DNA of 64,000 nt, taken from contig OZ014420.1 in assembly GCA_963965975.1 (NCBI GenBank), positions 2,072,001 to 2,136,000 on the forward strand. Reading direction: 5' to 3'. The DNA comes from Xestospongia bergquistia. Taxonomy: Eukaryota; Porifera; Demospongiae; Haplosclerida; Petrosiidae. Positions 1 to 64,000 of the stretch are shown in pieces (the stretch's first letter is position 1; each line of letters begins with the position of its first letter). Below the pieces are notes generated by a model that saw only the letters and a list, made by a program, of their open reading frames with translations, ran no database searches and was not told the origin of the DNA. Position numbers and translations under genes: made by a program.

Positions 1-712
1 ATTTGAACTAACCTTTGAAATAAATAGTCTAATAATAATGTATTAAGAGCCTTAAACCAATATACATGAAGAAAGTAGAAAGAGTTTTTACAGAAACTAA
101 AATGAGAGATTTGTGGCTAGCATGGAACCCCATCCCACTAGAGATGATCTTCAGACGATAGTGTATATTATAATTGAGTTTAACAACATTTTCTTTTTGT
201 TAAAAACCTATTTAGATAGCAAGGTATCTCCTGTAATGTGATATGAAATGATATTTTAGTTAACCACTATATAACTGACATATATTTATTAGTTTAAAGG
301 ACGTATTTTGTGGTAATAGTTCATGATAGGTGTCTCATCGCAGCAGTCATCAGAAGCCTAGCTATGTTGGGTGACAGAATCCTTGACTGGTACTCTGATT
401 GGTCAACCAGTCTTTGACTGGGTTCCATTTTAGTGTCAACCTGACCACAATGTAGTTGTCTTGTTTATCAGTAATATGGCTGCCTTATTACCAAGCCAAA
501 CTAAATGTGATATTCTTAATGTCAAGCATTCCTTTCATAGTGCCACATGTACAATGTCATACTGACTGATGGTATCAATTTGATTTGATATACAATCTTC
601 TCTAGTAGAGTTGAGGGCTAATTATTATGGTAGTAGGGGTTGTCTACTATATCTTTGTGTGAATAAGTTTAATACGTTATAGAATTCTATCTCTTTTGTC
701 TCTGTTGTATAG
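1..712. other. Non-coding, probably SMG5 intron
   Basis: I see no convincing exon here. The first SMG5 exon that can be placed begins after the acceptor AG at 711-712 and already encodes the middle of the EST1/14-3-3-like region. The stretch is therefore most likely intron, and the SMG5 N-terminus lies left of the window. The longest open piece, around 90-160, does not resemble SMG5. Confidence 0.5.
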
Positions 713-3700
713 CACGATATCAAGTTGATCTTGGATTTAGTCCGGAACATTCTGTGACATTTTATCAGCAGGCCATCACTCTTGACCCTAGCAATGGTAC
801 TTGTTGATGGATGGACGGACGAGTAAATAGATAGATGGATATATAGATAGATTAAAGGATGAGTTGATATAGATGGATGGTATTAATTTCTTTATCATTT
901 ATTAATTTACACTAATTTATACTTTTTTGATATGAAAATCTCAAATGTCAACGGTTTCTTTGTTGGCAAAACAACAAATTCTGTTGATAATTTGACTTAA
1001 TTTTCGCTTTCATCAGTCACATCTAACAATGATTATCACATACTGACCAGATAAGACAGTAAATTCTCTATCCTTTAGAAATATTCCAGCTTGTAACACA
1101 ATAATTACAGTACATTGTAACACCTGTAGACAGGATATATATCAAGTCTGTTACTTGTACTAGTCAATCTGTTATGAGTTATTTGTTCTAGTATTACCTT
1201 TAAACACAATTAAAACATAACACGATATCAAAACAGTTTGGTAATATTTTAACAAAATTTTTATGCTTCCATATCAATACATTATACAAAAAAGAGATAA
1301 TACATTAGACATTTGACTCTATTAGCTACTTTTGTGTTTATATAGTTAGTGAACTGTTCCAATATTAAACTATTAATAGATTACTTTAATTGTAACTGGT
1401 ATTACTAGCTCCCATATATGTATAAGCTTATAATCATGTGTTTCCTCGTTCTCTGCTGACAGTGATATGCTTACAGTTCACATGTTCTGATTGCATTTTT
1501 GTATAATTATTGATAAACAAGTTTAATGAGTGAAATTCTAAGTTATTCTTTGTCAACACATCATCAAAGAGTATTAGTCCTATATCACTTGTTATGTAAC
1601 TAATGGTAGCAGACCTTAATAAATAAAATGTGAACCCATTTAATTTTCTCTCTATATGTCACTATGACATCATGTCTGTCCTGTTTGACAGCATTCATTG
1701 AAACCCTTAAAATATAAATTAACATGACTAAGAGAAGCTCAAGCCAGACTAAGTTTATTCATAATTACTTGTATTCCTAAAGTGAAGTTAACCACAAACC
1801 ACAATAAAGTGGTGAAACCACAGGAACAAGTCAAGTCTATGTGTTCTCTGTAATTTCATTATTACTCAATTTGTCTTGTCATAATAGAAATAGCATAACT
1901 TGAGATCATATTAAACACATTATCTCTCTTCTTAAATAACAGATATATAGATATGAACTCTGTTATTGTATTGACCTCTATATGGAATATATCTGTATTA
2001 AATGACTTGCATCATTACATATTTGTTTGTACAATGGTAATGGTCTAGTTTTGATACTTACACTTGATGTGATAATTTATCAGTTAAATACATTTAGATA
2101 AACTAGATGACCAGATGGTAGTTGATTGATAAACATGTGGACATGTAATTTGATCATACTGAAGACTCTATTAAGAGTTGAGTTTTGGGCATGGTCTGTA
2201 GTAAGAGGAAAGTCAAAGCTTACTAAATAGACAGACAGAACAAACTTAGAGATAGAGTGATTATAGATAATATTGTTATGTCTAGCCAACACTTATAATA
2301 ATTATAATAGTTAAAATAAAGAATGAACTCAAAATTATACTATTATAAAGATCTAATTTGGTGATATTTTTATTGTTCTTGTCATTATTTAGGTTGGCCA
2401 TATAATCAATTAGCTGCTTTGTCAGAATCTCTAGCACAACCATTGGATGCTTTGTACTACTACTTGAGAAGGTACAATAATATATATTTGGAAATATAGT
2501 TATTACTTAAGAACAAGTCACTTAGTCATTGTGCTCTGTGCTACCTTAGAAATGCATCCATTGTTGTATTGTATAGTATGTGGTCATATATGTAATCTGT
2601 TCCCAAAGTGAATATAATATGTCTTATCTTTCATTACTTCCTATATGTGTCATTATGACATCATTATAATACTGTCCCTTGTTTGTCTTCATTATCTCTT
2701 TGATCTTATCACTTTCATTTCTCTATTATAACAATGTCACTTCCTTTATTTGTCATTTTATTGCTATTTGGCTCTCTAATAAATATGGGAATGATTACTT
2801 TGTATCAAGTTGACTAAACATGGTCACTTGTTGTTTAGAATAAACTCTTCATTTGTGTATATATCTGTGTGATCCAGACATAGTAAAGTCCCTTTTTTTC
2901 TATTGAATGAATGTGGTTTGGACAGTGGAAATCAAAAATTCCCTTTTTGTAAGAGAATATCTCGTTTGTAGATAGTTTTGGGTCAATCCTGTAGCATAGG
3001 TCAGTAATACACTCTTATATCAGCAGTACTCCTGACGTGTCCTTTGTGGTAGATCACATGACATGTGTTTGTATTCTATAATATTATTAAGAGTAAGTGT
3101 TTAGTTCTTGTATATCTTCATTCCTCAAATGCTTAGTCTTGTTAACAACTACTTACTGTTAATTCACAGAAGACTTTGTTGTATTATAATCTATTTAAAA
3201 TAAATATATTCATATTTCACAACTAAGTAATGACACTAATGTTTCAATTCATTTAGAATGCGTTATAGAGAAAGCAATTACCATTTTTCTAATGTATGAG
3301 TCTTAACAACAATTCTTTATCTCAACTAGAATTGACTTACAAATACCTAAATACCTTTATAAATAGCATCGTGTATATCTCAATTGAGTTATGTCTATGG
3401 AATTGATTAACTCTTAATTTTATCAAGAAAATTAACCAATCTTCCTGTTTTGTCATATTTCTTTAGCAACTACACGGTTTTCATAATTTAATATTAATAT
3501 CCTACAACCCAAAATAAGTAGTAATGATAACCACTTTTATATAAACAAGAACTCCACATGACTTCCCCTAAATGTACTGATAAGGTCATAAATATACCAC
3601 ATAATGATATAATGTAGCCATGTATGTGTATTAGTTCTAGAATATAGACATCACTCTCTTCTATATTTAGATATGAGAATGACTTTGATTCTGCAAATAC

Positions 3701-6700
3701 GTGACATGATTATGAAGTTAATATAGAAATACAGCCAAAATACTAACAATATTAATGATATCTGGCTTCCTTCTTTTCTTATTCCATAGTATGACAGCCA
3801 CTAAACCATTTTCAGGAGTTGAAAAGAACATTGAGAGACTATTTGATAAGAATCGTTCACATTTAAGTGATCTTGAATCTGATAAAGAGACTGTTATTGA
3901 ACCTCAGTTACACCAGTTCAAAAAAGACCTACTACTTGCAAAATTCATAAAAGTCCATAGTCTCTTCTTTACATCAAGGTAAGTTATGGTTAATGGGAAT
4001 ACGCCATAAGTCTGACAGTCATGACTCATGAGGCAATATTTAGGCAGAATACAAACCACTATATTATTTCTTGCCATGTATAGAGCACAAGTCACAAAGT
4101 TTTATGGCGTATGGTATCAAAATTATTTGTAATATAATTTGTTGTCTCTTAAATAAAATGATTTTTCCTCTACTAGATATTTGTGGTAACTAGTTACTGA
4201 CCTATTTAGAGTATATGGTACTGAAACCTTAACCAGTTTTAACCACATAATTATTATTGTTAATTGATCACATACAGCTCCATAAATACTATCTACTCTC
4301 ATGATATCTCCCCCAAACCAATATAATGTAATTTGTAGAGTTATGTAATTGTGTTAGTCTGTTTTCAATAAATAACCTGATGGACTTTGTCATATAACCA
4401 GATTTGGACATCTTGTGGTCCAGCTAGTAAATCATGGGATGTACATGTACATGTGCATGTATCAACTCTCTCTGGTATTTAATTACATACTTTTGTTCTA
4501 TAGAGAGTTGACAGAAAAAAATGTCAAGTCTCTACCATCTTCGTCCACATCCTCTGAGATGAGTACCCTTTGTTCTAACATTATATCTTTACTTGAGGAC
4601 TGTATGAATTACGATGAACAACAGTATGCAAAGGAATGTGTTGACATTGCTCAAAACCTGCTAACAAAACTGGACAAACAGGTATGAAAACCTGTCACAT
4701 ATAAGCTTGAGTCTCTGTTTATAGGAAGAGGTGGAGTCTTCAGGTAGCAGTTCTTTTTCTCCCCTTCTTGATGAGACAAGATTACTTAAGATGTCTTCTC
4801 TTTGTCTTCTTCCAGCTTATAATTTGAGACTAAAAGGTAATCAACACATTAGCCACTTCTTTTACTTCTCTCTGATCATCGCCAGGGTCTTCCGATACTC
4901 TTTTAGCATGTGCCTTTAGTTTCTCTGTCTTATCTCTTGTCCTACTCTTCACATACAAGAAATTGACACATCTTACTTTGGCTGTTGTAAATCACCAAAA
5001 AGATATATCATCATTTCTTTCGTTTGAAGACATTTTAGAGTCTGGTACTGCAATGATAGATCTGTTAGAGCGTCAAGATACAACTAACAAACTACTTGAT
5101 TTAGATCAAAGTTTATCTACTACAAGTGACAAGAAATCCACAAAACCAAAAAGGAGAGTGCTACAATCTTCTACACAAGGAAAACCTAGTATAGACAGAG
5201 CTAGGAGATTGAAGAAAGAGTCAAAGACAAAACAGAAACTCAAGCAGATAGACAGACGTCGGAGGAGACGCAAAAGAGGTGGCTCTAGTAGTGAAGAAGA
5301 AGAAGCAAACAATTCTCTTTCTGGTCAGTCTAGTGATGGAAGTCTCTCACCTTTAGACAATCTTGGAGAAGATGATCTAGATATGATTGACAGCCTTTCT
5401 GAGTCATCCTCCGACACATCTGATAATGATGATGACGAACCAAGGAGGAAACCATTGCAAGAACTTTCTCACACCTCACCTCCAGTTAAGACAAAAGGTC
5501 GTAGAAAAATCATTTTAGCAGCTACTTTTTCTCTGGCTGGATCTGATGGAGAGAAACCTTTGACTGAGCAACCAACAGAGATAGCCCCAACTACTGACAA
5601 CGTATGTGTATATCCCCTCCAAGAAATAGTCTATATATAACGTATCATTATATGTGTTAGTAATGCATGGATCTACTAACTTAGTGCAGTTAGAATGGTT
5701 TATGTCATTGGCATAGATATACACCCTTATTTAATGTAGGTACCTAACCCAACTGTTCCATCAGAGGTCTTCCCTGATGCTGATCTACTCCAGCTCCATA
5801 CTGAGACAGATCACCAATATAAAGTCCTTTTAGCATGCACTCTAGTGAGTGAAGAGTACTATCTTAAATATTTGAAGGTGTTCATTGATTGGTTGTTATC
5901 ATATCCTGCAGTATTGGCAACTTATGGAAAGGTTGGTTGTTAACTATATGACTTTGTGGTCAATTTACTTACCAATGGTTATCTCTAGTCATCAACCACT
6001 ACTATTTGGTCTAGACTGGCTGACCTTCTTAATTTCTTACCTTCTGAAAAAGAATTGCATGAGGCAGGTATGATATTAACAGTAACCATCTTTAGAATGA
6101 CTGTTATCAATAGCATCTCATGATAAAAGATTTACATCATCAATAATTACTTATATTGATATACTCATTATTCCTGCATTTTGATATAGTATGGTACTGA
6201 TTTTGATACTCTAGGTCTCATTGAGGTTGATTCCTGTGCTAATTGGGCTCAAATTAGTCCTATTCCTGAAGATAAAGTTCTAAGAGGGTTTGCCCCTTTA
6301 TTAAGAATTCATCAAACACTTGACTACACTAGCAAAGAGTCACAATCAAATTTGAAAAATGTCAGAAAATTAATGTTGTGAAATATAGAGTAATTTTTTC
6401 CTGATAGGCACTGACTCGAATCCAATGTTTGATCAAGTTTGGTCACCATGTTGCTAACTCTAAGGTAATGCTGTGCGTATATGTGTGTGTGATATGTGTA
6501 TGTGTTATAATAGACTGTGCCATCATTTGAGTTTGATCCAGTAAGCGAACAATTTATGGGACCAGCTCAGAGAGAAAGAGCAGAGGCTCAACACAGTAAA
6601 ATTACTGAACAGAAAGCAGCAGAGGAAGTAAGTAACTCTCTGTGATGTAATATTAATACATTTGCTTTAATAGGCACAGCATAACAGATCAAAACTAATG

Positions 6701-7444
6701 AAAGTAATGGCTCAACGAAGACTAAAGGTATGTACTGTAGTTGCTTGTTGTGTTACTGGCTTACTTTAGTCTGAAGTGGCTGCTTTGACTGTAGCTAATG
6801 CCAAGAAACAAGCTGCTATCTTTACTCCATATATTTTGCCTGATGCACCAACTCTTTGTAATAGCCTACACCTTGTTAAGAAATTGATGGCAACTAAAAA
6901 ATTTGTCATTCTCATAGCAAAATCAGGTAAGACTCAATGATATATTGACCTCAATGACATATTATCCTCATAGTAATTGAGTGTCTGGATCAAGAGAAAG
7001 GTAATTATGCTGCAAGAGAGGCCATTAAGTTTCTAGAAAAGGAACTACAACAAGGCAATAAGTTCCTCAGAGCTCAAGAAACCTCAGAGTCTGTGAATCC
7101 AGGAAGGAAGAAACCACACAAGCAAGACTTGGATATATGGTATAGAAGAGTTAATATACTGATGTGTGCATTATTTATTACATAGGTTGTTTGACAACCT
7201 CATTGACTGTGCTATCTATTTTAACTCTGGAACCTCTCTGACATCAGACACCTCCAGTTCACTTGTCTCTCTGCTATTAGATAAACCTTTAGTGGACATA
7301 TTTGAAGGTAGAAGCTCCTCTGATGATGTTAACCCTGCCATTATTGAACTGGTCACAACTGCTCGGCAAAGTGGTGTGGAAATAGACACGCTCTTAAGAT
7401 TTTATCGAAGGTGGCAATCTCAACAAGTTACTTCAAAAAAGTAG
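713..7444 (+). CDS. SMG5: SMG5-like nonsense-mediated decay factor, 5' end outside window
   Basis: SMG5 recruits phosphatase and decay activities to phosphorylated UPF1 in nonsense-mediated mRNA decay. Fifteen exons keep phase: 713-796, 2393-2471, 3790-3978, 4504-4681, 4725-4836, 4886-5601, 5740-5931, 5989-6067, 6215-6360, 6408-6464, 6514-6627, 6674-6727, 6770-6926, 6974-7139 and 7186-7444, giving about 859 residues. Exons 1-6 encode the EST1 helical region (motifs FYQQAITLDPSNG and WPYNQLAALSESLAQPLDAL). Exon 6 also holds a linker with a basic run near 5215-5275 followed by Ser/acidic stretches. Exon 7 has YLKVFIDWL, matching the helical domain after the linker. The last three exons form a C-terminal PIN domain (PYILPDAPTLCNSLHLV, VIECLDQEKGNYAAREAI, LRFYRRWQ). 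SMG5 PIN domains are regarded as catalytically dead. The gene is convergent with RIIAD1. The N-terminal part is missing from the window. Confidence 0.9.
797..2392 (+). other. Long SMG5 intron with GATA/GATG-rich repeat
   Basis: This 1.6 kb intron (GT at 797, AG at 2391-2392) is long for this locus. Its 5' end, about 805-885, is a degenerate tetranucleotide microsatellite built of GATG, GATA and GACG units. The rest is AT-rich with no recognisable coding similarity. Confidence 0.7.
2472..3789 (+). other. Long SMG5 intron
   Basis: This is a 1.3 kb AT-rich intron between the WPYNQLAAL exon and the exon encoding the TATKPFSGVEKN segment. I see no nested gene, RNA or repeat in it. Confidence 0.65.
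3979..4503 (+). other. SMG5 intron, 525 bp
   Basis: This intron has donor GTAAGT at 3979 and acceptor AG at 4502-4503. Nothing is recognised inside. Short open frames in it are not supported by any family similarity. Confidence 0.65.
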
Positions 7445-7574
7445 ATCTAAGTCAACAGACGCTATCCAATGTAAGGAAAGCTATTGTTTTGATAGTGAGC
7501 TTGAAGATGACCTGTTTACTAAGTTATTATGAATGCACTAATGTTTGTTGATATAATTTAAATGATATATATTA

Positions 7575-8173
7575 TTACTGATCTCGTTCCTTAAGCTGTG
7601 AAGTAATAGTCTCTTTTAATGAAGGATCAGTGAAGAAGTCTGTATAAAGGGGAAAGCAATGAACATTGTACAAGGTATTGCTGTGACTTACCTGCAGCAA
7701 AATGTTTGATGTCGTTTGGTCTCTTCAGTAAGACTTTCCTATATTTAATAAATCAAAGTAAACACTCCTTGTCCATTAACTGTACAATTGAATTAACAGC
7801 ATGTTACCACACAAGATTACATCATCAACAGATCCCTTTTAATATGTAATGATTTGTGTGACCATTTATATAAACAAAGGGAATGTTTTATGTGTATAGT
7901 ATTGTAAAACAGTCTAGTAGTTTAAAAATAATTCTTGATATACAACTTACTGAAGAAATGATTCTAACATGACAGGTATTTCTGGATGTTGTCGGAGGTA
8001 CTGTTCATTTTCAATCCTCACTTGCACCTGTAATAACAGTACTATAGTGCATTGCTTTTGTTATTAACCTTATGTTCATTGAGTGAAATCTGTTGTTCTG
8101 GAGTTAGCGCTGTTGTGTCATTAGGTTCTAGTTGTGGGCGGGAACTCAGACTAGTCTCCACCCTCGACTCCAT
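7575..8173 (-). CDS. RIIAD1: RIIAD1-like protein (single RIIa dimerisation/docking domain)
   Basis: Four short minus-strand exons join in phase: 8069-8173, 7951-8027, 7692-7738 and 7575-7639, giving 97 residues. Human RIIAD1 is about 92. The start ATG is at 8171-8173 and the stop at 7575-7577. The protein reads through the family signature in order: LTPEQQISLNEHK, VRIENEQYLRQHPEI, KVLLKRPNDIKHFAADFFTD and a short charged tail. The KRP-(x)3-5-FAADYFTD core is the type II PKA regulatory-subunit fold that docks amphipathic helices of anchoring proteins. In animals such small RIIa proteins are linked mainly to cilia and sperm flagella. The gene is tail to tail with SMG5 (130 bp between stops) and head to head with the M28 peptidase gene. 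All its exons are 105 nt or shorter, so it is easy to miss by open-frame scanning. Confidence 0.9.
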
Positions 8174-8412
8174 AACAACAAGATCTGTGCACAGAGTAGA
8201 ACAAGATCGTATTTAGCATTAAGTAAGACTGACCTGGACTATACAAAGTAAATGAACTGACAGATTTCAATGAAGGACTCAAAATTCTGACATCACCATA
8301 TGAAACTTCCAAGATAGCTCCACCCTAGCTCCGTTATGTACATGGAAACGTCCGTATACTTAATTTCCACAAAAGTGGGCTTGGCTCATTACTGCATTTG
8401 AAGAACTACACC
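8174..8412. promoter_or_regulatory. Bidirectional promoter between RIIAD1 and M28 peptidase
   Basis: The start codons of the two divergent genes are 239 bp apart, so they must share this region for transcription start. I could not identify a TATA box or a specific factor site with confidence. Confidence 0.5.
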
Positions 8413-11400
8413 ATGGCTGATGAAAAACAGGAGGTACATAACGTAATTTAAATTGTTTCAAATATCGATATTGTATTGGATAGAAAAAACCTAGTGAGAA
8501 AACCCCTATTTTACCCAGCTATTTCAAGTGAGTCGTCATTATACACATCAAATACATGTACTAACTTAGTAACTGCAGTTGATTTCTAAGTATACATAGT
8601 AGATATATACCCTCAATACCATGTACCCCAGACCTGGTGGGGGAGACACCTCTTTGCATTCACAACTATACTGCATTTACTTGGAGAAAATGTGTGTTGA
8701 GTGTTAATGCAATGAGCTAAACAGTTATCATAAAAGCTTCTTCACTTCAGTCATTTTGCACTGTTATATATTTAGTCATATGAAGAGGCAGACATTATAG
8801 TGTGCTCTATCAATATTTCTGCTAAAGGGAGCCACATTGCAATATATACTTTCAGCTATAACTTCCCACAGCTGTATCTGAAACACCTTCCCTTATAATC
8901 ACAGCCACATGACTAGTACTACTCTGTTGTTTCAGCTATTGCCACAACACAATAGTTTACAGGAGCTTTGTACTCTGTCAAGTTGCCAATTGATTACATT
9001 ACTATTAATATAAAGACAGCTGTCAACTTTCAGTGAAACTATTAAAAAGCCAAATATTGAGACTTTATGCCATGACAAGACTTACATATTGTCTTTCTCT
9101 TGTTATCTCACAGAGCTGATATTGATGATAGTGCTCAAGAAGGCTATTTGCCTAGTTTCCAAGAAAAAAAGAAAAAACGTTTCTGTTGCATATTGTTCCT
9201 ATTATTGGTCGTAATAGCTGCACTTATTGCTCTTATTATTGCACTGTCTGTATACTTTGGTACCAGAAAGAACAACACACCATCATCATTAGTAGATAGC
9301 ATAAAGAGTGAAGATTTGAGGCAGTTGTTAGTTGTGAGTCAGTTTAGGTGGATAATTGGACAGACAGATGCAAAGAGATAATGAGTTGATATATATAGCA
9401 TCTATTTTATATTTTCTTATGTAGGAATTACAACAAACAAGTGTTGATTATGGAAATAGTCGATCTGTTTTAAATGGCTACAATGCCTCAGCTGGTAAGT
9501 GATATACTCCTCATATATTAGTACAATATTTATAATTGTCGTAGAATTTGTCATAGGTAAATTACGTGATAGTGGATATGAACCAAGTAAACAACATTTT
9601 ATTGTAAGTGTCATTTTTAATAATTCATGATTAATGGATTTATTGACAAGGTACCTGTGTTTGAAAATCAACGTCCAGGAGAAGCTCTGTTTGAAGTCAG
9701 TCTTACCAATCCTTCACTTGTAGTAAGATTCACAGAGGTACTTTCTTCTAGTGACAATCACTTGACACATTGCTTCTCTGTTTTATAGAGCACTCAGTTT
9801 AACGTCATGGCATATTCTGGATCTTGTTCTAACTGTTCTAGTAAATTAGTTGAAGTTCTTGATGAGGATACTGCTCAATATGGTTGTAGCAGTGATTGGA
9901 ATAATATTGAAGCAACTGGAAATATTATTCTCATGTTTTTTAATGATAGTAAAGGAAATTGTAATCTTTATCAGAAGGTATCACATTGTCATTGATAGTT
10001 AAACGATATCCGCATTGAATTTTGTTCTTCCATCCTCCTTCATTTGTATTTATTCATTTTGATACAAGATATGTCTCAATTTTAGGCATTTAATGCTTTC
10101 ACTGCTGAAGCTAAAGCAGTTATTTTTATGAGAGATGATGGTGACACCAATGGTCCACCAGCTTCTAGAGTCTATAGTATAGGGAATATTTAGTTTACTA
10201 ATCCATACTGCATTCTTTTGTAGACAAAACTTCCACTGGAGAAATAGACACAGTTGATATACCAGCTATTGGAGTAACTAACAGTGTTGGGAAACAATTA
10301 CAGACATTCTTTCAACTTGATAATGTAAGATATGTTTCTCTTTTAATTCTATGTTTTGATGGCTACCACAGGACCTTACTGTTAGTATTGAGACCTTCAC
10401 AACAGTGACTATGGCCTATACTTATAATGTTTTTGCAAGGACTAGCAGTGGACGAAATGATTCCGTAATTGTGGTAAGAAACTTAGTATAAATGTAATCC
10501 AATTATAATATATGTATAGGTTGGTAGTCATTTGGATTCTGTTCCAGCTGGACCGGGAATCAATGATAACGGGTATGAGACTTTACCAATCAGTTGTATG
10601 TACATTCTTCAGTGTGGTTGTTGGACCTCTAATATTTCATTATTAGCTTATTATTACAAGATATGCTATATTATTTCGAGATATTCTACTACTTTATTTT
10701 ATTAGGAGTGGCTCAATGGCTAATTTACAGATTGCTATTGAGATTGCTAGCCTAGGACTTGAACCAAAAAATCAAGTTAGTATTATTAAATGAAAAATAA
10801 ATGCGATAATGGAGTTATCCTTGTTAGATTATGTTTGCATGGTGGGGTGCAGAGGAACTAGGATTACTTGGATCAACATACTATGTTGCACAACTTACAG
10901 AGGAAGAAAGAGATGCGATTGCTTTAAATCTCAACTTTGATATGATCGTTAGTTATTCACTAGACATAGAAGATGTTAATTATATTATTAATAATAGGCT
11001 TCACCTAATTATCAAAGAGGTATCTATAATGGCTCTTCAGTAAGTTAATTGATATTGTGCAACTTGAGTTGTCGCTTTCCAATTAGGCTGATGAATCTAT
11101 TGTAAATGCTTCTATTACAATTCAAAATCTGTTTATTCGATATTTTGAGTGAGTAACATTAAAACTAATTAATATTATTGCCTCATTTTTGTACAGAAAT
11201 TCTGGACTCACTTATGAGATCATACCATTCACTGGACGATCAGATTATGGACCTTTCATTGAAGCAGACATTTCAGGTACAATATGATCTTCTTTTCCTT
11301 CACTTGCCACACCTTCTCCTCCCCTCTCTCTCCCTCCCTCATCTCACTTGCCACGCCTTCTCCTTTCTCAACCTATCCAATCATATCTCACTTAACATCT

Positions 11401-12001
11401 GCCCTTTGTCTTATTGTCCTCATTTTATCCTTTCCTTCTCTCAATCCTCTTAGCTGGAGGTTTAATGACAGGTGCAGAACAAAAAAAAACTCAAGAGCAA
11501 TATGAACTCTTTGGTGGTTTACGAAATGCTCCTCTTGATCCTTGTTATCATCAGGTACATTCCATCACACTATGTTAGTGTCCACAATGCCTTCATTGAA
11601 AAAAGATGATATCATGATGATGTCATTTTATTTCAATGACTTTCTATAGGTATGTGATACTGTGAACAATACTGACATAACTGTCTATGAACAAATGACT
11701 CAAGCTGCTGCTTATACACTGGAGGTAATCATTGCAGCATTTATAATTACCTTAAGCTTACTATTAATTGCATGTACTAATTTTAACAAATTAACAAGTA
11801 CTATAATAATTGCTGAAACTTATATGTGTTTTGTCTCAAGTAAAATTAAGCTTAATGGGTGTGGCTCAGAAAAATTGCTAAAAATATTATCTGAATGCTT
11901 GCTAAATTTAGTAGATACAATTAATAATAGGTTTACTTATGTTGCTGCAGGTTCTTATGAAAGAAGAAGATCTTAAGAGCTTCTTAGAAAATGATGCATA
12001 A
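8413..12001 (+). CDS. Type II membrane M28 zinc aminopeptidase with PA domain
   Basis: Nineteen exons sum to 541 residues: 8413-8433, 8484-8527, 9114-9333, 9425-9494, 9557-9603, 9651-9737, 9789-9977, 10086-10176, 10224-10324, 10372-10473, 10520-10572, 10706-10775, 10828-10947, 10998-11039, 11087-11148, 11197-11276, 11454-11554, 11650-11724 and 11951-12001. A cytosolic basic tail (KKKKR) precedes a hydrophobic membrane segment of about 23 residues ending in SVYFGTR. A protease-associated domain follows (YGCSSDWNNIE, GNIILMFFNDSKGNC, AVIFMRDDG, DIPAIGVTN). The peptidase M28 domain shows the expected zinc and catalytic residues: VGSHLDSVPAGPG, NDNGSG, WWGAEELGLLGS, NLNFDMI and DPCYHQVCD. It probably acts outside the cell or in the secretory lumen as an aminopeptidase. 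Two AATAAA signals follow the stop (12004, 12011). The final splice (11725-11950) is supported by similarity and phase only. Confidence 0.88.
8528..9113 (+). other. Intron 2 of the M28 gene, 586 bp
   Basis: This is the longest intron of the gene, lying between the short cytosolic-tail exons and the exon with the membrane segment. It holds no recognisable gene or repeat. The first two tiny exons (21 and 44 nt) are assigned from phase and splice signals only. Confidence 0.55.
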
Positions 12002-12531
12002 TTAATAAACAATAAATTACTATTATTTGCTGATACATACTAAAATTTTAAGTAAACAAATTTGGCATGATCCCTACTTATTAATAGTTTACATTTGTTT
12101 TTATGTATTTTCTTTACTTTTGCTATCACTCTTACAATATACATGATTTAATATTGTTGAAGTTTGCTCTGTTTAATTACATATGCTTGTAATTTTTTTA
12201 AAGATTAACATTTAACTCCATTTTCTACTGGTGTTAGTTCCAGACATTCAGTACTAGAACATCTGTTATCATGTACCCACATCAAAGTTCTATTGCACAT
12301 TTCATTCAATACACCATTTAGATTTTGTCTAATGGAATTTGTGTTGAATGAGTGCTACAATTCTCTTTGGAAACATACAAATTGAATAACAAAAATCAAA
12401 CATCAATTCAGCATGAACAACAACTAGATAAAAGTCGTTTATACTCACAGCCAGTTATCAGTTCTACTATAAAATATTTATCAAATGACTTTGAAATAAT
12501 ATCTTAGCCTCATCAGTACAAAAGTGCATAA
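12002..12531. other. Intergenic, M28 to cathepsin
   Basis: This AT-rich spacer begins with two polyadenylation-type AATAAA hexamers belonging to the M28 gene and ends with the presumed cathepsin promoter. I see nothing else in it. Confidence 0.6.
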
Positions 12532-13919
12532 ATGTCACTATTTACTTCATTAAATAACTTTCAAGTTCTTGTGGTGATTATCACTTTGAGTAGTGTATCA
12601 GTCAGTTTTACTACACCTTCCTATGACTTTGAGCATGGAATGGAGTGGACATCATGGAAAGGTGAAAATAAGAAAATATACAGGAGTTTTGATGAAGAGA
12701 AGAAGCGATATTCAATATGGCTTGACAATAAAAAATATATTGAAGAGCATAATAATAAAAATGCAAGCAAGCTTGGTTTTACACTAAAAATGAATCAGTT
12801 TGGTGATTTAGTAAGAGCATGACACTCTACAGCATTTAATTTCTCATATTTTTCACAGACATTGGAAGAGTATTCTATTATTTATACATGTCACCTTATT
12901 AGTAACACACAAAGTAACAGTACACTAAAAGGAGAACAATATCAGCCATCACAAGACTCTGATCTACCTACCTCACTTGACTGGAGAAAAAAGAAAGTGG
13001 TCACAGTTGTCAAGGCTCAGGTATGCCATAATTTATCTAATAGCTGTAATAGTTTTTGTTAGGGAGAATATAGGTGTCATTCCTGCTATGCTTTTTCTGC
13101 TGTTGGTGCTTTGGAGAGCCATCATGCCATCAGTAGTGGATCTAAAGTCAGACTAAGTGAACAAAATGTCATAGACTGCTCTAGTGAGTACATAACTGAT
13201 ATCTTATGTTATTGAGTATCTTCTTTGTTAGAGGATTATGGTAATTCAGGATGTAAAGGTGGTAATTATAGGAAAACTTTTGAATATATTATTAAAAATG
13301 GTGGTATTGATTTACAATCATATTATCCATACAAAGCAAAGGTAACTTAAATTAAGAACAACATTATATTATAATTGTTCTATGCTCTAGAAAAACTATT
13401 GTAAATTCAGTTCAGACAAAATTGGAGCAACTATGAAGAATTTTGCACATATTGAAACTGGATCAGAGAGTGCATTATTGAATGCTGTAGCTATGAAGGG
13501 ACCTGTAGTTGTGTCTATTGACCATAGACATAAATCATTTCAGGTGGGAATAAATTGTTCTTGAAATCATTTTACTGATTAAGTGATCTAATTATAGAGA
13601 CATTGCTAATAAGTACTTATGAAATACTCTTCCATATTTTGTAGTTTTATGGTGGAGGCATTTACAGTGAATCTAACTGTTACACAAACTACTACCTCTT
13701 AACACATGAAATGTTGGTTGTTGGTTATGGTACTCATCAGAGCAAAGATTACTGGATTATTAAGAATAGGTACTATACATATTTTAGCACATAACAATTA
13801 ACAATTTATTCTTACATTACAGCTATGGCAATAGTTGGGGACGATGGGGCTATATGTTAATGATAAGAGGACAAAATAGTTGTGGCATAGCTTTAGATGC
13901 TGCATTTCCTATTTTGTGA
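12532..13919 (+). CDS. Cathepsin-L-like cysteine protease with atypical active site
   Basis: Seven exons (12532-12810, 12859-13020, 13063-13183, 13232-13341, 13391-13543, 13645-13769, 13823-13919) give 348 residues. An N-terminal hydrophobic signal peptide (about residues 8-27) is followed by an I29-type propeptide (ERFNIN-like helix, then LKMNQFGDL). The mature domain begins near LPTSLDWR. The catalytic triad is present: Cys in SCYAFS, His in LLTHEMLVVGYG, Asn in IIKNSYGNSWGRWGY. Other C1A landmarks are DCS-DYGNSGCKGG, YYPYKAK and NSCGIALDAAFP. Two features are odd. The near-invariant Trp after the catalytic Cys and the Trp after the catalytic Asn are both Tyr. Also, two extra residues separate the oxyanion-hole Gln (KAQG) from the C-x-S-C segment. 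The fold should be secreted or lysosomal; activity is likely but altered. Length is normal for the family. Confidence 0.85.
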
Positions 13920-14237
13920 ATATAGTATGACATCATACAATGTGTATTTCTAATTTATGCTCACTTTACTTTGTCCTATAGTATTATGTAACATTATATA
14001 ACTAGTCTGTGAATATTATTAGCTGTTATAGGTCTATCCCAATACAAACCTATAAAAACAACAAAATTCATCTTTTATTACCATATCAGTTATCAAACTA
14101 TGCAATGATTATAGATGTGTAATTCATAACCACAACAAAGAGAACAAATAAATAAAGCATACTAATTATTACCACAGCTATTAAAGAGATTGTTGGCTGT
14201 CTTCACTTAAGAAGCTGTTATTTACAACTCACACGTT
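13920..14237. other. Intergenic, cathepsin to gene A
   Basis: This is a short AT-rich spacer between two genes on the same strand. It has an AATAAA-like sequence near 14149 and no coding evidence. Confidence 0.55.
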
Positions 14238-15981
14238 ATGTCTGATCAAGGTCTTGCTTTAGTCACTGCCTTCCCTCCAGCTCCTCCTACTCCTTATCCC
14301 ACTGCAGCCCCCAAAACAGATGCCTCTTCTCCAGTCACGTTTCCAAATGTCTTAGCTGGAACAAAAAATATCAAAAGAAGAGCTGTCCATTCAGCACACA
14401 CACCTAGTTCTGTAGATCAAGGCAGATGTGATAAGAATGAACCATTTGACTTACCACGTCGTAAAAGAGTACAATCAGCAGTAGAGCACAGACAAGTAGT
14501 CAGTCTTTCATCAAACAATACACCATATGGCAGTAAAGTATGGGGACAAACAAGTTATAGCATGGACTATCCTAAAAAGAAACCAATACCTCTGCCTAAA
14601 GTCCGACCTTCATCAGCTACAAGAATGCACAACCCACAACCATCAAAGGTTCTCATTGTTGCAATGAACATTGTTATATTTTGTTAATTAATAGATGTTC
14701 TTGCAATGGAGGATTCCAACTAGAATCCATCCTCACAATCGAGCAGTAGCACCTAGTCCTGATATATTGAAGGATATAGAAGAAGGATTTTATGCTGATT
14801 ACTCCAGCAATGAAAGATGTAAGAATCTATTAAATTGTGTATAATATTGTCTTACTTCATCAATATTATATAATAGCTGGTGAAGTAAAATATGAAATTC
14901 CTATTACAAATGTGGCTAAAATACCATTTCCAGGCACCAAAAGTGAGTTACATTATGTTATGATAGCTGTTCATATAGTATTCTCTTTCTCTCTCAGAGA
15001 GTACTGGTTTGCAATTGACTGGAAAGAGTATGGCTCTAGCTACAAGAGGAAGTAGTGTAAGCAGTCTAATAACTACTCAATATAAACAAGGAAATAGAGA
15101 AAAAGTATGTATATAATACTAATACATGTAATGTTTGTCACTTGTTATTTAGGTATTTAAGAAAGCATTAAAGCCTTCAAGTTATGCTGCACTACAAGAC
15201 TGGATCCAAACTGCCACTGATAAAGGTTTGAACACTTTTAATAATTTGATTAATCTAATATCTCTTTTCAGAAAAAGAAGTGCTTCAGAAAATGCTTGAG
15301 GCAGCTCATATAGAAAAGAGTCAAATTAAAAAGGTTACTTTTAAATTAATATTGCAATTATGACGAGCATTATTTTTGCTAGATACTTTCAGAAGTGTTT
15401 AGCTCAGAATCAAAGCGTCACATTCAAGAATGGCTTCACACAGCAAGTGAAGAAGGTAGTCTTAATATATACACAACAATCAACTTTGTTGAATTATTAT
15501 AGAACTCAAAATAGCTTTGTCTGTTCTTAATAATTTGGCAATAAGATCTCAAAAATTTAAAGGGTATCCAACATCTTATAGTCATCGTCATTCTAAGCAT
15601 TGTAAAGCTCATTCTCATACCTGGCCAAGGGAAAAATCCATCTCACCAAGCAAGGTAGAGTTAGGAATCCAGGGAGTGTCTGCTCTGAGATCACGACCTC
15701 ATTCAGCTGAGAAGTGTTCCCATTGCAATGACTCTGATGTTGGGTCAATATACAAGATTATACAAAAGTATTTTAACACAGAAAAAATATATGATGATGT
15801 TTATCTTATCTATAATAGCAAAGGAAAATCTAAGGTATGGAAACCTGAGCCAGGTCTTTGGCATCATCGAGTGAAGCCACCACAAGAATCTAAACTACTA
15901 AATATTGGTTCAGTTTTCAATCAGCCTCAGAAAGCAAGAGGACAACATTTTGCTCTACATCCTGAATGGCCAATTGCATAA
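14238..15981 (+). CDS. Gene A: HPEW-tail protein with tryptophan helical repeats, function unknown
   Basis: I do not recognise this family by name. Eight exons in phase (14238-14648, 14695-14818, 14877-14942, 14998-15104, 15153-15225, 15272-15333, 15383-15455, 15503-15981) give 464 residues. The N-terminal third is basic, Pro/Ser-rich and low complexity. Two copies of a short predicted helical unit follow: LQDWIQTATDKEKEVLQKML and IQEWLHTASEEELKIALSVL. Each begins in a 73-nt exon and runs on into the next. The C-terminus has WHHRVKPP and the tail HFALHPEWP. Genes B and C, the next two genes downstream, share the 73-nt exon module, its phase and the HPEW tail, so the three arose by local duplication. 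Stop and AATAAA nearly overlap at 15979-15990. No enzyme motif, signal peptide or membrane segment is seen. A structural, possibly ciliary, role is a guess from the nearby RIIAD1 only. Confidence 0.8.
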
Positions 15982-16379
15982 ATAAATAAATTAATAGCAT
16001 CACATAAACAATAGTGGTTGACGGCCCTTCTGGCACACACCAAATTATATCAACACAATGTCTTTGTACATTTTAATGTTTTAATTTGTATTGTTTATTA
16101 AATGATATTGTTAGTAGTTTATATAATGTAGTTTTAAGGAAATTCAATAGTTTAAAACACACAAAGCAAAAAATATCAGTAACATATAATGTTTGTTTAG
16201 TTAAAATTCTAAATGCAAATATGCCTTTGATAAAGTAAAAACTCAATGTCCATAATAAAAGCTGTAATGTGTGTCTTTTCATAAACAAAACAGCTATAGT
16301 TTAATTTAATATATAAGTGTATATGTATGTATATATGTACATTTACAATATGTGCATTATATTATGTGTAATATGCTGT
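15982..16379. other. Intergenic between convergent genes A and B
   Basis: This AT-rich 3' region is shared by two convergent genes. A short open frame on the minus strand near 16073-16288 has no supporting features and is taken as chance. Confidence 0.6.
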
Positions 16380-17972
16380 TTAATGAACAGCATCAGCATT
16401 AAATGTTGACTGTTGGTAATCTGGCCATTCAGGATGAATGGTATAATGAGATGCTCCAGCATTAGCCTTGGTAAATAGAGACCCTCTATGATAGATCCTA
16501 GGTGGAGGATCACGGACAGGTAAATGATGCCAGAGAGATTTTGGCCAAGGCTTTCCTCCAACAGTGGGTGTTGTCAGCCTTTGATCAACAAGACTACATG
16601 ATAGAGTACATTGGTTTGAATGAGTGCTTTAAATTTGTACCTTGGATTTTCTGGAGGAAGAGGAAGAGTAGAACGTGAAGGTGGTCTCATGTTAGGTTCA
16701 GACAGAGATCGTTGTCTATGACCAGATCTACTTCCAAGAGAACTGAAAAGACGAACAGCAACATCTCTCTCTAATGAACAACATTTGAGTTCACTTGTAG
16801 AAAGCTATTACATACCTCTGTCATCAGCTTTTGACATCCAATCATTTACAACTTTAGCAGCTCCTGGTTTCATTACTTGACTAATGGTCTAATATAGTGA
16901 AGGTAATTTAATGGATCATCTCTTCTAATGTCTACCTGCTTCATTTGTCCTTCTTCAGCATCTCTAAGCATTTTTAAGACAGCTTGTTGTTCTGTTGAAT
17001 TGCAGAAAATGTACATGTAGCTACATTTGTAAGTATATTACCATCTGGTGTAGCTGTTTGAAGCCATTGAGATAAAGCACCTTGACTGCTTCCTTTAACT
17101 GTTCGAGCCAATACCTATAAGAACAAAATAATATTTAATCTATCATTTACACATTTTCTCACATCTGCTCCAACATGGCGAACTTTAGGTTTTGATGGTG
17201 TGGGCCCCATCATTAACTGAGGATCTACAATAGCATGTTTATAATTGTCATTAAACAATTCCATTTTATATACCCCTGTAGTCTTCTCTCTGAGACAATC
17301 TAGAGGGGATACGATCGCCTCCTCCAAATTGTTGCCGTTGTAATTGTTGTAGTTGTTGTTGCTGTCTCATTTCTCTAAGATATGCTCCATATTCCATACT
17401 TGATGGTTGTGGAGGAGGCATTCTATAATGACCATATACAGCATCAAAGTCATCAAATTCTAAAGTAGGCAGTGTTTATATGAAGTATATAATTGATTAC
17501 ATAATCCTACCACTCTCATCGTCTCTTATTGGACCTCCCATAGCACTTCCTGGTCGTATTTGCATACCTATTTCACGTGAAGGTACCCTCCATACCATAA
17601 ATTGCTATAAATAACAAAGACATAATTTATATTTAATGTGACACTAAGTGTACTCACTTGAGTTGGGTGTGGATTATTTCTTCTTGTTGGAGATGTAGGT
17701 CGTGGCTCTACAGGTGATATATATGTTCCTTCAAAGTCCTTGTTGTAAATAGTACGGTATCTTTCCTTTTTATCCCCTGAAGATGGACGAGGAAAGACCT
17801 TCTTAGACGATTGATTTTTCTCTCGATTTGTCAATGCAGATTTGACACGTTTTTCTCTCTCTTTTACACCTAATTGATGACTTTGCTTGGGCTTCTCTGG
17901 TTCTGGAGGCGTTAGTCTGGCAACAGCAGACTTGGTTCTTCTGTCTCTACTTTGTGGTCTACTAGAAGACAT
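16380..17972 (-). CDS. Gene B: HPEW-tail paralogue with Gln-rich linker
   Basis: Nine exons on the minus strand keep phase: 17658-17972, 17511-17604, 17274-17459, 17163-17224, 17042-17114, 16936-16991, 16816-16888, 16641-16770 and 16380-16578. They encode 395 residues. Starting at the in-frame ATG at 17987 would add five residues. The first exon is basic and Ser/Pro-rich, with NNPHPTQ aligning to the end of gene A's first exon (MHNPQPSK). A Gln-rich stretch (RQQQQLQQLQRQQ) lies in exon 3. Two 73-nt exons start the helical repeats: LSQWLQTATPDEQQAVLKML and VVNDWMSKADDRERDVAVRL. The tail reads KSLWHHLPV, then HYTIHPEWPDYQQ. It is convergent with gene A and divergent from gene C. The function is not recognised. 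Confidence 0.8.
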
Positions 17973-18306
17973 AGCCAGAAAATGCACAAGAAGAAAGTTA
18001 CTTTGTGAGGTTAGCTCTACAAAGCATAGATTTTGTTGTCAAGGGCGTCAGCAACACTAGTATACGTGTAATGAATCTCAGTTGTCACCATGAATCTCTT
18101 TCTGAATGGAAAAGCATGCTCAACTGAGCAATCAAATTGCAGACAGCCTAGCAATGATTATTTCTATCGCCCTTGGTGACGTTGAGTTCAATAGATCACA
18201 CTGAATTCTTAAGAACTGACCTTACTAGAGAGGTGCCAACGTTTTAGAACTCAATATAGAAAGTGTTAATTGTTGAAAATCAAAATTTGAGCATCTCTCC
18301 TTATAA
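17973..18306. promoter_or_regulatory. Bidirectional promoter between genes B and C
   Basis: The divergent starts are 334 bp apart. The region holds an inverted pair, CAAGGGCG at 18040-18047 and CGCCCTTG at 18168-18175. A second inverted pair follows, TTGAGTTC near 18183 and GAACTCAA near 18246. The part from 18178 rightward is copied at about 30547 in front of the gene C pseudogene. The binding factor is unknown. Confidence 0.45.
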
Positions 18307-20752
18307 ATGTCTATAGTGACGGAAAAAACATCCAAGGAGGCATCCAGTGATGCATCAGCTAACTATCCACCTGGAGGAGTTCCTAGAACCCCATTGGAGT
18401 TCAGACTTGGACCTCATCCTAAAAAAGTGAGTTGCTGTTTGAGCCCCACCCTAAAGCCACACAAATTTGCAAATGGCATTTAGGACTATCTTATTTGGAA
18501 GACACCTCCTTCTCGTCAATTGAGTCAACAAAAAAGACAGGAGTTTGAATTAGATGTAACAGAAAGGTTTTATGATGATTATCTAGGAGCTAGAAATAGT
18601 GAGGTTATAAATTTTAAAAACACATGTAATAATACTATGATATTTTTATAGCTGGTGATTCTTGTAATGAGGTCTTAACAGGTGTTCATAAGTTAGGATT
18701 TAATCCAGATCTGTATCGAACAAATGCACTACAAGGAATGGCTTATGATCCTTCAGGTAATATAGTCAGATATACTGACATTTCATATAGCTTTCTATGT
18801 ACAGGTCCATTACCAAAAACAGTTGATTTTCAGCAGATGATAAGAACAGAAACTGTCCGAGATAGAGAGAGGTTAAGAACCCAAGTGAGACAAAGGAGAC
18901 TCTCTGACTCCATGGTAAGATTTTTCACAAACAATTACTGTATTTCTTTAAATGTCTGGCTCAGTGTTTTAACTTATGTTGGCATTTTATTTAATAAGTA
19001 CCCTTAGCCAGTGATACATACAAAATGTCAAATGTTCTTCTTTTCTGTCAGCATTTAGCTTACACAGCAGTCATTTTCTATTTAAAGTGTAAATGTCTTT
19101 CATAATTTAAAACCTTTTATGATGGAAAAGAACTGATAACAGTAGTCCTTGTATTCAGACATTGACTCACTCAATGGAAGAAAGGGCATCTAGTGACTTG
19201 AACCACTTTTTGGCTTTACAATCAAGATGCACAAAATCTATAATGTCATTAGCCACACATTTTATTATCAATAAATTTTAGAAAAATGATAGAACATTAA
19301 GAATAAAGTCTAGTTATTCGAACATAGTCTTTAATGCTATCATAAGCATAAGGTAGTAACTACATCTTTCATAATCTGTAGCAATCATTTCGACTGAGAT
19401 CTACCATTTTGCTTGTGAATGATGTATCATGATATCATAATGTCAAGAAATAGGACTAAAGTCACCAGACATCCTTTCTCACATTGTGCACAAAACAATG
19501 GCCACAAATTCATTAAAAGTTTGACACACCCCTGAAACATGATATGATGAGAGATGGTTGCTTTGAGCATGTGATTATAACTATCTTAGGTGATGTGAAT
19601 TCTCGAGTTTCAAGACTTCTCATCACCAAAATATCACAGAGCTAGACCACCATTACTGACCAAAGATTAAATCTGACTAGACCATCACTGTTTCATATGT
19701 ACCTTAAGTAACATAACATTTCATTGACATCAATAAGTACTAATTATATTTAGGGGTTAAATCTTGATCTACCACAGACTAATAACTATATAACTATACA
19801 CTATATGTGTATGTTAGTTTTAAATGGTTAATAATCTCTTATATTTGAAAATAATGGTATTATATTTCTACTATTTTCTTTAGTTGTTACAGCAGCCCCA
19901 TATTGAGTATGGTCAGTATGGACCAAAGGTAACACACCTTGAACCACTTACACTCCCACAACTACCCCAAGGTCAGGTTATATAAATCGTTTTAATATTA
20001 CAATAGATATTGTTATTACAGGCCCCCAATATTCTCACAGACCACAGTCAGCAATGCAAAAAGTATTTCAGTAATACAATTTTGTAATAGAATCTACATT
20101 ATAAATCTAGACAATTGAAGAAGGATTAAACCCCGAGTATGTACCAGAAGTAGAAAAATGGTTGGCAAGTGCCAGTAAAAAAGGTATTTAACTTTTTGTA
20201 CAAACATACTAATATGTGTATCTTCTAGATCATGATGCAGCCACTAAGTTTTTGAGAACCATTAGTTCTCAAGGACAGAGACCAGATCCAGCAACTAAAG
20301 CTTCCACTCATTCTACTCGTGTAAGATCTGCTGTCATGACACCAAGTAAACAACAACGCCATGAAAGAGAAATGGCTGAGACCTACAAGTTATTAGAGAG
20401 GTATAAATAAAACAATAATAAAACCACTTTATAAGGAGACCAATTAATACAATCCCCTCTCAAAAGAAGACCCCTTACAATCATTATACATTAATTGCCC
20501 AATGGGTAATACCCCAAGTTATTATTGGTTAATTGGTCCTTTAGGTCATCTATGGGACTTCCTCATCCTATGCTTTATGCTGGACCTGGACCAAAAAAGT
20601 TAGGCCCTAGTGCTGGAGGTGGGGGAAGGAAATTGAGACGTTCTCACTCTGATGTGTCCACACGTGGGTCTATGTTCACAACAACAAGATATCGACCAGC
20701 TCATTTTACTATCCATCCTGAGTGGGCATCTGAAGCTCAAAACAAACACTAA
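18307..20752 (+). CDS. Gene C: HPEW-tail paralogue with one helical repeat
   Basis: Nine exons (18307-18426, 18484-18598, 18652-18756, 18805-18914, 19884-19971, 20022-20062, 20111-20183, 20229-20400, 20545-20752) give 343 residues, all in phase. The exon structure parallels gene A: an early exon junction around a Gly after RNT or ERS, and one 73-nt exon at 20111-20183 encoding VPEVEKWLASASKK, continuing HDAATKFLRTISS. The tail HFTIHPEWASEAQNKH matches genes A and B. Only one helical repeat is evident, against two in A and B. Intron 4 (18915-19883) is 969 bp while the others are about 40-145 bp. A broken copy of this gene is present at 30547-32277 and a shorter intron/exon fragment at 25301-25804. 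The function is unknown. Confidence 0.78.
18915..19883 (+). other. Expanded intron 4 of gene C
   Basis: This intron is far larger than its neighbours. It contains a stretch (about 19020-19260) that is also kept in the pseudogene copy at 31330-31570, where part of it is open for 71 codons. I cannot identify its origin. The right half (from about 19474) is the piece reused at 25301. Confidence 0.6.
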
Positions 20753-21106
20753 TTATAACAAGGAAGAATACACATTATTAATATTGTCTATTTTGAATGT
20801 GTTTTAATTAATTATTGTTTCTAGAAATTGTTTATCTTTGGAAACTCCCTTAACTTCCTTATATGTATTGCTATGATAAGAAATCCTAGATAGAGTGACC
20901 ACAACTTCTTCCAACAACATAGAGATAGCTCATTCCCAGATGTTATATATTATGATAGTTCTAGTTCATAAGTCATTCCCAGGTAGTGTGTGTTCAGTAC
21001 GTTAGTGACTTGTTGAGTGACTCATAGTTTGTGTCCTACTTTCTTTATTGGTAAGTCACGTAAATTAATAGCAATATCAAGTTGCTGTTTTAATACAGCT
21101 CAGGTG
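20753..21106 (+). promoter_or_regulatory. TRIM-NHL copy 1 promoter and 5' UTR intron
   Basis: The sequence from about 20818 to the start codon is closely conserved before all three TRIM copies. It includes two direct CATTCCCAG sites (20931 and 20974) and a small UTR intron with GTAAGT at 21051 and acceptor AG at about 21098. The upstream in-frame ATG at 21017 lies before this intron, so the start at 21107 is preferred. Confidence 0.6.
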
Positions 21107-23296
21107 ATGGCAACTAATATCAAGACAGAACCAATTTCTCTTAACTGTGAGCTCTGTTCAGAGATGTTTACTGACCCTCTTATGTTACCATGTCTTCATT
21201 CTTTTTGTAAGAAATGTCTAATAAAAGTTGCTGATGAACAGGGAGCTTCAGATAACCATCTTAAATGTCCAACATGTGATACAAATGTATCCATTCCCAG
21301 TGAAGGGATAACAGCTTTTCCTCAAAATCTTTGGTTAGGGCATCAAGTTAATGTGCAAGAATATATGAAGAAAATGGATAGTAAGAATAGCATTCCATGT
21401 GATCGTTGCGTTAAGCGTGCAAATGGTTCTGCTGTAGCCTTTTGTTGTCAATGTTGCTTCTTTTTATGTTCTTCGTGTAAAGAAGATCACCAATGGTGGC
21501 GTGAAACAGTCAAACATGAGTTGGTAGAGATTGGAGAGAAGAAGTCAAACCAAGAAGCCAATGAGATACCACATATTGATCGCAAGCCAATGTTTTGTGC
21601 TCTTCATAAAGATGAAAAGTTGAAGTTTTTTTGTAATGATTGTGAGGTGTTAAGTTGTCGTGATTGCATTCTTATTAAGCATAAAGATCACAATATTGGG
21701 CATTATGATAGGGTAGCAGAGAGTGGTAAAGAGGAGCTGAAGGAGTGCCTTTTGAAATGTGTAGAAGTGACAACTTCAGTTGATGATGCTATTACTGAAG
21801 GAGAAGAAATGCTTCAACGTATTCAATTACATAAGAAAGAAGTAGATAAAGAAATCAATCAAGCTTTTTCTTCTCTTCAAGCTGCTTTGGAGACACGTTG
21901 TAAAGCTTTACTTGCTAAGTCAGACCAAATAGCTATTAGTAAAAGTACAGCAATTAATATACAACTAGAGACATTTCAAAAGCTCAAGACAACAATATCT
22001 CATGCTACTAATATTGCAATGACTGCAATAGAGACGCACCAGTCAGGAGAGCTTTTGAGCACAAAAAAGTTACTTAAAGATCAACTCATTCAATGTGTAA
22101 ATGAGGTGCAGAAAATGTCATTTGCATTAACAGATGATGAAAAATCGTTCACATATCTTGATACTAACTCCATGGGTAAACAAATCAGTGAGTTTGGAGA
22201 TGTATCTGTAGTTGAGGCATCATTTTGTTTAATAGAAACAGGTGTAGCTGTTCATTTGGCAACTGTGGGTAAGGAGCGAAAGTTTAAGATATCAATTCTA
22301 AATAGTACTGGGGGAAAAATCACTGGTGATGTTCCTTTTTATGTCTTACTTGTCAAAGTAGATGGAGACAAACAAGAAGAAAAGGTTATCATCACTAATG
22401 ATAACAGTGGCTACACTACAATTTCTTGTACTCCTCAAACTGTAGGAGAATATGAGCTTAGTCTAAAGATACAAGGTGACCACTTTCAGTTTAGTCCTTA
22501 TCGAATGTGGGTAAAACAACCAAAGAACTATTCTTCACTTAGTAATCAGCGTAATTTTAATGTAGGTTCCTATACTTATGGAGTTGCTGTTCATCCTAAT
22601 GGTGAGGTTTATGCCACTGGAAGTGGTGGTTATGTTCATGTTTTTGATACCAATGGAACACAAACACGAACAATAGGTTCTCCAGGCAATAATGATGGTC
22701 AATTTAGTAGTCCCTTTGGTTTAGTTCTACTTGGAGATGTTTTATATGTTACCGATAACAGTCTTAACAGAGTTCAGAAGTTTTTGGCTACTACTGGTGA
22801 ATATCTAGGAAAGTTTGATGGTCAGTTCAGTAGTCCCTGGGGAATCACTCATGATGGTAAAGGTCAGATTCTGGTAGCTGATCACAATAACAGGCGAGTT
22901 CAAATATTCAAGGCAGATGGTTCATTTGTACAATCCATAGATTGTAATGGACAAAACCCATCTGATGTAGCTGTTGATAATGACAGTAATATTCATGTTA
23001 CTTACTATTCCCAACATATTGTACAAGTCTTTACACCAGATGGTTCACCTCTTTGTACTTATAATAATCCAAATGGCAATTTCCAGCATCCATGTGGTAT
23101 CGCTATTGACGATGAGGGAAATCGGTTCATTACTACTCAGTCTCAGTACCGCTATTATTACCTGCATGTGCTAAATGCTGCAGGAAATGAAATCAATGTT
23201 TTGTCTGGTTTTAATCAACCCTATGGAGTAGCACTGGATACTGAGGGCTGTATCTATGTTGCTGCCTATGGTAATTATCGTATTATGAAGTACTAG
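21107..23296 (+). CDS. TRIM-NHL copy 1: RING, two B-boxes, coiled coil, filamin repeat, NHL propeller (intact)
   Basis: This single-exon frame encodes 729 residues with the complete TRIM2/3/71-type architecture. The C3HC4 RING is at residues 14-57 (C14, C17, C29, H31, C34, C37, C54, C57), the hallmark of an E3 ubiquitin ligase. B-box 1 is at about 98-145 (IPCDRCVKRANG, FCCQCC) and B-box 2 at about 160-205 (FCALHKDEKLKFFCNDCEV). A helical coiled-coil region runs to about 330. A filamin-type immunoglobulin repeat lies at about 375-475 (VGEYELSLKIQGDHFQFSPY). NHL repeats form a likely six-bladed propeller to the end (GVAVHPNGEVYATG, FGLVLLGDVLYVTD, PWGITHDGKGQILVADHNNR). NHL propellers of this class bind RNA or protein partners. 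The substrate is unknown. It is the only copy of the three without frame damage, and the likely source gene of the cluster. Confidence 0.9.
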   Translation: MATNIKTEPISLNCELCSEMFTDPLMLPCLHSFCKKCLIKVADEQGASDNHLKCPTCDTNVSIPSEGITAFPQNLWLGHQVNVQEYMKKMDSKNSIPCDRCVKRANGSAVAFCCQCCFFLCSSCKEDHQWWRETVKHELVEIGEKKSNQEANEIPHIDRKPMFCALHKDEKLKFFCNDCEVLSCRDCILIKHKDHNIGHYDRVAESGKEELKECLLKCVEVTTSVDDAITEGEEMLQRIQLHKKEVDKEINQAFSSLQAALETRCKALLAKSDQIAISKSTAINIQLETFQKLKTTISHATNIAMTAIETHQSGELLSTKKLLKDQLIQCVNEVQKMSFALTDDEKSFTYLDTNSMGKQISEFGDVSVVEASFCLIETGVAVHLATVGKERKFKISILNSTGGKITGDVPFYVLLVKVDGDKQEEKVIITNDNSGYTTISCTPQTVGEYELSLKIQGDHFQFSPYRMWVKQPKNYSSLSNQRNFNVGSYTYGVAVHPNGEVYATGSGGYVHVFDTNGTQTRTIGSPGNNDGQFSSPFGLVLLGDVLYVTDNSLNRVQKFLATTGEYLGKFDGQFSSPWGITHDGKGQILVADHNNRRVQIFKADGSFVQSIDCNGQNPSDVAVDNDSNIHVTYYSQHIVQVFTPDGSPLCTYNNPNGNFQHPCGIAIDDEGNRFITTQSQYRYYYLHVLNAAGNEINVLSGFNQPYGVALDTEGCIYVAAYGNYRIMKY

Positions 23297-23839
23297 TAGA
23301 GGCACAATAATATCTTGATAATAGAGTAGTCCAACAACTTATAACTTGCTTTGTACATCCTCCATTTTTTAGTTTGTTTGGTATTGATTAACTATTTTCT
23401 ATCAACATTTCAAAATATTAACCCTAAACGAAACTGGTAGATATATAATGACTACTGGCCATACTCAATATCAAATCTCACTTTTGGTTTATTAGAATGA
23501 TCTATATTTACCAAAGAATAAGACAGTAAACTGTTCTTTTACATTTATTTTATTTTACTGACAATCATTTCACAATTTGTCACTATAATCAACACACAGT
23601 GTCTAATAGATCATAAAGAACATCTTGACAATGTGATCAGAGTTTGACTTTGATTGACACTTGAAGCTAGTTGTTTAAACTCGAAGATACTAAAAAGCAA
23701 AGCACATGCTTGACTATATAACAAGAGATAATTGGAAGAGATATAATAGAGATAAACTCTGATATGGATTAAAATCAAACCCTGTAAAAATATTAAAACA
23801 ACTCGTGATTTTTCTAATGAATTAGCCTTTGATTGAAGA
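23297..23839. other. 3' flank of TRIM-NHL copy 1
   Basis: This AT-rich 3' sequence is matched by 28423-28840 after copy 2, where about 110 bp of it is missing. It holds no gene. Minus-strand open frames here are chance. Confidence 0.6.
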
Positions 23840-24260
23840 GAAATTTCTACATAGTTCAAATATTCAAGGCTGATGGTTCATATGTACAATCCATAGATTG
23901 TAGTAGACAAATTCTGTCTGATGTAGCTACTGATAATGAGGGTAATATTCATGTAACATATCACTCCCAATATCCTATTCAGGTCTTCTCACCAGATGGT
24001 AAACCTCTTCATACATATACCAATCAAATTTCCAATGTCCTAATGGTATTACTATTGATGATGAGAGGAATCAGTTTATTACTGCTCACAATTTTAGTGG
24101 CAAACACAATCTATATATACTGGATACTATGGGCAAACAAATCAACATCTTATCTGACTGTAATAATTCTATTGGAGTGACATTAATAAGGAGGGACATA
24201 TTTACACTGCTGATTTAGTTAGTACAAATAATTGTTGTATTTTAAAGTTCTAAAACATTA
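23840..24260 (+). pseudogene. Decayed NHL-repeat fragment, unit 1
   Basis: The first part translates as VQIFKADGSYVQSIDC and VTYHSQYPIQVFSPDGK, clearly related to the last third of the TRIM-NHL propeller (about 22890-23290). The frame then breaks and similarity continues in another frame (NGITIDDERNQF, YILDTMGKQINILS). It is much more divergent from copy 1 than the full-length copies are from each other, so it is an older remnant. The same fragment recurs at 28855-29216. Confidence 0.8.
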
Positions 24261-24994
24261 TTCTAATTATGTTTATTCTTGTAGTGTACTATAGACTTAT
24301 TATGTTTATCATGTCTATAGCCCTTGTTAATTATTGTAAACTCTCATTTTATCTGTACTTAATCACGTTGTAGGGCTGCACCACATGTTCTTAAATTAGT
24401 TACTAGAACATTCTAGAACCCTTCTCATCTTTTGATTTTGTATAAATACTCATTGCCATATGTGTCTAGTTGATTGAGTGTTGTTATAGTTCTTATTGTT
24501 GTTTTCCTCATGGTTATTCTGATATACTCTTAATACTAATCACAAGTGTCTACTCTACATCACAATTCTAATTATTTACTCTTACTGAGTTTTTCATTGA
24601 ATCTAAAGTGTTAAAAATTAATTATGATTATATATGCCATGTACAAAGCATGCATCAAATATAAGTTATATGAGTAATTATACATATTAATTCTAAGTAT
24701 AGTGTAGTCTTATTTAAAACCATATGTTGTGTAGCTAACTATTTTAATGTTTGCATTTAATCTGGTAACAATCTTAGATCATATAACTACTATGATATAT
24801 CTACCTACATATCATGAATTTGTATTAGATTTAAAAAACATGTAAATTTGTTGACATCTGTGTTATAGTAATCAGTTGATGTGTGACATGTCCTCAGTTA
24901 ATCTGAGCAGATATAGGAGATGGTCAACACGACACACCTAAACATTTTTCAGTTTATAAAATGCAGAATTTGAATTGTGTGTGTCACTTTCATC
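24261..24994. other. Spacer in duplicated unit 1
   Basis: This is AT-rich non-coding sequence. The matching stretch in unit 2 (29252-29700) lacks about 290 bp between two short direct repeats containing ATTCTAATTAT, which looks like a deletion in unit 2. The right part is the promoter of the second TRIM-like 5' end. Confidence 0.6.
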
Positions 24995-25428
24995 ATGGAA
25001 GAAGAAAATGTCCCTAGTAAGTGTATACAATATAACTTCATGTTACATTTTACATTGTGTATTCTGTAGCATCTACATCACAACCATCACCAACTATTTC
25101 TCCAGTGGCTGGAAACACACCAGTAAGAAAAGTATATGGAAGTCAAGAAGTTAGATACTCACCAAGTTCAACACCAACACGAGGACTGACTCCAGTGCGA
25201 AGTGACTCACCCTTACGAAGTGTAACTCCTGTAAGAGGATTCACCCCTCTTTGTGCAGGTTCAATATCTAGCCTGGCCTCAACAAGTATTATTGCAAAGT
25301 CACCAGACATCCTTTCTCACATCGTGCATCTGGGCACAAAACAAATGAGAGATGGTAGCTTTGAGCATGTGATTATAACTATCCTGAATTCTCAAGTTTC
25401 AAGACTTCTCATCATATCACAGAGCTAG
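24995..25428 (+). pseudogene. 5' end of second TRIM-like gene, unit 1, cut and fused to gene C intron
   Basis: A 22-nt first exon (24995-25016, MEEENVP) is followed by an exon at 25070 encoding a Ser/Thr/Pro-rich leader with repeated TPVR, SPLR and TPTR motifs. The homology stops at about 25300, just before the RING seen in unit 2. There the sequence switches, over the shared bases AAAG, into gene C intron 4 (matching about 19474). The reading frame runs on by chance to 25428. The RING, B-boxes and everything downstream are absent. Unlike unit 2, the leader itself has no stop (CAA at 25081). Confidence 0.75.
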
Positions 25429-25804
25429 ACCACCATTACTGACCAAGGATTAAATCTGACTAAACCATCACTGTTTCATATGTACCTTAAGTAGTATAAC
25501 ATTTCATTGACATCAATAAGTACTAATTACATTTAGGGGTTAAATCTTGATCTACCACAGACTAATAACTATATAACTATACACTATATGTGTATGTTAG
25601 TTTTAAATGATTAATAATCTCTTATATTTGAAAATAATGGTATTATATTTCTACTATTTTCTTTAGTTGTTACAGCAGCCTCATATTGAGTATGGTCAGT
25701 ATGGACCAAAGGTAACACACCTTGAACCACTTACACTCCCACAACTACCCCAAGGTCAGGTTATATAAATCTTTTTAACACTACAATAGATATTGTTATT
25801 ACAG
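25301..25804 (+). repeat. Gene C fragment (intron 4, exon 5), copy in unit 1
   Basis: It matches about 19474-20021 of gene C closely, including the exon reading LLQQPHIEYGQYGPK and its splice sites. It ends at the acceptor of the next intron (GTTATTACAG), where the antisense TRIM fragment begins. Without the other exons it cannot make a gene C product. Confidence 0.85.
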
Positions 25805-25818
25805 GTACATCTCCAAAC

Positions 25819-25993
25819 TAGCTACACCTGTTTCTATTAAACAAAGTGACGCCTCAACTACAGATACATCTCCAAACTCACTGATCTGTTTACCCATGGA
25901 GTTAGTATCAAGATATGTGAACGTTTTCTCATCATCTGTTAACTCAAATGACATTTTCTGCACCTCATTTACACATTGAATGAGCTGATCTTT
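25819..25993 (-). repeat. Antisense fragment of TRIM-NHL coding sequence, before copy 2
   Basis: This stretch is the reverse complement of the TRIM-NHL coding region at 22076-22249 (27202-27375 in copy 2). It spans the end of the coiled coil to the start of the filamin repeat. At one end it shares bases with copy 1 (the reverse of ACAGGTGTAGCT), at the other with copies 2 and 3 (GAGCTGATC), so it is a mosaic. A short duplicated ACATCTCCAAACT marks its left edge. A near-identical copy sits at 32291-32464. Confidence 0.85.
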
Positions 25994-26004
25994 GTGTTTT
26001 AACT

Positions 26005-26291
26005 AATGTATTATTAATTTTCTAGAAATTATTTATCTTTGGAAACTCCCGTAACTTCCTAATTTGTATTGCTATAATAACAAATCCTACATAGAGTAAC
26101 CACAACTAAATTAGAGACAGTTCATTCCCAGATGTTATATATTACGATAGTTCCAGTTCATAGGTCATTCCCAGGTAGTGTGTGTTCAGTACATTAGTGA
26201 CTTGTTATTGTTTGTGTCCTACATTTCTTCATTGGTAAGTCATGTAAATTAATAACAATATCAAATTGCTGTTTTTAATAGAGCTCAAGTG
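26005..26291 (+). promoter_or_regulatory. TRIM-NHL copy 2 promoter and 5' UTR intron
   Basis: It is closely similar to the region before copy 1. The paired CATTCCCAG sites are at 26123 and 26166. The UTR intron runs from GTAAGT at 26235 to an AG at about 26281. Confidence 0.6.
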
Positions 26292-28422
26292 ATGGCAACT
26301 AATATCAAGACAAAACCAATTTCTCTTAACTGTGAGCTCTGTTCAGAGATGTTTACTGACCCTCTTATGTTACCATGTCTTCATTCTTTCTGTAAGAAAT
26401 GTCTAATAAAAGTTGCTGATGAACAAGGAGCTTCAGATAGCCATCTTAAATGTCTAACATGTGATACAAATGTATCCATTCCCAGTGAAGGGATAACAGC
26501 TTTTCCTCAAAATCTTTGGTTAGGGCATCAAGTTAATGTGCAAGAATATATGAAGAAAATGGATAGTGAGAATAGCATTCCATGTGATCGTTGCGTTAAG
26601 CGTGCAAATGGTTCTGCTGTAGCCTTTTGTTGTCAATGTTGCTTTTTTTTATGTTCTTCATGTAAAGAAGATCACCAATGGTGGCGTGAAGCAGTCAAAC
26701 ATGAGTTGGTAGAGATTGGAGAGAAGAAGTCAAACCGAGAGGCCAACGAAGTTTTTTTGTAATGATTGTGAGGTGTTAAGTTGTCGTGATTGCATTCTTA
26801 TTAAGCATAAAGATCACAATATTGGGCATTATGATAAAATAGCTGAGAGTGGTAAAGAGGAGCTGAAGGAGTGCCTTTTGAAATGTGCAGAAGTGACAAC
26901 TTCAGTTGATGATGCTATTACTGAAGGAGAAGAAATGCTTCAACGTATTCAATTACGTAAGAAAGAAGTAGATAAAGAAATCAATCAAGCTTTTTCTTCT
27001 CTTCAAGCTGCTTTGAAGACACGTTGTAAAGCTTTACTAGCTAAGTCAGACCAAATAGCTATTAGTAAAAGTACAACAATTAATGTGCAACTGGAAGCAT
27101 TTCAAAAGCTCAAGACAACAATATCTCACACTACTAATATTGCAATGACAGCAATAGAGATGCACCAGTCAGGAGAGCTTTTGAGCACAAAAAAGTTAGT
27201 TAAAGATCAGCTCATTCAATGTGTAAATGTGGTGCAGAAAATGTCATTTGTATTAACAGATGATGAGAAAATGTTCACATATCTTGATACTAACTCCATG
27301 GGTAAACAGATCAGTGAGTTTGGAGATGCGTCTGTAGTTGAGGCATCACTTTCTTTAATAGAAAAAGGTGTAGCTATTCCTTTGGCAACAGTGGGTAAGG
27401 AGCGAAAGTTTAAGATAGCCATTCTAGATAGTACTAGGGAAAAAATCAGTTGTGATGTTCGTTTTTGTGCTTCACTAGTCAAAATAAATGGAGACAAACG
27501 AGAGGAAAAGATTACCATCACTAATGATAACAGTGGCTTCACTACAGTTTCTTGTACTCCTCAAACTGTAGGACAATATGAGCTTAGTCTAAAGATACGA
27601 GGTGACCACTTTCAATTTAGTCCTTATCGAATGTGGATAAAACAACCAAAGAACTTTTCTTCACTTAGTAATCAGCGTGTTTTCAATTTAAGTTACTATA
27701 CTTATGGAGTTGCTGTTCATCCTAATGGTGAGGTTTATGCCACTGGAAATGGTGGCTATATTCATGTTTTTGATACCAATGGAACACAAAAACGAACAAT
27801 AGGTTCTCCAGGTAATAATGATGGTCAATTTAGTAGTCCCTTTGGTTTAGTTCTACTTGGAGATGTTTTATACGTTACCGACAATAGTCTTAACAGAGTT
27901 CAGAAGTTTTTGGCTACTACTGGTGAATATCTAGGAAAGTTTGACGGTCAGTTCAGTGCTCCCTGGGGAATCACTCATGATGGTAAAGGTCAGATCCTGG
28001 TAGCTGACTACAATAACAGGCGAGTTCAAATATTCAAGGCAGATGGTTCATTTGTACAATCAATAAATTGTAATGGACAAAACCCATCTGATGTAGCTGT
28101 CGATAATGATGGTAATATTCATGTTACTTACTATTCCCAACATATTGTCCAGGTCTTTATACCAGATGGCTCACCTCTTCGTACTTATAATAATCCAAGT
28201 GGCAATTTCCAGTATCCACGTGGTATCGCTATTGATGATGAGGGGAATCGGTTCATTACTACTCAGTATTCTTCAACTTACTACCTACATGTACTAAATG
28301 CTGCAGGAAACCAAATCAGTCTTTTGTCTGGTTTTAATCAACCCTTTGGAGTAGCACTGGATATTCAGGGCTGTATCTATTTTGCTGATTATGGTAATCG
28401 TCGTATTATGAAATACCAGTAG
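26292..28422 (+). pseudogene. TRIM-NHL copy 2, split by a 59-nt deletion in B-box 2
   Basis: The start at 26292 opens an intact RING and B-box 1, but the frame ends at 26762. A 59-nt deletion, relative to copy 1, removes the first part of B-box 2 after EANE and shifts the frame. The deletion ends lie on a shared GA. From about 26755 to 28422 the rest (end of B-box 2, coiled coil, filamin repeat, NHL propeller) is open with no further break, ending RRIMKYQ. The long clean frame points to a recent event. It could yield a roughly 156-residue RING/B-box 1 protein. Alternatively it is simply a young pseudogene. No good start for the downstream part is evident before the coiled coil. Confidence 0.85.
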
Positions 28423-28854
28423 AGGCACAATAATATCTTGACAATAGAGTAGTCCAACAACTTCTAACTTGCTTTGTACATCCTCCATTTTTTTAGTTTG
28501 TTTGGTATTGATTAACTATTTTCTATCAATATTTCAAAATATTTACCCTAAACAAAACTGGTAGACATGTAATGACCACTGGGCACACTCAATATCAAAT
28601 CTCACTTTGACTGAAGTGGTTTATTAGAATCATGTATATTTACCATAGAATAAGACAGGAAACTGTTCTTTCACAGTTGTTTAAACTCGAAGATACTAAA
28701 AAGCAAAGCACATGCTTGACTATGCAACAAGAGAAAAATTGGAAGAGATACAATAGAGATAAACTCCCTGATATGGATTAAAATCAAACCCTGTAAAAAT
28801 ATTAAAACAACTTGTGATGTTTCTAATGGATTAGCCTTTGATTGAAGAGAAATT
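28423..28854. other. 3' flank of TRIM-NHL copy 2
   Basis: This is the counterpart of 23297-23839, somewhat shorter through internal deletion. No gene is seen. Confidence 0.6.
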
Positions 28855-29216
28855 TCTACATAGTTCAAATATTCAAGGCTGATGTACAATCCATAGATTG
28901 TAGTAGACAAATTCTGTCTGATGTAGCTATTGATAATGAGAATAATATTCATGTAACATATCACTCCCAATATCCTATTCAGGTCTTCTCACCAGATGGT
29001 AAACGTATACATATACCAATCAAAGTTTCCAATGTCCTAATGGTATTACTATTGATGATGAGAGGAATCAGTTTATTACTGCTCACAATTTTAGTAGCAA
29101 ACACAATCTATATATACTGGATACTATGGGCAAACAAATCAACATCTTATCTGACTGTAATAATTCTATTGGAGTGCCATTAATAAGGAGGGACATATTT
29201 ACACTACTGATTTAGT
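28855..29216 (+). pseudogene. Decayed NHL-repeat fragment, unit 2
   Basis: This is a near-duplicate of the unit 1 fragment (23840-24260), with its own small deletions (part of ADGSYVQS is gone). The shared older damage shows that decay came before the segmental duplication. Confidence 0.8.
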
Positions 29217-29700
29217 TAGTACAAATAATTGTTGTATTTTAAAGTCCTAAAAATTATTCTAATTATGTTTATTCTAATTATTTACTCTTACTGAGTTTTT
29301 CATTGAATCTAAAGTGTTAAAAATTAATTATGATTATATATGCCATGTACAAAGCATGCATCAAATATAAGTTATATGAGTAATTATACATATTAATTCT
29401 AAGTATAGTGTAGTCTTATTTAAAACCATATGTTGTGTAGCTAACTATTTTAATGTTTGCATTTAATCTGGTAACAATCTTAGATCATATAACTACTATG
29501 ATATATCTACCTACATATCATGAATTTGTATTAGATTTAAAAAACATGTAAATTTGTTGACATCTGTGTTATAGTAATCAGTTGATGTGTGACATGTCCT
29601 CAGTTAATCTGAACAGATATAGGAGATGGTCAACACGACACACCTAAACATTTTTCAGTTTATAAAATGCAGAATTTGAATTGTGTGTGTCACTTTCATC
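29217..29700. other. Spacer in duplicated unit 2
   Basis: Non-coding counterpart of 24240-24994, about 290 bp shorter. Most of the remaining sequence matches unit 1 closely. Confidence 0.6.
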
Positions 29701-30546
29701 ATGGAAGAAGAAAATGTCCCTAGTAAGTGTATACAATATAACTTCATGTTACATTTTACATTGTGTATTCTGTAGCATCTACATCATAACCATCACCAAC
29801 TATTTCTCCAGTGGCTGGAAACACACCAGTAAGAAAAGTATATGCAAGTCAAGAAGTTAGATGCTCACCAAGTTCAACACCAACACGAGGACTGACTCCA
29901 GTGCGAAGTGACTCACCCTTACGAAGTATAACTCCTGTAAGAGGATTCACCCCTCTTTGTGCAGGTTCAATATCTAGCCTGGCCTCAACAAGTATTATTG
30001 CAAAAAATCCTTTAATTTGTCAAGTATGCTCTGAGTATTACACAGATCCATTAATGCTACCTTGCCTTCATTCATTCTGCAAGACATGTATTCAACATAT
30101 GATTGACCGAGAAGGTAATGGTAATGTAAAATGTCCCACTTGTGGATCTGTTAAAAGTCTTGCTAACAGCTGTATTACTAGCAGTCTGCCTAAAAATCTT
30201 TGGTTGGCACATCAAGTGGAAATAGCAGCATATGAAGACAAATTGGGAAATGGACAAACTGACATCCCATGTAATCGATGTGTCAAACAAGCCAATGGAT
30301 TTGCAGTAGTCTTTTGTTGCGAATGTTGTTCATTTTTCTGTCGTACATGTCGAGATGATCATATGTGGTGCCGAGATACAGTTAAGCATGAGCTAGTTGA
30401 TGTTGGCCGTGCTCCAAAACAACAAATCACAGAACAGATGTATATTATCAATCCTCCTCTCCACCATAAGCCAGTCATATGTTCTAAACATCCAGATGAA
30501 AATTACAAATTCTTCTGCCAGAATTGTGAGTCACTCATCTGCCTGT
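29701..30546 (+). pseudogene. 5' half of second TRIM-like gene, unit 2
   Basis: The 22-nt first exon starts at 29701. The second exon begins near 29776 and contains an in-frame TAA at 29787 where unit 1 has CAA, so translation from the normal start is blocked. Beyond it the frame stays open to 30546 and encodes, in order, the TPVR/SPLR leader, a RING (LICQVCSEYYTDPLMLPCLH, CKTC, CPTC), B-box 1 (IPCNRCVKQANG, FCCECC) and half of B-box 2 (ICSKHPDENYKFFCQNCE). The sequence then jumps into gene C upstream DNA at about 30546. This is a paralogue clearly diverged from TRIM-NHL copies 1-3. Coiled coil and NHL are missing, and the older NHL fragments nearby may be its remnants. Confidence 0.82.
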
Positions 30547-32277
30547 GACGTTGAGTTCAATAGATCAGACTGAATTCTTAAGAACTGACTTTACTAGAGA
30601 GGTGTCAACGTTTTAGAACTCAATGTAGAAAGTGTTAATTGTTGAAAATCAAAATTTGAGCACCTCTTCTTATAAATGTCTATAGTGACGGAAAAAACAT
30701 TCAAGCAGGCATCCAGTAATGCATCAACTGACTATCCTCCTTCCTAGAATGCCATTGGAGTTACTGTTTGAGCCCCACCCTAAAGCCTGCAAATGGCACA
30801 TGATTTCTACTACATGTATCTAGACACCTCCAATTGAGTCAACAAAAAAGACAGGACTTTGAATTAGATGTAACAGAACGGTTTTATGATGATTATCTAG
30901 GAGCTAGAAATAGTGAGATTATAATTTAAAACACATGTAATAATACTATGATATTTTTGTAGCTGGTGATTCTCATAATGAGGTCTTAACAGGTGTTCAT
31001 AAGTTGGGACTTAATCCAGATCTTTATTGAACAAATGCATTACAAGGAATGGCTTATGATCCTTCAGGTGATATAGTTAGATATACTGACATTTCATATA
31101 GTTCTCTATGTATAGGCCCATTACCAAAAACAGCTGATTTTCAACATATGATAAGAGCAGAAATTGCCTGAGACAGAGAGAGGTTAAGAGCCCAAGTGAG
31201 ACAAAGGAAACTCTCTGACTCTGTGGTAAGGTTTTTCATACATAGTTACTGTGTTTCTTTAAATGTATCACTCAGTATTTAAACCTAGGTTGACATTTTA
31301 TTTAATGAGTACCCTTAGCCAGTGAAACATACAAAATGCCAAATGTTCTTTTCTGTCAGAATTTAGCTTACACAGCCATTTCTACGCAAATTGTAAATGT
31401 CTTTTACAATTTAAAACCTTTTATGATGGAGAAAAGAACTGACAACGATAGTTCTCATACTCAGACACCTGCTCACCTAATGCAAGAAAGGGCGTCTAGT
31501 GACTTGAAACACTTTTTTGGCTTTACCAATCAAGATACTCAAAATCTATGATGTCATTGGCCACACGAATTATTATCAATAAATCTTAGAAAAAAGATTG
31601 AACATTAAAAATAAAGTGTAGGCTAGTTACTTTGAAGATAGTCCTTAATGCTAGCATGAGCATAAGGTAGTAACTACATCTTGCAGAATCTGTAGCAATC
31701 ATTTTGACTGAGATCGGCCATCTTGCTTAAGCTTGTGAGTGACATATCATGATATCATAATGTCAAGAAATAGGACTAAAGTCACCAGACATCCTTTCTC
31801 ACATCGTGCATCTGGGCACAAAACAAGTGAGAGATGGTAGCTTTGAGCATGTGATTATAACTATCCTGAATTCTCGAGTTTCAAGACTTCTCATCATATC
31901 ACACAGCTAGACCACCATTACTGACCAAGGATTAAATCTGACTAGACCATGACTGTTTCATATGTACCTTAAGTAGTATAACATTTCATTGACATCAATA
32001 AGTACTTATTATATTTAGGGTTAAATCTTGATCTGCCACAGACTAATAACTATATAACTATACACTATATGTGTATGTTAGTTTTAAATGGTTAATAATC
32101 TCATATATTTGAAAATAATGGTATTATATTTCTACTATTATCTTTAGTTATTACAGCAGCCCCATATTGAGTATGGAGCAAAGGTAACACACTTGAACCA
32201 CTTACACTCCCACAACTACCCCAAGGTCAGGTTATATAAATCTTTTAAACACTACAATAGATATTGTTATTACAGGT
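30547..32277 (+). pseudogene. Gene C pseudogene with promoter piece
   Basis: It matches 18178-20021: the promoter right half, exon 1 (with deletions and a stop), exons 2 to 5 and the long intron 4. Stops interrupt several exons, for example in place of the Arg in PDLYRTNA (TATTGA near 31026). Exons 6 to 9, with the helical repeat and HPEW tail, are absent. The copy ends at an intron acceptor and is followed by the antisense TRIM fragment, as in unit 1. Confidence 0.85.
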
Positions 32278-32290
32278 ACATCTCCAAACT

Positions 32291-32464
32291 AGCTACACCT
32301 GTTTCCATTAAACAAAGTGACGCCTCAACTACAGATACGTCTCCAAACTCACTGATCTGTTTACCCATGGAGTTAGCATCAAGATATGTGAACGTTTTCT
32401 CATCATCTGTTAACTCAAATGACATTTTCTGCACCTCATTTACACATTGAATGAGCTGATCTTT
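32291..32464 (-). repeat. Antisense fragment of TRIM-NHL coding sequence, before copy 3
   Basis: Second copy of the 25819-25993 fragment, the reverse complement of 33731-33904 in the gene just downstream. The open frame over 32193-32450 is only the reverse reading of that coding sequence. Confidence 0.85.
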
Positions 32465-32475
32465 GTGTTTTAACT

Positions 32476-32762
32476 AATGTATTATTAATTTTCTAGAAAT
32501 TGTTTATCTTTGGAAACTCCCGTAACTTCCCAATATGTATTGCTATAATAACAAATCCTACATAGAGTAACCACAACTAAATTAGAGACAGTTCATTCCC
32601 AGATGTTATATATTACGATAGTTCCAGTTCATAGGTCATTCCCAGGTAGTGTGTGTTCAGTACATTAGTGACTTGTTATTGTTTGTGTCCTACATTTCTT
32701 CATTGGTAAGTCATGTAAATTAATAACAATATCAAATTGCTGTTTTTTAAAGAGCTCAAGTG
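32476..32762 (+). promoter_or_regulatory. TRIM-NHL copy 3 promoter and 5' UTR intron
   Basis: Nearly identical to the copy 2 upstream region. CATTCCCAG sites are at 32594 and 32637. The UTR intron acceptor reads AAAG instead of the ATAG seen in copy 2. Confidence 0.55.
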
Positions 32763-34903
32763 ATGGCAACTAATATCAAGACAAAACCAATTTCTCTTAA
32801 CTGTGAGCTCTGTTCAGAGATGTTTACTGACCCTCTTATGTTACCATGTCTTCATTCTTTCTGTAAGAAATGTCTAATAAAAGTTGCTGATGAACAAGGA
32901 GCTTCAGATAACCACCTTAAATGTCCAACATGTGATACAAGTGTATCCATTCCCAGTGAAGGGATAACAGCTTTTCCTCAAAATCTTTGGTTAGGGCATC
33001 AAGTTAATGTGCAAGAATATATGAAGAAAATGGATAGTGAGAATAGCATTCCATGTGATCGTTGCGTTAAGCGTGCAAATGGTTCTGCTGTAGCCTTTTG
33101 TTGTCAATGTTGCTTCTTTTATGTTCTTTGCGTAAAGAAGATCACCAATGGTGGCGTGAAACAGTCAAACATGAGTTGGTGGAGATTGGAGAGAAGAAGT
33201 CAAACCGAGAGGCCAATGAGATACCACATATTGATCGCAAGCCAATGTTTTGTGCCCTTCATAAAGATGAAAAGTTAAAGTTTTTTTGTAATGATTGTGA
33301 GGTGTTAAGTTGTCGTGATTGCATTCTTATTAAGCATAAAGTTCACAATATTGGGCATTATGATAAGATAGCTGAGAGTGGTAAAGAGGAGCTGAAGGAG
33401 TGCCTTTTGAAATGTGCAGAAGTGACAACTTCTGTTGATGATGCTATTACTGAAGGAGAAGAAATGCTTCAACGTATTCAATTACGTAAGAAAGAAGTAG
33501 ATAAAGAAATCAATCAAGCTTTTTCTTCTCTTCAAGCTGCTTTGAAGACACGTTGTAAAGCTTTACTAGCTAAGTCAGACCAAATAGCTATTAGTAAAAG
33601 TACAGCAATTAATGTGCAACTGGAAGCATTTCAAAAGCTCAAGACAACAATATCTCATGCTACTAATATTGCAATGACAGCAATAGAGATGCACCAGTCG
33701 GGAGAGCTTTTGAGCACAAAAAAGTTAGTTAAAGATCAGCTCATTCAATGTGTAAATGAGGTGCAGAAAATGTCATTTGAGTTAACAGATGATGAGAAAA
33801 TGTTCACATATCTCGATACTAACTCCATGGGTAAACAGATCAGTGAGTTTGGAGATGCGTCTGTAGTTGAGGCATCACTTTCTTTAATAGAAAAAGGTGT
33901 AGCTATTCCTTTGGCAACAGTGGGTAAGGAGCGAAAGTTTAAGATAGCCATTCTAGATAGTACTAGGGAAAAAATCAGTTGTGATGTTCGTTTTTGTGCT
34001 TCACTAGTCAAAGTAAATGGAGACAAACAAGAGGAAAAGGTTATCATCACTAATGATAACAGTGGCTTCACTACAGTTTCTTGTACTCCTCAAACTGTAG
34101 GAGAATATGAGCTTAGTCTAAAGATACGAGGTGAGCACTTTCAGTTTAGTCCTTATCGAATGTGGGTAAAACAACCAAAGAACTATTCTTCACTTAGTAA
34201 TCAGCGTAATTTTAATGTACGTTACTATACTTATGGAGTTGCTGTTCATCCTAATGGTGAGGTTTATGCCACTGAAAATGGTGGTTATATTCATGTTTTT
34301 GATACCAATGGAACACAAAAACGAACAATTGGTTCCTCAGGCAATAATGATGGTCAATTTAGTAGTCCCTTTGGTTTAGTTGTACTTGGAGATGTTTTAT
34401 ATGCTACCGATAACAGCCTTAGCAGAGTTTTTGGCTACTACTGGTGAATATCTAGGAAAGTTTGACGGTCAGTTCAGTAATCCCCAGGGAATCACTCATG
34501 ATGGTAAAGGTCAGATCCTGGTAGCTGATTACAATAACAAGCGAGTTCAAATATTCAAGGCAGATGGTTCATTTGTACAATCCATAAATTGTAATGGAAA
34601 AACCCATCTGATGTAGCTGTTGATAATGATGGTAATATTCATGTTACTAACTATTCCCAAGATATTGTCCAGGTCTTTACATCAGATGGTTCACCTCTTC
34701 GTACTTATAATAATCCAAGTGGCAATTTCCAGTGTCCACGTGGTATTGCTATTGATGGTGAGGGGAATCGGTTCATTACTGCTCAGTATTCTTCAACTTA
34801 CTACCTGCATGTACTAAATGCTGCAGGAAACCAAATCAATCTTTTGTCTGGTTTTAATCAACCCTTTGGAGTAGCACTGGATACTCAGGATTGTATCTAT
34901 TTA
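32763..34903 (+). pseudogene. TRIM-NHL copy 3, frameshifted and cut by the satellite
   Basis: The RING is intact. One T is missing from a T-run in B-box 1 (about 33120), which shifts the frame. A long second frame then covers B-box 2, coiled coil, filamin repeat and the first NHL repeats to about 34447. An 8-nt deletion near 34429 and a single-base loss near 34603 break the propeller again. The last NHL repeat is replaced by satellite after DCIY: copy 2 continues with its last repeat, whereas here near-consensus satellite begins at 34904. Similarity to copies 1 and 2 remains very high, so inactivation is recent. Confidence 0.88.
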
Positions 34904-37900
34904 AGTCCTTTAGACTGAGCAGTTTACTCTATAAACTTGACTCAATAGTCTAAACCTTCTGAAATCTTTAAATTTAAGACTTTAGAGCGTTAATGCAAAC
35001 CAACTTAATAAACTGTTAATTGCAGTTTATTTAGTTAGTCCCTTTAAGTCCTTTAGAATCAGTGGTTTACTTAATAAACTTCACTCAGTAGTCTAAACCT
35101 TCTAAAGTCTTTAAATGAAAGACTCTAGAGCGTTAATGCAAACCAATTTAATAAACTGTTAGTTGCAGTTCATTTAGTCAGTCTCTTTATGTCCTTTAGT
35201 CTGAGCAGTTTTCTTTATAAACTTGACTCAATAGTCTAAACACTCTAAAGTCTTTATATTTAAGACTTTAGATCATTAATGCAAACCAACTTAATGAACT
35301 GTTAATTGCAGTTTACTTAGTTAGTCCTTTTAAGTCCTTTAGTCTCAGTGGTTTACTTTATAAACTTCACTCAGTAGTCTAAACCTTCTAAAGTCTTTAA
35401 ATTAAAGACTTTAGAGCGTTAATGCAAACCAAGTTAATAAACTGTTGGTTGCAGTTCATTTAGTCAGTACCTTTAAGTCCTTTAGACTGAGCAGTTTACT
35501 TTATAAACTTCACTCAATCGTCTAAACATTTCTAATGTCTTTAAATTATAGACTTTAGAACGTTAATACAAACCAAGTTAATAAACTGTTAGTTGCAGTT
35601 TATTTAGTTAGTCCCTTTAAGTCCTTTATACTGAGCAGTTTACTCTGTAAACATCACTCAATACTCTAAACCTACGAAAGTCTTTAAATTAAAGACTTTA
35701 GAGCGTTAATGCAAACCAACTTAATAAACTGATAATTGCAGTTTATTTACTTATTCCCTTTAAGTCCTTTAGACTAAGCAGTTTACTCCATAAACTTAAC
35801 TCAACAGTCTAAACCTTTTGAAGTCTTTAAATTTAAGACTTTAGAGCGTTAATGCAAACCAACTTAATAAACTGTTAATTGCAGTTTATTTAGTTAGTCC
35901 CTTTAAGTCCTTTAGACTCAGTCGTTTACTTTATAAACTTCACTCAGTAGTCTAAACCTTCTAAAGTCTTTAAATTAAAGACTTTAGAGCGTTAATGCAA
36001 ACCAAGTTAATAAACTGTTACTTGCAGTTCATTTCGTCAGTCCCTTTAAGTCTTTTAGTCTGATCAGTTTACTTTATAAACTTCACTCAATAGTCTAAAG
36101 CTTCTAAAGTCTTTAAATTAAAGACTTTAGAGATTTCATGCAAACCAAGTTAGTAAACTGTTAATTGCACTTTATTTAGTTAGTCACTTTAAGTCCTTTA
36201 GACTGAGTAGTTTACTCTATAATCTTGACTCAGTTTAAGTCCTTTAGACTGAGCAGTTTACTCTAAAAACATCACTCAATAGTCTAAGCCATCTAAAGTC
36301 TTTAAATTAAAGATTTTAGAGAGTTAATGCACCAATTTAATAAACTGTTAATTGCAATTTATTTAGTTAGTCACATTAAGTCCTTTAGACTGAGCAGTTT
36401 ACTTTATAATCTTGACTCAATTTAAGTCCTTTAGACCGAGCAGTTTACTCTAAAAACATCACTCAATAGTCTAAGCCTTCTTAAGTCTTTAAATTAAAGA
36501 CTTTAGAGCATTAATGCAAACCAACTTAATAAACTGTTAAATGCAGTTTATTTAGTTACTCCCTTTAAGTCCTTTAGACTGATCAGTTTACTCTATAAAC
36601 TTGACTCAATAGTCTAAACCTTATAAAGTCTTTAAATTTAAGACTTTAGATCGTTAATGCAAACCACATTAAGAAACTGTTAATTGCAGTTTATTAGGAT
36701 AGTCCCTTCAAACCCTTTAGCCTAAGTGATTTACTATATAATCTTCACTCAATAGTCTAAACCTTCTAAAGGGTTTAAATTAAAGACTTTACAGCGATAA
36801 TGCAAACCAACTTAAGAAATTGTTATTTGCAGTTTATTTAGTTACTCTTTTTAAGTCCTTTAAAATGAGCAGTTTACTCAGTAAACTTCACTCAATAGTC
36901 TAAACCTTCTAAAGTCTTTAAATTAAAAACTTCAGAGAGTTAATGTGAACGAGTTTAATAAATTGTTAATTGCAGTTTATCTAGACAGTCTCTTTAAACC
37001 CTTTAATCTAAGTGATTTACTATATAAACTTCAATCAATACTCTAATCCTTCTAAAGTCTTTAAATTAAAGACTTTAGAGAGTTAATGCAAACCAACTTA
37101 ATAAATTTTTATTTGCAGTTTATTTAGTTACTCACTTTAAGTCCTTTTAAATAAGCAGTTTACTCATTAAACCTCACTAAATAGTTTAAACCTTCTAAAG
37201 TCTTTAAATTAAAGAGTTTAGAGAGTTAATGCAAACCAACTGAATAAACTGTTAATTGCAGTTTATTTAGTTGGTTCCATTAAGTCCTTTAGACTGAGAG
37301 TTTACTCTATAAACTTGACTCAATAGTTTAAAACTTCTAAAGTCTTTAAATTAAAGACTTTAGAGAGTTAATTCAAACCAACTTAATAAACTGTTAATTG
37401 CAGTTTATTTAGTTAGTCCCTTTAATACCTTTATACTGAGCAGTTTACTCTAAAACTTGACTCAATAGTCTAAACTTGACTCAATAGTCTAAACCTTCTA
37501 AAGTCTTTAACTTAAAGACTTTAGAGTGTTAATGCAAACCAACTTAATAAACTGTTAATTGCAGTTTATTTAGTTAGTCCCTTTAATACCTTTATACTGA
37601 GCAGTTTACTCTAAAAACTTGACTCGATAGTCTAAACTTGACTCAATAGTCTAAACCTTCTAAAGTCTTTATATTTAAGACTTTAGAGCTTTAATGCAAA
37701 CCCACTTAAGAAACTGTTAGTCGCAGTTTATTTAGTTATTCCCTTTAAGTCCTTTAGACTGAGCAGTTTACTCTATAAGCTTGAATCAATAGTCTAAACC
37801 TTCTAAAGTATTTAAATTTAAGACTTTAGAGAGTTAGTGCAAACCAACTTAATAAACTGTTAATTGTTTTTTTAGTTAGTCCCTTTAAGTCCTTTAGTAT

Positions 37901-38715
37901 CAGTTGTTTACCTTATAAACTTCACTTAGCAGTCTAAACCTTCTAAAGTCTTTAAATTAAAGACTTTAGAGCGTTAATGCAAACCAAGTTTATAAACTGT
38001 TATTCGCAGTTAACTTAGTCAGTCCCTTTAAGTCCTTTATTCTGAGCAATTTACTTTATAAGCTTCACTCAATAGTCTAAAGCTTCTAAAGTTTTCAAAT
38101 TAAAGACTTTAGAGCGTTAATGCAAACCAAGTGAATAAACTGTTAGTTGCAGTTTATTTAGTTAGTTCCTCTAAGCCCTTTAGACTGACTTGTTTACTTT
38201 ATAAACTTCACTCAATAGTCTAAAGCTTTTAAAGTCTTTAAATTAAAGACTTTATAGTGTTAATGCAACCAAGTTAATAAACTGTTAGTTGCAGTTCATT
38301 TAGTCAGTCCGTTAAAGTTCTTTAGTCTGAGCAATTTACTTTATAAACTTCACTCAGCAGTCTAAATCATCTAAAGTCTTTAAACTAAAGACTTTAGAGC
38401 ATTAATGGAAAAAAGTTTATAAACCGTTAATTGTATTTTATTTATTTAGTTCCTTTAATCCCCTTAGACAGAGCAGTTTACTCTATAAACTTCACTCCAT
38501 AATTTAAACATTCTAGAGTCTTTAAATTAAAGACTTTAGAGCGTTAATGCAAACCAAGTTAATAAACTGTTAGTTAAAGTTTATTAAGTCAGTCCCTTTA
38601 AGCCCTTTAGTCTGCGCAATTTACTTGATAAAATTCTATCAATAGTTTAAACCTTCTAAAGTCTTTAAATTAAAGACTTTAGAGAGTTAATGCAATCAAA
38701 CTTAGTAAACTGTTA

Positions 38716-39480
38716 ATTGCAGTTTATTTGGTTAGTCCCTTTAAGTCCTTTAAACTGAGCAGTTTACTCTATAAACTTGACTCAATAGATTAAACCTTCT
38801 AAAGTCTTTAAATTAAAGACTTTAGAATGTTAATGCAAACCAACTGAATAAACTGTTAATTGCAGTTTATTTAGATAGTCCCTTTAAATCCTTTACCCTA
38901 ATTGATTTACTATATAAACTTCACTCAATAGTCTAAACCTTCCATAGTCTTTAAATGAAAGACTTTAGAGCATTAATGCAAACCAACTTAATAAATTGTT
39001 ATTTGCAGTTAATTTAATTATTCCCTTTAAGTCCTTTAGACTGAGCAGTTTACTCTATAAACTTGACTCAATAGATTAAACCTTCTAAAGTCTTTAAATT
39101 AAAGACTTTAGAATGTTAATGCAAACCAACTGAATAAACTGTTAATTGCAGTTTATTTAGATAGTCCCTTTAAATCCTTTACCCTAATTGATTTACTATA
39201 TAAACTTCACTCAATAGTCTAAACCTTCCATAGTCTTTAAATGAAAGACTTTAGAGCATTAATGCAAACCAACTTAATAAATTGTTATTTGCAGTTAATT
39301 TAATTATTCCCTTTAAGTCCTTTAGACTGAGCAGTTTACTCTATAAACTTGACTCAATAGATTAAACCTTCTAAAGTCTTTAAATTAAAGACTTTAGAAT
39401 GTTAATGCAAACCAACTGAATAAACTGTTAATTGCAGTTTATTTAGATAGTCCCTTTAAACCCTTTAGTCTAATTAATTT
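38716..39480. repeat. Higher-order dimer repeat, 286-bp period
   Basis: Two distinct monomer types alternate three times. One has CAATAGATTAAACC and GAATGTTAATGC. The other has CCCTAATTGATTTAC and TTCCATAGTC. The shared AGTTTACTC landmark falls at 38761, 39047 and 39333, exactly 286 bp apart. Identity between dimers is far higher than between adjacent monomers, so this is a recent local expansion. Confidence 0.9.
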
Positions 39481-42400
39481 ACTATATAAACTTCACTCAA
39501 TAGTCTAAATCTTCTAAAGTTTTTAAATTAAAGATTTTAGAGAGTTAATGCAAACCAACTTAATAAACTGTTAATTGAAGTTTATTTAGTTAGTCCTCTT
39601 AAGTCCTTTAGACTGAGTAGTTTACTCTATAAAATTGACTCAATAGTCTAAACCTTTTAAAGACTTTAAATTAAAGCCTTTAGATCGTTTCTAAAGACCA
39701 ACTTATAAACTGTTAATTACAGTTTATTTAGTTAGTCCATTTAGGTCCATTAGACTGAGCAGTTTAATCTATAAACTTGACTCAGTAGTCTAAACCTTCT
39801 AAAGTCTTTAAATTAAGGACTTTTGAGAGTTAATGCAAACGAGCTTAATAAACTGTTAATTGCAGTTTATTTAGATAGTCACTTTAAACCCTTTAGTCTA
39901 AGTGATTTACAATATAAAGTTCACTCAATAGTCTAAACCTTCTCAAGTCTTTAAATTAAAGACTTTAGGGTGTTAATGCAAAAAAAATTAATAAATTGCT
40001 ATTTGAAGTTTATATAGTTCTTCCTTGAAGTCCTATTGACTGAGCAGTTTACTCTAGAAAACATCACTCAATAGTCTAAACCTTCTAAAGTCTTTAAATT
40101 AAAGACTTTAGAGCGTTAATGCAAACCAACTTATTAAACTGTTAGTTGCAGTTTTTTTAGTTATCCCCTTTAAGTCCTTTAGACTGAGCAGTTTTTCTCT
40201 ATAAAAATCACTCAACAGTCTAAACCTTATAAAATCTTTAAATTTAAGACTTTAGAGCGTTAATGCAAACCAACTTAAGAAACTGTTAATTGTAGTTTAT
40301 TTAGTTAGTCGCTTTAAGTCCTTTAGTCTCAGTGGTTCACTATATAAACTTCACTTAGTAGTCTAAACCTTCTAAAGTCTTTAAATTAAAGACTTTAGAG
40401 CATAATGCAAACCAAGTTAATAAACTGTTAGTTGCAGTTCATTTAGTCCGTCCGTTTAAGTACTTTAAGCTAAGCAGTTTAATCTATAAACTTGACTCAA
40501 TAGTCTAAGCCTCCTAAAGTCTTTAAATTAAAGACTTTTGAGAGTTAATGCGAACGAGCTTAATAAACTGTTAATTGCAGTTTATTTAGATAGTCACTTT
40601 AAACCCTTTAGTCTAAGTGATTTACAATATAAACTTCACTCAATAGTCTAAACCTTCTAAGGTCTTTAAATTTAAGACATTAGAGAGTTAATGATCACAA
40701 ACTTAATATTTTTTTTATTTGCAGTTTATTTAGTCATTACCTTTAAGTCATTTAGAATGAGCAGTTTACTCTATAAACTTGACTCACTAGTCTAAACCTT
40801 TTAAAGTCTTTAAATTAAAAACTTTAGAGCGCTAATGCAAACTAACTTAATGAACTGTTAGTTGCAGTTTATTTAGTTATTCCCTTTAAGTCCTTTAGAC
40901 TGAGCAGTTTACTCTGTAAAGTTGACTCAATAGTCTAAACCTTTTAAAAGTCTTTAAATTTAAGATTTTAGAACGTTAATGCAAACCAACTTACTAAACT
41001 CTTAATTGCAGTTTATTTAGTTAGTCCCTTTAAGGCCTTTAGTCTGAGCAATTTATTTTGTAAACATAACTCAATAGTTTAAACATTCTAAAGTCTATAA
41101 ATTAAAGACTTTAGAGTGTTACTGCAAACCAACTTAGTAAACTGTTAATTGCAGTTTATTAAGTTAGTTCCTTTAAGTCCTTTAGACTGAGCAGTTTCTT
41201 CAATAAACTTGACTCAATAGTCTAAACCTTCTAAAGTCTTTAAATTAAAGACTTTAGAGCGTTAATGCAAACCAACTGAATAAACTGTTAATTGCAGTTT
41301 ATTTAATTAGTCCCTTTAACTCCTTTAGACTGAGCAGTTTACTCCATAAACTTGACTCAATAGTCTAAACCTTCTAAAGTCTTTAAATTAAAGACTTTAC
41401 AGTGTTAATGCGAACGAGCTTGTTAAACTTAATTGCAGTTTACTTAGATAGCCCCTTTAACCCCTTTAGTCTAAGTGATTTACTAAATAAACTTCACTGA
41501 ATAGCCTAAAAGACTTTACAGAGTTAATGCAAAACAATTTAATAAATTGTTACTTACAGTTTACTTAGTTTTTCCCTTTAAGTCCTTTAGACTGAGCATT
41601 TTACTCTATAAGATTCACTCAATAGTCTAAACCTTCTAAAGTCTTTAAATTAAAGACTTTAGAGAGTTAATGCAAAACAATTTAATAAATTGTTACTTAC
41701 AGTTTACTTAGTTTTCCCTTTAAGTCCTTTAGACTGAGCATTTTACTCTATAAAATTCACTCAATAGTCTAAACCTTCTAAAGTCTTTAAATTAAAGACT
41801 TTAGAGCGTTAATACAAACAAACTTAATAAACTGTTGATTGCAGTTTATTTAGTTAGTTCCTTTAACTCCTTTAGACTGAGCAGTTTACTCTATAAACTT
41901 TACTCAATAGTCTAAACCTTCTAAAGTCTTTAAATTAAAGACTTCAGAGAGTTAATGCAAAAGAGCATAATAAATTGTTAATTGCAGTTATTTAGATCGT
42001 CTCTTTAAACCCTTTAGTCTAAGTGATTTACTATATAAACTTCACTGAATAGTCTAAACCTTCTAAAGTCTTTAAATTAAAGACTTTAGAGCGTTAATGC
42101 ACACCAACTTAATAAATTGTTATTTGCCGTTTATTTAGTTACTCCCTTTAAGTCCTTTAGACTGAGCAGTTTACTCTATAAAGATCACTCAATAGTCTAA
42201 ACCTTTTAAAGACTTTAAATTAAAGACTTTAGAGCGTTAATGCAAACCAACTTAATAGCCTGTTATTTTCAGTTTATTTAGTTATTTCCTTTAAGTCCTT
42301 TAGACTGAGCAGTTTATTCTATAAACTTGACTCAATAGTCTAAACCTTCTAAAGTTATTAAATTTAAGACTTTAGAGAGTTATTGCAAACTAACTTAATG

Positions 42401-45400
42401 AACTGTTAATTGCAGCTTATTTTGTTGGTCCCTTTAAGTCCTTTAGTCTCAGTGGTTTACTTTATAAACTTAACTCAGTAGTCTAAGCCTTCTAAAGTCT
42501 TTAAATTAAAGACCTTAGAGCGTTAATGCAAACCAACTTAATATACTGTTAATTGCTGTTTACTTAGTTAGTCCCTTTAAGTCCTTTAGACTGAGCAGTT
42601 TACTCTATAAACATCTCTCAATAGTCTAAACCTTTTAAAGTCTTCAAATTAAAGACTTTAGAGTGTTAATGCAAACTAACTTAATAAACTGTTAGTTGCA
42701 GTTTTAGTTATTCCCTTTAAGTCCTTTAGAATGAGCAGTTTACTCTATAATCTTGACTCAATAGTATAAAACTTCTTAAGTCTTTACATTTAAAACTTTA
42801 GAGCATTAATGCAAACCAACTGAACAAACTGTTAATTGTAGTTTATTTAGTTAGTCCCTTTAATTCCTTTGGACTAAGCAGTTTACTCTATAAAGTTGAC
42901 TCAATAGACTAAACCTTCTAAAGTCTTTAAATTAAAGACTTTAGTGAGTTAATGCACACAAACTTAATAATTTGTTATTTGCAGTTTATTTAGTCATTCC
43001 CTTTAAGTCCTTTAGACTGAGCAGTTTACTCTATAATCTTGACTCAATAGTCTAAACCTTCTAAAGTCTTTAAATTTAAGACTTTAGAGCATTAATGCAA
43101 ACTAACTTAAACTGTTAATTGCAGTTTGTTTAGTTAGTCCCTTTAAGTTCTTTAGACTCTGTGGTTTACTTTATCAACTTCACTCAGTAGTCTAAACCTT
43201 CTAAAGTCTTTAAATTAAAGACTTTAAAGCATTAATGCTAACCAAGAAAATAAACTGTTAGTTGCAGTTCATTTAGACGGTCCCTTTAAGTCCTTTAGTC
43301 TGAGCAATTTACTTTATAAACTTCACTCAATAGTCTAAGGCTTCTAAAGTCTTTCAATTAAAGACTTTAGAGCATTAATGTTAACCAAGTTAATATAACG
43401 TTAGTTGCAGCTTACTTAGTTAGTCCCTTTAAGTCGTTTAGACTGAGCAGTTTACTCTATAAACATCACTCAATAGTCTAAAACTTCTAAAGTCTTTAAA
43501 TTAAAGACTTTAGTGCGTTAATGCAAACCAACTTAGTAAAATGTTAATTGTAGTTTTTTTAGTTACTCACTTTAAGTCCTTTAGACTGAGCAGTTTACTC
43601 TAAAACATCATTCAATAGTCTAAACCTTCGAAAGTCTTTAAATTAAAGACTTTAGAGAGCTAATGCAAACCAACTTAGTAAAATGTTAATTGTAGTTTTT
43701 TTAGTTACTCACTTTAAGTCCTTTAGACTGAGCAGTTTATTCTAAAACATCACTCAATAGTCTAAACCTTCTAAAGTCTTTAAATTAAAGACTCTAGAGC
43801 GTTAATGCAAACCAACTTAATAAACTGTTAGTTGCAGTTTATTTAGTTATTCCTTTTAAGTCCTTTAGACTGAGCAGTTTACTCTATAAACTTGACTCAA
43901 TAGTCTAAACCTTCTAAAGTCTTTAAATTAAAGACTTTAGGGTGTTAATGCAAAAAAACTTAATAAATTGTTATTTGCAGTTTATTTAGTTATCCCTTTA
44001 AATTCGTTAGACTCAGTGGTTTACTTTATAAACTTCACTCAGTAGTCTAAAGCTTCTAAAGTCCTTAAATTAAAGATTTTAGAGCGTTAATGCAAACCAA
44101 GTTAATAAACTGTTAGTAGGAGTTTATTTAGTTAGTCCCTTTAAGTCCTTTAGACTGAGCAGTTTACTCTACAAACATCACTCAACAGTCTAAACCTTCT
44201 AAAGTCTTTAAATTAAAGACTTTAGAGCGTTAATGCTAACCATGTTAATAAACTGTTAGTTGAAGTTCATTTATTCAGTCCCCTTAAGTCTTTTAGTCTG
44301 AGCAATTTACTTAATAAAATTGACATAATAGTCTAAAGCTTCTAAAGTGTTGAAATTAAAGACTTTGGAGCGTTAATGCAAACCAAGTTAATAAACTGTT
44401 AGTAGCAGTTTATTTAGTTAGTCCCTTTAAGTCCTTTAAACTGAGGAGTTTACTCAGGAAACATCCCTCAATACTCTAAACCTTCTACATTCTTTAAATT
44501 AAAGACTTTAGAGTGTTAATGCAAACCAACTTAATACACTGTTAGTTGCAGTTTATTTAGTTGTTCCCTTTAAGTCCTTTAGACTGAGCAGTTTACTCTA
44601 TAAACATGACTCAATAGTGTAAACCTTCTAAAGTCTTCAAATTTAAGACTTTATCGCGTTAATGCAAACCAACTTAATAAACTGTTAGTAGCAGTTCATT
44701 TAGTCAGTCCTTTTAAGTCCTTTAGTGTGAGAAGTTTACTTTATAAACTTGTCTCAATAGTCTAAACTTTCTAAAGTATTTAAATTTAAGTCTTTAGATC
44801 GTTAATGCAAACCAACTTAATAAACTGTTAATTGCAGTTTATTTAGTTAGTCCCTTTAAGTCCTTTAGTCTCAGTGGTTTACTGTATAAACTTCACTCAG
44901 TAGTCTAAACCTTCTAAAGTCTTTAAAATAAAGACTTTAGAGCGTTAATGCAAACCAAGTTAATAAACTGTTACTTGCAGTTCATTTAGTCAGTCCCTTA
45001 AGTCCTTTAGACTGAGCAGTTTACATTATAAACTTCACTCAATAGTCTAAACATTTTAATGTCTTTAAATTAAAGACCTTAGAGCGTTAATGCAAACCAA
45101 GTTAATAAACTGTCAGTTGCAGGTTATTTAGTTATTCCCTTTAAGTCCTTTAGACTGAGCAGTTTACTCTGTAAACATCACTCAATAGTCTAAACCTTCT
45201 AAGGTCTTTAAATTAAAGACTTTAGAGCGTTAATGCAAACCAATTTAATAAACTGTTAGTTGCAGATTATTTAGTTAATCCCTTTAAGTCCATTAGAGTT
45301 AGCAGTTTACTTCATAAGCTTGAATCAATAGTCTAAACCTTCTAAAGTCTTTAAATTTAAGACTTTAGATCGTCAATGCAAACCAACTTAATAAATTGTT

Positions 45401-46889
45401 AATTGCAGTTTATTTAGTTATTCCTTTTAAGTCCTTCAGTCTGAGCAGTTTACTTTATAAAATTCACTCAATAGTCTAAAGCTTCTAAAGTCTTTAAATT
45501 AAAGACTTTAGAGCGTTAATGCAAACCAAGTTTATAAACTGTTAGTAGAAGTTTATTTAGTTAGTCCCTTTAAGTCCTTTAGACTCAGTCGTTTACTTTA
45601 TAAATTTCACTCAGTACACTAAACCTTCTAAAGTCTTTAAATTAAAGACTTTAGAGCGTTAATGCAAACAAAGTTAAGAAACTGTTACTTGCAGTTCATT
45701 TAGACAATCCATTTAAGTCCTTTAGTCTGAACAGTTTACTTTATAAACTTCATTGAATAGTCTAAAGCTTCAAAAGTCTTTCAATTAAAGACTTTAAAAT
45801 GTTAATGCAAACCAACTTAATAAACTTTTAGTTGCAGTTTATTTAGTTATTCCCTTTCAGTCCTTTAGACTGAGTAGTTTACTCTATAAACTTGATTCCA
45901 TAGTCTAAACCTTATAAAGTCTTTAAATGTTAGACTTTAGATCGTTAATGCAAAACAACTTACTAAACTGTTAATTGCAGATTATTTACTTAGTCCCATT
46001 GAGTCCTTTAGACTGAGCAGTTTACTTTATAAATTTAACTCAATTGTCTAAACCTTCTAAAGTCTTTAAATTAAAGACTTTAGAGCTTTAATGCAAACCA
46101 ACTTAATAAAGTGTTAATTGCAGTTTATTTAGTTAGTCCCTTTAAGGCCTTTAGTCTCAGTGGTTCACTTTATAAACTTCAGTCAGTGCTCGAAAGCTTC
46201 TAAAGTCTTTAAATTAAAGACTTTATAGCGTTAATGCAAACCAAGTTAATAAACTGTCAGTTGCAGTTAATTTAGACAGTCCCTTTAAGTCCTTTAGTCT
46301 GAGCAATTTACTTTATAAAATTCACTCAATAGTTTAAACCTTCTAAAGTCTTTAAATAAAAGACTTTAGAGCGTTAATGCAAACCAACTTAGTAAACTGT
46401 TAATTGCAGTTTATTTAGTTAGTCACTTTAAGTCCTTTAGACGGAGCAGTTTACTCTATAAACATCACTTAATAGTCTAAACCTTCTAAACATTTTAAAT
46501 TAAAGACTTTATAGCGTAAATGCAAACCAACTTAATAAACTGTAAGTTGCAGTTTATTTAGTTATTCTCTTTAAGTCCTTTAGACTGAGCAGTTTACTCT
46601 ATAAACTTGACTCAATAGTCTAAACCTTCTAAAATCTTGAAATTTAAGACTTTAGAGCGTTAATGCAAACCAACTTAATAAACTGATAATTGCAGTTTAT
46701 TTAGTTAGTCCCTTTAAGTGCTTTAGACTCCGTCGTTTACTTTATAAACTTCACTCAGTAGTCTAAACCTTCTAAAGTCTTTATATTTAAGACCTTAGAG
46801 AGTTAATGCAAACCAACTTAATAAACTGTTAATTGCAGTTTACTTAGTTAGTCCCTTCAAGTCCTTTACTCTTAGCGGTTTCCTTTATT

Positions 46890-47016
46890 ATTAGACCTAA
46901 ACAGGAGCCTAAATGTTCATAGAACTACTAATGCAACCTGATTTGCAAAGAGGTCTTGACAGAAATAAAAAAGGTAAAAGCTGTTGTGATGTTGAGGTGG
47001 CGACAGGCTTTCCCAA
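46890..47016. other. Non-satellite patch inside the array
   Basis: About 127 bp of unrelated, higher-GC sequence replaces roughly 50 bp of one monomer (the second part of the first dyad and the start of the palindrome). It has no terminal repeats or target duplication that I can see. Satellite resumes at TTTAGAGCG. Confidence 0.75.
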
Positions 47017-48239
47017 TTTAGAGCGTTAATGCAAACCAAGTTAGTAAACTGTTAGTTGCAGTTTATTTAGTTAGTCCCTTTAAGTCCTTTATACTGAGCA
47101 GTTTACCTTGTAAACCTCACTCAATACTTTAAACCTTCTAAAGTCTTTAAATTAAAGACTTTAGAGCGTTAATGCAAAGCAAGTTAATAAACTGTTAGTT
47201 GCAGTTTATTTAGTTATTCCCTTTAAGTCCATTAGATTGAGCAGTTTACTCCATAAACTTGACTCAATAATCTAAACCTTCTGAAGTCTTTAAATTTAAG
47301 ACTTTAGAGCGTTAATGCAAACCAACTTAATAAACTGTTAATTGCAGTTTATTTAGTTAGTCCCTTTAAGTAGTTTAGATTTTGTGGTTTACTTTATAAA
47401 CTTCACTCAGTAGTCTAAACCTTCTAAAGTCTTTAAATTAAAGACTTTAGAGCGTTAATGCAAACCAAGTTAATAAACTCTTACTTGCAGTTCATTTCGT
47501 TAGTCCCTTTAAGTCCTTTAGTCTGATCAGTTTACTTAATAAACTTCACTCAATAGTCTAAAGCTTATAAAGTCTTTAAATTAAAGACTTTAGAGAGTTA
47601 ATGCAAACCAAGTTAATAAACTGTTAGTTGCTCTTAATTTAGTCAGCCCCTTTAAGTCCTTTAGACTGAGCAATTAACTTTAAATACTTCACTCAATAGT
47701 TTAAACATTCTAAAGTCTTTCAATTAAAGACCTTAGAGAGTTAATGCAAACCAAATAAGTAAACTGTTATTTGCAGTTTATTTAGAGTCACTTTAAGTCC
47801 TTTAGACTGAGCAGTTTACTCTTATACTCTTGACTCAATTTAAGTCCTTTAGACTGAGGAGTTTACTCTATAAACTTGACTCAATAGTCTAAACTTTCTA
47901 AAGTCGTTAAATTTAAAACTTTGGAGCGTTAATGCAAATTAACTTAATAAACTGTTAGTTGCTTTTTATTTAGTTATTCCCTTTAAATTCTTAAGATTGA
48001 GCAGTTTACACTATAAACTTGACTCAATAATCTAAACTTTCTAAAGTCTTTAAATTTAAGACTTTAGAGAGTTAATGCAAACCAACTTAATAAACTGTTA
48101 CTTGAGGTTATTTAATTAGTCCCTTTAAGTCGTTTAGTCTCAGTCGTTTACTTTATAAACATCACTCAAAAGTCTAAACCTTCTAAAGTCTTTAAATTAA
48201 AGACTTTAGAGGGTTAATGCAAACCAACTTAATAAACTG

Positions 48240-49980
48240 TTAGTTGCAGTTTATTTAGTTATTCTCTTTCAGTCATTTAGACTGAGTAGTTTAGTCCATA
48301 AACTTTACTCCATAGTCTAAACCTTCTAAAGTCTTTATATTTAAGACTTTAGAGCGTCAATGCAAACCAACTTAATGAACTGTTAATTGCAGTTTATTTA
48401 GTTAGTACCTATAAGTCCTTTAGACTGAGCAGTTTACTCTATAAGCTTGACTCAATAGTCTAAACTTTCTAAAGTCTTTAAATTTAAGACTTTAGATCGT
48501 TAATGCAAACCAACTTAATAAACTGATAGTTGCAGTTTATTTAGTTCTTTCCTTTAAGTCCTTTAGACTGAGCAGTTTACTCTATAAAATTGACTCAATA
48601 GTTTAAAACTTCTAGTCTTGAAATTTAAGACTTTAAAGCGTTAATGCAAACCAACTTAATAAAGTGTTAATTGCAGTTTATTTAGTTAGTCCCTTTAAGC
48701 CCTTTAGTCTCAGTGGTTTACTTTATAAACATCAGTCACTGCTCGAAAGCTTCTAAAGTCTTTAAATTAAAGACTTTTGAGCGTTAATGTAAACCAAGTT
48801 AATAAACTGTCAGTTGCATTTAATTTAGTCAGTCCCTTTCAGTCCATTAGGATGAACAACTTACTTTATAAAATTCACTCAATAGTTTAAACCTTCTAAA
48901 GTCTTTAAATAAAAGACTTTAGAGAGTTAATGCAAACCAACCTAGTAAATTGTTAATTGCAGTTTATTTAGTTAGTCACTTTATGTCTTTTAGACTGAGC
49001 AGTTTAATCTATAAACATCACTCAATACTCTAAACCTTTTAAAGTCTTTAAATTAAAGACTTTAAAGCGTTAATGCAAACCAACTTAATAAACTGTTAGT
49101 TGCAGTTTATTTAGTTATTCTCTTTCAGTCATTTAGACTGAGTAGTTTAGTCCATAAACTTTACTCCATAGTCTAAACCTTCTAAAGTCTTTAAATTTAA
49201 GACTTTAGAGCGTCAATGCAAACCAACTTAATGAACTGTTAATTGCAGTTTATTTAGTTAGTACCTATAAGTCCTTTAGACTGAGCAGTTTACTCTATAA
49301 GCTTGACTCAATAGTCTAAACCTTCTAAAGTCTTTAAATTTAAGACTTTAGATCGTTAATGCAAACCAACTTAATAAACTGTTAGTTGCAGTTTATTTAG
49401 TTCTTTCCTTTAAGTCCTTTAGACTGAGCAGTTTACTCTATAAAATTGACTCAATAGTTTAAAACTTCTAGTCTTGAAATTTAAGACTTTAAAGCGTTAA
49501 TGCAAACCAACTTTATTAATAAAGTGTTAATTGCAGTTTATTTAGTTAGTCCCTTTAAGCCCTTTAGTTTCAGTGGTTCACTTTATAAACATCAGTCACT
49601 GCTCGAAAGCTTCTAAAGTCTTTAAATTAAAGACTTTTGATCGTTAATGCAAACCAAGTTAATAAACTGTCAGTTGCATTTAATTTAGTCAGTCCCTTTC
49701 AGTCCATTAGGATGAACAATTTACTTTATAAAATTCACTCAATTGTTTAAACATTCTAAAGTCTTTAAATAAAAGACTTTAGAGAGTTAATGCAAACCAA
49801 CCTAGTAAATTGTTAATTGCAGTTTATTTAGTTAGTCACTTTAAGTCTTTTAGACTGAGCAGTTTAATCTATAAACATCACTCAATACTCTAAACCTTTT
49901 AAAGTCTTTAAATTTAAGACTTTAGAGCGTTAATGCAAACCAACTTAATAAAGTGTTAATTGCAGTTTATTTAGTTAGTC
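48240..49980. repeat. Higher-order six-monomer repeat, about 857 bp, two copies plus part
   Basis: A block starting near the marker ATTCTCTTTCAGTC at 48261 repeats at 49117. Both copies carry the same unusual variants, including a shortened palindrome (ACTTCTAGTCTTG) and the GTCACTGCTCGAAAG variant. Part of a third copy follows near 49980. The period is close to six monomers. Confidence 0.85.
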
Positions 49981-50847
49981 CCTTTAAGTCCTTTAGTCTC
50001 AGTGGTTCACTTTATAAACATCAGTCACTGCTCTAAACCTTTTAAGGTCTTTAAGTTATAGACTTTAGACGTTTAAAGCAAACCAACTTAATAAACTGTT
50101 AGTTGCAGTTTATTTAGTTAGTCCCTTTAAGTGCTTTAGACTCAGTTGTTTACTTTATAAACTTCACTCAGTAGTCTAAACCTTCTAAAGTCTTTAAATT
50201 AAAGACTCTAGAGCATTATTGGAAACCAACTTAATAAACTGTTAGTTGCAGTTCATTTAGTCAATCTCTTTATGTCCTTTAGTCTGAGCAGTTTACTTTA
50301 TAAACTTGACTCAATAGTCTTAACCTTCTAAAGTCTTTAAATTTAAAACTTTAGATCGTTAATGCAAACCAATTTAATAAACTGTTAATTGCAGTTTACT
50401 TAGGTAGTCCCTTTAAGTCCTTCAGACTAAGTGGTTTACTTTATAAACTTCACTCAGTAGTTTAAACCTTCTAAAGTCTTTAAATTAAAGACTTTAGAGC
50501 GTTAATGCAAACTAAGTTAATAAACTGTTAGTTGCAGTTAATTTAGTCAGCCCCTTTCAGTCCTTTAGATTGAGCAATTTACTTTATAAACTTCACTCAA
50601 TAGTTTAAACATTCTAAAGTCTTTAAATTAAAGACTTTAGAGAGTTAATGCAAACCAAGTTAGTAAACTGTTAATTGCAGATTATTTAGTTAGTCACTTT
50701 AAGTCCTTTAAACTGAGCAGTTTACTCTTATACTCTTGACTCAATTTAAGTCCTTTAGACTGAGCAGTTTACTCTATAAACTTGACTCGATAGTCTAAAC
50801 CTTCTAAAGTCGTTAAATTTAAGACTTTAGAGCGTTAATGCAAACTA

Positions 50848-51604
50848 TACCATGTCCAAGTTGAGAAGAGCCATACAGACGTGTAAATAACTTTGCCGTT
50901 TTACGTGCTATTGACATGAAATTTGAACAATCGATTTAGTTCGCAAATACGCATTTTATATATAAAATTTGGCTCTCTGGCACTATGAGAAACGACCAAA
51001 CTAGAAAACTTCATACATTTTCAATGGCATACCTTTCACATACTTCAAATTGCACACCTTTGAGGGTTTAATAAAAAACAATTTTTGCTTTGAGAAGTCA
51101 GCCATCTGTCACGTCGCAATTCAAAATTACAATTCTAATTATATGAACAAATGGTATATTATAACAATTATTATTAAAATAAAAACCAGGTATCGTCTTT
51201 TGTGATTTGAGGCAGCTATAAAGCCACCATAGTTTTGAAAAAAACTTTTCGACAAAGAAGGAAGACTGAGAATGTCTACCTCTTTATGCTGGTATATGAA
51301 ATTTTTGTAGCATCAGAGGTTCGTTTCAGAGATTCCTTCAGTCCGTTCACGCCTGCCAAGTTCCTCAAAATATTCATAGACATTCACAACAAACTCCTTT
51401 GTTTGCGCTCTCTATCTCTTTCCAGTTGGCATGTTCACAAATACGAGAGAAAACGTGGTGTGTTCGCATGACATTCATGTGAACAAGTAATGAATATAAT
51501 TAAAACGGTAATTGTGTATAATAGGTGAGGAAATACCTCACCTTACATTCCATGCATAAAACGCCTTTTTTTAATGAAGGGCTCTTCTCAAATTGGACAT
51601 GGTA
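50848..51604. mobile_element. 757-bp non-autonomous inverted-repeat DNA transposon in satellite
   Basis: Terminal inverted repeats of about 25 bp with one mismatch start TACCATGTCCAA on the left and are complemented by TTGGACATGGTA on the right. The element is flanked by TA on both sides (50846-50847 and 51605-51606). Removing it and one TA restores the variant monomer reading GCAAACTAACTTAAT, so TA is the target duplication, as for Tc1/mariner-type elements. The TATA ends leave a slightly longer duplication possible. The inside has no transposase; an open frame at 51235-51471 (about 78 codons) shows no known domain. It is therefore MITE-like, mobilised in trans. Confidence 0.85.
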
Positions 51605-54600
51605 TAACTTAATAAACTGTTAATTGCAGTTTATTTAGTTAGTCCCTTTATGTCCTTTAGTCTCAGTTGTTTACTTTATACACTTCACTCAGAAGTCTAA
51701 ACATTCTAAAGTCTTTAAGTTAAAGACTTTAGAGTGTTAATGCAAACAAACTTAATAAACTATTAGTTGCTGCTTATTTAGTTATTCCCTTTAAGTCCTT
51801 AAGACTGAGCAGTTTACTCTATAAACTTGACTCAATAATCTAAACCTTCTAAAGTCTTTAAATTTAAGACTTTAGAGAGTTAATGCAAACCAACTTAATA
51901 AACTGTTAATTGCAGTTTATTTAGTTAGTCCCTTTAAGTTCTTTAGTCTCAGTCGTTTACTTTATAAACTTCACTCAGTTGTCTAAACGTTCTAAAGTCT
52001 TTAAATTAAAGACTTTAGAGCGTTAATGCAAACCAAGTTAATAAACTGTTAGTTGCAGTTAGCACCTTTAAGTCCTTTAGTCTGAGCAATTTACTTTATA
52101 AACTTCGCTCAATACTCTAAACCTTCAAAAGTCTTTAAATTAAAGACTTTAGAGCATTAATGCAAACAAAGTTAATAAACTGTTAGTTGCAGTTCATTTA
52201 GTCAATACCTTTAAGTCCTTTAGACCGAGCAGTTTTCTTTATAAACTTCACTCAATAGTGTAAACCTTCTAAAGTCTTTAAATTAAAGACTTTAGAGAGT
52301 TAATGCAAACCAAGTTAGTAAACTGTTAATTGCCGTTTATTTAGTTATTCTCTTTAAGTCCTTTATACTGAGCAGTTTACTCTGTAAACAACACTCAATA
52401 CTCTAAACCTTCCATAGTCTTTAAATTAAAGACTTTAGAGCGTTAATGCAAACCAACTTAATAAACTGTTAATTACAGTTTATTTAGTTATTCCCTTTAA
52501 GTCCATTAGACTGAGCAGTTTACTCCATAAACTGGACTCAATAGTCTAAATCTTCTGAAGTCTTTAAATTTAAGACTTTAGAGCGTAAATGCAAACCAAC
52601 TTAATAAGCTGTTAATTGCAGTTTATTTAGTTAGTCCCTTTTAGTCCTTTAGACTCAGTGGTTTACTTTATAAACTTCACTCAGTAGTCTAAACCTTTTA
52701 AAGTCTTTAAATTAAAGACTTTAGAGCGTTAATGCAAACCAAGTTAATAAACTGTTACTTGCAGTTCATTTAGTCAGTCCCTTTAAGTCCTTTAGTTTAG
52801 CAGTTTACTTTATAAACTTCACTCAATAGTCTAAAGCTTCTAAAGTCTTTAAATTAAAGACTTTAGAGCATTAATGCAAACCAAGTTAGTAAACTGTTAA
52901 TTGCAGTTTATTTAGTTAGTCCCTTTAAACCCTTTAGCCTAAGTTATTTACTATATAAACATCACTCAATAGTCTAAACCTTCTAAAGTCTTTAAATTAA
53001 AGACTTTAGAGTGTTAATGCAAACCAACTTAATAAATTGTTATATGCAGTTTATTTAGTTAGTCCTTTTAAGTCCTTTAGACGGAGCAGTTTACTCTATA
53101 AATTTGACTCAATAGTCTAAACCTTCTAAAGTCTTTAAATTAAACACTTTGGAGCGTTAATGCAAACCAATTTAATAAACTGTTAATTGCAGTTTATTTA
53201 GTTGGTTCGTTTAAGTCCTTACGTCTCAATGGTTTACTTTATAAAATTTACTCAGTAGTTTAAACCCTCTAAAGTCTTTAAATTAAAGACTTTAGAGCGT
53301 TAATGCAAACCAAGTCAATAAACTGTTAGTTGCACTTCATTTAGTCAGTCCCTTTAAGTACATTAGTCGAGCAATTTACTTTATAAACTTCACTCAATAG
53401 TTTAAACCTTCTAAAGTCTTTAAATTAAAGACTTTATAGACTTAATGCAAACCAACTTATTAATCTGTTAATTACAGTTTATTTAGTTATTCCCTTTAAG
53501 TCCTTTAGACTAAGGACTATACTGTATAAAATTGACTCAATAGTCTAAACCTTCTAAACTCTTTAATTAATGTCTTAATAGCGTTAATGCAAACCAACTT
53601 AATAAACTGTTAATTGCAGTTTATTTAGTTAGTCACTTTAAGTCCTTTAGCTGTGCAGTTTACTCTATAAACTTGACTCAATAGTCTAAACCTTCTAAAG
53701 TCTTTAAACTAAAGACTTTTAAGAGTTAATGTGAACGAGCTTAATAAACTGTTAATTGCAGTTTATTTAGATAGTCCTTTTAAACCCTTTAGTCTAAGTA
53801 ATTTGCTATATAAATTTCACTTAATAGTCTTAACCTTCTAAAGTCTTTAAATTAAGGACTTTAGAGCGTTAATGCAAACGTACATAATAAACTGTTAGTT
53901 GCACTTTACTTATTTGTTCCCTTTAAGTCCTTTAGACTGAGCAAATTACTCTACAATATTGACTCAATAGTCTAAACCTTCTAAAGTCTTTAAATTAAAG
54001 ACTTTAGAGAGTAAATGCACACAAACTTAATAAATTGTTAATTGCAGTTTATTTAGTTATTCCCTTTAAGTCCTTTAGACTGAGCAGTTTACTCTATAAT
54101 ATCTCTCAATATTCTAAATCTTCTAAAGTCTTTAAATTAAAGACTTTAGAGCGTTAATGCAAACCAATTTAATAAACTGTTAGTTGCAGTTTATTTAGTT
54201 ATTTTTTTAAGTCCTTTAGACTGAGCAGTTTACTCTATAAACTTGACTCAATAGTCTAAACCTTTTAAAGTTTTTAAATTAAAGACTTTAGAGCGTTAAC
54301 TCAAAGCAACTTTAAAAACTGTTAGTTGCAGTTAATTTAGTCAGTCCCTTTAAGTACATTAGACTGAGCAATTTACTGTATAAACTTCACTCAATAGTTT
54401 AAACCTTCTAAAGTCTTTAAATTATAGACTTTATAGAGTTAATGCAAAGCAACTTAATAAAATGTTAATGGTAGTTTATTTAGTTAGTCCTTTTAAGTCC
54501 TTTAGACTGAGCACTTTACTCTATAAACATGAATATATAGTGTAAACCTTCTAAAGTCTTTAAATTAAAGACTTTAGAGCATGAATGCAGACCAATTTAA

Positions 54601-57600
54601 TAAACTGTTAGTTGCATTTTATTTAGTTATTCCTTTAAGTCCTTTAGACCAAGCAGTTTACTCTATAAACTTGACTCAATAGTCCAAACCTTCTAAAGTC
54701 TTTAAATTAAAGACCTTAGAGCATTAACGCAAACCAACTTAATAAACTGTTAATTGCAGTTTACTTAGATAGTCCCTTTAAGTCCTTTAGACTGAGCAGT
54801 TTACCCTGTAAACTTGACTCAGTAGTCTAAAACTTCTAAAGTCTTTCAATTAAAGACTTTAGAGCATTAATGCAAACCATTTTAATAAACTGTTAATTGC
54901 AGTTTATTTAGTTAGTCCCTTTCAGTCCTTTAGACCAAGCAGTTTACTCTATAAATTTGACTCAATAGTCTAAACCTTCTAAAGTCTTTAAATTAAAGAC
55001 TTTAGAGCGTTAACGCAAATAAAGTTAATAAACTTGATAGTTGCAGTTCATTTAGTCAGTCGCTTTAAGTCCTTTAGTCTGAGCAATTTAGTTTATAAAC
55101 TTCAGTCAATAGTTTAAACCTTCTAAAGTCTTTAAATTAAAGACTTTAGAGAGTTAACGCAAACCAACTTAATAAAATATTAATTGCAGTTTATTTAGTT
55201 AGTCTTTTTCAGTCATTTAGTCTGAGTAGTTTACTCTATAAATTTGACTCAATAGTCTAAACCTACTGAAGTCTTTAAATTAGAGACTTTACAGCATTAA
55301 CGCAAATAAAGTTAATAAACTTGATAGTTGCAGTTCATTAATCAGTCGCTTTAAATCCTTTGGAGCAGATTACTCTGTAAACTTGACTCAGTAGTCTAAA
55401 CCTTCAAAAGTCTTTAAATTAAAGACTTTAGAGCGTTAATGCAAACCATTTTAATAAACTGTTAATTGCAGTTTATTTAGCTAGTCTTTTTCAGTCCTTT
55501 AGTCTGAGTAGTTTACTCTATAATCTTGACTCAATAGTCTAAACCGTCTAAAGTCTTTAAATTAAAGACTTTAGAGCGTTAATGCAATCCAACTTAATAA
55601 AATATTAATTGCAGTTTGTTTTCTTAGTCACTTTAAGTCCATTATTCTCAGCAGTTTACTTTATATACTTCAATCAATAGTCAAAACCATGTAAACTCTT
55701 TAAATTAAAGACTTCAATGCGTTAATGCAAACCAAGTTAATAAAATGTTAATTGCAGTTCATTTAGTCAGTCCCTTTAAGTCCTTTAGACTGAGCAGTTT
55801 ACTCTATAAACTTGACTTAATAGTCTAAACTTTAAATTAAAGACTTTAGAGAGTTAATGCGAATGAGCGTAATAAACTGTAAATTGCAGTTTATTTATTT
55901 AGTCCCTTTAAAACCTTCTACAGTCTAAACCTTCTAAAGTCTTTAAATTTAAGACTTTATAGAGTTAATGCAAACCAACTTAATAAACTGTTAAATGGAG
56001 TTTATTTAATTAGTCCCTATAAATCCTTTAGTTTCAGTGGTTTAGTTTATAAACTTCACTCAGTAGTCTAAAAGTTCTAAACTCATTAATTTAAGGACTT
56101 TAGAGCGTTCATGCAAACCAACTTAGTAAACTGTTTATTGCAGTTTATTTAGTCAGTCCCTTTAAGGCTTTTATACTGAGCAGTTTACTCTATAAACTTG
56201 ACTCAAAGGTCTAAACCTTCTAAAGTCTTAAAATTAAAAACTTTTGAGAGTTATTGCGAACGAGCTTAATAAACTGTTAATTGCAGTTTATTTAGTTAGT
56301 CCCTTTAAACCCTTTAGTCTAAGTGATTTACTATACAAACTTCACTCAATAGTCTTAACCTTCTAAAGTCTTAAAATTAAACACTTTATAGAGTTAATGA
56401 AAACCAACTTAATAAATTGTTATTTGCAGTTTATTTACCCATTCCCTTGAAGTCTCTTAGAATGAGCAGTTTAATCTATAAAGATCACTCAATAATCTAA
56501 ACCTTATAAAGTCTTTAAATTAAAGACTTTAGAGAGTTAATGCAAACCAACTTAATAAACTGTTAGTTGCAGTTTATTTAGTTACTCCCTTTAAGTCCTT
56601 TAGACTGAGCAGTTTACTCCATAAACTTGAATCAATAGTTTAAATCTTCAAATATCTTCAAATTAAAGACATTAGAAAGTTAATGCAAAACAACTTAGTA
56701 AACTGTTAAGTGCAGTTTATTTAGTCAGTCCCTTTAAACCCTTTAGTCTAAGTAATTTAGTATATAAACAACACTCAATAGTCTAAACATTCTAAAGTCT
56801 TTAAATTAAAGACTTTAGAGCATTAATGCAAACCAACTTAATAAATTGTTATTTGCAGTTTATTTATTTACTCCCTTAAAGTCCTTTAGAGTTAACAGTT
56901 TACTCTATCAACATCTCTCAATAGTCTAAACCTTCTAAAGTCCTTAAATTAAAGACATTAGAGCATTATTGCAAACCAACTTAATAAACTGTTAGTTGCA
57001 GTTTATTTAGTTATTCCCTTTAAGCCTTCAGACTGAGCAGTTTACTTCATAAACTTGACTCAATAGTCTAAACCTTCTAAAGTCTTTAAATTTAAGACTT
57101 TAGAGCGTTAATGCAAACCAACTTAAGAGAATGTTAATTGGAGTTTATTTAGTTAGTCTCTTTAGTCCTTTAATCTCAGTGGTTTAGTTTATAAACTTCA
57201 CTCAGTAGTCTAAACCTTCTAAAGTCTTTAATTTAAAGACTTTAGAGAGCATTAATGCAAAGCAAGTTAATAAACTGTTAGTTGTAGTTCATTTAGTCAG
57301 TCCCTTTAAGTACTTTAGTCTGGGCAATTTACTTTATAATCTTCACTCAATAGTTTAAACTTTCTAAAGAGTTTAAATGAAAGACTTTAGAGACTTAATG
57401 CAAACCAACTTAGTAAACTGTTAATTGCAGTTTATTTACTTAGTCCCTTTAAGTCCTTTAGACTGAGTAGTTTACTTTATAAACTTGACTCACTACTCTA
57501 AACCTTATAAAGTCTTTAAATTAAAGACTTTAGAGAGTTATTGCGAAGGAGCTTAATAAACTGTTTTAGCACTTTGTTTAGATAGTCCCTTTAAAGCCTT

Positions 57601-60600
57601 TAGTCTAAGTTATTTACTATATAAAGATCACTCAATAGTCTAAACCTTCTAAAGTCTTTAAATTAAAGACTTTAGAGTATTAATGCAAACAAAATTAATA
57701 AATTGTTATTTGCAGTTTTATTTAGTTATTCTTTTAAGTCCTTTAGACTGAGCAGTTTACTATATAACCTTCAATCAATAGTTTAAACCTTCTAAAGTCT
57801 TTAAATTGAAGACTTTAGAGAGTTAATGCAAACCAACTTAGTAAACTGTTAAGTGCAGTTTACTTAGTTAGTCCCTTTAAGACCTTTAGTCTAAGCAATT
57901 GACCCTATAAAATTCACTTAATAGTCTAAACCTTCTAAAGTCTTTAAATTAAAGACTTTAGAACGTTAATGCAAACCATCTTAATAAACTGCTAATTCAG
58001 TTTATTTATTTATTTCCTTTAAGTCTTTTAGACTGAGCACTTTACTCTATAAACTTCACTCAATAGTCTAAACCTTCTAAAGTCTTTAAATTAAAGACTT
58101 TTGAGAGTTAATGCGAACGAGCTTAATAAACTCTTTATTGCAGTTTATTTAGATAGTCCTTTTAAGCCCTTTAGTCATTTACTATATGAACTTCACTCAA
58201 TAGTCTAAAACTTCTAAAGTCTTAAAATTAAAGACTTTAGAGCGTTAATGCAAAACCTACTTAATAAATTGTTATTTACAGTTTATTTAGTTATTCCTTT
58301 TAAGTTCTTTAGACTGAGCAGTTTACTCTATAAACATCACTTAATAATCTTAACCTTCTAAAGACTTTAAATTATAGACTTTAGAGCGTTAATGCAAACC
58401 AACTTAATAAACTGTTACTTACAGTTTATTTAGTTACTCCCTTTAAGTCCTTTAGACTGAGCAGTTTACTCCATAAACTTCAATCAATAGTTTAAACCTT
58501 CTAAAGTCTTCAAATTAAGGACTTTAGAGAGTTAATGCAAACCAACTTAGTAAACCGTTAATTGCAGTTTATTTAGTTAGTCTCTTTAAACTTTTTAGTC
58601 TAAGTAATTTACTATGTAAACATCACTCAATAGAGTAAACCTTCTAAAGTCTTTAAATTAAAGACTTTAGAGCGTTAATGCAAACAAACTTAATATATTG
58701 TTATTTACAGTTTATTTAGTTAGTCCCTTAAAGTCCTTTAGACTGAGCAGTTTACTCTATAAACATCACTCAATAGTCTACACCTTCTAAAGTTCTTAAA
58801 TTAAAGACTTTATAGCGTTAATGCAAACCAACTTAATGAACTGTTAGTTGCAGTTTATTTAGTTATTCCCTTTAAGTCCTTTAGACTGAGCAGTTTACTC
58901 TATAAACTTCACTCAATCGTCTAAACCTTCTAAAGTCTTTAAATTTAAGACTTTATAGCGTTAATGCAAACCAACTTAAGAGAATGTTAACTGGAGTTTA
59001 TTTAGTTAGTCCCTTTAAGTCCTTTAGTCTCAGTGTTTTAGTTTATAAACTTCACTCAGTAGTCTAAACCTTCTAAAGTCTTTAATTTAAAGACTTTATA
59101 GCGTTAATGCAAAGCAAGTTAAAAAAATGTTAGCTGCAGCTCATTTAGTCAGTCTTTTTAAGTACTTTAGTCTGAGCAATTTACTTTATAATCTTCACTC
59201 AATAGTTTAAACGTTCTAAAGTCTTTAAATTACAGACTTTAGAGAGTTAATGCAAACCAACGTAGTAAACTGATAATGGTAGTTTGTTTAGTTAGTCCTT
59301 TTAAGTCCTTTAGACGTAGCACTTTATTTCATAAACTTTAATCAGTAGTGTAAACCTTCTAAAGTCTTTAAATTAAAGTCTTTAGAGCGTTAATGCAAAC
59401 CAACTTAATAAACTGGTAATTGCAGTTTATTTCGTTAGTCCCATTAAGTCCTTTAGACTGAGCAGTTTACTCTATAAACTTGACTCAATAGTCTAAACCT
59501 TCTAAAGTTTTTAAATCAAAGACTTTTAAGAGTTAATGTGAACAAGCACAATAAAATTTTATTTGCAGTTTATTTAGGTAGTCCCTTTAAACCCTTTAGT
59601 CTAAGTGATTTGCTATATAAATTTCACTCAATAGTCTTAACCTTATAAAGTCTTTAAATTAAAGACTTTAGAGAGTTAATGCAAACCAACTAAATAAACT
59701 GTTAGTTGCACTTTATTTAGTTACTCCCAATAAGTCCTTTATACTGAGCAGTTTACTCTATAAATATCACTCAATAGTCTAAACATTCTAAAGTCTTTAA
59801 ATTAAAGACTTTAGAGCGTGAATGCAAACCAATTTAATAAACTGTTAGTTGCAGTTTATTTAGTTATTCCTTTAAGTCCTTTAGACCGAGCAGTTTACTC
59901 TATAAACTTGACTCAATAGTCTAAACCTTCTAAAGTCTTTAAATTAAAGACTTTATAGCATTAACACAAACCAACTTAATAAACTGTTACTTGCAGTTAT
60001 TTTATTCAGTCCCGTTAAGTCCTTTAGTCTGAGCAATTTACTTTATAAACTTCAATCACTAGTTTAAACCTACTAAAGTTATTGAATTAAAGACTTTAGA
60101 GAGTTAATGCAAACGAACTTAGTAAACTGTTAATTGCAGTTTACTTAGTTAGTCCCTTTAAGTCCTTTAGACTGAGCAGTTTACTCTATAAATTTGACTC
60201 AATAGTCTAAACCTTCTAAAGTCTTAAAATTAAAGACTTTAGAGCATTAATGCAAGCCAACTTTATAAATTGTTATCAGCAGTTTATTTAGATAGTCCCT
60301 TAAAGTCCTTTAGAGTTAACAGTTTACTCTATAAATATCACTCAATAGTGTAAACCTTCTAAAGTCCTTAAATTAAAGACTTTAGAGCGTTAATTCAAAG
60401 CAAATTAATAAACCGTTAGTTGCAGTTTATTTAGTTGTTCCCTTTAAGTCCTTTAGACTGTGCAGTTTACTCCATAAACTTGACTCAACAGTCTAAACTT
60501 TCTAAAGTCTTGAAATTTAAGACTTTAGATTGTTAATGCAAACCAACTTAAGAGAATATAAATTTGAGTTTATTTAGTCAGTCCCTTTTAGTCCTTTAGT

Positions 60601-63600
60601 CTCAGTGGTTTAGTTTATAAACTTCACTCAGTAGTCTAAACCTTCTAAAGTCTTTAATTTAAAGACTTTAGAGCATTAATGCAAAGCAAGTTAATAAACT
60701 GTTAGTTGCAGTTCATTTAGTCAGTGCCTTTAAGTACTTTAGTCTGGGCAATTTACTTTATAATCTTCACTCAATAGTTTAAACCTTCTAAAGTCTTTAA
60801 ATTAAAGACTGTAGAGAGTTAATGCAAATCAACTTAGTAAACTGTTAATTGCAGTTTATTTACTTAGTCCCTTTAAGTCCTTTAGACTGAGTAGTTTACT
60901 TTATAGACTTGACTCAATAGTCTAAACCTTTTAAAGTCTTTAAATTAAAGACTTTATAGCGTTGATGCAAAACAACTTAATAAACTGTTAATTGCAGTTT
61001 ATTTAGTTAGTCCATTTAACTCCTTTAAACTGAGCAGTTTACTCTTAAACTTGACTCAATAGTCTAAACCTTCTAAAGTCTTTAAATTAAAGACTTTAGA
61101 GAGTTATAGCGAACGAGCTTAATAAACTGTTAAGAGCACTTTATTTAGATAAGTCCCTTTAAAGCCTTTAGTCTAAGTTATTTACTATATAAAGATCACT
61201 CAATAGTCTAAACCTTCTAAAGTCTTTAAATTAAAGACTTTAGAGTATTAATGCAAACAAACTTAATAAATTGTTATTTGCAGTTTTATTTAGTTATTCT
61301 TTAAAGTCCTTTAGACTGAGCAGTTAACTATATAACCTTCAATACATAGTTTAAACCTTCTAAAGTCTTTAAATTAAAGACTTTAGAGAGTTAATGCAAA
61401 CCAATTTAGTAAACTGTTCAGTGCAGTTTACTTAGTTAGTTCCTTTAAGACCTAAGCAATTGACCCTATAACATTCACTCAATACTCTAAACCTTCTAAA
61501 GTCTTTTAATGAAAGACTTTAGAGCGTTAATGCAAAACCAACTTAATAAATTTTTATTTGCAGTTTATTTAGTTATTACCTTTAAGTACTTTAGACTAAG
61601 CAGTTTACTCTATAAACATCACTCAATAGTCTAAACCTTCTAAAGTCTTTAAATTAAAGACTTTAGAGCATTAATGGAAAACCTACTTAATAAATTGTTA
61701 TTTGCAGTTTATTTAGTTATTCCTTTTAAGTCCTTTAGACTGATCAGTTTACTCTATAAACATCACTCAACAATCTTAACCTTCTAAAGACTTTAAATTA
61801 AAGACTTTAGAGCGTTAATGCAAACCAACTTAATAAACTGTTAGTTGCAGTTTATTTAGTTACTCCCTTTAAGTCCTTTAGACTGAGCAGTTTCCTTCAT
61901 AACCTTCAGTCAATAGTTTAAACCTTCTAAAGTCTTCAAATTAAGGACTTTAGAGAGGTAACGCAAACCAACTTAGTAAACTGTTAATTGCAGTTTATTT
62001 AGTTAGTCCCTTTAAACACTTTAGTCTAAGTAATTTACTATATAAACATCATTCAATAGACTAAACCTTCTAAAGTCTTTAAATTAAAGACTTTAGAGCG
62101 TTAATGCAAACCAACTTAATAAATTGTTATTTGCAGTTTATTTAGTTAGTCCCTTAAAGTCCTTAAGACTGAGCAGTTTACTCTATAAGCATCACTCAAT
62201 AGACTAAACCTTCTAAAGTTCTTAAATTAAAGACTTTAGAGTGTTAATGTAAACCAACTTAATAAACTGATAGTTGCAGTTTATTTAGTTATTCCCTTTA
62301 AGTCCTTCAGACTGAGCAGTTTACTCTATAAATTTGACTCAATAGTTTAAACCTTCTAAAGTCTTCAAATTAAGGACTTTAGTGAGGTAACGCAAACCAA
62401 CTTAGTAAACTGTTAATTGCAGTTTATTTACTTAGTCCCTTTAAACACTTTAGTCTCGGTGGTTTAGTTTATAAACTTCACTCAGTAGTCTTAACCTTCT
62501 AAAGTCTATAATTTAAAGACTTTGTAGCGTTAATGCAAAGCAAGTTAATAAACTGTTAGTTGCAGTTCACTTAGTCAGTCTTTTTAAGTAGTTTAGTCTG
62601 AGCAATTTACTTTATAATATTTACTCAATAGTTTAAACCTTCTAAAGTCTTTGAATTACAGACTTTAGAAAGTTAATGCAAACCAACTTAGTAAACTGGT
62701 AATTGCAGTTTATTTAGTTAGTCCCTTTAAGTCCTTTAGACTGAGCAGTTTACTTTATAAACTTGATCCAATAGTCTAAACCTTAAAAAGTCTTTAAATT
62801 AAAGACTTTAGAGCGTTAATGCAAACCAACTTAATAAACTGTTAATTGCAGTTTGTTTAGTTAGTCCATTTAACTCCTTTTGACTGAGCATTTTACTCTA
62901 TAAACTTGACTCAATAGTCTAAACCTTCTAAACTCTTTAGGTTTAAGTCTTTATAGAGTTATTGTGAACGAGCTTAATAAACTGCTAATTACACTTTATT
63001 TAGATAGTCCCTTGAAAGCTTGTAGTCTAAGTGATTCACTATATAAACATCAATCAATAGTCTAAACCTTCTAAAGTCTTTAAATTAAAGACTTTAGAGT
63101 ATTAATGCAAACAAACTAATAAATTGTTATTTGCAGTTTATTTAGTTATTCTTTTAAGTCCTTTAGACTGAGCAGTTTACTCTATAATCTTGAATCAATA
63201 GTTTAAACCTTTTAAAGTCTTTAAATTAAAGACTTTAGAGAGTTAATACAAACCAACTTAGTAAACTGTTAAGTGCCATTTACTTAGTTAGTCCCTTTAA
63301 GACCTTTAGTCTAAGCAATTGACCCTATAAAATTCACTCAATAGTCTAAACCTTCTAAAGTCTTTAAATTAAAGAGTTTAGAGCATTAATGCAAACCAAC
63401 TTAATAAACTGCTAATTGCAGTTTATTTAATTTAGTTCCTTTAAGTCCTTTAGACTGAGCAGTTTACTCTATAAACTTGTCTCAATAGTCTAAACCTTCT
63501 AAAGTCTTTAAATTAAAGACTTTTGAGAGTTAATACGAACGAGCTTAATAAACTTTTAATTGCAGTTTATTTAGATAGTCCCTTTAAACCCTTTAGTCTA

Positions 63601-64000
63601 AGTGATTTACTATATGAACTTCACTCAATACTCTAAAACTTCTAAAGTCTTTAAATTAAAGACTTTAGAGAGTTAATTCAAAATCAACTTAATAAATTGT
63701 TACTTACAGTTTATTTAGTTACTCCCTTTAAGTCCTTTAGACTGAGCAGTTTACTCTATAAACTTGACTCAATAGTCTGAACCTTCTAAAGTCTTTAAAT
63801 TAAAGACTTTAGAGCGTTAATGTAAACCAACTTAACAAACTGTTAATTGCAGTTTATTTAGTTAGTCCCTTTGACTACTTTAGACTGACCAGTTTTCTCT
63901 ATAAACTTGACTCAATAGTCTAAACATTATAAAGTCTTTAAATTAAAGACTTTAGGAAGTTAATGCAAACGAGCTTAATATATTGTTTATTGCAGTTTAT
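51605..64000. repeat. 143-bp satellite array, right block, continues past window
   Basis: It resumes in the same phase and orientation after the transposon, with about 87 more monomers to the window end. All three dyads are kept in most monomers. More monomers here have the AGTCTAAGT and ATTTACTATATAAA variant of the first dyad than in the left block. No gene is present. Confidence 0.95.
57000..63990. repeat. Long-range higher-order repeats in the right block
   Basis: A multi-monomer series with rare variants recurs. The variant GAGTATTAATGCAAACAAA with an added T in GCAGTTTTATTTAG occurs at about 57677, 61245 and 63099. The variant GAGCATTAATGCAAAGCAAG occurs at 57247 and 60671. Spacings near 3.42-3.57 kb (24-25 monomers) and 1.85 kb (13 monomers) show block duplication with gain or loss of single monomers. 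Confidence 0.75.

Follow-up and report, generated by a model that had tools for sequence, protein, structure and literature searches.

What a 143-bp satellite built largely of dyad symmetries is doing inside a gene copy of the sponge Xestospongia bergquistia, and whether it belongs to the centromeres of this animal, is the question raised by the 64,000-bp stretch of DNA analysed here (the window). A single array with a period of 143 bp and 201.9 copies was detected by TRF on the + strand from 34900 to 64000, so that the satellite of about 200 monomers described in the sequence-only reading is real. The array extends 1.44 kb beyond the window end, to about C10:2137443 (approximately 1443 in locus L009), giving a total length of about 30.5 kb. 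All full-length monomer matches are on the + strand, and the few matches on the − strand are partial and located over palindromes. A gap in the monomer matches revealed a 0.76-kb insert (about 50847 to 51605, no strand assigned) with terminal inverted repeats of ~25 bp and TA at either end, as read by eye; TA is a target site of MITE-like elements, and by eye the insert appears MITE-like. A diverged patch or insert was also observed in the monomer matches and sequence from 46855 to 47014 (again no strand assigned), together with several partial monomers, such as those at 36189, 36377 and 47793.

The claimed partition of the monomer into three dyads was confirmed by the consensus dyads and by folding. 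In the first monomer, H1 is a nested inverted repeat of 46 bp obtained from the fold (34909 to 34954; monomer positions 10–55), while H2, a 29-bp palindrome (34958 to 34986; positions 59–87, centre 73), and H3 (35002 to 35036; positions 103–137 when folded, centre 120) were obtained from both the dyad scan and the fold, with H3 spanning 35 bp when folded versus the 25 bp claimed; none of the three is stranded. The H2 consensus arms are complementary at 14 of 14 positions around the centre, and the folded dyads cover about 110 of the 143 bp of the monomer. H2 has the best ungapped dyad score, never reached in 2000 dinucleotide shuffles, and H3 the second best (P = 0.0005, 2000 shuffles), while the third score is ordinary (P = 0.98, 2000 shuffles) because the gapped H1 escapes an ungapped scan and appears only in the fold. 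The consensus folds as single-strand DNA at −26.6 kcal/mol, against −9.8 ± 2.4 in 200 shuffles (z = −6.95), and the consensus of arrays within the satellite domains described below gave a z of −6.43.

The window array itself had been read as potentially centromeric, which is not supported: it interrupts a gene copy as an ectopic insertion, ~0.3 Mb outside the core of the satellite domain of its chromosome (C10). The interrupted gene is a TRIM-NHL copy, the 5′ part of which (32745 to 34902, + strand) carries RING, B-box and filamin matches, with an open frame that already ends at 34444, upstream of the array. An array-free paralogue at 26274 to 28416 (+ strand) provides the empty site, being contiguous across 28382–28386, with its own frame split near 26750, and a second array-free paralogue at 21017 to 23293 (+ strand) retains one open frame with RING, B-box, filamin and NHL. 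TTT is shared at the insertion break, and the monomer phases at the two ends of the array match exactly. Such a precise insertion in a gene copy, and the HTH_psq- and DDE_1-bearing fragments of transposase found within the C10 domain, would fit a satellite travelling as or inside a transposable element, a transposon amplifying the tandem copies, but this is improbable, since neither terminal inverted repeats nor a target duplication beyond TTT were seen for the window array, about 3 bases were lost at the break, and start and end phases vary between the four two-sided arrays. Among these four, end-phase closure was exact in the window array, within 6 bp in one, and 56 and 59 off in the others; insertion of a circle was rejected as a general rule, matching end phases (within 6 bp) being present in only two of the four. 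The window array may have moved as a circle or as a copied block. Satellite DNA near genes outside heterochromatin is also described for the satellite-like elements of Tribolium castaneum in the available text of PMC3411249, whereas in the sponge case a 30-kb array can be compared with a paralogous site that has none, offering a direct view of satellite spread.

Across the genome, the satellite was located in one internal domain per chromosome on 15 of the 15 chromosome-scale contigs, as judged by pattern searches (for some patterns, from the matches listed) and sampling, with domain sizes of 0.35–0.90 Mb and centres at 0.35–0.78 of chromosome length. Exact matches of a 27-mer across H2 numbered 4690 for the version with A at position 73, 7335 with C and 5882 with T, totals that are not simply additive as the A and T versions may match one palindrome on opposite strands if the flanks are symmetric, and the reversed-pattern controls gave 0 matches. 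Among the first 100 matches listed for each, 99, 100 and 100 were within the domains of C1–C4, and four rarer patterns listed in full (34, 47, 11 and 17 matches) placed 109/109 in a single span per chromosome, one of these being the window's own array, counted within C10's span. In C13, one of 20 evenly spaced samples was satellite (at 3.680 Mb), and the samples at 3.36 and 4.00 Mb, inside the span, were not. The single domain on C5–C15 is based on the four short patterns, the matches listed in another search and the C13 sampling, and diverged dispersed copies could escape the pattern searches; one stray satellite 27-mer, at C1:1545659, was present among the matches listed. Based solely on how often the A and C variants occurred in samples, the copy number is roughly estimated at about 45000 monomers, or 6.4 Mb. 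As to the younger core and older edges expected of a centromeric satellite, pairwise identity was 0.917 within the domains of C10 and C11 versus 0.840–0.888 in edge and stray arrays, the edge loci having been picked by likeness to the window, and 0.907 in the C2 array L027. All coordinates are from one assembly, and long near-identical units are prone to mis-assembly.

One internal domain per chromosome agrees with monocentric chromosomes that carry a (peri)centromeric satellite, and this distribution on 15 of 15 chromosomes supports, at the level of sequence, the earlier suggestion of a centromeric or chromosome-structural satellite. We consider that the 143-bp satellite is probably the main (peri)centromeric satellite of this 15-chromosome animal genome, with giant units on nine chromosomes and the window array as an ectopic block. 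The satellite domain would then carry the kinetochore. Arrays outside the core, namely the window array and another at 2.366 Mb of C10, might point to a satellite with no centromeric link, either a selfish one or one forming an interstitial heterochromatic knob; knobs are usually missing from some chromosomes, and the presence of one internal domain on each of the 15 makes this quite unlikely. The CENP-C cupin model PF11699 had 0 matches in the genome, in a search without an animal positive control that an intron-split or divergent gene could escape.

The domains also contain recurrent non-satellite islands. A 39-mer island marker had 50 genome matches at ≤3 mismatches (control 0), of which 47 lie in the domains of nine chromosomes (C4, C5, C6, C7, C10, C11, C13, C14 and C15), on one strand per chromosome, with a stray copy at C13:2878123; at the same threshold the marker is absent from C1, C2, C3, C8, C9 and C12. 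Island spacing ranges from 48 to 224 kb (median 139 kb), with a mean within-chromosome CV of 0.166 against 0.838 under random placing (0/20000 as low). Because the island recurs on one strand at a spacing typical of each chromosome, satellite block and island together form a giant tandem unit on nine chromosomes. Three fixed changes are common to the C14 island copies (6/6) and one to the C4 copies (5/5). Among seven island frames, six had no Pfam match and one (L094:1368-1598, − strand) had three, all below the cut-offs; our by-eye guesses for the frames are ADP-ribosyltransferase-like and DUF2064-like. Ribosomal DNA was rejected as island content, with no Rfam matches in the island pieces searched (L092–L095 not included). 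An island captured in the satellite may have been amplified along with it through unequal exchange, and the resulting giant units may have passed between chromosomes.

These islands bear on a narrower reading, in which the satellite is pericentromeric only and the kinetochore occupies either the islands or some other sequence, in the domain or next to it. Drosophila centromeres, with transposon-rich islands flanked by satellites, offer a precedent, and fixed-orientation islands do recur in nine domains; as six chromosomes have a satellite domain without the island marker, we regard this as possible but rather doubtful. Judged by sequence, a satellite that is pericentromeric or forms a knob would look identical if the kinetochore were elsewhere or located on islands. 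Beyond the preferred (peri)centromeric reading, we tentatively propose two-scale centromeres, in which a dyad-dominated 143-bp satellite is combined, on 9 of 15 chromosomes, with a super-tandem of units (satellite plus island, 48–224 kb) that spread by copying from one chromosome to another before being homogenised on each, and where dyads would be inversion switches making macro-palindromes and phase-closed arrays would bud off into nearby genes.

Other repeat classes were also considered. On neither strand of the window array was the CENP-B box TTCGNNNNANNCGGG matched exactly (0 matches), which speaks against a CENP-B-box satellite there. Mean identity was near-flat across lags in the 10 arrays scanned (0.842–0.856 in the window), and for the window array periods of 286 and 429 receive higher TRF scores than 143; no multi-monomer higher-order repeat was clear. 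A ribozyme or structured-RNA/rRNA repeat was rejected, as Rfam gave 0 matches at gathering score in the window and in 11 other loci (L092–L095 not searched). A search of 10 kb gave two matches, the better of which, to mir-3136 (37226–37283), was dropped as sub-threshold, with 33.8 bits against a gathering score of 86 (E 0.00046).

Whether structure itself is maintained was assessed in 977 monomers, after removal of monomers that covered <126 model positions, were truncated at a locus end or had >15 gaps, and with loci L001–L008 excluded; L001–L028 are the window query's best matches, their surroundings or stretches next to the window, which over-represents edge arrays, and domain-interior values come from C10 samples and parts of L015–L017. 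The pairing-preserving changes expected of arms maintained by pairing showed no overall excess, with Watson-Crick-keeping double changes in 89/243 cases (0.366) at paired positions versus 773/1986 (0.389) at complementary non-partners. A lean toward pair-keeping double changes was confined to the smallest sets. The expectation that arms vary less than linkers was borne out weakly (base-stratified P = 0.028 for all 977 monomers, 0.089 for the window, 0.111 for edge arrays, 0.28 for the domain interior and 0.32 for the C2 set), and the H2 arm substitution rate is the lowest of the three dyads in the window set (0.0525) and the highest in the domain-interior set (0.0489). That selection for hairpin or cruciform structure keeps the dyads, in line with models of centromeric non-B DNA, would agree with the strong fold of the window and domain consensus, with the location of 7 of 9 window versus domain-interior consensus differences in linkers or loops and 2 of 9 in arms (88 of 140 positions), and with the C2 set, where double changes kept pairing at 8/15 partners versus 64/163 non-partners; it nevertheless seems unlikely to us, given the lack of excess across all monomers and the two further H3 pairs broken in the domain-interior subfamily. 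The dyads possibly extrude hairpins, and would not be base-paired elements under visible pairing selection.

Primate alpha-satellite is a single family in one domain of every chromosome, with higher-order repeats. The sponge satellite resembles it in this distribution, in chromosome-specific homogenisation and in apparently more diverged arrays outside the core, and differs in a higher order of 48–224 kb that includes non-satellite DNA, in the lack of a clear multi-monomer repeat and in a window array without the CENP-B box. It shares with Drosophila island centromeres the non-satellite islands inside satellite blocks, but the sponge islands are near-identical and form regular same-strand series on nine chromosomes. 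Non-canonical structure is likewise predicted for Drosophila centromeric DNA, where, in the available text of PMC9070824, dyad enrichment is confined to the Y centromere, whereas the sponge monomer consists mostly of dyads. The literature searched has very little on the centromere DNA of sponges or other early-branching animals; no sponge centromere satellite was named among the matches listed, and the sole centromere mention found in the available part of an Ephydatia paper is of one chromosome likely split at the centromere. The exact repeat for 15 domains yields FISH and CUT&RUN probes at once, and the satellite-plus-island units are chromosome-labelled copies for studies of centromere homogenisation and exchange.

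Strand switches were observed in loci L015, L016, L017, L022 and L027, and through them the satellite forms long inverted sub-arrays of the macro-dyad (Tribolium) type. Of four inversion events examined, two have a monomer dyad at their centre (chance about 0.02, on a small count). Dyads may therefore serve as sites of inversion, where breakage or template switching, as their main role, would flip the orientation of the array; the idea that dyads shape centromere arrays thus becomes testable. The likeness of inversion arms was 0.81–0.85 (C8) and 0.86–0.89 (C2) in the best 100-bp windows, which is not a measure of symmetry length. According to the available text of PMC13081366, TmSat1 and TmSat2 of Tribolium madens are (peri)centromeric satellites with macro-dyads, a unit of about 110 bp and 38% of the genome. 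The sponge satellite is like them in being likely (peri)centromeric on every chromosome, in having short dyads within its unit, and in its kilobase-scale inverted sub-arrays and recurring inversion sites. It is unlike them in that its dyads span ~110 of the 143 bp, in that monomer dyads lie at the centre of two inversion events, and in that a 48–224-kb satellite-plus-island unit is present in nine domains. That every inversion occurs on a dyad was rejected, the two island-flanking events not being dyad-centred. For one of these, when worked by hand, the phases on either side would fit a register with H2.

A single tandem array with a period of 143 bp and 201.9 copies was detected by TRF at 34900-64000 of the window, and nhmmer found full-length monomers on the + strand all along it; the series is broken twice and includes several partial monomers. 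The array ends on the right at about C10:2137443, beyond the window (C10 being contig OZ014420.1). The sequence-only reading had described three dyad symmetries per monomer, and the consensus carries them: H1 at positions 10-55, which is gapped and evident in the fold, H2 at 59-87, with 14/14 complementary arm positions, and H3 at 103-137. The top ungapped dyad score was reached by 0/2000 dinucleotide shuffles and the second had P = 0.0005 (H2 and H3), while the third was ordinary, since H1 is gapped and visible only by folding. As single-stranded DNA, the monomer folds with a stability 6.95 SD beyond 200 shuffles, and the domain-interior subfamily consensus lies 6.43 SD beyond its shuffles. 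An insert at 50847-51605, inside the satellite, is MITE-like, with terminal inverted repeats of ~25 bp and TA at both ends, and a mir-3136 match at 37226-37283 (Rfam score 33.8 bits, gathering 86) over the monomer hairpin is probably due to chance.

The assembly comprises 146.46 Mb in 21 contigs, with 15 of chromosome scale (C1-C15, 5.4-28.2 Mb) and six small ones (19-98 kb). Genome-wide, the 27-mer spanning H2 has 4690 exact matches with A at position 73, 7335 with C and 5882 with T, against 0 for the reversed-pattern controls. Among the first 100 matches listed per variant, in contig order, 99, 100 and 100 fell inside one large internal satellite block, or domain, each of C1-C4, and the only one outside the domains among the matches listed was a stray at C1:1545659. 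Four rarer patterns, with all matches seen (34, 47, 11 and 17), lay in 109/109 cases within a single span of their chromosome, with the array of the window counted as part of the C10 span, and further satellite places, among the matches listed by a search with the window array, were inside the same spans. C13 had no match to any of the four rarer patterns and its span is defined by copies of the island, a non-satellite stretch recurring inside domains; even sampling of this chromosome gave satellite in 1/20 samples, at 3.680 Mb, and the in-span samples at 3.36 and 4.00 Mb were not satellite. With their limits set at the outermost matches seen, the spans measure 0.35-0.90 Mb, total 9.86 Mb and have their centres at 0.35-0.78 of the chromosome. 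One domain per chromosome, on 15/15 chromosomes, is the pattern expected of a monocentric (peri)centromeric satellite, and we are aware of no further common cause that would account for all 15 domains. The domains are the putative kinetochore sites; a profile-model search of the genome for CENP-C gave no match, which counts weakly against this reading.

The proposal of a centromeric or chromosome-structural satellite is supported for the family as a whole but not for the array in the window, which is an insertion into a gene copy ~0.3 Mb outside the C10 core. Its left end lies inside a TRIM-NHL gene copy at 32745-34902 (RING, B-box and filamin matches), and on the right the same gene neighbourhood resumes from L009:1444, with piecewise identity of 91-93% to window 28386 onward. 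The alignment of the left flank to the array-free paralogue at 26274-28416 (93%) stops at 28382, immediately before the right-flank match, and the paralogue is uninterrupted across 28382-28386, so the array was inserted into a former site like that of the paralogue. TTT is shared at the left break and ~3 bases are absent; the array begins at monomer phase 1 and finishes at 143, although, given the partial monomers inside it, the copy number is not strictly an integer. Satellite was found in 0/5 samples of C10 (2.20, 2.24, 2.28, 2.32 and 2.40 Mb), which places the window array outside the core despite a 3.6-kb satellite array at 2.366 Mb. The window monomers diverge by 8.9% from their own consensus, and the paralogous flanks by 7-9% in total, or ~4% per lineage; judged by these divergences the array was probably already diverse on arrival, though gene conversion between the paralogues or unequal rates could mimic this. 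Genes of the TRIM-NHL type, with RING, B-box, filamin and NHL domains, form a tandem cluster next to the array (window 21017-34902 and L009-L012), and more open frames, RING-like by eye, lie to its right.

Within the domains, satellite and island form a giant unit. Ten of 14 two-kilobase samples from C10 2.44-3.00 Mb were satellite; three of the other four resemble other island pieces and one, L060, resembles none. L057 is 98-99% identical to L015 (C10) and to L016 and L017 (C11), and L059 and L062 share 99.9% identity across 808 bp. A 3-kb island query gave 40 copies (of 173 candidates, 40 were scored) that cover the greater part of its initial 1.9 kb, and a second island piece gave 34 near-full copies (34 scored among 488), and all of these (40/40 and 34/34) lie in satellite domains. 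A 39-mer island marker had 50 matches genome-wide at ≤3 mismatches (control 0), 47 of them on C4 (5), C5 (6), C6 (8), C7 (4), C10 (4), C11 (4), C13 (5), C14 (6) and C15 (5), on a single strand within each chromosome. Their 38 spacings range from 48 to 224 kb (median 139), with a mean within-chromosome CV of 0.166 versus 0.838 under random placing (0/20000 as low), and mean spacing differs among chromosomes (Kruskal P = 0.014), being ~212 kb on C13 and ~122 kb on C10, for example. Marker variants are fixed on C14 (6/6 copies) and C4 (5/5), which indicates homogenisation within chromosomes. The three remaining markers carry one common variant and may represent an older lineage that became dispersed. 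C10:2369411, on the strand opposite to the C10 series, lies next to a small satellite array apart from the domain; C4:4190504 is at the domain edge, opposite to the C4 series; and C13:2878123, on the same strand as the C13 series, lies 0.43 Mb from its domain. At ≤3 mismatches the marker had no match on C1, C2, C3, C8, C9 and C12, and the position-73 C variant, among the matches listed, occurs 9, 42 and 3 times on C1, C2 and C3 and at least 46 times within the initial 0.1 Mb of the domain on C4; two chromosome classes may be reflected in the absence of the marker and, as far as the listed matches show, the scarcity of the C variant on C1-C3.

The island was read in pieces, at ~2760-2797 kb on C10. 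Tandem exon-like fragments with splice-like borders by eye are present in L092-L095 (C10:2766-2786 kb), where no open frame exceeded 82 aa in the frames inspected; these may be transcribed or may be relics of an expanded gene. In Pfam, six of seven island frames had no match and one had matches below the cut-off only, and Rfam gave no match in the island pieces searched. L060 (C10:2680001-2682000, inside the C10 domain) holds transposase parts (HTH_psq 5.8e-7, DDE_1 1.6e-21); CENP-B is derived from transposases of this kind.

Among 977 aligned monomers from the window and 27 further loci, the arms had lower substitution rates than the linkers in every set: 0.077 vs 0.112 in the window (base-stratified permutation P = 0.089, and likewise below), 0.067 vs 0.091 in the edge arrays (P = 0.111), 0.042 vs 0.049 in the domain interior (P = 0.28), 0.062 vs 0.072 in the C2 set (P = 0.32) and 0.0715 vs 0.105 in all 977 (P = 0.028). 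The expected lower variability of arms is thus seen in direction, but the difference is modest and P < 0.05 was reached for all 977 only. Covariation of the arms was not borne out: double changes that keep pairing made up 89/243 at true pairs and 773/1986 at complementary non-partners in all monomers, 24/86 and 212/462 in the window, 28/68 and 231/608 in the edge arrays, 3/7 and 50/142 in the interior, and 8/15 and 64/163 in the C2 set. A lean towards compensation beyond a few points appears only in the two smallest sets (interior and C2), and the window leans the opposite way. The window and domain-interior consensuses differ at nine positions, seven in linkers or loops and two in arms (arms being 88/140 positions tested), with 0 changed partners. 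The dyads are a strong, inherited property of the family, with no visible policing inside arrays.

Their role would be best read as mechanical, through fork stalling, template switching and inversion, and cruciform extrusion would be possible. Six strand switches were phased in four loci (L027 and L022, one each; L015 and L016, two each); those of L015 and L016 look like the same two events, making four in total, and L017 has the same pattern, unphased. The C2 event (L027) centres on H2 (centre 73), with arm identity of 0.86-0.89 in the best 100-bp windows, the C8 event (L022) on H3 (centre 120), with 0.81-0.85, and the remaining two of four off any dyad. By chance, at least 2/4 events would lie this close (≤1 bp) to a dyad centre with a probability of ~0.02, which, short of proof, suggests dyads as inversion points; if so, the small dyads would be linked to macro-dyads as in Tribolium madens, where macro-dyads have been described (PMC13081366). 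Taken singly, centromeres made of satellite DNA, centromeric dyads (PMC9070824), macro-dyads and islands are already known; among the literature matches listed, none named a sponge centromere satellite or a tandem unit of satellite plus island at the 100-kb scale.

TTTAGGG repeats were observed at the C14 start (L037), the C15 end (L046) and the C2 end (L047), i.e., in 3/20 contig start or end pieces, four others being only N. This is the canonical plant motif according to TeloBase, and animals usually have TTAGGG (PMC10767889). The 18,997-bp contig C21 (L043) starts with tRNA-Phe (GAA), followed by rRNA-like sequence, and is probably the mitochondrial genome.
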